A stretch of DNA of 39,873 nt from Comamonadaceae bacterium (lineage in GTDB: Bacteria > Pseudomonadota > Gammaproteobacteria > Burkholderiales > Burkholderiaceae_C). The translations under genes were made by a program, and so were the position numbers. The notes beneath the pieces are model-generated. The model was not told the origin of the DNA. It did not search any database and saw nothing but the letters and a program-made list of their open reading frames with translations. The stretch is from NCBI GenBank assembly GCA_947381325.1, contig CANCUP010000006.1:1-39873 (forward strand), written 5' to 3'. This document shows positions 1-39,873 of this stretch, one piece after another (within the stretch, counting starts at the first letter, position 1; each line of letters begins with the position of its first letter).

Positions 1-3000
1 GTTACTTGGCCGATGTGACACCAGCCAGCCTGAGCATCAACGGGCAAACGGCAGCCAACAAAGTTTATGACGCCACCACTGCAGCCACGCTCAGCAGCGG
101 GACTTTGGTGGGCTTGTTCAATGGCGACGCAGTGACCTTGACTCAGGCAGGTGCTTTCACAAACAAGAATGCGGGCATCGGCAAATCCATCGTGGGGAGC
201 AATACCTTAGCTGGCGTGGATGCGGCCAACTATGTGCTGACGCAGCCCACCGACCTAACGGCCACCATCACACCTGCCACCTTGGTGTTGTCAGGTCTTA
301 CCGCCTCCAACAAGGTCTACAACGCGGCAACCGACGCCAGCGTGACTGGCGCCCCCGTGGCCATCCCGCTGGGAAATGATGTGGTCACCCTCACAGGTAC
401 GCCCACAGGCGTGTTTCTTGATAAAAACGTTGGCAACGGCAAACCCGTCTTACTTGCAGGCTTGGCCATCAACAACGCCTCGGGTGATGGAGCGAACTAC
501 GTTTTACCCAACGACATTGGGATGACGGCCAACATCACCAAGAAAGACTTGACCATCACTGGCACCACCGTTGCCACCAAAGTCTATGACGCGACAACCT
601 CGGCCACTTTGTCCAACGGCACCCTGGTCGGCGTGGAGGGCAGTGATGTCTTGTCGCTCGTACAAACCGGCACCTTCAATGACAAAAATGTGGGCACAGG
701 AAAATCCGTCACGCCAAGCTCTAGCCTGTTGGGTGCAGCCAATGGCAACTACAACGTGATGGAGCCCACCGGTTTGACAGGCACGATCACCCAAGCGCCG
801 CTGTCGGTGACAGGTCTGTCGGTGAGCGAGAAGTTTTACGACGGCACCACCAGTGCATCGATTGCCGGCAACCCGGTGGCCCATCCTCTGTTGACGGATG
901 ACGTGTCTGTGTCTGGCTTGCCCAGCGCTGTGTTTTCAAACCCCAATGCTGGGTTGAATGTTCCGGTGACAGTCTCCAATCTGACCCTCGCTGGGGCAGA
1001 CGCCGGCAACTACAGCGCAAGCGCCATCACAGGGGTGGTCGCCACCATCAAACCCGCTGTGCTGACCGCAGTGGCCAACCCCTATTCCAAGGTCTATGAC
1101 GGGACGCTTGCTGCTGCACCAACCATGACCATCACCGGCGGTCTAGTCGGCACTGAAACATTGAATGTGGCCAGCACCGGATTCTTCGATGCCAAGGATG
1201 TGCTCACCGCATCCATGGTGACCGTCAGCACCACCACGCTGTCTAACGGAGGCAATGGCGGCTTGGCCTCCAACTACAGCTTGAGCCCAGGCCAAACAGC
1301 GGTCGCCACCATCACGCCGGCACAACTGACCGCCAGCGTCATGGCACCCAACAAAGTTTATAACGGCACTGTGGCTGCCACACACACCTTGAACATCACG
1401 TCAGGCCTTGTGGGGTCTGAGACTTTGGAGGTTACGAGCACGGCTTCTTTCAACTCAAAGGATGTGGTCACAGCCAACTTGGTGACCGTCAACACAGCGA
1501 GCTTGTCTGACGGCAACAACGGCGGCTTGGCGTCCAACTACAGCTTGAGCCCCGGCCAAACCGTGGCAGCCAACATCACCCCTGCACCGCTGACTGCTGC
1601 GGTGACAGCACCTCACAAGGTGTACGACGGCACGGTGAGCGCGACACCCACGATGACCATCACTGCAGGCCTTGTAGGCGCTGAAACATTGAATGTGTCG
1701 GGGACCGCGTCATTCAATTCGAAGAATGTGGCATCAGCCCATGCAGTGACTGTCGACACGATATTGCTGACCGATGGCACACAGGGTGGCTTAGCCTCCA
1801 ACTACAGCCTGAACCCCGGACAAACCGTGGCAGCCAACATCAGCCCAGCACAACTCACAGCCACAGACATCGCCGCTGTGAAAACCATTTACGGCGACCC
1901 CATCACGCCAGGTGCTGTCCAACTGGCAGGAATGATTGGCGCCGACAAGGTGTCAGCCAACGCCACACTGGCGAACCCCAGATACAGCTCGAGCCACAAC
2001 GTCAAAGCGGGGTCTTATCAGCAAACCGTGAATGCGCTGACAGGAGCAGATGCCAGCAATTACACCCTGACCCCCTACACAACGGATGCACCCACCTATC
2101 AAATCTCTGAACTTGCATTGAGCGGGTCCATCCAAAGCAGCAGCTCGACGGCGGGGTCGATACTGGCGCCTGGTTTGGCAAGCTTTACAAATGTCTTAGC
2201 AGGTGATGCGATTGGCGCGGCAGAAGTCGTGGTCTCGATTCCGGGGGCAGCCAAGGGCAGCAAGACCGGCAACTCCGTGGGCACCTTTGCAGGTAGCCAA
2301 AAGGTCGCCTCACTCTCTGGCGTGGATGCAGAAAATTACAGCTTCCTCCAGGTGCTGGGTGATTACAGCGTGAAGACAGGATTTTCCAGTGGCTCCATTC
2401 TTCCGCCAGAAATGAGATCACCGGCCAATCAAACACTGGCCGTCAAAGATAGTTCCACAGCTGCTTCTGTACGCGCGTTCAACACGACGATCACCCCGTC
2501 AGACAACTCGCCTATTTCTGGACAAAACTTCACAGTCACCCAAGAGGCACAAGCAAGCGCTACGCTCGCTAAAACAAGGGTTGCTACGCCGACTGACACA
2601 ACTGGGAAAGAAGTGGCGCAAGACCAGTGGAAGACCTTGACGCAAGTGCAAGGAAAAACACCATCACCATCACCATCACCAGCACCAGCACCAGCACCAG
2701 CACCAGCACGTCAGATGATGGCTTCAGCCAAAACACCCAGCATGATCACCGCATTTGCGGCCAGCGCTTTGGACTTTTCTCAGCTTGGGGGCACCTCCGA
2801 CGCACAAGGGCCATCTGCCCCAACAATGGCGTCCCCCCCCATGGCACAAGACACTCACGCCAGCCTAGACAGCAATGACTCCCTGCAAGATTCGATCCTG
2901 GAATTTGTGGGTGATGTTTTAAGAAACCCTGCCACTTACCAAGTGTTGGGCGGGGCATCATCTCTTGCAGTTTTGTCCAAAACCTTGCTGAGCTCAAGCA

Positions 3001-3122
3001 CCGCACTGAGTGCAGCGACGACACCTGCAAACACACCCAACCGCACACCGGTCCGTGGCCCCTATGAGCCTGCATCCAATGTCAACAACCGCTTGAGCAA
3101 CCGGTTGTCACGCAGGGCCTAG
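1..3122 (+). CDS. YDG-repeat secreted adhesin-like protein, 3' part
   Basis: The reading frame is already open at base 3, so the true start lies upstream and only the last ~1040 residues are seen. The visible part is a string of YDG-type repeats of 84-89 residues. Each starts with a K-V/F-Y-D/N-G/A-T motif (K codons at 60, 312, 579, 831, 1089, 1353 and 1617) and closes with an NY...T-x-T-I-T-P segment. An eighth, MBG-like unit (KTIYGD) starts at 1881. After ~2100 there is a non-repeated region, then an SPSPSP-APAPAP low-complexity stretch and a C-terminal tail without a recognisable anchor. YDG repeats are known from large filamentous-haemagglutinin-like proteins exported by two-partner secretion; no secretion partner or N-terminal TPS domain lies in this window, so the export route is inferred. 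It is likely a surface adhesin or matrix protein. The stop overlaps the stop of the convergent gene at 3119-3904. Confidence 0.8.
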   Translation, partial: YLADVTPASLSINGQTAANKVYDATTAATLSSGTLVGLFNGDAVTLTQAGAFTNKNAGIGKSIVGSNTLAGVDAANYVLTQPTDLTATITPATLVLSGLTASNKVYNAATDASVTGAPVAIPLGNDVVTLTGTPTGVFLDKNVGNGKPVLLAGLAINNASGDGANYVLPNDIGMTANITKKDLTITGTTVATKVYDATTSATLSNGTLVGVEGSDVLSLVQTGTFNDKNVGTGKSVTPSSSLLGAANGNYNVMEPTGLTGTITQAPLSVTGLSVSEKFYDGTTSASIAGNPVAHPLLTDDVSVSGLPSAVFSNPNAGLNVPVTVSNLTLAGADAGNYSASAITGVVATIKPAVLTAVANPYSKVYDGTLAAAPTMTITGGLVGTETLNVASTGFFDAKDVLTASMVTVSTTTLSNGGNGGLASNYSLSPGQTAVATITPAQLTASVMAPNKVYNGTVAATHTLNITSGLVGSETLEVTSTASFNSKDVVTANLVTVNTASLSDGNNGGLASNYSLSPGQTVAANITPAPLTAAVTAPHKVYDGTVSATPTMTITAGLVGAETLNVSGTASFNSKNVASAHAVTVDTILLTDGTQGGLASNYSLNPGQTVAANISPAQLTATDIAAVKTIYGDPITPGAVQLAGMIGADKVSANATLANPRYSSSHNVKAGSYQQTVNALTGADASNYTLTPYTTDAPTYQISELALSGSIQSSSSTAGSILAPGLASFTNVLAGDAIGAAEVVVSIPGAAKGSKTGNSVGTFAGSQKVASLSGVDAENYSFLQVLGDYSVKTGFSSGSILPPEMRSPANQTLAVKDSSTAASVRAFNTTITPSDNSPISGQNFTVTQEAQASATLAKTRVATPTDTTGKEVAQDQWKTLTQVQGKTPSPSPSPAPAPAPAPARQMMASAKTPSMITAFAASALDFSQLGGTSDAQGPSAPTMASPPMAQDTHASLDSNDSLQDSILEFVGDVLRNPATYQVLGGASSLAVLSKTLLSSSTALSAATTPANTPNRTPVRGPYEPASNVNNRLSNRLSRRA
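1089..1880 (+). repeat. Three tandem 264-bp coding repeats (88 aa each)
   Basis: Units begin at 1089, 1353 and 1617 with the K-V-Y codons, and the next unit starts at 1881, giving an exact 264-bp period. The stretch coding for G-L-A-S-N-Y-S-L-(S/N)-P-G-Q-T occurs in all three with few base changes. The earlier units in the same gene are spaced 252, 267, 252 and 258 bp and are more diverged. The regular period suggests recent duplication or ongoing recombination between these three units. Confidence 0.85.
2661..2708 (+). repeat. Hexanucleotide microsatellite (CCATCA)3(CCAGCA)5
   Basis: Three copies of CCATCA are followed by five copies of CCAGCA, all in the adhesin frame. They encode an S-P then A-P dipeptide run near residue 886-902. 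The six-base period keeps the frame, so copy-number change would vary linker length rather than switch the gene off. Confidence 0.9.
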
Positions 3123-3904
3123 TACATGACCATGTCCTTGAATATTTCGGGTCCCACAGAAGCTTCAAACGCCTGATCAATGAGCGCCTGAATTTCAAGG
3201 AGGTTTTTCTTGATGCCTGCAAAAGAGAAGCGCTGTTTCTTTTCTATGTAGCCATCGCTGTCAATGAAAACACTGGGCCCCGAATAGGTGATCAAGTGCG
3301 CTCTGAAAGCCATGTCGGCAGGGTCTATATCTCTTGGCAACTCCAACCCACTGTGCGCACAAACTTTCACTCTATTGAGGAGTTGAATGTCTTTCTTTTG
3401 ATGCAACACCTCAGTTTGTGCAACGGCTGTGTGTCCACCTAATTTCTGAAGCAAGTGCAACTCTGAGCTCGCCAAATAGTTTTGCAAGGGCCTGCCCTTG
3501 TGCGGCACGATCCGCTCTAGAACACGCATGCCTAGGCGGTGCGATGTGGACAACCCCAAACCTTTGTTGACAATGAAAACTCCTTCAAGAAAAAAGCTCA
3601 AGAAGGATTCAATGTCTTGGTAGTCACTGGTTTTGAACGTGAGGCACTCTGAGTTCAAGATGAAGTGACTTGTCCTCTTTTTGTTGACGAACACATAAGC
3701 ACTGCGCACATTGGGCACGAGCATTTTGTGTGCGTCCATGTGCTCAACTTGTAAGGACTGGCTTTGGATGGCAGAAGCGTCGACATAATTTGCGACACGA
3801 AATGCTGCCTGGATCGCATGAATTTTTTCAAGCCAATGAGCCACTGGACTGAATCTGAGCTCTGCAATGGTGAGGTAGTTGGAAGAGTTTCTCAAATGAC
3901 GCAT
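3119..3904 (-). CDS. TIGR04255 family protein
   Basis: This 261-residue protein has no signal peptide or membrane segment. It matches the layout I know for the sporadically distributed TIGR04255 family: a start of the type L-x-N-(x)-S/A-P...RFSP, a middle T-S-H-R-L-G-M-R-V-L-E-R-I followed by L-Q-N-Y-L, and a final F-xx-I-xx-x-L-L-E-I-Q-xx-I-xx-A-F-E segment. The function of the family is not known. It lies 49 bp downstream of the LysR gene on the same strand and could be cotranscribed with it. Its TAG stop overlaps the adhesin stop in a shared CTAG, so the two genes converge with no spacer. Family assignment is by recognition of motif order; a role is not claimed. Confidence 0.65.
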   Translation of the reverse strand: MRHLRNSSNYLTIAELRFSPVAHWLEKIHAIQAAFRVANYVDASAIQSQSLQVEHMDAHKMLVPNVRSAYVFVNKKRTSHFILNSECLTFKTSDYQDIESFLSFFLEGVFIVNKGLGLSTSHRLGMRVLERIVPHKGRPLQNYLASSELHLLQKLGGHTAVAQTEVLHQKKDIQLLNRVKVCAHSGLELPRDIDPADMAFRAHLITYSGPSVFIDSDGYIEKKQRFSFAGIKKNLLEIQALIDQAFEASVGPEIFKDMVMY

Positions 3905-3953
3905 CGCAAGATCTTACGAAGTACATCCTGTAAACCTTGCATTTTTTTGTAAG

Positions 3954-4898
3954 TCAACCAATCGGAGTGTTTTTTCGTACAGAGCGTTTCACAGATTCAG
4001 CACCAATCCATCCCCCTGCTTTTAGGGAGTCTTGCAACGACTCCATCAATGTTCGCTTGCATTCCTTGACAGCTGGTGAATGGAGTCGGGACTGGTTTTC
4101 AAACAATGCCCATGTCATGAAGAGTCCTTTGATGGGAGCCCAGCTTATGTCATGCTCAGCTTTCAGTCCGACGACCGCGCAAGACGGAACGACTGTGTAA
4201 GCTAAATTTTGACTGGCCACATTCATGCACAAAGCCAAGGTATCGACTTGCATGGCAAGCTTGAATTTGAGAGATTGCCTCTGAAGTGAATGCTCAATCA
4301 ATTGTCGAATCGTATTGGGTTTGCCTGGCAAAACCAGCTTGACATCGTTGAGTTTGGTCAATGCAACGGGCGCGTTGGGATCGAGATTTTCTGATTTATG
4401 TCCTACCAGCACCAGAGGTTCGCGCACCAAGTTGGTCTGCGTGTATCCAGTCAGTGGCGTGCTGGAGAATGGAACGATGCACAGATCCAACAGCCCAGCG
4501 ATCATGTGCTCACGCAACACATGGCTGACACCTTCATGAATTCTTAAAGTGACTCTTGGCGTGTCACTCATGATGCGCCGAATCAAGTCAGATGTGAAAA
4601 CTTCTTGCCACGACGGGGGGATGCCCACAGCCACTTGCCCCGATGTTTCTCCAAGCTGCTCTTTCAAGAGGGCAAATTGCGAGAGAAGTGGACGCGCCCT
4701 GTCAGAAAGCAACCGACCTGCATCCGTCAGTTGAACGCCCCCTTGGGTTCGCGTGAACAAGGCTGTGCCCATCTCATGCTCCAAAGAGCTGATGATTCGC
4801 GAAAGCGACGGCTGTGAAATATTGAGATCTCCAGCTGCTTTGTTGATGCTGCCGAACTCAACCACGCGCAAAAAAAATTCAATCGACTTGGAGTCCAT
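3954..4898 (-). CDS. LysR-type transcriptional regulator
   Basis: The 314-residue protein begins with a typical LysR winged helix-turn-helix (residues ~1-60: F-F-L-R-V-V-E-F-G-S, then K-A-A-x-x-L-x-I-S-Q-P-S-L-S-R, and L-F-T-R-T-xx-G-V-Q-L-T-xx-G). A periplasmic-binding-protein-like effector domain follows (~90-300). It is divergent from the aryl-CoA hydroxylase gene, the usual arrangement for a LysR regulator of the neighbouring catabolic operon. A T-N11-A box centred at 4921 lies 15 bp before its own start, so autoregulation is likely. The same composite site occurs before BKACE and hyuA, which suggests it controls both convergent operons. The effector is probably an aromatic acid, acyl-CoA or pathway intermediate; this is inference. 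No strong Shine-Dalgarno sequence is visible before the ATG. Confidence 0.9.
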   Translation of the reverse strand: MDSKSIEFFLRVVEFGSINKAAGDLNISQPSLSRIISSLEHEMGTALFTRTQGGVQLTDAGRLLSDRARPLLSQFALLKEQLGETSGQVAVGIPPSWQEVFTSDLIRRIMSDTPRVTLRIHEGVSHVLREHMIAGLLDLCIVPFSSTPLTGYTQTNLVREPLVLVGHKSENLDPNAPVALTKLNDVKLVLPGKPNTIRQLIEHSLQRQSLKFKLAMQVDTLALCMNVASQNLAYTVVPSCAVVGLKAEHDISWAPIKGLFMTWALFENQSRLHSPAVKECKRTLMESLQDSLKAGGWIGAESVKRSVRKNTPIG

Positions 4899-4912
4899 TT
4901 TGTTACACGATT

Positions 4913-4970
4913 TATGAATAACCAGTATAGCCGCGCAGCATTATTCGACTAACGTGCTGCCCGCTACGAT
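4913..4970 (+). promoter_or_regulatory. LysR-type composite promoter of the hydroxylase operon
   Basis: The box TATGAATAACCAGTATA (4913-4929) contains T-N11-A with TAT/ATA arms. After 9 bp comes CATTATTCG (4939-4947), whose last six bases TATTCG could act as a weak -35. After 17 bp there is TACGAT (4965-4970) as -10. The predicted start of transcription near 4977 gives a leader of ~50 bases to the ATG at 5026. The same arrangement and spacing recurs at 6692-6749 and, on the other strand, at 26635-26578. The box also lies just upstream of the divergent LysR gene. Confidence 0.7.
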
Positions 4971-5025
4971 GCGTGGCATGGGTGAATCAACCCTTACGTC
5001 ATGCAGAAGTATTCAAGGTGAAGAT

Positions 5026-6174
5026 ATGAAGGTAAAAATTCTTGGCGCTGGGCCTGCGGGCTTGTATCTGGCTGCCTTGTTAAAGCAAGATAACCCCAGC
5101 CATGAGATAGAAATTTTCGAGAAAAACCCGCGCCATGCCACTTGGGGCTTTGGCGTCGTTTTCTCTGATCGCGCGCTTGAATTTTTGAAAGCAGATGACC
5201 AAGCTTTGTACGACTATCTAACGCCACATCTTGAAACATGGCCTGAGATCACCGTTGTGCACAACGACCACCACATACCTATTGCGGGCAATGGATTTTC
5301 TTCGATTGGGCGATTGGAACTGCTGACGCTGATGTTCGCGTATGTGGAAAAGCTAGACGTGAAAATTAACTTCGACATTGACATCAAGTCACTGGCCGAT
5401 TTAGGTTCGGCTGATTTGATCGTTGGATCGAATGGGGCATTCTCTTGGCTGCGTGATGAGAATCAACAGAAATTTGGCACCACGGTGGACTGGCGTCCCA
5501 ACCGCTTTATCTGGTACGGAACAACCAAGCCATTCAACAGTTTGACCCTGACATTTCGCGAGACCGATGCGGGAGTTTTCTGTGCACACCATTACCGTTA
5601 CCGTCCCGATCGCAGCACGTTTCTTGTCGAGGTAGATGAGCAGACTTGGCATCGCGCAGGATTTGAAAAGATGTCAGAACAGGACACGATCAAATACTGC
5701 GAGAAAGTGTTTGCCAATGACTTGGAGGGTCATCCGATCATCACCAATCACTCCCATTGGCGACAGTTTCCAGCGATTTGGAATGAGCGATGGAGTTATG
5801 ACAACATTGTTTTGATTGGCGATGCACTCAGAACGGCCCACTTCTCCATTGGCTCTGGCACACGATTGGCCATGGAAGACGCCGTCGCTTTGTTCAAGGC
5901 TTTGAAAGCTCACAACAACGACGTGGCGGCGGCCCTGCCTTATTTCCAGGAGATCCGACTCCCACCGATGAAGAAGATCTGGGATGCCGCCAATGTCAGC
6001 ATTCGTTGGTACGAAGAGATGGGCCACCTCGTCAAAGATCTGACACCGGTGGAATTTGCCTACAGCTACATGACAAGAACCGGGCGAGTCAGCCACCAAG
6101 AGGTGAAAAAACGTGACCCTCAACTGGCTCTTGCTTATGAAAAACTTCATCCAGATGTTCTTCAAAGTCAGTGA
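5026..6174 (+). CDS. FAD-dependent aryl-CoA hydroxylase (salicylyl-CoA 5-hydroxylase-like, single domain)
   Basis: I start the protein at the ATG at 5026, preceded by AAGGTGA, because M-K-V-K-I-L-G-A-G-P-A-G begins the FAD-binding fold directly; an upstream in-frame ATG at 4954 would fall in the promoter. The 382-residue product has GxGxxG at 7-12, G-F-G-V-V-F-S-D at 41-48, an N-R-F-I-W-x-G-T segment at 159-166 and the second FAD motif G265-D266, then A-H-F-S-I-G-S-G-T. These are the marks of the N-terminal half of bifunctional salicylyl-CoA/2-aminobenzoyl-CoA monooxygenases. The old-yellow-enzyme-like reductase half is absent, so a simple ring hydroxylation of an aryl-CoA is more likely than hydroxylation plus reduction. 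4-Hydroxybenzoyl-CoA and salicylyl-CoA are plausible substrates. The usual DG motif reads S-N-G (N136), an unusual substitution. It is the first gene of the catabolic operon. Confidence 0.8.
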   Translation: MKVKILGAGPAGLYLAALLKQDNPSHEIEIFEKNPRHATWGFGVVFSDRALEFLKADDQALYDYLTPHLETWPEITVVHNDHHIPIAGNGFSSIGRLELLTLMFAYVEKLDVKINFDIDIKSLADLGSADLIVGSNGAFSWLRDENQQKFGTTVDWRPNRFIWYGTTKPFNSLTLTFRETDAGVFCAHHYRYRPDRSTFLVEVDEQTWHRAGFEKMSEQDTIKYCEKVFANDLEGHPIITNHSHWRQFPAIWNERWSYDNIVLIGDALRTAHFSIGSGTRLAMEDAVALFKALKAHNNDVAAALPYFQEIRLPPMKKIWDAANVSIRWYEEMGHLVKDLTPVEFAYSYMTRTGRVSHQEVKKRDPQLALAYEKLHPDVLQSQ

Positions 6175-6195
6175 AAGACACACAGCGAGCCTCAC

Positions 6196-6660
6196 ATGAC
6201 GGATGCCATGGTCATTTCTAGTCCGGCAGATGCCTTGAACAAAGTGGGCCAGACACTGGGCGTGAGTACTTGGCGTTTGGTGGATCAAGCGTCCGTCACC
6301 TCGTTCGGTGAAATCACAGGTGATCAGCAATGGCTCCACACCGATGTTGAAAAAGCACGCCAAGGGCCATACGGTGGTTGTGTTGCGCATGGGCTTTACA
6401 CACTGGCTTTGGCAGGCGGTGGTTTTTTCCATGAAATCGTTCAAACGAATGCGCGCGTCGGTCTCAATTACGGCTGCGATCGCGTTCGATACCCGGCCCC
6501 ATTGCGGGTAGGACATCGCGTCAGAGGGTACGCAGTTCTCAGGTCGGCCAAGCCACTTGAAGATGACGGCGTACAGCTCCTGGTCGAGGTAACCGTTGAA
6601 ATGGAGGGCACGATCAAGCCAGCTTGCGTTGCTGAATTCATTGTGCGTTACTTCTTTTGA
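6196..6660 (+). CDS. MaoC-like (R)-specific hydratase/dehydratase
   Basis: This 154-residue single hot-dog protein carries the hydratase signature T-G-D-Q-Q-W-L-H-T-D. D43 and H48 stand at the five-residue spacing of the Asp/His pair of (R)-enoyl-CoA hydratases, and the oxyanion-hole segment A-H-G-L-Y-T-L follows. Members of the family add water to, or remove it from, enoyl-CoA thioesters in the cytoplasm. It lies 21 bp after the hydroxylase gene. A second, unrelated hydratase (the crotonase at 8684) is in the same operon, so the two may act on different intermediates or give opposite stereochemistry. The substrate cannot be read from sequence. Confidence 0.8.
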   Translation: MTDAMVISSPADALNKVGQTLGVSTWRLVDQASVTSFGEITGDQQWLHTDVEKARQGPYGGCVAHGLYTLALAGGGFFHEIVQTNARVGLNYGCDRVRYPAPLRVGHRVRGYAVLRSAKPLEDDGVQLLVEVTVEMEGTIKPACVAEFIVRYFF

Positions 6661-6691
6661 ACGCCTGTCCGCCGCACAGGGATATCCGTAA

Positions 6692-6749
6692 TATGAATAA
6701 CCTGTATCCGAGATCTACATGATTCAGTGAACAAACCTCTGGTTAGCAT
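6692..6749 (+). promoter_or_regulatory. Second LysR-type composite promoter, before BKACE
   Basis: In the 125-bp gap between the MaoC and BKACE genes lies TATGAATAACCTGTATC (6692-6708), matching the box at 4913 in 15 of 17 positions. It is followed after 9 bp by CATGATTCA (6718-6726), which contains the -35 candidate GATTCA. After 17 bp comes the -10 candidate TAGCAT (6744-6749). Transcription would start near 6756, ~30 bases before the BKACE ATG, so the operon probably has an internal regulated promoter. Confidence 0.68.
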
Positions 6750-6785
6750 CCATCCACTACCGATTGCAAAAACAAGGAGACATTC

Positions 6786-7682
6786 ATGAGCAAACCCAAA
6801 GTCATTGTGACGGTCGCCCCCACTGGCGGAATGGCTGGCAAAAAACAAAATCCCAATTTGCCCACGCAACCCAAAGAAATTGCCGAAGACACTTACCGGT
6901 GTTACAACGCCGGCGCATCAGTAGTGGCCGTTCATGCGCGTCGCGAAGACGATGAGGCCACTTGCAACCCAGCGGTCTACAGCGAAATCAATCACCTGAT
7001 TCGCAGCAAGTGCGACATCATTCTCAACAACTCCACAGGCGGCGGTATCAACGGCGACATGGTCCATCCAGTTGGCAACAGCGAGTACTGGGAGATTCGT
7101 TGGAGCGAACGTCTCAAAGGGTTGGAGGGCGAGGGGGTCGAGATGTGCACCCTGGATGCCCAAACCGTTGTAGCCAGCTTTGGCGGAAAGGAAATTCTTG
7201 TTGCCACAACCCCATCGAGGATTCGCACGCTAGCCACGATGATGAAGGAGCGAGGCATCAAACCTGAATGGGAAGTATTTGGTTTGGCAGATATTGTGCA
7301 AGACGTGACACGTCTCATTGCTGAGGGCTACGACGATGCACCCTACTTCATCAATATCGTATTGGGCGTTAACGCGTTTCAGGGCGCGCTGCCCTACACG
7401 CCAAAAATACTGCAAACGATGGTGGACCATCTACCAAACAAGACCGTTTTCAATGTGAGCGCCATCGGTTCGGCACAGTTACCTGCTGCCGTCAATTCAT
7501 TGCTTTTAGGCGGCCATGTACGCGTGGGACTTGAAGACAACCTGTATTACGAACAAGGCGTGCTCGCGACAAACGTTCAATTGGTCGAACGGCTTGTACG
7601 CATCGTTCGGGAAATGGGCTACGAACCCGCCACCCCAGAGGAAGCCCGCCAAATCATGGGCCTGCGTTCACTGTGCAAGTAA
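6786..7682 (+). CDS. Beta-keto acid cleavage enzyme (BKACE, DUF849)
   Basis: This 298-residue TIM-barrel enzyme belongs to the family of 3-keto-5-aminohexanoate cleavage enzyme (Kce). The family reaction is beta-keto acid + acetyl-CoA giving acetoacetate + acyl-CoA. Seen motifs are V-T-V-A-P-T-G near the start, N-P-N-L-P at 22-26, N-N-S-T-G-G-G at 81-87 and [11 protein letters not shown] at 242-252. Aligned by eye to Kce, H50 and E250 match two of the three zinc ligands, but the first ligand His is alanine (A48 in A-V-H-A-R). R246 matches the conserved arginine. A good ribosome site (AAGGAGA) precedes the ATG. Next to a dehydrogenase, a CoA ligase and an aryl-CoA thioesterase, and with no thiolase present, it probably performs the C-C cleavage step of the pathway. 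An aryl beta-keto acid substrate is my inference. Confidence 0.85.
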
Positions 7683-7687
7683 GGAAC

Positions 7688-8668
7688 ATGATGGCGGCAG
7701 TGAATTGCATCTCACCAGAAAAAATTCAGACCATCGCCGTTATCGGCACTGGATCTGTCGGCGCGAGTTGGGCGAGTTTATTTATGGCAAAAGGTATTCA
7801 GGTCCATGCCTACGACACACGCACTGATGCAAAGCAAAAAACACAAGAGTTCATTCAAGCTGCATGGCCGGCACTGCATGAACTTGGTGTTACACCATTG
7901 AAGCAACCTAACTTTGAGCTGCTCTCGTTTTTCGACGCTGTCCATGATGCCGTTCAGGGCGCAGATCTGATCCAAGAAAACGTTTATGAAGATCTTGCTT
8001 TGAAAAGCGAGTTGTTGAAAGCGATCGAATCAGGCATCACCGATGACACGTTGATCATCTCCAGCACCGGCGGAATCCCACCGACTGCCTTGCAACAAGC
8101 CTGCCGACAACCAGGCAGGTTTGTGGTGGTGCATCCTTTTAACCCCTCACATTTGATTCCGCTGGTCGAAGTCGTTGGGGGAGAAAAGACTGCGCCAGAA
8201 GTGGTCGAGTGGGCGATGAATTTCGCTCGCTATCTCGGCAAAGAACCGGTGCATGTGAAGCTAGAGAGGAGTGGGCATCTGACCAACAGACTGCAATTTG
8301 CCCTGGTCAAAGAAGCCGTCGCATGCTTGATGGAAGGTGTGGCGTCCGCCAACGACATCGATCGCGCTGTTCGCTTTGGCTTAGCGCCCCGATGGATGCT
8401 GATGGGCAGCTTACTCACCCTGCACATGGCAGGTGGAAAAGCTGGCATGAAGGGGATTTTGGATCATGCGGGGCCCGCCATTGAGTCATGGTGGACACCG
8501 AGCGTTGTGCCGACTCTGAATGAAACACTCATCGCATTGCTTGATGCAATCAGTCCAGAGATCGCCAATCAACAAGACGTACAAAGCTGGATCACGTGGC
8601 GAGACGAACAACTTGTGAATGTGTTGAAGCTTCAAGTGCAATCTCAGGCTTCAGAACCCAAACAATGA
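7688..8668 (+). CDS. 3-hydroxyacyl-CoA / L-carnitine dehydrogenase-like NAD-dependent dehydrogenase
   Basis: The N-terminal Rossmann fold has G20-T-G-S-V-G25 and an acidic residue at the end of strand two (A-Y-D43), which points to NAD. H149 in H-P-F-N-P and E161 in L-V-E-V-V match the catalytic pair of the 3-hydroxyacyl-CoA dehydrogenase family. The ~326-residue length and the single C-terminal domain fit the short bacterial forms, including carnitine dehydrogenase, which oxidises a free beta-hydroxy acid and is also found beside a BKACE. The gene starts 5 bp after BKACE with adjacent ATG codons at 7688 and 7691; the second is better spaced from AAGGA. It probably makes the beta-keto acid, or beta-keto acyl-CoA, used in the next step. 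Confidence 0.8.
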   Translation: MMAAVNCISPEKIQTIAVIGTGSVGASWASLFMAKGIQVHAYDTRTDAKQKTQEFIQAAWPALHELGVTPLKQPNFELLSFFDAVHDAVQGADLIQENVYEDLALKSELLKAIESGITDDTLIISSTGGIPPTALQQACRQPGRFVVVHPFNPSHLIPLVEVVGGEKTAPEVVEWAMNFARYLGKEPVHVKLERSGHLTNRLQFALVKEAVACLMEGVASANDIDRAVRFGLAPRWMLMGSLLTLHMAGGKAGMKGILDHAGPAIESWWTPSVVPTLNETLIALLDAISPEIANQQDVQSWITWRDEQLVNVLKLQVQSQASEPKQ

Positions 8669-8683
8669 ATGATTGACTGAACG

Positions 8684-9478
8684 ATGAAAGACTGGATAAA
8701 CAGCATGCCTGATTGCCTTGCAATCACCATGCATGGCTCGATTGCTGTCTTGACACTTAACAGGCCTGAGAAGCGAAATGCACTCAGCGATGAGCTGGTG
8801 TTGGGCCTGCAAAAGTTTTTCGACAACCTGCCAACTGAAGTGCGTGCCGTGGTCATGCAAGGCCAAGGCGGGAACTTCTGTGCGGGTTTAGACCTCAATG
8901 AGCTTCAAGAGACAAACATCACGCAAAGCTTCCAAACCTCAAAGATTGGCCAACGTCTCAACGACACGATCCAATTCAGTCGGGTTCCTGTGATCTCAGT
9001 TCTCCAAGGCGCTGTCATTGGCGGAGGACTTGAGCTCGCAGCCTCAACCCATGTGCGAGTGGCAGAACCATCTGCCTACTATGCATTGCCTGAAGGTACG
9101 CGTGGAATTTTTCTAGGATCGGGTGGGTCGGTTCGCTTGCCGCGAATCATTGGGGCCTCGGCGGTCATTGAGATGATGCTGACAGGTCGTGTCTTGGAGG
9201 CGAAAGAAGCGCATGATCGAATGAGATTAACGCATTACCTGGTCCAAGAAGGACAAGGACTGGAAAAAGCGTTAACCCTTGCTGAAAAAATCACAAACAA
9301 TGCACCGCTGGCAAACTTTGCGGTGATTCAAGCCATACCCCGAATAGCAGAGCAAGATCCAGCAGCTGGAATGTTCACAGAAATGCTGATGGTCGGCATT
9401 GCGCAAGATGACGAGGAGGCCAAGCGCCGCCTCGCTGACTTTCTTTTGCGCAAGCAAGGCAAGGTGAGCAAGACATGA
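8684..9478 (+). CDS. Enoyl-CoA hydratase/isomerase (crotonase family)
   Basis: The 264-residue protein has the crotonase start L-T-L-N-R-P-E-K-R-N-A-L, the oxyanion-hole segments F-C-A-G-L-D-L (64-71) and G-G-G-L-E-L-A (113-119), and P-E-G-T-R-G-I-F (136-143). Both glutamates expected of a true hydratase are present (E117 and E137), so hydration of a trans-enoyl-CoA is more likely than a decarboxylase or dehalogenase role. It starts 15 bp after the dehydrogenase; an internal ATG at 8705 is possible. Its end overlaps the ligase start by ATGA, so translation is probably coupled. Confidence 0.85.
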   Translation: MKDWINSMPDCLAITMHGSIAVLTLNRPEKRNALSDELVLGLQKFFDNLPTEVRAVVMQGQGGNFCAGLDLNELQETNITQSFQTSKIGQRLNDTIQFSRVPVISVLQGAVIGGGLELAASTHVRVAEPSAYYALPEGTRGIFLGSGGSVRLPRIIGASAVIEMMLTGRVLEAKEAHDRMRLTHYLVQEGQGLEKALTLAEKITNNAPLANFAVIQAIPRIAEQDPAAGMFTEMLMVGIAQDDEEAKRRLADFLLRKQGKVSKT

Positions 9479-11055
9479 GCGTCCCAAGCGAGATTGCCAA
9501 TGTTGGCGATGTGTTTCGTCACTGGGCGAAAGCTTGTCCCAGCAAGCTCGCTTTGCAAGATCTACAAGGCGGCCAGCGCAGCTATTCACAACTCAACAAC
9601 AACATCAATCGCCTCACCAACCGCTTGCTCGATTTAGGCGTCAAGCCAGGTGATCGTATTGCAATTTTGTCGCGTAACAGCCTTGCCTACATTGAAACCT
9701 TCGGTTTGTCGAAAGCGGGCTTCGTTCTGGTTCCACTCAATTGGAGATTACAGCCAGAAGAATTGCTTCGACTGATTGCACACAGCGAGTCAGTGGTGGT
9801 TCTGGTGGAAGATTTTTTCGCAGCAACCGGTGAGACCCTTCAAAGAAATGCCCCGGGTGTCATGCATTGGATTGCGATTGGAGCAAAGAGGAAAGGCTGG
9901 CACAACTACGCCCAACTCATCGATGCCGGATCAGAGCAGGAGATTGAACGGGTCATATCTATCAAAGATCCGTTGTGCATCATTTACACAAGTGGCACCA
10001 CTGGACTACCTAAAGGCGTGTCAATCAGCCATGGGGGTGCGCTATGTAACTGTCGTGTCGCAGTGGACGAGATGCTTCAAATGGTGCATGAGGACATCAC
10101 CCTGGTGGTCATGCCACTGTTTCACGTGGGGGGTATGTGGTACCACTGTTTTCCAAGCATCGCTTCAGGATGCACAACTCTTTTGCTCAATGAGTTCAAT
10201 CCTTCGACGGTATTGAATGCATTGGTTGAATACAGAATCAGCAACGTTCATCTTGTACCCACCATGATTGCTGCATTGATCAAGCAGCCGCAAGCTGAAG
10301 ACATCGACTTCAGCCATGTCCGGTTGATGTTTTATGCCGCTTCATCCATGCCAGCCCCGCTGCTCAAGCAAGCGCTACAAATCTTCCCTGCTTGCGGATT
10401 TGCTCAAGCTTATGGCTCAACGGAGGGTGGTGTGGTGACCGTGTTAGACCCTGAATCACACCTGCGTGCCAAAACACCCATGGGTGAACATCTGTTGGCC
10501 TCTTGCGGTCGGCCCATGTCTGAACGCGATGTTCGCATCGTGGACGACGAAGAGCGCACTGTGCCATGCGGCTCTGTGGGTGAAATCGAAGTGAGAAGCC
10601 CTGGACTCATGAGCTCTTATTGGAAAGACGAGACCAGAACGCGCGCATCCGTACATGGCGGTTGGCTCAAAACCGGTGACATGGGTTATTTTGATGGCGA
10701 GGGATTTCTTTACATCGTTGACCGTCGCAACGACATGATTGTGACGGGCGGTGAAAACGTTTTTCCAACCGAGGTGGAAGGCATACTTTTCGAAAACCCT
10801 GACATCCTAGAAGCTGCAGTATTTGGTATCCCGGATCCTAAATGGGTAGAAACTGTCGTCGCCGCTGTAGTTTTGAAAGCAGGCAAAACCACAACCAGTC
10901 GAGACATACAGCAACACGTACAACTAAAGCTGGCTTCTTACAAGTGTCCAAAGCAGATTTACTTTGTAGACCAATTGCCCAAGAGCGCCGTTGGAAAAGT
11001 GCTTCGTAAAGACTTGAAGAGCATATACAGCCCCCGAGGAGAAAACACCCCATGA
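9475..11055 (+). CDS. AMP-forming acyl/aryl-CoA ligase
   Basis: This 526-residue ANL-family enzyme activates a carboxylic acid through an acyl-adenylate to a CoA thioester. Seen are the P-loop Y-T-S-G-T-T-G-L-P-K-G (171-181), Y-G-S-T-E-G-G, G-W-L-K-T-G-D and, at the C-terminal hinge domain, P-K-S-A-V-G-K508 with the conserved lysine. Length and motifs fit aryl- or medium-chain acyl-CoA ligases; the specificity cannot be assigned. It overlaps both neighbours by 4 bp (ATGA at 9475 and at 11052), which ties it to the crotonase and the acyl-CoA dehydrogenase in one beta-oxidation-like module. Confidence 0.88.
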   Translation: MSVPSEIANVGDVFRHWAKACPSKLALQDLQGGQRSYSQLNNNINRLTNRLLDLGVKPGDRIAILSRNSLAYIETFGLSKAGFVLVPLNWRLQPEELLRLIAHSESVVVLVEDFFAATGETLQRNAPGVMHWIAIGAKRKGWHNYAQLIDAGSEQEIERVISIKDPLCIIYTSGTTGLPKGVSISHGGALCNCRVAVDEMLQMVHEDITLVVMPLFHVGGMWYHCFPSIASGCTTLLLNEFNPSTVLNALVEYRISNVHLVPTMIAALIKQPQAEDIDFSHVRLMFYAASSMPAPLLKQALQIFPACGFAQAYGSTEGGVVTVLDPESHLRAKTPMGEHLLASCGRPMSERDVRIVDDEERTVPCGSVGEIEVRSPGLMSSYWKDETRTRASVHGGWLKTGDMGYFDGEGFLYIVDRRNDMIVTGGENVFPTEVEGILFENPDILEAAVFGIPDPKWVETVVAAVVLKAGKTTTSRDIQQHVQLKLASYKCPKQIYFVDQLPKSAVGKVLRKDLKSIYSPRGENTP

Positions 11056-12197
11056 TGTTCGAAACCGATGAAACCAGAGAGTACCGCCACCACATCGCAC
11101 GCTGGGTCGATGAGCGATTGAAACCACAGGCCGAAGCGCTGGATCGAACAGGCGAATTTGCGTTTGAGTTATTTCGTGAAATTGGCGAGTTAGGTTATCT
11201 CGGCACCATGTATCCACAAGAAGCTGGGGGCAGTGGCCTCGACAATCCCTATACATGCTTCACCATCTTGTGCGAAGAGCTCGCCAGGGCTTCCGTGGGT
11301 TTTGCCGCTGGGGTGTGTATGCAAGGCTCCACAGCCACGCACACGCTGCATGCTTGGGGTGACGCAGAAATCAAAAAAAATTACTTTTTGCCAGCTTTAC
11401 GTGGCGAAAAAATTGGGGCATTTGCAATCACTGAACCCAATGCTGGCTCAGATGCTGCGTCCCTCAAAACAAAAGCAACGAAAACCGAAGGGGGTTGGCT
11501 GCTGAATGGCGGAAAAGTTTTCACATCCAACGGCACGGTGGCTGACTTCATCACCGTTGTGGCAACAACGGACCCTGCTCTGAAGGCAAAAGGTCTTGAA
11601 CTCTTCTTGGTCGATACAACCACAACGGGGTTCTCCGTCGGACGCAAGCTAGAGAAATTTTCAGTCAATTGCTCTGACACGGCCGAGTTGGTATTTGACA
11701 ATGTATTTGTGCCAGACAACCACCGACTCAACAACGGGAGCGGCAGTTCTTTTCTCAACGCCTACCAATCGCTGACGGTCGACCGCATCTTCACCGCGGC
11801 TTTAGCCGTTGGCGTTGGCCGAGCAGCCTACGACGCGTCTTTGCAATACATCCAAGATCGTCAGCAGTTCGGTCAAGCGGTAGGTAAATTCCAAGCCGTG
11901 CAATTTCGACAAGTCGACATGTTGGCAAAGTTAGAAACAGCGCGCTTGTACACCTACCATGCAGCGCAACTGGCCGATCAATCCAAAGACATCACACGCG
12001 AAGCGGCATTAGCCAAAATCATTGCGGCTGAAAACTGCCATGAGGTTTGCCATATGGCAATGCAAAACTATGGGGGATGGGGGTTGATGAATGAGTTTCC
12101 GATTCAACGGTTCTTGAGAGACTCTTATTTCCCCATGGTCGGCGGCGGCACCGGTGACATCATGCGCTTGATCGTGGCGCGTCAAATTGGTTTATGA
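11052..12197 (+). CDS. Acyl-CoA dehydrogenase with atypical catalytic position
   Basis: This 381-residue flavoprotein has the family signatures A-F-A-I-T-E-P-N-A-G-S-D (123-134) and R-Q-Q-F-G-Q (270-275), and the C-terminal N-Y-G-G-W-G segment followed by F-P-I-Q-R-F-L-R-D. At the position of the usual catalytic glutamate (E-G-T) it has G365 in G-G-G-T. At the alternative base position used by isovaleryl- and long-chain acyl-CoA dehydrogenases it has D244 (L-T-V-D-R) rather than glutamate. It may therefore use an aspartate base, which I recall for alicyclic acyl-CoA dehydrogenases, or have a changed chemistry. Electrons would pass to ETF; no etf genes are in the window. The start overlaps the ligase stop; the ATG at 11055 is also possible. 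Confidence 0.87.
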   Translation: MMFETDETREYRHHIARWVDERLKPQAEALDRTGEFAFELFREIGELGYLGTMYPQEAGGSGLDNPYTCFTILCEELARASVGFAAGVCMQGSTATHTLHAWGDAEIKKNYFLPALRGEKIGAFAITEPNAGSDAASLKTKATKTEGGWLLNGGKVFTSNGTVADFITVVATTDPALKAKGLELFLVDTTTTGFSVGRKLEKFSVNCSDTAELVFDNVFVPDNHRLNNGSGSSFLNAYQSLTVDRIFTAALAVGVGRAAYDASLQYIQDRQQFGQAVGKFQAVQFRQVDMLAKLETARLYTYHAAQLADQSKDITREAALAKIIAAENCHEVCHMAMQNYGGWGLMNEFPIQRFLRDSYFPMVGGGTGDIMRLIVARQIGL

Positions 12198-12233
12198 CCT
12201 ACACACTTTAAAAATTTTCAACAAGGAGACATC

Positions 12234-13370
12234 ATGAAACAAAAAAAATCCCTCATTGCTCTTGCGCTGACTGGCCTGATCGGCTTGAGCGTTCAGGCGG
12301 ACGTCAAAGTGGGCGTGATCGTCGGCGCCACTGGGCCCGGGGCATCACTGGGCATTCCATACAAAAACACCTTCTCGGTGCTGCCCAAAACACTAGGCGG
12401 TGAAGCGGTCCAATACATCATCATGGACGACGGCACCGATCCGACCAATGCGGTCAAGCATGCGCGTAAATTGATCACAGAAGATAAAGTGGATTTGATC
12501 ATTGGCTCAAGCAGTGTTCCCGCTGCAACATCCATCACCGACATCTCTTCAGAACTCAAAACACCCCAAATTGCGCTGTCTCCGGTAGGACCAGCCGCAT
12601 CAAAAAACCCTTGGGTTTTTACCATTCCGCAGCCTGCATCCATCATGATGGGGGCAGTTGCTGACCACATGAAAGCCAACAACGTGAAAAACGTTGCGTT
12701 CATTGGGTTCTCAGATGCATGGGGTGATCTGGTTCTCAATGGTTTGAAAACGCATGCCGACTCAGCAGGCATCAAACTCGTTGCCGAAGAACGTTATGGT
12801 CGCAACGACACCTCGGTGGCTGGGCAAATCTTGAAAATCCTCGCAACCAACCCTGATGCTGTTGTGGTTGGAGGTTCGGGGACCCCCGGTGCATTGCCGC
12901 ACGTCACTTTGTCCGAGCGAGGGTACAAAGGCAAGGTGTATCACAACCATGGTGTGATCAACAAAGACTTCCTGCGCGTGGGCGGTAAAAGTATTGACGG
13001 TGGTTTTGCGCCCACAGGACCAGTCATGGTTGCAGAGCAATTGCCAGACAGCAATCCAACCAAGAAGCCATCGCTTGAGTTCATCAAGTCGTATGAAACG
13101 TCATTTGGCGCCGGGAGCCGAAATGCATTTGCCGCTTACTCGTACGACGCTTATTTATTGGCTAACAACGCGGTGGCTGAAGCCATCAAGAAAACAAAAT
13201 CAGGAACCCCTGAGTTTCGTCAAGCGCTTCGCGATGCGCTTGAGCGCGTTAAAAATGTGAATGGAACGCACGCGGTTTACAACATGACCGCTACAGACCA
13301 TGCAGGTGTTGACGCACGTGCCCGGGTGCTGGTGGTGATCGACAACGGAGACTGGAAGCTGGTCAAGTGA
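12234..13370 (+). CDS. ABC transporter substrate-binding protein, LivK/aromatic type (system 1)
   Basis: The protein starts M-K-Q-K-K and a hydrophobic signal segment, with likely cleavage after V-Q-A (residues ~20-22). The mature part is a type I periplasmic binding protein of the branched-chain amino acid/aromatic acid group (D-V-K-V-G-V-I-V-G-A-T-G-P at its start, later D-A-W-G-D and A-A-Y-S-Y-D-A-Y). A strong AAGGAGA ribosome site lies before the ATG. It follows the acyl-CoA dehydrogenase by 36 bp and precedes a terminator and the permease genes, so it belongs to the transporter encoded at 13429-17029. In this family such proteins often bind benzoate- or cinnamate-type acids when they sit beside aromatic catabolic genes. 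Confidence 0.85.
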   Translation: MKQKKSLIALALTGLIGLSVQADVKVGVIVGATGPGASLGIPYKNTFSVLPKTLGGEAVQYIIMDDGTDPTNAVKHARKLITEDKVDLIIGSSSVPAATSITDISSELKTPQIALSPVGPAASKNPWVFTIPQPASIMMGAVADHMKANNVKNVAFIGFSDAWGDLVLNGLKTHADSAGIKLVAEERYGRNDTSVAGQILKILATNPDAVVVGGSGTPGALPHVTLSERGYKGKVYHNHGVINKDFLRVGGKSIDGGFAPTGPVMVAEQLPDSNPTKKPSLEFIKSYETSFGAGSRNAFAAYSYDAYLLANNAVAEAIKKTKSGTPEFRQALRDALERVKNVNGTHAVYNMTATDHAGVDARARVLVVIDNGDWKLVK

Positions 13371-13388
13371 GTGTCTTCTAGAGAGCCA

Positions 13389-13415
13389 AGCGGGGCTTCT
13401 GCACCCCGCTTTTTT
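13389..13415 (+). terminator. Intrinsic terminator between binding protein and permease
   Basis: AGCGGGG (13389-13395) pairs with CCCCGCT (13404-13410) around an 8-base loop, followed by a run of T to 13415. It lies 18 bp after the binding-protein stop and 14 bp before the permease start. Partial read-through here would give more binding protein than membrane parts, a common design in such operons. Confidence 0.88.
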
Positions 13416-13428
13416 AAAAGTTAAAAAT

Positions 13429-14469
13429 ATGGATTTCACAATCGCCGCATTGCTCACCCAAGACGGCGTCATCACTGGCGCGGTATATGCCCTATTGGCG
13501 ATGGGAATCGTCCTTGTGTTCTCTGTCACCCGGGTGATTTATGTGCCACAAGGTGACTACGTTGCCTATGCTGCGTTGACCATGGCTGCACTGCAAGCGG
13601 GTAAAACCCCCGGGGTGATATGGCTTGTCATGATTCTTTCGTTTTGTGCGACTTTGATGGAGTTGACGCTGATCATTCGCACCCAAAGATTCACAAAGAT
13701 TCCATTTGCGCTCTCCAAGTACTTGGGCATACCTGTACTTCTGACCCTCCTCGCTTATTTTTTAGCGCCCATGCAAGTGCCAATTTATGGACAAGCCGTG
13801 TTGACCCTGTGCCTGATCACATGTATGGGTCCACTGCTGTACAGAGTCGCCTATCGCCCCGTTGCCAATGCTTCTGTTCTTGTTTTACTGATCATCTCAG
13901 TCGCTGTGCATTTGGCAATCACCGGTCTGGGATTGATTCTTTTTGGTGCCGAGGGATCTAGAACACCCGCTTACAGCGATGCCAGATTCACGCTCGGCCC
14001 GCTGCAAATCACTGGTCAATCAATCTGGGTCTTGGCGGCAACCGCAGTGTCAATCATTGGGCTTTATGTATTTTTCACCCACACCCTCCCTGGAAAAGCA
14101 CTCCAAGCTACATCCGTCAATCGTGTTGGCGCACAGTTGATGGGCATTCGCTCTAACGATGCAGGATCGCAGGCTTTTTTTCTGTCAGCCATGATGGGGG
14201 GGCTTTCTGGACTGCTGATCGCCCCCATCACAACTATCTTTTATGACACCGGATTTCTGATTGGCTTGAAGGGATTTGTGGCAGCCATTGTGGGAGGGTT
14301 ATTCAGTTACCCATTGGCCGCAGTAGGCGCTTTGCTGGTTGGTTTGATCGAGTCTTTCGCCTCTTTTTGGGCCAGCGCTTTCAAAGAGGTCTTGGTGTTC
14401 ACGTTGATCTTGCCCGTCTTGCTTTGGCGGTCAATGCGCACACATCACTCTGAAGAGGACGAAGAATGA
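13429..14469 (+). CDS. ABC transporter permease, LivH type (system 1)
   Basis: The 346-residue protein is very hydrophobic with about eight to ten predicted membrane segments. It carries the LivH-type start ([15 protein letters not shown]) and the cytoplasmic [14 protein letters not shown] segment, which contacts the ATPase in this family. It forms the membrane channel with the fused LivM domain downstream. It is somewhat longer than the usual ~290 residues because of an insertion around residues 60-120. The stop overlaps the next start by ATGA. Confidence 0.85.
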
Positions 14470-16247
14470 TTCGCAGCCGTCACATCTTTGTGCTATTCGC
14501 AGGTGTCATGGCCATTGCACCTTGGGTGTTCTCTGAATCTTTGGTCACGATCAGCAACTATGCAGGCTTGTTTTGTTTGGTCAGCATTGGGTTGGTTTTG
14601 CTGACTGGCGTTGGCGGCATGACCTCATTTGGTCAAGCGGCATTCGTTGGCGTCGGCGCTTACACCAGCGCTTACCTCACGACCGTCAGTCAATGGTCGC
14701 CTTGGCTGACTCTGTTTGTTGGCGTTGGCATTGCTGTGCTGATCGCTCTGGTTCTGGGCGCTTTGACTTTGAAATTAGCTGGGCACTACCTCCCGCTGAG
14801 CACCATGGCGTGGGGACTGAGTTTGTATTACCTGGCGGGCAATCTTCAGTTCCTGGGTGGACACAGTGGCATCAGCGGTGTTCCTAGTCTTGTCTTTTTC
14901 AACATACACATCGATTCAGGTCGAAATTTCACCTACTTTGTTTGGATTTCTGTAGGTATTGCAATTTGGTTAGCAAGTAACTTGCTGAGTTCGCGTGAAG
15001 GACGCGCCATACGGTGCTTGAAAGGTGGGCGAACCATGGCCTCTGCCATGGGCGTGAATGTTCCCCTTGTCAAACTCAAGGTGTTTGTGCTGTCAGCTGT
15101 TCTGGCTGCAATTTCTGGCTGGATGTATGTGCACTTCCAAAGGTTCGTCAACCCAACACCCTTTGGCTTGAACTACGGCATCGAGTATTTGTTCATGACG
15201 GTGTTGGGTGGTGCAGGTTTTTTGCCGGGCGCTGTTCTTGGCGCGAGCATCATCACCATCCTGCGTGAAGTGCTGGTGGATTATTTGCCTGCTTTGTTTG
15301 GACAAAGTGGCAACTATGAAACGATTGTCTTGGCGGTATTGATCATCTTCCTATTGCATCGCGCGCCAGAGGGCTTGTGGCCTCGTCTGCTCAACGTGCT
15401 CAAAGTTCAAGCGCAACCAGATTTTTCTCACATCGTGGCGAACGAAGGCGTTGCATTGGTGCGAAAGAAGGTCCATCCATCCAAAGGTGAGTTGTTGCTG
15501 GAGCTCGAACATGTCAGCAAGAAGTTTGGTGGACTGAGCGCTGTGAACGATGTGAGCTTTGGGGTGAGGTCTGGCGAAATACTGGGGCTGATTGGGCCAA
15601 ACGGGGCAGGCAAGAGCACGACATTCAACCTGGCATCAGGTGTCAATTGGGCCAGCTCTGGAAAGGTCATCTTTTTAGGGCAAGACATCACGCAATGTGA
15701 TTCACACCAGGTTGCAGCTCTTGGAATGAGCCGCACATTCCAACACGTGCAATTGCTCCCTCAACTGACGGCCCTTGAAAATGTGGCCATTGGGGCATAT
15801 TTACGTTGCGATGCCGGCTACCTCCAGTCCATGCTTCACTTGGAGCGAGCGCAAGAAGCGCAGATCATGTCTGAAGCAATGCGAATGCTTCAACGTGTGG
15901 GGCTTCAAAGGTTTGCCCACACATTGGCCGGAAATCTGTCGCTTGGGGATCAACGAATTTTAGAAATTGCGCGGGCACTCTGTTCTGAACCCGTCTTACT
16001 GTTGCTGGATGAGCCTGCTGCGGGCTTGCGACTCAAAGAAAAGCAAGATCTTGCCAACTTACTCGGTCATCTGCGTGAAGAGGGTTTGGGCGTCTTGTTG
16101 GTCGAGCACGACATGGACTTTGTCATGGGACTGGTGGACCGCATTGTGGTGATGGAATTCGGCGAAAAGATTGCAGAAGGCTCCCCACACGACATTCAGA
16201 ACAACCCGCTTGTGCTGGATGCCTACCTTGGAAGTGACGAGTCATGA
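14466..16247 (+). CDS. Fused LivM-type permease and LivG-type ATPase (system 1)
   Basis: The first ~310 residues form a LivM-type membrane domain ([18 protein letters not shown] near the start). A linker of ~25 residues leads into a complete ATPase of ~255 residues with Walker A G-P-N-G-A-G-K-S, a signature segment L-S-L-G-D-Q, Walker [12 protein letters not shown] and a switch histidine in V-E-H-D-M. In most genomes these are two proteins. The reading frame runs without interruption through the junction, so this is a real fusion and not a misread stop. It overlaps both neighbours by 4 bp. It forms the core of uptake system 1 at the inner membrane. Confidence 0.88.
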
Positions 16248-17029
16248 ACGCCGCAGCATCTCCCCATGACTGTGTGCTGGGTGTGCACCAGCTTGACATT
16301 TCTTATGGCAATGTGAAAGCTGTTCAGGGTGTGAGCCTGCGACTGCAGGCAGGCACAATCACCACCGTGATTGGACCCAATGGGGCTGGAAAAACAACCC
16401 TGCTCAGTGCAATCATGGGCCTTTTGGCAAGCGACGGCGAGGTCTCATACTTCGGGCAATCGCTCTCTGGTTTGGATGTGGAGAGCCGCGTAGAAATGGG
16501 ATTGCGGCTCGTGCCTGAAAAGCGTGAACTTTTTTCAACCATGAGTGTCGAAGATAACTTGATCATGGGGGCCTACACCCTCTACAAAAGTGGCTTTCGT
16601 GACATGCCAACATCTTTGGAGCATGTATTTCAAAGATTTCCCCGATTGAAAGAAAGACGCGCTCAAATGGCTGGAACGCTATCAGGGGGTGAACGCGCCA
16701 TGCTGGTCTTGGGCAGAGCGCTGATGGGACAACCCAAAGTGCTGCTCCTTGACGAGCCCAGCTTGGGCTTGGCCCCACTGATTGTCAAAGATATTTTCCG
16801 CATCATCACTGATCTGAAAAACTCCGGCGTGTCGATCTTGTTGGTGGAACAAAATGCCCGCGCCGCCTTGCATGTGAGCAGTTACGCCTATGTGTTGGAA
16901 ACTGGTCAAGTGGTTCTAGAAGGGCCATCTGAGCAGTTGGCCGACAACCCAGCCGTCATGGCCACCTACCTGGGTGGAAGCCAAGCGAAACACAAAGGAC
17001 AAACAGATGTCAAAAATAGTCACCTATGA
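16244..17029 (+). CDS. ABC transporter ATPase, LivF type (system 1)
   Basis: The 261-residue ATPase has Walker A G-P-N-G-A-G-K-T-T, signature L-S-G-G-E-R, Walker B V-L-L-L-D-E-P-S-L-G-L-A-P and V-E-Q-N in the switch region, all intact and typical of LivF. It works as the second ATPase of system 1 with the fused LivM-LivG protein. Its 3' end overlaps the thioesterase start by 23 bp. Confidence 0.9.
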   Translation: MNAAASPHDCVLGVHQLDISYGNVKAVQGVSLRLQAGTITTVIGPNGAGKTTLLSAIMGLLASDGEVSYFGQSLSGLDVESRVEMGLRLVPEKRELFSTMSVEDNLIMGAYTLYKSGFRDMPTSLEHVFQRFPRLKERRAQMAGTLSGGERAMLVLGRALMGQPKVLLLDEPSLGLAPLIVKDIFRIITDLKNSGVSILLVEQNARAALHVSSYAYVLETGQVVLEGPSEQLADNPAVMATYLGGSQAKHKGQTDVKNSHL

Positions 17030-17426
17030 AGTCAACGTCATGTTTGGAGATTGCGATCCAGCTGGCATCGTTTTTTTTCCTAATTTTTTGAAATGGATGG
17101 ATGCGTCATCCCATCATTTTTTCGTCAAATGCGGACTCCCTCCTTTTCGGACTCTTGAAAAAACGCACGGCATCATCGGCCACCCACTGCTAGAAATCAA
17201 CACCCGTTTTTTTCGTCCTGCCACCTATGGCGAGTCTTTGCAAATTCAGACCTCAGTACAAGAGTGGCGAGAAAAGGTTTTCATCCAGCTACATGTGGTC
17301 AAACGGGGCCATGACATCTTGTGTGAAGGCACAGAAACCAGAACTTTTGTCACAAAGCATCCAGACGATCCAACCAAAATCAAATCCATCCCTATCCCGG
17401 AGGATGTGATGCGACTGTGCAGTTGA
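17007..17426 (+). CDS. 4-hydroxybenzoyl-CoA thioesterase-like hot-dog thioesterase
   Basis: I start at the ATG at 17007, preceded by AAAGGA. This gives 139 residues and puts F-G-D-C-D-P-A-G-I-V at 13-22, with D17 at the same number as the catalytic Asp17 of the Pseudomonas sp. CBS3 4-hydroxybenzoyl-CoA thioesterase. Further shared segments recalled from that enzyme are K-C-G-L-P-P, a G-I-(I/V)-G segment, E-W-R-x-K-x-F-(I/V)-Q and the C-terminal L-C-S. The enzyme would free an aromatic acid from its CoA ester in the cytoplasm. It is the last gene of the operon. Together with the aryl-CoA hydroxylase it supports an aromatic acyl-CoA, such as 4-hydroxybenzoyl-CoA or its hydroxylated product, as a pathway intermediate. 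Confidence 0.85.
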   Translation: MSKIVTYEVNVMFGDCDPAGIVFFPNFLKWMDASSHHFFVKCGLPPFRTLEKTHGIIGHPLLEINTRFFRPATYGESLQIQTSVQEWREKVFIQLHVVKRGHDILCEGTETRTFVTKHPDDPTKIKSIPIPEDVMRLCS

Positions 17427-17488
17427 GACCAAGGAAGTATCTCTCGGTCGATGCGGCGACTTGAAATATGCTTGACGCCCATGATCGC

Positions 17489-18202
17489 TCAAACGCCCAA
17501 ATACGTGTGAACGATGTGCGGAACGCTTCGAAGACTGGCAGAGTCACCTGACCACACCACGCGTCCTTTTTCAAGGATGAAATGACGGTCCGCCAGCTCC
17601 AGCAGGGGTCCGAGGTTTTTGTCAATCACCACCAAGGTCATGCCTTGGGCCTTGAGCTCTTTGAGGGCTCGCCAGATGTCTGCCCTGATCAAGGGCGCGA
17701 GTCCTTCTGTGGCTTCATCCAAAACAACCACACTTGGATTTGTCATGAGTGCGCGTCCAATCGCCAGCATTTGCTGTTCGCCACCGGACAATTGGTCCCC
17801 CATGTGCAAACGGCGCTCGCCCAACTGAGGAAAAAAGCGATAGATTCGATCGAGTGTCCATGCATGCCGATTGCCATCAGATGCGAGACGTGATGTGGCG
17901 ATCAAGTTTTCTTCAACGGTAAGGTTGGGGAAAACCTGTCGGCCCTCAGGCACCAGGCCCAGACCGAGTCTCGCGATTTGGTGCGACGGGATATTGTCGA
18001 TTCTTCGCCCCTTGAACTCGATCGCACCTCCGAGCACTGGCAGCATGCCAAACAAGCACTTGATCGATGTGGAGCGTCCCATGCCATTTCGACCAAGCAG
18101 CGTGATCACCTCACCCTCTGCCGCCGCAAAATTGATGTCAAACAAAACTTTAGACGCTCCGTACCCCGCCTCTAGGCTGAGCACGTTCAAAAGAGGCTTC
18201 AT
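17489..18202 (-). CDS. ABC transporter ATPase, LivF type, with Walker A Lys to Arg (system 2)
   Basis: The 237-residue protein has the LivF layout, with signature L-S-G-G-E-Q-Q, Walker B V-V-V-L-D-E-A-T-E-G-L-A-P and D-K-N-L in the switch region. Walker A reads G-R-N-G-M-G-R-S-T: the invariant lysine is Arg43, encoded by CGC on the minus strand. In the family the segment is normally G-R-N-G-M-G-K-T-T. The rest of the protein is intact, so a damaged or regulatory nucleotide site is possible. It is the last gene of the minus-strand operon and overlaps livG (system 2) by 4 bp. Confidence 0.85.
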   Translation of the reverse strand: MKPLLNVLSLEAGYGASKVLFDINFAAAEGEVITLLGRNGMGRSTSIKCLFGMLPVLGGAIEFKGRRIDNIPSHQIARLGLGLVPEGRQVFPNLTVEENLIATSRLASDGNRHAWTLDRIYRFFPQLGERRLHMGDQLSGGEQQMLAIGRALMTNPSVVVLDEATEGLAPLIRADIWRALKELKAQGMTLVVIDKNLGPLLELADRHFILEKGRVVWSGDSASLRSVPHIVHTYLGV

Positions 18203-18957
18203 GAAAGCACCACCTCTTCATCGCCAAGATAGATCGCGCGCACGTCCTCATTGGCACGTATTTCATCTGGTGTCCCAGTCACCAGCACACGACCGTAAAC
18301 CAGAACACTGATGCGGTCTGCCAGTGAAAACACAGCATTCATGTCGTGCTCCACCAAGAAAATACTGTAGCGCCCTTTGAGCTTTTGCAGCAATGCCACG
18401 ACAGCTACAGATTCTTGAGAACTCATGCCCGCCATAGGTTCGTCTAAGAGAAGAAATTTCGGCTGCATCGCCAAGGCCATGGCAAGTTCCAATTGACGCC
18501 GCTCGCCGTAACCTAATTCATTGGCCATCAACGCTGCACTGTTTTCAAGCCCAACCGAGACCAAGGCCTCGACTGCCAAAGCTTTGGCCTGTTGGTCATC
18601 TAACAAGGGACGCCAAAATGAAAATCCATGTCGCTTGGCGCATCGCGCCGATAACACCACGTTTTCGAGCACAGTGAAGTCGTCAAATACCGAGGTGATT
18701 TGGTAAGAACGAACTAACCCCAGTTGTGCGCGCAGGTGGATACCCATGGATGTGATATCACTGCCAGAAAAAACGATACACCCAGCATCTGATTGAAGCT
18801 CACCCGAGAGTTGGTTGATCAAGGTGGTCTTGCCTGCGCCATTGGGCCCAATCACAGCATGCAGCTCACCTGGACGTATGTCGATGGTGACTTCGTCTGT
18901 GACGCGTAAAGCGCCATAGTTCTTGCTTAATTTTTCAGTTTGCAGCATCCACGTCAT
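18199..18957 (-). CDS. ABC transporter ATPase, LivG type (system 2)
   Basis: The start is the ATG at 18957, which overlaps the LivM stop by ATGA; the reading frame extends further upstream but that part only shadows the permease gene. The ~252-residue protein has Walker A G-P-N-G-A-G-K-T-T, a signature segment L-G-Y-G-E-R-R-Q-L-E, Walker B F-L-L-L-D-E-P-M-A-G and switch histidine V-E-H-D-M, all intact. It pairs with the LivF-type ATPase downstream. Confidence 0.88.
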   Translation of the reverse strand: MTWMLQTEKLSKNYGALRVTDEVTIDIRPGELHAVIGPNGAGKTTLINQLSGELQSDAGCIVFSGSDITSMGIHLRAQLGLVRSYQITSVFDDFTVLENVVLSARCAKRHGFSFWRPLLDDQQAKALAVEALVSVGLENSAALMANELGYGERRQLELAMALAMQPKFLLLDEPMAGMSSQESVAVVALLQKLKGRYSIFLVEHDMNAVFSLADRISVLVYGRVLVTGTPDEIRANEDVRAIYLGDEEVVLS

Positions 18958-19940
18958 AGGCCGCCTTTCGATGCCACGCCTTTGGGCACAGAGGCGTGAC
19001 CGAACAATTTCGACAGCAACCCAACAAGCCCGGTCGCCCCCATCAAAGTCATGCCAACGATACACAGTCCGAATGACATCATCCAATGCTCTGTCAAAGG
19101 TTTGAGAATTTCTTCCAACCCTAAAAAGGCCAAGGCGCCCAGCAAGGGGCCAAAAACAGACCCCATACCGCCCAGTACAACGATGACGATGAGATCGCCG
19201 GACAGCACCCAAGACATGGCACTGGGCGAGGCATACGCATTCAGGTTCGCCGACAAAAGCCCGGCAACCCCACACAACATGGCCGACAGCGCATAGGCCG
19301 TCAGTTGATAGCGCCGCAAGGGTACGCCAATGGAAGCCACGCGGCGCGCGTTTTGCCGACCCGCTCTCAAAATCATGCCAAAGCTCGACACGCGCAAGCG
19401 CCAAACCCAAGCCGTGATGGCAGCAAGCAGAACCCATGTCATGTAGTAGACGGCATGGGGACTTGAAAGTTGCCACAGACCAAAGTCACTGGCCATCGCA
19501 ATGCTCATCCCGTCGTCGCCGCCATATTGCTTGAGGCTGATGACGATGAAATAACCCATCTGCGCAAATGAAAGCGTGATCATGATGAAGCTGATGCCGG
19601 AAGTACGCAGGCTCACCAGCCCAGTGCCTAGGCCAACGGCAGCACAAACGCCCAACGCCAAGGCAAGGTGAATCCAGCCAGATGTGATGCCATAGTGAAC
19701 CGGCAGAGATACGCAATACATCCCAATGCCATAAAACAATGCATGCCCTAGGCTGACCAAACCCCCAAGGCCTAGCGCAATATTCAGCGCACTTGCAGCG
19801 ACTGCATAAATTAAAACACGCGCAAAAAATGCCACCAAAAAACGGTCATCCATCCATACAGCCACAGGCGGTAGCAAAGCCAGCGCCAGAAGAACCACCA
19901 GCGGGATCAGGTGTCGGGGTTGTTGAATTTCTGACATCAC
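18954..19940 (-). CDS. ABC transporter permease, LivM type (system 2)
   Basis: This 328-residue hydrophobic protein carries the LivM signature G-L-G-G-L-V-S-L-G-H-A-L-F-Y-G-I-G and, before the ATPase contact loop, R-A-G-R-Q-N-A-R-R-V-A-S-I-G-V. Unlike its counterpart in system 1 it is not fused to an ATPase. It overlaps its neighbours by 4 bp on each side, so livH-livM-livG-livF of system 2 are translationally coupled. Confidence 0.88.
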   Translation of the reverse strand: MMSEIQQPRHLIPLVVLLALALLPPVAVWMDDRFLVAFFARVLIYAVAASALNIALGLGGLVSLGHALFYGIGMYCVSLPVHYGITSGWIHLALALGVCAAVGLGTGLVSLRTSGISFIMITLSFAQMGYFIVISLKQYGGDDGMSIAMASDFGLWQLSSPHAVYYMTWVLLAAITAWVWRLRVSSFGMILRAGRQNARRVASIGVPLRRYQLTAYALSAMLCGVAGLLSANLNAYASPSAMSWVLSGDLIVIVVLGGMGSVFGPLLGALAFLGLEEILKPLTEHWMMSFGLCIVGMTLMGATGLVGLLSKLFGHASVPKGVASKGGL

Positions 19941-20860
19941 TTACCCCTGTAGGCTGGAAACAGCCCTTGCGGCCGCACAGCCAACACCACCGCCATCAGC
20001 AGATACACCAACATAGATGCAATCGCTGGCCCTGCAGCATTGGCCACTTCGCGGCTCGCGACCTCGCGCAGAAGGAAGGTGATCGATGTCCTACCCAATG
20101 TGTCTACTACCCCCACAAGAATAGCGGCAAACAGGGCCCCATGCACGGAACCAATGCCACCAATGACAATCACCACCAGCGTGACGATCAACACAGACTC
20201 GCCCATGCCGCTTTGCACCGAAAGTATCGGTGCAGCCATCGCACCAGCGAGCGCAGCCAAACCAGAACCCAAAGCAAACAGCATGGCATTGAGTAGGCGA
20301 ATATTCACGCCCAGTGCGGCCACGATGGCGGGGTTGACGGAACCGGCGCGGATCAACATGCCAACGCGCGTTTGATGGATCAGCCATTGACTCAAAAGTG
20401 CGACCAACAAGCCAACCACGATGATGGTGAAGCGGTAACCCGGATAGGAAAAACCGAACAACACAACGGTTCCAGAGAGTGCCTCAGGCAATGAGATGAA
20501 AACAGGCTGAGGCCCCCAAATGGCTCGGACCATTTCATTGAAAAACAAGACCAATCCAAACGTCGCCAACACATGGTCGAGGTGGTCACGTCTGTAGAGG
20601 CGAGACACGATCGTGCTTTCAAGCAGCGCACCGACCAAAATGCCGGTCATCACAGCGGCGACGATCGCCAGCAGGAACGAGCCTGTTTGAGCATCCACGA
20701 CGGCAGCAGCATAGGCACCCAACATGTAAATAGACCCATGCGCCAAGTTGACAAAGTTCATGATGCCAAACACCAAGGTCAACCCAGCTGCCATCAAAAA
20801 TAGCAAGACACCATACTGGATGCCATTGAGCAGTTGTGCAAAAAAAAGAGCGGTAGTCAT
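19937..20860 (-). CDS. ABC transporter permease, LivH type (system 2)
   Basis: The 307-residue membrane protein has the LivH pattern: N-G-I-Q-Y-G-V-L-L-F-L-M-A-A-G-L-T-L near the start, M-N-F-V-N-L-A-H-G, the R-A-G-S-V-N-P-A-I-V-A-A-L-G contact segment and a final G-L-F-P-A-Y-R-G-K. It follows its binding-protein gene after ~100 bp that contain an inverted repeat (20927-20952). Confidence 0.88.
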   Translation of the reverse strand: MTTALFFAQLLNGIQYGVLLFLMAAGLTLVFGIMNFVNLAHGSIYMLGAYAAAVVDAQTGSFLLAIVAAVMTGILVGALLESTIVSRLYRRDHLDHVLATFGLVLFFNEMVRAIWGPQPVFISLPEALSGTVVLFGFSYPGYRFTIIVVGLLVALLSQWLIHQTRVGMLIRAGSVNPAIVAALGVNIRLLNAMLFALGSGLAALAGAMAAPILSVQSGMGESVLIVTLVVIVIGGIGSVHGALFAAILVGVVDTLGRTSITFLLREVASREVANAAGPAIASMLVYLLMAVVLAVRPQGLFPAYRGK

Positions 20861-20926
20861 GGCATCAGCTCGGGTTGGACAAAGTGTGGTTCATAGTGGG
20901 CGCATGGCTGTCATTGCTCTTGTCAG

Positions 20927-20952
20927 GGTTGGCGCAATTGAGCTGGCCAACC
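20927..20952. other. Intercistronic inverted repeat between binding protein 2 and livH 2
   Basis: GGTTGGC (20927-20933) and GCCAACC (20946-20952) form a perfect 7-bp stem with a 12-base loop. No T-run follows on the minus strand, so it is not a clear terminator. Its position just after the binding-protein stop suggests a 3' mRNA-stabilising or processing hairpin. Confidence 0.55.
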
Positions 20953-20960
20953 CCAAGCAC

Positions 20961-22145
20961 TTATTTCAGAGGACAGTCTTTGCTGTAGTTGTCCTTGTGT
21001 GCAGTCATGGCTGTGGCCATTTGTTTCATCTCAACACGTTCGCCATTTTTCACACCTTGGAAAATGTAGTAGCTCTGAATGGGCATGTTGTTGTTGTTCA
21101 ACGCAAACGTACCGCGCACTGAGGTGAATTTCTGACTGGCCGCTTTGATGGCCGCATTCATGGCCTTGCGGTCTGAGACCTTAGCACCCACATTTTTAAC
21201 TGCTGTGTCAAGCAGATTGGCGGCATCAAAACCAGCAGCTGCATACAAACTCGGCGTGCGTTTGTACTTGCTTTCAAAGGCACTCACAAAGCGGCGCGAG
21301 GCAGGGTTGTCCAAGCTGGCATCCCACAGCGCGCTTGACATCACACCCACCGCCTGATCGCGCAGCGCAGGAATGGTGGTGGCGTCAACCGTGAACACAG
21401 AGTACATCGCGATCTTGCTGGCCAGTCCGGCTTGTTGCATCTGACGGATGAAGTTGATGCCCATGCCACCCGAGTAAAAGAAGAACACTGCATCGGCACC
21501 CGATGCTTGAATTTGCGCGATTTCGCCGGAGTAATCTGGTTGATTGAGCGGCGAATACACCTCTTCTGCGATGTCACCTTTGAAAAATCGCTTGAAGCCG
21601 CTGAGCATGTCGCGGCCTGCTTGGTAGTTCGGCGCCAGCAAAAATACCTTTTTGTGGCCGCGTCCATTCAGGTAACTGCCCATCGCCTCCGACGGGCCAT
21701 CACTTTGCCATGAGAGGGTAAACAAGTTGGCTTTGCAGCCTGCGCCAGCCAATGCAGCGGGACCCGCATTGGTCGCGATGGCAGGTATGCCGGACTCTGC
21801 GATCAAAGGCATCTCCGCCATCAAGACGTTGGTAAAACCCAAGCCCACGAGGACATCGACACGATCGCGATCCAGGTACTTTCGCACGATTTGGTTGCCG
21901 ATCTCTGGTCGCAGTTGGTCATCTTCTTTGAGTACCGTGGCCGTCTGACCGCCCAGCTTGCCTTGCAACAGCTCAAGACCGAGCATGAAACCGTCGTACT
22001 GTTCCTGTCCCAAAATACCAACGGGCCCCGACGTGACGCCTGAAAAACCTATCTTGACCTCTGCGTGTGCAACGCCTGCGAGCAAGCCCAAGCCTAAAGC
22101 CAATCCCAGGGCGCTTCGAATGGGTGAAATGTCAGAAAATTTCAT
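20961..22145 (-). CDS. ABC transporter substrate-binding protein, LivK/aromatic type (system 2)
   Basis: The start at 22145 follows AAGGAGA and gives M-K-F-S-D and a hydrophobic signal segment with probable cleavage at A-H-A|E (residue ~29). The 394-residue precursor is a type I periplasmic binding protein (mature start E-V-K-I-G-F-S-G-V-T-S-G-P; later A-A-A-G-F-D-A-A-N). It ends in K-D-C-P-L-K, as often seen in aromatic-acid-type members. It lies between the hyuAB pair and its permease genes and feeds system 2. Confidence 0.87.
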   Translation of the reverse strand: MKFSDISPIRSALGLALGLGLLAGVAHAEVKIGFSGVTSGPVGILGQEQYDGFMLGLELLQGKLGGQTATVLKEDDQLRPEIGNQIVRKYLDRDRVDVLVGLGFTNVLMAEMPLIAESGIPAIATNAGPAALAGAGCKANLFTLSWQSDGPSEAMGSYLNGRGHKKVFLLAPNYQAGRDMLSGFKRFFKGDIAEEVYSPLNQPDYSGEIAQIQASGADAVFFFYSGGMGINFIRQMQQAGLASKIAMYSVFTVDATTIPALRDQAVGVMSSALWDASLDNPASRRFVSAFESKYKRTPSLYAAAGFDAANLLDTAVKNVGAKVSDRKAMNAAIKAASQKFTSVRGTFALNNNNMPIQSYYIFQGVKNGERVEMKQMATAMTAHKDNYSKDCPLK

Positions 22146-22194
22146 GTCGCTGTCTCCTTGTTGTATGCCCCTGCGGGCGGGTTTGAATCGGATC

Positions 22195-22215
22195 GCTCCA
22201 CCGACGGGTTGGAGC
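22195..22215. other. Intercistronic hairpin between hyuB-like gene and binding protein 2
   Basis: GCTCCA (22195-22200) pairs with TGGAGC (22210-22215) around a 9-base loop. No T-run follows. With the repeat at 20927-20952 it brackets the binding-protein gene, which could allow separate mRNA processing or stability. Confidence 0.45.
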
Positions 22216-22228
22216 ATTTGGAAAAACT

Positions 22229-24379
22229 TCAAAACGCTAACGCAACATCATCGACTGGCTCGCGCGCAGTTTCGTGGATGTCAATCGCCAGAAGGTCACC
22301 TTCGAGAGGGCAATACCACGCGGTGAGTGCCAAGTCCTTGTGCATTTGAATGGGGATGCCCGGTTGAGGTAGCTCAAGTCTTCTCGCAATCGCCCCGCTG
22401 CGCCATCGGGTTGATCCCTTGGCAAGCACTGCGCCAGCCCTTGAGACAACCATCCTTTGGCCATCCTGATCGCAGAGCAGCAATTGCTCACCAATTTGAC
22501 CAATCACCGTTGGATGGGCGATCTGCTGAACTGTGCGTGGCTTGCCAATGCGAGCCTTGCGCATCGCAGCCCGTTGGACTTCAGTGGCTGGCTCATCCAA
22601 TTGCCCATTGGCCTGAAGAGCCAGCCCATAGACCGAAGTGGCAGCCGATTCAGAAATGATGCCGCAACGCAGATCCTTCATCACCTGTGTCGCATCGCGT
22701 CTGAGAGGGTCTCCAATACCCCCACCGCCTTGCCATGTCACTTCAAACACATCGCGACAGGTCATGGCCATGTGACCGGGTTTGGGCCCGAGCTCTTGCC
22801 AATGGCCCTTGCCAGTGAGGGCGCCAGCATCCACCACACCATGCCCGTAGCGTTGCCGCACGGTTGAACCTGGCCATCCGCCATCAAGCCCAACAGCATT
22901 CGGTACCTCTGCACCATGGGTCATGATCAACGCATCTGCCGACTCTATCCCGCCCAAGGTGAGCGCCAATTCAACAGAGCGTCCACCGCGATGGCGCCCT
23001 GCGCCGCCCGTGTCAATGGCCAGTCTACGGTGCAGATAAAACAAGGGCGAGACCTGCTCATTGCGCTCAACATCAGCAATCGATGGAACCGGTGCATTGT
23101 TGGGCCCGCCCGCGCACACGCCATCCAGGCTGGCAAATGCACCTGCACCACCTGCCAATGGGTCCATCAAGTGCAAACCAAACACCTCGCCGAACTGGTT
23201 GCGGCCACCCAAATTGAACGTCGCCATGGTGCCGGAATTGACCGCTTGAACACGTGCAGCGAATTCGCGTGAACACGCCAACAGTTTGTTCAGCACCGCA
23301 TTGACGGCATTTGAAACCACCCAGATGGCTTCAACGGTGGCTGACCCCACAGGCGCGGGAAACGTGGCCGTACAGACCAGTCCGTCAGGTGCAATCACTT
23401 CACAGCAGTCAAGCAGCCCTTGGTTCCATGGGATGTCATAGGCAAGCGTGGGAAACAGGCCTCCGGTCACCCCACCCACCAGGCCTGCCCGCGTGCAGTT
23501 GATGAAACCCGGCGCCTGGGGAGATGAATCTGAAAAATCAAAACGCAGGTGGTCGCCGCGTTTTTGTAACGTCACATCGATTTTGTAGAGATGGTTCTCA
23601 TGGCCATCGTGCTCAAGAAAGTCTTGGGCATGAAAATCGCCATCGGGAAGAAGCATCAAACGCTCTTGAAGTCGCTTGCGAGAGGCTTCGATCATGCGGT
23701 TCATGACATACCGTATCGTCTCGGCGCCGTAGCGACGAACCAAACTGGTGATGCGCTCACGGGCCACGTTCACGGTGGCAATGAAAGCGCGGATGTCCAG
23801 CCCCAACTGGGCAGGCAGTCGGGATGCTGTGAGGATCATGTCCAACACATCTTCGCGCAACACCCCTTGATCGACCAATTTGACGCACGGGATGCGCATG
23901 CCCTCTTGATACACAGACCGTGCCTTGGGCGACCAGCTTGCAAAGTCCATGCCCCCAACATCTGTCTCATGCGCTTCAACGCCGGCCCACGCAATCAGTT
24001 CGCCATCTACATAAATGGGCCCTGCCAACTGGACATCGTTTTGATGCAAGGCCCCCACATAGGGGTCGTTGCCAATGAACATGTCGCCATCTTGAACTGT
24101 GATGCTGGGCTTGTCGTTGATGTATCGAATCAGGGTACCCACCACCGGCGCTTGGTAAGTCACCTGAAATCCCATGGAGGCAAACGAACCATTGGGTAAG
24201 TAAACGCCCGTGAAGAAGTCTGAAGCCTCAGTCACAGTGGGCGAACCGGAAGCACTCTGCAGTGCGATGCGCATGTCCTCCGTCAAAGAAATCAAACGGT
24301 TGCGAATCACCTCATAAGTGATGGCGCTGAGTTCCATCGCTGGTTGGGGCGGCATGACGAAGTTCTGGGTCGTTGTCAT
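22229..24379 (-). CDS. HyuB/acetone-carboxylase-type subunit with fused gamma-like C-terminal domain
   Basis: I start at the ATG at 24379, behind a GAGGAGA site 10 bp after the HyuA stop; an upstream frame extension runs into hyuA. The 716-residue protein has the HyuB (hydantoinase B/oxoprolinase) core to about residue 615, with E-V-I-R-N-R-L near the start and Q-G-G-G-G-I-G-D-P near its end. The last ~99 residues look like the gamma subunit of acetone carboxylase (a segment W-R-S-G-A-I-A-R-R, then W-Y-C-P-L-E-G-D-L-L-A-I-D-I). Only one cysteine of each expected zinc pair remains (near residues 636 and 690). The family covers ATP-dependent hydantoin and oxoproline hydrolases and ketone carboxylases. 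The extra domain favours a carboxylase-like role; this is inference. Confidence 0.82.
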   Translation of the reverse strand: MTTTQNFVMPPQPAMELSAITYEVIRNRLISLTEDMRIALQSASGSPTVTEASDFFTGVYLPNGSFASMGFQVTYQAPVVGTLIRYINDKPSITVQDGDMFIGNDPYVGALHQNDVQLAGPIYVDGELIAWAGVEAHETDVGGMDFASWSPKARSVYQEGMRIPCVKLVDQGVLREDVLDMILTASRLPAQLGLDIRAFIATVNVARERITSLVRRYGAETIRYVMNRMIEASRKRLQERLMLLPDGDFHAQDFLEHDGHENHLYKIDVTLQKRGDHLRFDFSDSSPQAPGFINCTRAGLVGGVTGGLFPTLAYDIPWNQGLLDCCEVIAPDGLVCTATFPAPVGSATVEAIWVVSNAVNAVLNKLLACSREFAARVQAVNSGTMATFNLGGRNQFGEVFGLHLMDPLAGGAGAFASLDGVCAGGPNNAPVPSIADVERNEQVSPLFYLHRRLAIDTGGAGRHRGGRSVELALTLGGIESADALIMTHGAEVPNAVGLDGGWPGSTVRQRYGHGVVDAGALTGKGHWQELGPKPGHMAMTCRDVFEVTWQGGGGIGDPLRRDATQVMKDLRCGIISESAATSVYGLALQANGQLDEPATEVQRAAMRKARIGKPRTVQQIAHPTVIGQIGEQLLLCDQDGQRMVVSRAGAVLAKGSTRWRSGAIARRLELPQPGIPIQMHKDLALTAWYCPLEGDLLAIDIHETAREPVDDVALAF

Positions 24380-24389
24380 ATGTGTCTCC

Positions 24390-26537
24390 TCAGACGGACT
24401 GACGTCTTTGGTCATGGGTAGATTGCATGGCCTTTTCGGGCGCGTTGACTGGTAACTCAACCTCTAGGTGACCTTGGGCATCGGCAGATGCACTAGCGCC
24501 CGGGGGAACCACCACACTTTGACCAGGGTATTCGATGATGCAAGGCCCTGCGACACGGTCGCCAGGACGGGCCCAAGTTGTACGGTAAATTTTTGTGGCA
24601 ACGGGATGCTGGGGGTCATCAAACACCACGTCCCGCACACCGACTTGAACCATGGGCTCGCCCTCACCCACCAGAGTTGGAACCGGGAGACGACCACGAC
24701 CGATGACGCGGATGGAAAGAATTTCAAATCCAGCTTGCGCAGAACCTGCACCCCGACCGAACAAAACTTCGTACATGGCCTCAAATCGGGTGAGCGTCTC
24801 TTGCAAATGGGCCGTGGCGAATTGGCCTTGCGTTTCATGGAAGGGCACATCCAGGTGGTGCGCTTGGCCTCTGTAGCGCACTGCCACGGTCGTGTCAAAA
24901 CGAATATCCAGAGCATCCGCCTGCAGAAGTGCGCTGCGTGCTTGTGCCAGCACATCCTCATGGGCTTGCGACAGTGACTCAAGCTCTTTCTCGCTCGCCG
25001 TGACCCCTGCCTTGAGTCGCACATAGATCGGACGTGTGACGGTGAAGCCCAAATCGCTGTTGGCTGTCCCAAATGCCGACTGGGCTGTGGCCGCCGCTGG
25101 GACAACAAATCGTGACAAACCGAGCTCGCGTGCCAACACCCAAGCATGTGAAGGACCTGCACCGCCGTTGGCATACAGCACGAAGTCACGGGGGTCATGA
25201 CCTCTCTCAATGGTGACCCGTCTCAAAAGATCGGCCATCTTGTTGTCCAGCACTTCACGAATACCCCATGCAGCCGCCGCCAGACTCAAAGACAAGGGCT
25301 TGGCAATGTGTGTGTCAATGGCTTGACGGGCTGCTGGCAAATCCAATGCCATCCGGCCCCCAATGAAGTAATCGGGGTCGAGTACGCCCAAGACCAAATC
25401 GGCATCCGTGGAGGTGGGCAGCGTTCCACCCCGTCCATAGCAGACCGGACCAGGATTGGCGCCAGCGCTTTGGGGGCCCACGGTCAAATCACCAAAGCGC
25501 ACACGGGCCAGACTTCCACCACCTGCACCAATGGAAGACACATCCACAGACGGAACACTGAGCTCGGCACCCGCCAATTGGATAGAGGGTCGCATGACGG
25601 GCTGCCCATCCACCACGACACCGACGTCAAAGCTGGTTCCACCAATGTCCACACTCAGGATATTTTTCTCGCCGCGCTGTTTGCCCACGGCGATGGAACC
25701 CATCACGCCAGCCGCAGGTCCCGAGAAAATTGCCACAGCAGGTCGATCGTTCAAGGCACTGGTCGGCAAAACGCCACCTGAACTGGTCATCATCAAAATT
25801 GGCACGCGCATGCCTGCCTTGCTCAACGTGTTCTCCAGTGCCGTCAAGTAGCGGCCTGCGATCGGCCCCAACATGGCATTGGCCACAGTGGTTGCCATGC
25901 GCGCATATTCACCCACCACAGGCGAAATCTGATGCGACAGGGTGACAAACACCTGTCCCAGCTCTTGACGCACCATCTCTTCAATCTTCAATTCATGCGC
26001 CGAATTGGCCGTCGCCCACAAGGTGCAGACGGCAACAGCTTCGATGCCTTGATGTCGCCAAGGCTGAAGTGCCGCGCGAAGCTGCACCTCGTCTAAGCTG
26101 ATCAAAATTTGACCATTGGCATCGATTCGCTCATGCACTTCGATCACACGCTCGCGGGGCACCAACGGAGGATGTTGGTTGTGCTTGAGCCAGTCGCAGA
26201 CCTCCATCTCAGACAGCCCCGCAGTTTGTCGGCGCATGCGGCCAATCTCTAAAGTGTCACCAAATCCATGGGTTGTCACGACCAGTGTGGGTGAAGCAGA
26301 GCCGGTGAGCAGCGCGTTCAGACCTACGGTGGTTCCATGTCCGAAGCGTTCGATTTGGGCACAGAAGTCCTCAAATGAAAGCTCGAAATGCTCTGACGCC
26401 AAATGCATGGCATGGATGACGCCACTCATCACATCTGCCGTGGTCGGCGCCTTGAACACACGCATGCGTGCGCCTGCTTGCGCAACCCACAAATCGGTGA
26501 ATGTGCCTCCAACATCCGTGCCTAAATAAAACCCCAT
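24390..26537 (-). CDS. HyuA/acetone-carboxylase-type ATP-dependent subunit
   Basis: The start at 26537 follows AAGGTGA and places D8-V-G-G-T-F-T-D15, the first phosphate-binding motif of the family, at the expected position. The 715-residue protein also has V-D-I-G-G-T-S-F-D-V-G-V and G-G-A-G-P-S-H-A. HyuA proteins phosphorylate the substrate (hydantoin, oxoproline, or the enol form of a ketone) and act with HyuB. It is the first gene of the minus-strand operon hyuA-hyuB-binding protein-livHMGF, and its promoter carries the same LysR box as the convergent aromatic operon. A hydantoinase role remains possible. Confidence 0.85.
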   Translation of the reverse strand: MGFYLGTDVGGTFTDLWVAQAGARMRVFKAPTTADVMSGVIHAMHLASEHFELSFEDFCAQIERFGHGTTVGLNALLTGSASPTLVVTTHGFGDTLEIGRMRRQTAGLSEMEVCDWLKHNQHPPLVPRERVIEVHERIDANGQILISLDEVQLRAALQPWRHQGIEAVAVCTLWATANSAHELKIEEMVRQELGQVFVTLSHQISPVVGEYARMATTVANAMLGPIAGRYLTALENTLSKAGMRVPILMMTSSGGVLPTSALNDRPAVAIFSGPAAGVMGSIAVGKQRGEKNILSVDIGGTSFDVGVVVDGQPVMRPSIQLAGAELSVPSVDVSSIGAGGGSLARVRFGDLTVGPQSAGANPGPVCYGRGGTLPTSTDADLVLGVLDPDYFIGGRMALDLPAARQAIDTHIAKPLSLSLAAAAWGIREVLDNKMADLLRRVTIERGHDPRDFVLYANGGAGPSHAWVLARELGLSRFVVPAAATAQSAFGTANSDLGFTVTRPIYVRLKAGVTASEKELESLSQAHEDVLAQARSALLQADALDIRFDTTVAVRYRGQAHHLDVPFHETQGQFATAHLQETLTRFEAMYEVLFGRGAGSAQAGFEILSIRVIGRGRLPVPTLVGEGEPMVQVGVRDVVFDDPQHPVATKIYRTTWARPGDRVAGPCIIEYPGQSVVVPPGASASADAQGHLEVELPVNAPEKAMQSTHDQRRQSV

Positions 26538-26874
26538 GCTGTATTCACCTTTTGTGGAAACTTCTGATGTGGGGCGAATAATAGGGGTCAGAATCTTCAA
26601 CGAATAATGTTCCATGCCTATAGGGGCTATTCATTTTTCATGCAACACAAGAAATCGAGTCAGCGCCTCCAAAACCCCACCAAGTCTGCAAGATAGGACG
26701 CCTATGCCAAGGTGTATCACGCGCAGGTGGAGGGTGGATGGATCATGCATCGCACCGAATCTGAATAACTGTTTGCCACTTAACGCATAACCCGGCGTAC
26801 TTGAGATGCTCTACGATGAAAAATCAACACGGCGGGCGCCTACCCTGCTCCGCGATCAATACAGGAGACATTGG
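26538..26874. other. Divergent intergenic region hyuA / Bug gene (337 bp)
   Basis: No gene is supported here. The hyuA-proximal part (26578-26635) holds the LysR-type composite promoter described separately. The part before the Bug gene contains a weak partial match to the box (GAATAAC around 26763-26769, without the ATA arm and without the second element) and a Shine-Dalgarno CAGGAGA at 26862-26868. No convincing promoter for the Bug gene was identified. Confidence 0.6.
26578..26635 (-). promoter_or_regulatory. Third LysR-type composite promoter, before hyuA
   Basis: Read on the minus strand, AATGAATAGCCCCTATA (26635-26619) keeps the T-N11-A spacing and the GAATA and CC cores of the box at 4913. 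After 9 bp CATTATTCG (26609-26601) is identical to the element at 4939. After a further 17 bp from its end comes the -10 candidate TATTAT (26583-26578). The distance to the hyuA ATG (81 bp from the box) is like that at BKACE (77 bp). This links the minus-strand operon to the LysR gene 22 kb away on the window. Confidence 0.68.
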
Positions 26875-27852
26875 ATGCATGGCTTTTCAATCAAACACAG
26901 CGTTTCTAAGTCAGTGGTCAGCTTCTCACTTCTGCTCATGGGCAGCTTAGCCAGTGCGCAAACTAAAACGATCACGTTTCTCGTGCCGTTTGCCCCCGGT
27001 GGTCCCTCCGATCAAGTTGCCCGCGCCATCGCACAAAAAGTTTCGACGAACACAGGCTGGAGTGTTTTGGTGGACAACAAGCCCGGCGGCGGCGGACAAA
27101 TTGGCGCCAATGCCTTGAAGCTGGCACCTGCGGATGGAAAAACAATTTTCATCGGCGATATAGGTGTGCTCGCCGTCAATAAGTCGCTCTACAAAAATTT
27201 ATCGTTCGACACATTGAAAGATTTCCAGCCCCTCACGCTGGCTGCACGCTCTCCCATGTTGTTGTTGGTTCCTGGGTCGAGTTCCGCCAAAACACCAGCG
27301 GACATCGTCAAGGAATCTAAATCCGCCTCACAAGGTGTGTCCTACGCCTCGCAAGGGATTGGCATCGGCGGTCACTTGCTGGGTGAAATGTTCAAGTCGC
27401 AAACCAGTGCCAACTTTGTGCATATCCCCTACAAAGGTGCGGCTCCCGCAGTTCAAGATTTACTGGCTGGCCGCGTCGGCTTTTTGTTTGAAGTTCCCGC
27501 TGCAACGCTTCAACACGTGAAAGAAGGCAAACTCAAAGCACTGGCCGTCGCCTCTGACAAACGCACCACTTTGTTGCCTGATCTTCCCACCATGAATGAA
27601 GCGGGCGTGGCCAATGTGTCGATGGACATTTGGTGGGGCATCGTTGCCAAGGCCGGCACCTCATTGGAAGACACCGCAGCTTTGAACAAAGCGCTGCGAG
27701 AGGCCATCGATTCCGACGAGTTGAAAACTCGGTTCGCGTCGCTTGGGATCTACCTGCAAAGCAGTACGTCGGCTGAATTAGGAGCTCTTTTTGCGACAGA
27801 AATCCCCAGGCTTGGCAAGGTCGTGCGTGACTCCGGTGCAAGTGTTGATTAA
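26875..27852 (+). CDS. Bug-type (tripartite tricarboxylate) periplasmic binding protein
   Basis: The ATG at 26875, behind CAGGAGA, gives a 325-residue precursor with a signal peptide ending at L-A-S-A-Q. The mature start T-I-T-F-L-V-P-F-A-P-G-G-P-S-D-Q-V-A-R is the hallmark of the Bug family, greatly expanded in Burkholderiales, as are P-G-G-G-G-Q-I-G and P-Y-K-G-A-A-P-A-V-Q-D-L-L-A-G. Such proteins bind carboxylates for TctAB permeases or act as sensors. No permease is nearby. An earlier in-frame start exists but would prepend a charged segment before the signal peptide. It is divergent from hyuA; whether it shares its substrate is open. Confidence 0.88.
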   Translation: MHGFSIKHSVSKSVVSFSLLLMGSLASAQTKTITFLVPFAPGGPSDQVARAIAQKVSTNTGWSVLVDNKPGGGGQIGANALKLAPADGKTIFIGDIGVLAVNKSLYKNLSFDTLKDFQPLTLAARSPMLLLVPGSSSAKTPADIVKESKSASQGVSYASQGIGIGGHLLGEMFKSQTSANFVHIPYKGAAPAVQDLLAGRVGFLFEVPAATLQHVKEGKLKALAVASDKRTTLLPDLPTMNEAGVANVSMDIWWGIVAKAGTSLEDTAALNKALREAIDSDELKTRFASLGIYLQSSTSAELGALFATEIPRLGKVVRDSGASVD

Positions 27853-27921
27853 GTGACAAAATTGCGGTGTGGCTCTTGAGCCGACGTGTTCTTCGATGAG
27901 CATGTTCAATGAGGATATTTT

Positions 27922-28836
27922 TTGAACACCCCGACATCCACTGGCAGCAGCCTCTCTCTGGCTTCCTTCGCCACCCTGCTGCTGATTGCCCTGATGATGG
28001 GGTCTAACCACGTTGCCGCGCGGTTTGCATTTCAAAACGGGGTCGATGTCGCCACTGCAGCCACCATGCGCAGTGGCGGAACGGGCTTGGCGCTGGCTTT
28101 TTTAATTTGGCAACAAAAGGTACCGATCACCCTGAGTCGTCAAAACAAGCGGGGGCTGCTGGCCATTGGCACCTTGGTTGGCGTGCAGAGCTTGTTGATC
28201 TATTCTTCGGTGGCACGCATTCCTGTTGCTCTGGCCTTGTTGGCCTTCAACTCTTACCCCTTGTGGGCCACCGCTTGGGCACGCTTGATTTACGGTCATC
28301 GCCCTGAACCCGTGATGTTGCGTGCCATGCCGGTGATGCTGATAGGCTTGGCCTTGGCCTTGGATGTGTTGGGCGCAGCCTCTGGCTTAGGCGCCCAAGC
28401 ACAGTGGTCCTTGATTGGCATCGGCGTGGGCTTTGCCATCGCCGCTGCTTTGACTTTCAGCTTGGCCTTGGTGCTGATTCAGCAAGAAACCCTTGGCGTC
28501 GACGGCCGAGTGCGCACCTTGAGCACCATGTGTTGCGCCTCGGCGCTGGGACTGGTGGCAGTCAGCACACAAGGTGGGTTTCATTGGCCCACAGCAGAAG
28601 CGGGTTGGTGGGGCTTGGTCGGGCTCACGGCTTTGTACGGCACAGCGTTCACCATCATGTTCACCGTGTTGCCACGTCTGGGGGTGGTGGGCAACTCCGC
28701 CATCATGAACATAGAACCCATCTTTGCGCTGGGGTTGGCTTGGCTGCTGCTAGACCAAGCCATTGCGCCCATCCAGGTGTTGGGTGGTTTGATCGTGGTC
28801 GCCACAGTGGTTTATCTCGGCTTGCGCAAGCGATGA
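27922..28836 (+). CDS. EamA/DMT family transporter
   Basis: This 304-residue protein has about ten hydrophobic segments in two EamA halves (V-A-A-R-F-A-F-Q-N-G-V near residue 32; a final E-P-I-F-A-L-G-L-A-W-L-L-L in the second half). The start codon is TTG at 27922, with GAGGA six bases upstream; no better ATG lies near. DMT exporters move metabolites or amino acids out of the cell; the substrate is unknown. Its stop overlaps the soxX start by ATGA, so it appears translationally coupled to the Sox genes, an unusual partner. Confidence 0.85.
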   Translation: MNTPTSTGSSLSLASFATLLLIALMMGSNHVAARFAFQNGVDVATAATMRSGGTGLALAFLIWQQKVPITLSRQNKRGLLAIGTLVGVQSLLIYSSVARIPVALALLAFNSYPLWATAWARLIYGHRPEPVMLRAMPVMLIGLALALDVLGAASGLGAQAQWSLIGIGVGFAIAAALTFSLALVLIQQETLGVDGRVRTLSTMCCASALGLVAVSTQGGFHWPTAEAGWWGLVGLTALYGTAFTIMFTVLPRLGVVGNSAIMNIEPIFALGLAWLLLDQAIAPIQVLGGLIVVATVVYLGLRKR

Positions 28837-29243
28837 CATCCGCCCACCGCACCCAAGCCCTGGCGCTGTGCTTGGCCGCAGGGGCTCTCGCCGGCTCCGC
28901 CCAAACCTTGAGCGATGCAGAGCTGGGTTTGCGCATCATGGCCAACCGCCAACAGGGCAACTGCGTCACCTGCCACCAGGTGGGCGTGCTGCGCGATGCC
29001 AAAGGCATTGACGGCGCCTCGGGCAAGCAAGGTGACTTTGGGCCCTCGCTCGATGGCGTGGCCCGGCGCTACAGCGTGGCGCAACTGCGCCAATGGGTGA
29101 TGGATGCGCGCCAACTCAGCCCCAACACCCTCATGCCACCTTTTGGCACGCTAGAAGGCACCACACAAGCCAATCCAGCACGGCCCATGCTCAGCCCAGA
29201 AGACATCGACAAGGTGACAGCCGCCTTGGCCAGTTTGCGCTAG
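28833..29243 (+). CDS. soxX: Sulfur-oxidation c-type cytochrome SoxX
   Basis: The ATG at 28833 overlaps the EamA stop. The 136-residue precursor has a signal peptide (cleavage near G-S-A-Q, ~24). It has one haem site C44-V-T-C47-H48, preceded by Q-G-N as is usual for SoxX, and the distal ligand region L-M101-P-P-F-G. SoxX pairs with SoxA in the periplasm to attach thiosulfate to the carrier cysteine of SoxY. The gene lies directly upstream of a SoxY paralogue, soxZ and soxA. Confidence 0.85.
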   Translation: MTSAHRTQALALCLAAGALAGSAQTLSDAELGLRIMANRQQGNCVTCHQVGVLRDAKGIDGASGKQGDFGPSLDGVARRYSVAQLRQWVMDARQLSPNTLMPPFGTLEGTTQANPARPMLSPEDIDKVTAALASLR

Positions 29244-29254
29244 AGTTCCCAACC

Positions 29255-29707
29255 ATGTTGCACCCAGACACATCGTTGCATCGCCGCACTTGCCTGACCG
29301 GTTTGGGCGCAGCGGCTGTGGGTGTGCTGAGCGCATCGCGTGCGCTGGCAGCACCAGAGCCCCATTCTCAAGCCGAGCTACAAGCACGTGGCTTGCCAAC
29401 CCAAGGCGTGGAAGTCACCCTGCCGCCCTTGGCCGACAACAGCAACGCCATTCCCTTGCAGTTCACACTGCAAGCACCCGCGGGCAAACAGTTGCTCGGC
29501 TTTGAGATCATTGCGCCTGAAAACCCCAACCGCGTCATCTTGCGGCTCAAACTCGGGCAAGCGCCCACACGCTTCAAGTTCAGCACCCGCATTCGTTTGG
29601 CCATGACCCAAGAAGTGTGGGTGATCGCTCATCTCAACGATGGCTCCAGCCTCGGGCGCGCCACCCACACGGTGGTCACCGCCACCGCCTGTTTTGACGA
29701 AACGTAA
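29255..29707 (+). CDS. SoxY-related carrier protein with variant (AACIE-type) arm
   Basis: The 150-residue precursor begins with a twin-arginine-like signal (H-R-R-T-C-L, residues 9-14), as SoxY does. The immunoglobulin-like SoxY core follows (G-F-E-I-I-A-P-E-N-P-N; V-I-A-H-L-N-D-G). True SoxY ends in a G-G-C-G-G swinging arm with the sulfur-carrying cysteine. Here the end is V-T-A-T-A-C146-F-D-E-T, which fits the paralogous group named SoxY-related AACIE arm protein. No GGCGG is encoded in another frame after this point, so this is not a frameshift. C146 is the likely carrier residue; the cargo is unknown. It lies 3 bp before soxZ. Confidence 0.8.
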   Translation: MLHPDTSLHRRTCLTGLGAAAVGVLSASRALAAPEPHSQAELQARGLPTQGVEVTLPPLADNSNAIPLQFTLQAPAGKQLLGFEIIAPENPNRVILRLKLGQAPTRFKFSTRIRLAMTQEVWVIAHLNDGSSLGRATHTVVTATACFDET

Positions 29708-29710
29708 GAC

Positions 29711-30049
29711 ATGACACAAACGCTTGACCTTCCTGTGCGCCTGTCGCTGGCCGGACCTGTGCGCGCCAATGCCGAGGTGGAGGTGCGCTTGCTCATGGGC
29801 CATGTGATGGAAACTGGGTTTCGGCACGACAGCTCGGGCGTTCAAGTGGCCAAAGACATTTTGCAATTCGTCTCAGTGCATGTGGGCGACACCCTGGTTT
29901 TTGAATCTGAATTGGGCACCGGCATGGCGGCTAACCCGATGTTCTTTTTTTCGTTCACCTTGCCGCCCCAGGCCGCCGACATGGTGGTGCGTTGGATCGA
30001 CCACCAAGGGCGCACTGGCCAAATGCGTCGCCCTTTGGTTTACCGCTGA
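29711..30049 (+). CDS. soxZ: SoxZ carrier partner
   Basis: This 112-residue protein has the SoxZ fold marks: V-E-V-R-L-L-M-G-H-V-M-E-T-G-F-R, the A-N-P-M segment near residue 73 and a final W-I-D-H-Q-G strand. SoxZ has no signal peptide of its own and is carried to the periplasm as a complex with SoxY, which fits the Tat-like signal of the preceding gene. Its stop is 5 bp before the soxA start. Confidence 0.87.
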   Translation: MTQTLDLPVRLSLAGPVRANAEVEVRLLMGHVMETGFRHDSSGVQVAKDILQFVSVHVGDTLVFESELGTGMAANPMFFFSFTLPPQAADMVVRWIDHQGRTGQMRRPLVYR

Positions 30050-30054
30050 ACACC

Positions 30055-30828
30055 ATGGCGCAGCGCAGCTCACGGCTTCGCAGGTTGGCGCTTGCTGTCA
30101 GCCTGGCGCTGCCTTTGCTGGTGAGCGCGCAAGCCCTGCTGAGTGGCAACCAGTTTTTAACGCCACAACTGCAAGCCATGCAGCAAGACGCCGACGCCAA
30201 CCCCGTCACGCTGTGGATTGAAAAAGGTCAAACCTTGTGGCGCACCGGCTGCCAAAGCTGCCACGACGCGCCAGAGACTTTGCGCAGCGCAGCAGCACAA
30301 CACCCGCGCCTGGTCACACGCAACGGCATCACCCGCTTGGTCAACCTCGAAGACCAAATCAACCTGTGCCGCCAGCGTGCGGGCCAAAGCCCCAAGGGCG
30401 TGGAAGACGATGACACCTTGTCGCTCAGCGCCTTGTTGCACACCGTGGGCAAAGGCCAAGCCATGCAGGTGCAAGCCCCCGCAGATGCAACAGCTCAACA
30501 GCGCTGGCAGGCAGAGCTGGCGCAAGGCGCACAGCTGTACGCCACCCGCCTAGGGCGACTCAACTTGGCCTGCGTGCATTGCCACGATGGCAAGGTCGGC
30601 GCCAACTTGCGCGCTGAAGTGGTGAGTCCGGGACACCCCAGTGGCTTTCCAATTTACCGCTTGAACTGGCAAAACCTGGGATCGATCGACCGCCGCTTGC
30701 GTGCGTGCTACTCGGGCGTGCAAGCCACGCTGCCGCCCTCGGGCAGTCCCGCGCTGCGGCAGTTGGAGCTCTACCTCAAGGTGCGCGCCGAGGGCATGCC
30801 GCTGGACGGGCCGTCGATACGGCGTTGA
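30055..30828 (+). CDS. soxA: Diheme c-type cytochrome SoxA
   Basis: The start at 30055 gives a signal peptide (residues 1-26) and a 257-residue precursor. Two haem motifs are present, C66-Q-S-C69-H and C173-V-H-C176-H. C105 (I-N-L-C-R) and C218 (L-R-A-C-Y) sit where the ligand and active-site cysteines of diheme SoxA are expected. With SoxX it would form the enzyme that loads sulfur onto the carrier pair. It ends the cluster, followed by a terminator. soxB and soxCD are not in the window. Confidence 0.86.
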   Translation: MAQRSSRLRRLALAVSLALPLLVSAQALLSGNQFLTPQLQAMQQDADANPVTLWIEKGQTLWRTGCQSCHDAPETLRSAAAQHPRLVTRNGITRLVNLEDQINLCRQRAGQSPKGVEDDDTLSLSALLHTVGKGQAMQVQAPADATAQQRWQAELAQGAQLYATRLGRLNLACVHCHDGKVGANLRAEVVSPGHPSGFPIYRLNWQNLGSIDRRLRACYSGVQATLPPSGSPALRQLELYLKVRAEGMPLDGPSIRR

Positions 30829-30848
30829 TTAGGCAGACCCCCAAAGAA

Positions 30849-30877
30849 AAAGCCCAACCGCCAAGCAGTTGGGCTTT
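30849..30877 (-). terminator. Bidirectional terminator between soxA and the molybdenum hydroxylase
   Basis: AAAGCCCAAC (30849-30858) pairs perfectly with GTTGGGCTTT (30868-30877) around a 9-base loop. On the minus strand the stem runs into CTTTTTCTTT, a good T-tract, so it mainly serves the gene ending at 30892. On the plus strand the tract is short (CTTT), giving weaker termination after soxA. Confidence 0.85.
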
Positions 30878-30891
30878 CCAAACCAAAGCGT

Positions 30892-33102
30892 TTAAACCAA
30901 GGTCAAGCCGTGCTTGCGCAGGGGCAAGTCGCGTTGTGGTTTGCCCGTGGCGGCATAAATCGCGTTGAGCACCGCTGGGCCCACCACGCAGATGGTGGGT
31001 TCACCCACACCGCCCCAGAAGTCGCCGGTGGGCACCAACACGGTTTCCACCTTGGGCGTTTCCTTCAGGCGCATCAAGGGGTAGGTGTCGAAGTTGCGCT
31101 CTTTCATGCGTCCCTTCTCCACCGTGTTTTCTCCCAAGAACACACCGGACAAGCCCATGACCACCGAGCCCTCAATCTGGGCACGCACTTGGGCCGGGTT
31201 GACCACGTGGCCCGAGTTCAAGGCGAACACCATGCGGTGAATCTTGACCTCGCCCTTGGGCGACACCGATACCTCAGCCACGGCGGCCGAGTAACTGGCG
31301 TAGCCCATGAATTGCGCGATGCCCCGGAACACGCCCGGAGGCAGAGGCTTGCCCCAGTCGCCCGCTTCAGCCGCTGCATTGAGCACGCCCAAATGCTTGG
31401 GGTGGTTCTTCATCAAGGCGCGACGGAACTCCAGCGAGTCTTTGCCTGCGGCGCGCGCGCACTCTTCCAAGAAGCACTCCATGTAAATGCCGTTTTGGTT
31501 GGTGTTGACACCACGCCATGGGCCTACCGGCACATGGGTGTTGCGCATCACGTACTCGGTCAGCAAATTGGGGAAGGTGTAGCCCAACTGCGCGTCACCC
31601 GGCTCGGCCCAGAAGCCTTGCAGCTGGCGCACGTCTTTGTTGTTTTTGATCGCCATGGGTGCCAGCAACGCGTTGAGCGACTGGCCCGACACACGCAATT
31701 GAAAAGCCGTCATATTGCCCTGCGCATCAATGGCTGCAGACATCTTGGCCATCGAGATAGGACGGTAAAAGTCTTGGGTCATGTCCTCTTCACGGCTCCA
31801 CACCAGCTTGATGGGTTTGCCCGGGAACTTCTTGGCCACTTGGGCCGCTTGGTTCACGTACTCTTGGTGACCACCGCGTCGGCCTAAGCCGCCACCCAAG
31901 TCCATCTTGTACACATCGCATTGCGTGAGCGGAAAACCCGTGGCCTCGGCCAAGGCGGCCAAAGAGCCCTCGGCACTCTGCGTGGGCACCCAAGCCTCGG
32001 CTCGGTTGCCGGTGATGCGCACCGTGCAGTTCATCGGCTCCATCGTGGCGTGGGCCAGGAAGGGGCTGGTGTAGGTGGCCTCCACTTTTTTGGCGGCTTG
32101 CGCAATGGCAGCGGGGGCATCGCCTTCTTTGCGCTGCCAGAAATCGCCGTTGGCCGTCAGGCCTTCGCGCAGCATGGCGTCGATGGTGGCGCTTGATGTG
32201 TTGCCGTTCACGCCGTCGTCCCACACCACAGGCAATTCAGCCAAGGCTGTCTTGGCACGCCAGAAGGTGTCAGCCACCACAGCCAAGGTGCTGTCGTTGA
32301 TCTTGACCACGCCTTTGACACCGCGCATCTTGGCGATCTTGCTCTCGTCGTAGCTGACCAACTTGCCGCCAAACACCGGGCTTTGCATGACCGCGGCGTT
32401 GAGCATGCCGGGCAGTTGCAAATCGATGCTGAAGGTCTTGCGACCATCCACCTTGTCGGCGGTGTCCAAGCGACGCATGGACTTGCCAGCAATGCGCCAC
32501 TGGCTGGGTTTTTTCAGCGTGATCTTGGCTGGATCAGGCGCGGTCAACTTGGCCGCATCGTCAGCCACTTTGCCGTAACTCAGGGTGCGGCCCGAGATGG
32601 CGTGGGTGATCATGCCTTCCTTGGCCATCACCTCGGCCACAGGCACATTCCAGCGGTTGGCCGCGGCTTGCATGAGCATCAAGCGCGCTGCAGCACCGCC
32701 GCGTCGCACGTAGTCGTGCGAGGTGCGAATGCCACGGCTGCCGCCGGTGGACATGTCGCCCCAAGCACGGTTACGCGCCAAGCTTTGGCCAGGGGTGGGC
32801 ATTTCGGTGGTGACTTTGGACCAATCGCAATCGAGCTCTTCGGCCACCAATTGGGCCAAGCCGGTGCGGGTGCCTTGGCCCATTTCAGAACGGGCAATGC
32901 GAATCACCACGCTGTCGTCGGGTTTGACCACCACCCAGATGTTGATCTCGTTGGGTGTGAGTGTGGTGTAGGCGGCTTGAGCCATGGCGTTGGGGGCAAA
33001 GCTCAGGCCCAATGCCAAGCCACTGCCCACTGCGGCAGAGCTGACCAAAAAATGGCGGCGTGATGTAGTGAATGAGGTGTTGGGTGTTGAGGTGTGTGTC
33101 AT
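30892..33102 (-). CDS. Tat-exported molybdopterin-binding subunit, isoquinoline 1-oxidoreductase beta type
   Basis: The ATG at 33102 follows GAGGAGG. The 736-residue protein begins with a twin-arginine signal (S-R15-R16-H-F-L-V, then an apolar stretch to A-M-A-Q). It has the large xanthine-dehydrogenase-family molybdenum domain with G-P-W-R-G-V-N and the catalytic glutamate in G-V-G-E-P near residue 700. Members (IorB, nicotinate and aldehyde dehydrogenases) hydroxylate N-heterocycles or oxidise aldehydes in the periplasm, passing electrons to cytochromes. It is paired with the small 2Fe-2S subunit 11 bp upstream; no FAD subunit is present, as expected for the two-subunit type. The substrate is unknown. 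Confidence 0.87.
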   Translation of the reverse strand: MTHTSTPNTSFTTSRRHFLVSSAAVGSGLALGLSFAPNAMAQAAYTTLTPNEINIWVVVKPDDSVVIRIARSEMGQGTRTGLAQLVAEELDCDWSKVTTEMPTPGQSLARNRAWGDMSTGGSRGIRTSHDYVRRGGAAARLMLMQAAANRWNVPVAEVMAKEGMITHAISGRTLSYGKVADDAAKLTAPDPAKITLKKPSQWRIAGKSMRRLDTADKVDGRKTFSIDLQLPGMLNAAVMQSPVFGGKLVSYDESKIAKMRGVKGVVKINDSTLAVVADTFWRAKTALAELPVVWDDGVNGNTSSATIDAMLREGLTANGDFWQRKEGDAPAAIAQAAKKVEATYTSPFLAHATMEPMNCTVRITGNRAEAWVPTQSAEGSLAALAEATGFPLTQCDVYKMDLGGGLGRRGGHQEYVNQAAQVAKKFPGKPIKLVWSREEDMTQDFYRPISMAKMSAAIDAQGNMTAFQLRVSGQSLNALLAPMAIKNNKDVRQLQGFWAEPGDAQLGYTFPNLLTEYVMRNTHVPVGPWRGVNTNQNGIYMECFLEECARAAGKDSLEFRRALMKNHPKHLGVLNAAAEAGDWGKPLPPGVFRGIAQFMGYASYSAAVAEVSVSPKGEVKIHRMVFALNSGHVVNPAQVRAQIEGSVVMGLSGVFLGENTVEKGRMKERNFDTYPLMRLKETPKVETVLVPTGDFWGGVGEPTICVVGPAVLNAIYAATGKPQRDLPLRKHGLTLV

Positions 33103-33113
33103 GGTGTGCCTCC

Positions 33114-33614
33114 TCAAGCTTGCGCGTTGATGTCAACCGACTCGTAAGACGCCAACACGTCACCGAGTTTCATTTGGCCTGCGGCCACATGGATCGCGTC
33201 ACGAATGCGCTGATACGTGCCGCAACGGCAAATATTGCTCATCGCTTCGTCTATGTCGGCATCGGTGGGTTTGGGTTTGCGCGACAGCAACGCAGCAGCG
33301 GCCATGACCTGGCCCGACTGGCAGTAACCGCACTGCGGCACATCCAACTCGGCCCACGCCTTTTGCACGGCATGGGTGGCGTTTTTCGACAAGCCTTCGA
33401 TGGTGGTGACTTTCATCTCGCCCACAGCCGACACCGGGATCGAGCATGAGCGCGCAGGCTGGCCATTGAGGTGAACCGTGCAAGCGCCGCATTGCGCCAC
33501 ACCGCAGCCATATTTGGTTCCGGTCAGGCCCATGACTTCGCGCAGGGCCCAAAGCAGCGGCATTTGGGGTTCGGCGTCCACGGTGCGGACGCTTCCATTG
33601 ACATTCAACTTCAT
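33114..33614 (-). CDS. 2Fe-2S subunit of the molybdenum hydroxylase (IorA type)
   Basis: The 166-residue protein has the plant-type cluster ligands C37, C42, C45 and C57 and the helical-domain cluster ligands C95-x2-C98 and C129-R-C131, all in place. It relays electrons from the molybdenum site to an outside acceptor. It has no signal and would be exported as a complex with the Tat-signal-bearing large subunit. An AAGGAGA site precedes the ATG. Confidence 0.9.
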
Positions 33615-33643
33615 ACGGTGTCTCCTTGTGTGTGTTGAGTGAG

Positions 33644-35854
33644 TTAAGTTTGGCGCATTTCGCGCAATTCTGCATTGGCATGACGCAATCGATCGGCAAT
33701 GGCGAGTGCGACTGCGCGCATGACACTGATGCTCATCACCGAGTCACCCACCGCCACCCTGGCAAAAGCCCGGCGGTCAATGGTGATCAGTTCGGTGTCG
33801 CGACTCGCGTGCACATCGGCCGAGTGGGCCCTGCCGTCGAGGAACGACATTTCACCAAAAAACTGGCCGCGACTGAAAGTGGCCAAGTGAATCGTCTTGC
33901 CATCCGCCACGGGCAGGCTGACCTTGACCTCGCCTCGGCTGATCAACATCAGCTCGTGCCCTGCGCTGTCTGCGGCAAACACCAAGTCACCCGCCGCATA
34001 GGTGTGCACCTGCTTGCAGGTCTCGAGTGCTTCGAGTTCGGTGGCATTCAAACCATGAAAGACCTCAAACTTAGCAAGCGGCAAACCTTCGCCCGACACA
34101 TGCGCGTGGCCCGCAAGCTTGAGGGTTTCGTCTTCGATCCACTCCAGCGCTTCATCGAACTCGTCAAAAATTTTCGCGGTGTTGTCTGACAGCAGGCCGA
34201 TATGGTCCACATAAGAACGCAGGTCACGCCCGTTGGGCAAACGCTCGGGCACACGTGTGAGCACCAGGCGCGCATGCTTGTCAGCCAACATGTTGCGAAT
34301 ACGCTCGATCATGTGGCCCGCCGTCATGTCCATCGACTGCACACGCAAAAAGTCGAGCAGCACAAACTTGGCCGATTTGAGTTCTGGTTCGATGGCGCTG
34401 TAGAGCTGATCGGTGGTGCCGAAAAACAAACTGCCTTGCAATTCAAATATCACTGTGTGTGCGCCTTTGTCCTCTAACACCTCACGCTCGTGTTGGTTGC
34501 GCACACGCGAGGAGAACACTTTGCTGCCCAGGCTTTTTCGGCGAATGGTGGAGGTGTGAATTTGCTCACGCAAAAACAACAAGATGGCCAAGGCCACGCC
34601 AACGCCCGACGCGGCAATCAAACTCACGGTGTTGGCCACGATCACCACCAACACGATCACACAAAAGTCGAGCACGGTGTCCTTGGAGCGCGCCATCTGC
34701 AACGAATGCCAGTCGATCATCTTGAAGCCTATGACGATCAGCAAGGCAGCCAAGGCCGCCACCGGCACCCAAGCGATCAACGAGGTCAACAACACAATCG
34801 CCAACAGCGACCACAGCCCTTGAAACACCCCCGACAAATAGGTCGCACCACCGCTGGCTTTGTTCACCAAGGTGGCGCCCATGGTGCCTGCACCAGGCGC
34901 CCCACCAATGAGTGCCGAAGCCAAGTTACCAAGACCCTGACCAATCAGCTCTTGGTTCGAGTTGTGGCGTGAGCCCGTCAGCGCGTCCAGCACCACGCAG
35001 GTTTTGAGCGTGTCGATCGACAACAGCACCGCCAGCGTGACGGCCGGAAACACAATCTGCTCCCAATCCGGCAAGCCTGACTCGGCCAGACTTTTCCAGG
35101 GTCCGGTCAAGGTATCGAGCAAGCCCTCGCCGCCCACGGCCAGTGGCCCAATGATCAAGGGGTTGTCATGCAGCGCGAGCAACTCAGGCCACGCTGTCAA
35201 GGCCAATAACCAATACGTGGCCATGCCTGCCAGCAGGCCTTGAATCACCGCCGGCACACGGGTGGACAAACGCGGCGCCAGCAACATCACGCCCGCCGTG
35301 GCGGCGCCAATCAGCAAGCTGGGCAATTGCCACAAAGACGGCGCCATCAAGCCTTGCCACCAGTTCATGCCTTTGGGCAAGGCCATCCACTTGGGCAGTT
35401 GGCTCATCACAATGATCAAGCCCACGCCGCTCAAGTAGCCGCTGACCACGGGGAATGGCATGTACTTGATCAACTCGCCAATGCGCAACAGGCCAAAAGA
35501 AATTTGCACCAAGCTGCTCAAGAGGGCCACCAAGAACAAGGTCATCACCACCCCACCGACACCGCTGCCTTGCTGTGTCATCTGAATGGTGAGTGCCGAC
35601 AGCACCGCAGCCGCAGGCGCACAAGGCGCCGAAATCAAACGCTGGGTGCCCCCGAAGGTGGCGGCAATCAAGCCCAGCGCAGCCACGCCCAACATGCCGG
35701 CCAGTGCGCCTTTGGCACCAAACTCAGCGCCCAAAGGTGAAAAGATGGTGACGCCAAAAGCAATCGCTGAAGGCAAGGCCACCAGCATGGCCGCAAAGCC
35801 GCCCCAGATGTCACCCGATAAATTTTGAGGGGCGTGAAGTGTGTGTGTGCTCAT
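33644..35854 (-). CDS. SulP-family anion transporter with STAS and cyclic-nucleotide-binding domains
   Basis: The 736-residue protein has a SulP membrane part of ~430 residues (early segment [10 protein letters not shown] with the family's substrate helix; [11 protein letters not shown]). A STAS domain (~460-580, [11 protein letters not shown]) and a Crp-like nucleotide-binding domain (~600-715) follow; the latter holds [15 protein letters not shown]. SulP proteins carry sulfate, bicarbonate or dicarboxylates; the substrate is not clear. It lies 29 bp upstream of the 2Fe-2S subunit gene and 19 bp after the hydrolase, so these may be one operon. Sulfate handling beside Sox genes is a possible link, but the strands are opposite. 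Confidence 0.87.
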
Positions 35855-35873
35855 GCGCCAAGCCTAGCATTCA

Positions 35874-36941
35874 TCAGGGACGAGAGGCCTTGGGCGCTGT
35901 CGCCAGCACATCCGCCAAAGCGTCTTTCCACCATTTGGCTTGACCGGTGGTGCCATGACCCGAAGTTTGGTCTGACGCGGGAATCAACAACAAACGTGCC
36001 GTGGGCATGCGCTGCAAGGCTTTTTCCATCAGCCCCAGGCTGGGCGGGTTGCGCTCGTCGTCGGCCGAGTTGATGGCCAGCACCGTGGCTTTGATCTTTT
36101 CAAGATGGGGGTTAGGGTTGTAGTCGCGCGAGGCCTCCCACAAATACAGGTGGTTGTTGGCGTCGGCGCTTGAAGGCGCTTTCAAGCTCTGATCCAGCAA
36201 GCGGTCGGCCTGCTCGCGGGTAGGGGCTTTGCGGTACAGGCCTTGGTCACCGCCGTTGGTGGCGGTGGCAAAAAACACATTGGCAAATTGCAAGCTCGGT
36301 GGTTGGGTGGTGTAGTGGCCGTTCATCCATGCCGGGTCTTGGCGGATCGAATCGATGATGAAGCGGCGCATCATCCAGTTGCGCCCTGACATCTGACTGG
36401 GCGTGGAGGCCATGGGCACCAACACGTCCATGAAGTCTGGGTGCGTGATGCCCCACACCCAGGTGTGCATACCGCCCATCGAGTTGCCCAGAATCATGCG
36501 CACATGCTTGAGGCCCAAGCCTTCGGTCAGCAAGCGGTGTTGGGCGGCCACCATGTCGTCGTAGTTGTAGCGCGGAAACTGCGTGCGCAAGCCGTCCGAG
36601 GGCTTGCCGGAGCGACCGGCACCCAGCGCGTCGGGCAGGATGATGAAGTACTTTTGAGCGTCCAAGGCTTGGCCTGGACCCAACAGTTCGCCACCCAATT
36701 CGGGCGTGAGAAAACTCCCGCCGACGCTGGTGGTGCCATGCAGCAACACCACCGGCTCACCCGATGGGTTGCCCACCGTGGTGTAGCCCAAGCGCAACTC
36801 GGGCATCACCTCGCCGGTGTGAAAGCGAAAGTTCTTGGCCACCCACACGCCCGTTTGCGGGGCTGGGTAGGTTTGCGCGTGAGCGAGGCACGCGCCCCAC
36901 ATCCCCAACAACACCAGCCATTTTTTCAAAGAAGACGCCAT
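35874..36941 (-). CDS. Periplasmic alpha/beta hydrolase, MetX (homoserine acetyltransferase)-like
   Basis: I prefer the ATG at 36941, which has GGAG seven bases upstream; a start at 36947 is also possible. The 355-residue precursor begins with a signal peptide ending L-A-H-A-Q. The fold carries nucleophile S154 in G-N-S-M-G-G-M-H, an acid in N-S-A-D-D-E-R-N (about 294-295) and H329 in S-G-H-G-T-T-G, a complete triad. The arrangement follows the MetX family, but MetX itself is cytoplasmic, so the export signal argues for a hydrolase or esterase role. It is divergent from the TonB receptor and may act on an imported ester; this is inference. Confidence 0.82.
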   Translation of the reverse strand: MASSLKKWLVLLGMWGACLAHAQTYPAPQTGVWVAKNFRFHTGEVMPELRLGYTTVGNPSGEPVVLLHGTTSVGGSFLTPELGGELLGPGQALDAQKYFIILPDALGAGRSGKPSDGLRTQFPRYNYDDMVAAQHRLLTEGLGLKHVRMILGNSMGGMHTWVWGITHPDFMDVLVPMASTPSQMSGRNWMMRRFIIDSIRQDPAWMNGHYTTQPPSLQFANVFFATATNGGDQGLYRKAPTREQADRLLDQSLKAPSSADANNHLYLWEASRDYNPNPHLEKIKATVLAINSADDERNPPSLGLMEKALQRMPTARLLLIPASDQTSGHGTTGQAKWWKDALADVLATAPKASRP

Positions 36942-37027
36942 CTCCATGCTCCGCCCCAGAGCCTTCAGGGGCCATGCGGCACTCTACTGATTTGGCGCCA
37001 GACAGGTGTCACCCATGCAACTGGTGT

Positions 37028-37056
37028 GGTGCGCCTGCCCCCTAAGATTGCGCACC
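37028..37056. promoter_or_regulatory. Perfect 7-bp dyad upstream of the TonB receptor
   Basis: GGTGCGC (37028-37034) and GCGCACC (37050-37056) are perfect inverted repeats with a 15-bp spacer. They end about 20 bp before the receptor start, in the 134-bp divergent gap with the hydrolase. It could be an operator or a leader hairpin; no known consensus such as a Fur box was recognised. Confidence 0.4.
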
Positions 37057-37075
37057 CTCTTGTGTTTGAAGAAAG

Positions 37076-39172
37076 TTGCGTGTGCTGAACCGATTGCTTG
37101 CTGCCAGCGCCTTGTGCGCCGTGTCTGGGCCTGTGCTGGCTCAAATTGCCACCGAGACCTTGCCCGAGGTCACGGTGCAAAGCGGCCGTTTGGCGCAAAA
37201 GCAGTTCGACGCCCCCGCATCGGTGTATGCCATCGACGCCGAGACCCTGCGCAGCAGCGGTCCGCAAGTCAATCTGTCTGACGCGCTCAATCGTGTGCCC
37301 GGTGTGGTGGCCTTGAACCGCAACAACTACGCCCAAGATGTGCAAATCTCAATCCGAGGCTTTGGCGCACGTGCCGCCTTTGGTTTGCGTGGCATACGCC
37401 TCATCACCGACGGCATACCGGCCACCATCCCCGATGGCCAGGGCCAAGCCTCCACCGTCAGCCTCACCTCGACCGAACGCGTCGAAGTGCTCACCGGTCC
37501 GCTGGCGCAGCTGTACGGCAACGCCTCGGGGGGGGTGATTCAAACCTTCACACGCGAAGCAGGCACAGGGCCTGAGCTGCAAAACCAGCTCTTCGTCGGC
37601 TCATTTGGCATGACGCGCACCGACTGGCAAATGAGCGACCGACTGGGTCAGGTGGGCATCGTGGCTGACTACAGCACATTTGGCATCGACGGCTACCGTG
37701 CCAACAGCGACACCCGGCGCCAGCAACTCAACAGCGTCATCACGGTGGACGCCCAACCCGACACCCGCGTCAAACTCATCGTCAATGTGTTTGATATGCC
37801 CTACGCCAAAGACCCGATCGGCCTCACAGCGGCCCAACTCAGCACCCCCCAACTAGCCGGCACCAACGCTGTCAGCAATGGGGCCCGCAAAACCGTCAAG
37901 CAAGAGCAGGTCGGTGGCGTGCTGGAGCACCGCATCGACAGCGACTTGGCTTTGCAAGCCCGCGTCTACAGCGGCATGCGCGACAACCTGCAATACCAAG
38001 CCTCCAGCACCACCCCCAACGCGGGCACTTGGGTGGGCTTGAGCCGCCACTTTGACGGCCTGGGTCTGCAGCTCAAGGGCAAGGGCCAGATCTCGCAAGA
38101 CATTCGCACCGACTGGGTGGTCGGCTTGGACAAAGACCATGCGGGTGAACAACGCCAAGGGGGCAGCACCGCCTTCGGAAACCAAACCGGCTCGGCCACG
38201 CGCAACGAAATGAACGAGGCCGACAACCAAGATTACTTTGGCCAAGTCAATTGGCACTTGGGCGAGCGATGGACGGTGGTCACCGGTGTGCGCCGCAGCA
38301 GCGTGGCGCTCAAAAGTCGTGACGACTACCTGAGCGACGGCAAAGACGGCTCGGGCGCCGTCAACTACACCGCCACCAACCCCATTTTGGGACTCACTTG
38401 GCACGCCAGCGACAGCCTGAACCTGTATGTCAACCAAGGCAAGGGCTTTGAAACCCCCACGCTGTCTGAGGCTGCCTACACCCAAAGCGGCAGCACCGTG
38501 GTGGGCTTGTTCAACCCCAAGCTGTTGGCCGCGCGCAGCCAACACTTGGAAGTGGGTGGCAAGTGGGCCCCCTCCGTCGGCACGCGCTTGGACGCGGCCT
38601 GGTTTCGCATCACCACCGACAACGACATCGTGTCGTCGCTGTCTGCCGGCGGCAAAACCGCTTACACCAACGCCAGCCAAACCCAGCGAGACGGCGTGGA
38701 GTTGTCTTGGCGCCAACAGTTCAACCCGCACTGGCGCAGCTTGGCGTCTGCCACGCTCATGAATGCCAGCTACACCCAAGGTTTCAACACCGTGTTGGCA
38801 GGCAGCAAGTTGCCAGGCATTCCCCAACGTCAACTGTTCAGTTCGCTGCAGTGGTCGCAGCTGGGCTTCAGCGGCTCAGCGCGCAAACCGACCTTGGGGA
38901 CCGAGGTGGCCTTGGATTGGATGGCGCGCTCACAGCTGTGGGCTGACGACAACAACACCGCCAGCGCCGCAGGTTACGGCGTGTTCAACGCCCGCGTGCG
39001 CCAACGCTACGCCGTCGGCGCCGCCCAGGTGGAAGCCTTTGTGGGCATCGACAACCTGAGCAACCGCAGCACCGTGGGCTCGGTCATCGTCAACCAGTCC
39101 AGCAGCCAATACTTCGAGCCTGGGCTGCCCCGCTCTTGGGTGCTGGGGGTGCAAAGTCGCCTCCCGCTCTGA
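37076..39172 (+). CDS. TonB-dependent outer membrane receptor
   Basis: The 698-residue protein has a signal peptide ending V-L-A-Q (~23) and a TonB-box-like E-V-T-V. A plug domain follows (~40-160), with R-G-F-G-A-R, then R-V-E-V-L-T-G-P-L-A-Q-L-Y-G-N-A-S-G-G-V typical of siderophore/vitamin/sugar receptors. The rest is a beta-barrel. The start is TTG at 37076 or GTG at 37082; GAAGAAAG upstream fits the latter better. The last residue is Leu rather than the usual Phe. The ligand is unknown; the neighbouring periplasmic hydrolase and PQQ-type dehydrogenase suggest a polyphenol, ester or sugar conjugate, or PQQ-related use, as inference only. Confidence 0.87.
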   Translation: MRVLNRLLAASALCAVSGPVLAQIATETLPEVTVQSGRLAQKQFDAPASVYAIDAETLRSSGPQVNLSDALNRVPGVVALNRNNYAQDVQISIRGFGARAAFGLRGIRLITDGIPATIPDGQGQASTVSLTSTERVEVLTGPLAQLYGNASGGVIQTFTREAGTGPELQNQLFVGSFGMTRTDWQMSDRLGQVGIVADYSTFGIDGYRANSDTRRQQLNSVITVDAQPDTRVKLIVNVFDMPYAKDPIGLTAAQLSTPQLAGTNAVSNGARKTVKQEQVGGVLEHRIDSDLALQARVYSGMRDNLQYQASSTTPNAGTWVGLSRHFDGLGLQLKGKGQISQDIRTDWVVGLDKDHAGEQRQGGSTAFGNQTGSATRNEMNEADNQDYFGQVNWHLGERWTVVTGVRRSSVALKSRDDYLSDGKDGSGAVNYTATNPILGLTWHASDSLNLYVNQGKGFETPTLSEAAYTQSGSTVVGLFNPKLLAARSQHLEVGGKWAPSVGTRLDAAWFRITTDNDIVSSLSAGGKTAYTNASQTQRDGVELSWRQQFNPHWRSLASATLMNASYTQGFNTVLAGSKLPGIPQRQLFSSLQWSQLGFSGSARKPTLGTEVALDWMARSQLWADDNNTASAAGYGVFNARVRQRYAVGAAQVEAFVGIDNLSNRSTVGSVIVNQSSSQYFEPGLPRSWVLGVQSRLPL

Positions 39173-39187
39173 CGCTCCGCTGGCAAT

Positions 39188-39235
39188 TACCCATACAAAC
39201 AGACCCCGAATCGCCTTTGCGACTCGGCTTGGGTA
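39188..39235 (+). other. Nested hairpin before the PQQ-type dehydrogenase gene
   Basis: An inner stem CCGAATCGC (39206-39214) with GCGACTCGG (39219-39227) pairs at eight of nine positions around the loop CTTT. An outer arm TACCCA (39188-39193) pairs with TGGGTA (39230-39235). No T-run follows, so it is not a standard terminator. It may end the receptor transcript with help from a factor, or fold in the leader of the next gene. Confidence 0.45.
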
Positions 39236-39277
39236 TGACTTCGATTTAAATCCACCCCCTCACACAAGGAGACCTCC

Positions 39278-39873
39278 GTGCAACAACGACGCTTCATCCG
39301 CACGCTGCAAAACGCAGCACTCACCCTCGGCTTAGGGCTGGCCAGCGCTGGTGCTTTCGCACAAGCCGCGCCCGCTGCGCCCGCCGCTGCAGCTATTCCA
39401 CCCACCTGGGCGCAAGGCCGCACCCCTGAGCAAGCGGCGCTGAATTTGACGCCCAACCCACCCGGCATGACCGCACTGCCCGCCAGCGACATCCCCACCC
39501 AAAACCTCAAAGCCCCCGCTGGCTTCAAAGTTGAGTTGTGGGCCACCGGCATGCCCAATGCACGCTCCATGGTGCAAAGCCCCAGCGGCACCTTGTTTGT
39601 CGGCACCCGCTTCACCGGCAACGTCTATGCCGTGATTGACAAGGGCGACAAGCGCGAAGTCAAAACCATTGCCAAAGGCCTGCATCGCCCCAATGGCGTG
39701 GCCTTCAAAGACGGCTCGCTGTATGTGGCTGAGTTGTCGCGCATCATTCGCTACGACAACATCGAAGCCAACCTGGACAACCCACCTGCCCCTGTGGTGG
39801 TGTTTGACGCCTTGCCCAAAGACGAAGCCCACGGCTGGAAGTTCATGAAGTTGAGCCCAGACGGCAACTACCT
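39278..39873 (+). CDS. Secreted PQQ-dependent sugar/sorbosone dehydrogenase-like protein, 5' part
   Basis: A GTG start at 39278, five bases after AAGGAG, opens a frame that runs off the window end. The first ~199 residues are visible: a signal peptide (L-A-S-A-G-A-F-A-Q), an alanine/proline-rich linker, then beta-propeller strands. Typical segments are L-K-A-P-A-G-F-K-V-E-L-W-A, then G-T-L-F-V-G-T-R and L-H-R-P-N-G-V-A-F, as in sorbosone-dehydrogenase-type soluble glucose dehydrogenase homologues, which oxidise sugars in the periplasm with PQQ. The catalytic residues lie beyond the window, so activity cannot be judged. Confidence 0.75.
   Translation, partial: MQQRRFIRTLQNAALTLGLGLASAGAFAQAAPAAPAAAAIPPTWAQGRTPEQAALNLTPNPPGMTALPASDIPTQNLKAPAGFKVELWATGMPNARSMVQSPSGTLFVGTRFTGNVYAVIDKGDKREVKTIAKGLHRPNGVAFKDGSLYVAELSRIIRYDNIEANLDNPPAPVVVFDALPKDEAHGWKFMKLSPDGNY

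Follow-up and report, generated by a model that had tools for sequence, protein, structure and literature searches.

The closest described systems are the LysR regulators of aromatic catabolism treated in PMC6449761, namely CatR/CatM/BenM, ClcR, TfdR, AphT and a novel CatR-like factor, in which a divergent lysR gene, an operator between it and the catabolic operon and several target promoters form the regulatory system. That source gives the CatR/ClcR/TfdR operator as AkACC-N5-GGTAT; it places a BKACE-family gene (COG3246) under CatM/BenM, and transport proteins of COG3181 under several of these regulators. A general LTTR operator, with the elements IR1, IR2 and IR3 and the consensus CTATA-n9-TATAG, is outlined in PMC5002191. 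The locus described here shares the divergent lysR, the intervening operator and the multiple putative target promoters with the aromatic-catabolism regulators, and the evidence for it is of the same comparative-genomic type as that presented for them in PMC6449761.

Our analysis covered a stretch of 39,873 nt from a Comamonadaceae bacterium (GCA_947381325.1, contig CANCUP010000006.1, positions 1–39,873), hereafter the window, which belongs to a 3.06-Mb draft assembly of 242 contigs with 88.9% completeness. Reading and alignment of the sequence revealed three 58-bp units (Table 1), each made up of a 17-bp box, 9 bp, a 9-bp element, 17 bp and a 6-bp −10, with CATKATTC as the shared element and TANNAT as the shared −10. 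The blocks are TATGAATAACCAGTATA..CATTATTCG..TACGAT in site 1, TATGAATAACCTGTATC..CATGATTCA..TAGCAT in site 2 and AATGAATAGCCCCTATA..CATTATTCG..TATTAT in site 3. A preliminary description of this DNA had claimed three promoters of identical architecture and spacing, one adjoining lysR, one preceding BKACE inside the plus operon and one preceding hyuA on the other strand; the architecture proved correct to the base and the placements were confirmed. Pairwise, the three sites are identical at 34/58, 39/58 and 31/58 positions, and a recent duplication is ruled out because their flanks (200 bp upstream and 100 bp downstream) are only 21–29% identical. The longest open reading frames of the hydroxylase (GTG 4954) and hyuA (ATG 26615) start within the operator. 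Homology of the hydroxylase starts only at 5026, and the start of hyuA was set at 26537, where there is an ATG with an SD-like sequence; both of these positions lie downstream of the predicted transcription starts.

Table 1. Features of the window, with candidate and predicted elements marked as such.
Feature	Coordinates	Strand	Evidence or remark
lysR, coding for a LysR-type regulator of 314 aa (predicted to bind all sites)	3954..4898	-	Pfam HTH_1 6.6e-19, LysR_substrate 1.1e-26; orthologs 50–54% identical, nine loci
Operator-promoter 1, between lysR and hydroxylase gene	4913..4970	+	box 14 bp from lysR start codon
FAD hydroxylase, salicylyl-CoA 5-hydroxylase-like	5026..6174	+	NCBIfam NF006101 3.5e-115, 386 bits, under cut-off 1078
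MaoC-like dehydratase	6196..6660	+	Pfam 4.2e-19
Operator-promoter 2, before BKACE, within plus operon	6692..6749	+	
BKACE, beta-keto acid cleavage enzyme	6786..7682	+	Pfam 7.6e-83
3-hydroxyacyl-CoA dehydrogenase, enoyl-CoA hydratase, acyl-CoA ligase, acyl-CoA dehydrogenase	7673..12197	+	Pfam
Branched-chain-type ABC transporter genes	12234..17029	+	
Further ABC transporter of urea/branched-chain type, including a binding protein	17489..22232	-	
hyuB and hyuA, hydantoinase/oxoprolinase family	22229..26537	-	Pfam Hydantoinase_B 1.8e-119, Hydantoinase_A 2.2e-82
Operator-promoter 3, before hyuA	26578..26635	-	
Candidate weak operator-promoter 4, divergent from site 3, before tctC (likely ATG 26875)	26760..26817	+	

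The core of these units is rare. With up to three mismatches allowed, the pattern ATGAATARCC-N2-TAT-N10-CATKATTC occurs in exactly three places in the window and in none of 100 dinucleotide-shuffled windows. Across the draft assembly it recovers the same three places alone (zero for the reversed control), leaving no equal-scoring match elsewhere at that threshold. In the family sample, eight of the 398 other genomes have one place each (one with two and seven with three mismatches; control, one), and these look like chance matches.

With HTH_1 at residues 5–62 and LysR_substrate at residues 83–288 of 314, the window LysR is a member of the LysR-type family, whose proteins are about 300 aa long. 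Regulators of this family typically act as DNA-bending tetramers that activate in response to an inducer and repress their own genes. In searches for close relatives, the window LysR recovered only itself both in the genus (1 of 84 genomes, E ≤ 1e-70) and in the family (1 of 399, E ≤ 1e-75, with about five candidates scored per genome, so that misses are possible). Orthologs with 50–54% amino-acid identity are encoded at nine loci, from Massilia, two Burkholderia and six other genomes of the order, and at all nine, as in the window, the composite operator lies upstream of lysR and is directed away from it. This bears out the site conservation at orthologous loci that the preliminary description had proposed to check, and, along with the lack of any other match at ≤3 mismatches in the assembly, supports its proposal of a regulon joining the two convergent operons. 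All four genes at 7673..12197 have homologs (46–73% identical) in the Massilia putida cluster adjoining the LysR ortholog; outside Massilia, the other window proteins match at ≤34% identity in the ortholog loci, as members of the Liv-type transporter, ligase and dehydrogenase superfamilies. Further operator copies, one in the genome G647 and two in the genome G969, stand in front of genes for an alcohol dehydrogenase or an MFS transporter.

A 58-column motif built from the three window sites alone had the lysR-upstream place as its top match in eight of the nine loci (scores 11.1–29.6) and missed that of Massilia; its weakest true place scored 11.1 vs. 10.8 for the best and 4.0 for the next of 17 control loci. 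The 35-column window motif does not separate true from control loci cleanly, with the lysR-upstream place on top in only five of nine loci and controls reaching 13.4, 11.8 and 10.9. In the opposite direction, a blind motif, chosen without window data as the ungapped 58-column block best conserved among eight lysR upstream regions, ranked sites 1, 2 and 3 first to third in the window (26.0, 15.5 and −1.3; next −9.8) and the operator site first in the Massilia locus (40.2; next −7.5). Leave-locus-out motifs placed the operator on top in 9/9 loci. The lead was thin in Massilia (−6.6 vs. −8.9), whose −10 is one base out of register; the site at 14875 in Bcen842, which is absent from every training set, scored 34.8 vs. 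−4.8 for the next. A relaxed pattern found the lysR-adjacent place in all six relatives scanned, together with six more places at three mismatches in four relatives (control, one), and missed window site 2.

Sites 2 and 3 score far lower than site 1 with outside motifs: an external motif built without the window sites gave 32.4 for site 1 (top in the window), 16.7 for site 3 (rank 2) and 14.8 for site 2 (rank 3). Moreover, the element forms the palindrome TTATYCGRATAA in two relatives, and its right half is degraded in window sites 2 (1/6 complementary pairs) and 3 (3/6). These features would fit a LysR that acts at site 1 and on its own gene only, with sites 2 and 3 as weak or vestigial copies. 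We consider this unlikely, given that both sites retain the invariant blocks and the exact spacing despite their diverged flanks, and that the right half is likewise lost at the three secondary sites of the relatives (0/6, 2/6 and 2/6 pairs). With a motif from 11 outside sites, the score of the weakest of the three window sites (14.8) is reached by just one of 160 million null positions.

A different regulator encoded elsewhere might bind the composite site, with lysR a mere neighbor. This is improbable in light of the phyletic patterns: LysR alone of the 21 window protein queries occurs in all nine site-bearing loci, and the operator is absent from 17 control loci that have hydroxylase or BKACE relatives and no close LysR (their LysR matches are weak, at 22–29%, and partial in all but one). 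The controls comprise 12 loci with hydroxylase relatives in unrelated contexts (the assembly's own paralog and 11 from other genomes among 229 with a match) and five with BKACE relatives on plasmids (L057, L058, L061, L062 and L063, of 600 matching records), of which L058 and L063 are near copies. The hydroxylase search of genome contigs gave one locus, in a Pyrinomonadaceae MAG, which was left out of the comparisons. One control score of 7.9 (L054) was rejected as the product of N letters scored as zero, the best value without such positions being −8.6. Because it is present at 9/9 LysR ortholog loci and absent from the 17 loci lacking a close LysR, the operator tracks the lysR gene rather than the enzymes in common, a pattern that favors the LysR protein as its binder. 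A reading of the repeats as mobile or duplicated DNA devoid of regulatory function has in its favor three similar cores inside 22 kb, but is exceedingly improbable, as identity ends at the operator edges, every copy precedes a gene and the same element beside lysR in distant genomes contradicts it.

Thus, as the best explanation overall, it is very likely that one LysR co-activates both catabolic operons via three operators. We infer protein–DNA contact, activation and autorepression in the following form. The LysR protein would bind one long composite operator at all three sites, and its inducer-bound form would recruit RNA polymerase to promoters in which CATKATTC replaces the −35 and TANNAT serves as the −10, with predicted transcription starts near 4977, 6756 and 26571. 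In this way the regulator would co-activate the hydroxylase–MaoC unit, the opposing hyuAB–ABC operon and, from an internal promoter, the BKACE-to-ABC unit. Binding at site 1 probably also represses lysR itself, because only 14 bp separate this site from the lysR start codon. An aromatic acid or the corresponding CoA thioester is the probable inducer.

The operator blocks comprise GAATAA, TATA, CATTATTC and the right half of the element. Among the 15 sites, the −10 is TANNAT in register in 12, TAACTT in two and TACCAT shifted by 1 bp in one. Of the two half-sites proposed in the preliminary description, the putative activation half-site does overlap the −35 and is followed by the −10 at a fixed distance. 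The T-N11-A at columns 3 and 15, labeled there as the recognition half-site, is present in all three window sites but in only 7/15 sites overall and 3/10 lysR-adjacent ones, and is therefore not a conserved dyad. T16-N11-A28 is present in 15/15 sites; its symmetry is limited to two AT steps and could be coincidental. Covariation lends no support to the leading dyads, which are only 0.03–0.06 above column composition, and the largest dyad excess (0.14) is centered at column −12, outside the box. With the start inferred at column 65, dyads centered at columns 0, 22 and 34.5 would fall near −65, −43 and −31.

The candidate site 4 ranks fourth in the window, with a score of −1.3 by the external motif and 9.2 by a 14-site motif (next −2.7). 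The latter score is reached by 13 of 80.04 million null positions, with about 0.013 expected per window. This site may drive tctC; the COG3181 transport proteins are of this TctC type.

The pathways predicted to be under the operator differ between genomes: CoA-linked hydroxylation/beta-oxidation with BKACE and hyuAB in the window, meta-cleavage of the extradiol type in two further relatives and, in Massilia, a BKACE cluster accompanied by ring-cleavage-type genes. We tentatively suggest that a LysR subgroup, absent from the literature compared, has kept its long multi-block operator recognizable even where the proteins are only about 50% identical, the catabolic genes having been exchanged, and might constitute a portable switch put to renewed use in new aromatic pathways, with newly recruited operons acquiring additional operators in front of them. 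An operator conserved over differing pathways offers a case for studying the recruitment of catabolic operons to an existing switch. More immediately, the regulon read from raw sequence is a testable one: it names a single regulator and three promoters, and its motif predicts targets in other genomes. Placing the hyuAB–ABC and BKACE operons in one physiological response also narrows the substrate search for both gene sets, which are otherwise unassigned.

In the open-license literature, no paper describing this regulon was found among the matches listed, as judged by title and abstract opening. At the protein level, the best NCBIfam models (NAC, CidR and CynR) represent the same family and a similar length, and the scores against them are far under their cut-offs (NAC, 134 of 309 bits). 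The solved relatives NtcB, the CbnR-type 1ixc and TsaR are also of the same family and similar length (best E 7.9e-15); we take 1ixc to be CbnR, the structure table naming it a LysR-type regulatory protein. In contrast to the CatR/ClcR/TfdR operator, the blocks here read GRAT, TATA and CATTATYC, placing the locus outside that regulon type, and the targets are other than cat, clc and tfd genes. As in the LTTR scheme of PMC5002191, tandem inverted repeats lie between divergent genes and the proximal repeat overlaps the target promoter; the arms and spacings match the consensus given there inexactly, and more than one of the dyads could correspond to IR1. The proposed regulon adds a good new case to a well-known class of genetic switches.

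The common layout set out in the preliminary description, with a 17-bp box, 9 bp, a 9-bp CATKATTC-type element, 17 bp and TANNAT at equal spacing, was borne out at all three window sites by reading and aligning the sequence. Their flanks are 21-29% identical, the likeness ending at the operator edges. The core pattern at up to three mismatches matched exactly these three sites within the window (0 in 100 shuffles) and, in the genome scan that had been suggested, these alone in the whole draft assembly (reversed control, 0). Of the other 398 genomes sampled from the family, eight had a single place at 2-3 mismatches (control matches, 1), which we regard as chance.

Table. Operators, genes and neighbouring features (window coordinates unless a locus or contig is named)
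Feature	Position	Strand	Remarks
lysR	3954-4898	-	predicted binder of the sites
Sites 1 and 2	4913-4970; 6692-6749	+	
Site 3	26635-26578	-	
Candidate weak fourth operator	26760-26817	+	left block, CATAAC variant, TACGAT; divergent from site 3
Plus-side genes		+	salicylyl-CoA 5-hydroxylase-like FAD protein, MaoC, BKACE, hydroxyacyl-CoA dehydrogenase, enoyl-CoA hydratase, acyl-CoA ligase, acyl-CoA dehydrogenase, ABC transporter
Minus-side genes		-	hyuAB, second ABC transporter
Extra operator copies in relative G969	L077 near 9548; L078 near 4155		before MFS transporter and zinc alcohol dehydrogenase genes
Second operator in relative G647	G647:C8:149267-149298		before zinc alcohol dehydrogenase gene; porin farther along
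TIGR04255-family protein	3119-3904	-	directly downstream of lysR
soxY- and soxZ-like genes	29093-30049	+	
Sulfate permease with STAS and cNMP-binding domains	33644-35854		near soxY/soxZ-like genes
PqqU-related TonB receptor	37076-39172	+	459 bits against a cut-off of 1200
Second hydroxylase copy, same assembly	contig C92:10076-11212 (L043)		79% identical; different context, TctC-like gene close by, without operator

The search for orthologues of the LysR yielded nine loci, from three records of the plasmid collection (Massilia putida and two Burkholderia cenocepacia; among the matches listed from 2627 records, three exceed 50% and the next stands at 31.7%) and from six of 249 genomes of one family. 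An order-level search recovered the LysR in two of 399 genomes, namely the window's own and one of those six. All nine share 50-54% identity with the window protein; eight of them are mutually 66-92% identical and hence not independent of one another, with Massilia at 51-55% from the rest. Conservation, named earlier as a check on the single-regulon proposal, held for the site beside lysR: the composite operator lies upstream of lysR, directed away from it, in every one of the nine loci.

A first scan used a 35-column motif built on the window sites. It placed the lysR-upstream position top in five of nine loci, second in one (behind another good site), and third and fourth in two more; in one locus the position was missed, and controls scored up to 13.4. 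A 58-column motif from the window sites alone ranked it top in 8/9 (11.1-29.6; Massilia missed), the best scores on 17 control loci being 10.8 and 4.0. Leave-locus-out motifs ranked it top in 9/9, with a narrow lead for Massilia, where the -10 is shifted one base from register. Because the outside sites had been chosen by a window-derived motif, we ran a blind test, in which eight lysR upstream regions were aligned by themselves and their most conserved ungapped 58-column block was taken as the motif. This ranked the three window sites first, second and third (26.0, 15.5 and -1.3; next, -9.8) and the Massilia operator first (40.2; next, -7.5). With a motif from the 11 outside sites, one of 160 million Markov positions scored as high as the weakest of the three window sites.

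Control loci served to ask whether the operator tracks the pathway or the regulator. Relatives of the hydroxylase mark 12 of them and BKACE relatives the other five; the LysR has weak matches alone in these loci (22-29% identity). Scanned with a 14-site motif, they gave best scores of -14.4 to 1.5. The exception is L054, where N letters produced an artefactual 7.9 (-8.6 once they are left out).

Further operator copies occur in relatives G647 (one) and G969 (two). A relaxed pattern found 16 places in seven genomes (reversed control, 1): two of three window sites, all six lysR-adjacent places, two of three secondary sites and six others at three mismatches. These six lie in L090, L091, L093, L095, L097 and L098, in four relatives. 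The main G647 site precedes a cluster coding for an extradiol dioxygenase, HpaB-like monooxygenase, hydrolase, flavin reductase, hydratase, acetaldehyde dehydrogenase, aldolase and transporter; the same type of dioxygenase and an alcohol dehydrogenase stand behind sites in G969. The copies before the alcohol dehydrogenases of both genomes read CATAAC instead of CATTATC. An FAD monooxygenase follows the operator in G929 and in one Burkholderia (Bcen842). In Massilia, it is the BKACE operon itself that the operator heads; four more window enzymes have homologues nearby, where annotated genes also code for a cupin protein, a fumarylacetoacetate hydrolase family member and maleylacetoacetate isomerase. 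Thus, the regulator and operator persist while the targets change, and a possible reuse of one operator for different aromatic pathways is the most interesting point.

Within the window, the longest-ORF starts of the hydroxylase and hyuA would fall inside the operator. Hydroxylase homology begins at 5026 and hyuA has an ATG with an SD-like sequence at 26537, making promoters at sites 1 and 3 compatible with the gene starts. The candidate fourth site resembles the secondary sites of G647 and G969 in its CATAAC variant and scores 9.2 with the 14-site motif (next in the window, -2.7), a value reached by 13 of 80.04 million null positions. The tripartite-tricarboxylate receptor gene tctC likely starts at 26875, 57 bp past this site and with AGGAGA upstream, rather than at 26806. 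We take COG3181 transport proteins to be of the TctC type. PMC6449761 assigns COG3181 proteins to several aromatic LysR regulons, which makes an operator before tctC plausible, as a candidate.

Blocks common to at least 12 of 15 sites each are G-N-T-A (columns -10 to -7), GGAT (GAAT in the window sites), TATA, CATTAT and TA..AT. The T-N11-A dyad originally read in the 17-bp box is not conserved (7/15); T16-N11-A28 is present in 15/15, but its symmetry is confined to the two AT steps and may be coincidental. Complementarity is 69% for GRATAA-N19-TTATYC and 61% for GWTAT-N11-ATAAC. Two relatives carry a perfect form of the palindrome TTATYCGRATAA; at window sites 2 and 3 it is weak. In covariation, the excess of the leading dyads over column composition is only 0.03-0.06 and is surpassed by that of an unrelated dyad at column -12; we therefore do not assign LysR monomers to them.

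Taken together, the comparative sequence evidence makes a LysR-controlled regulon of three promoters very probable; the LysR would contact these sites, activate the operons, repress its own gene and respond to an inducer. With a transcription start at column 65, the dyads whose centres are columns 0, 22 and 34.5 would come to lie near -65, -43 and -31, positions that would resemble the IR1/IR2/IR3 layout of LysR-type regulator operators as outlined in PMC5002191. The window regulon adds one more example to an already known kind of system.
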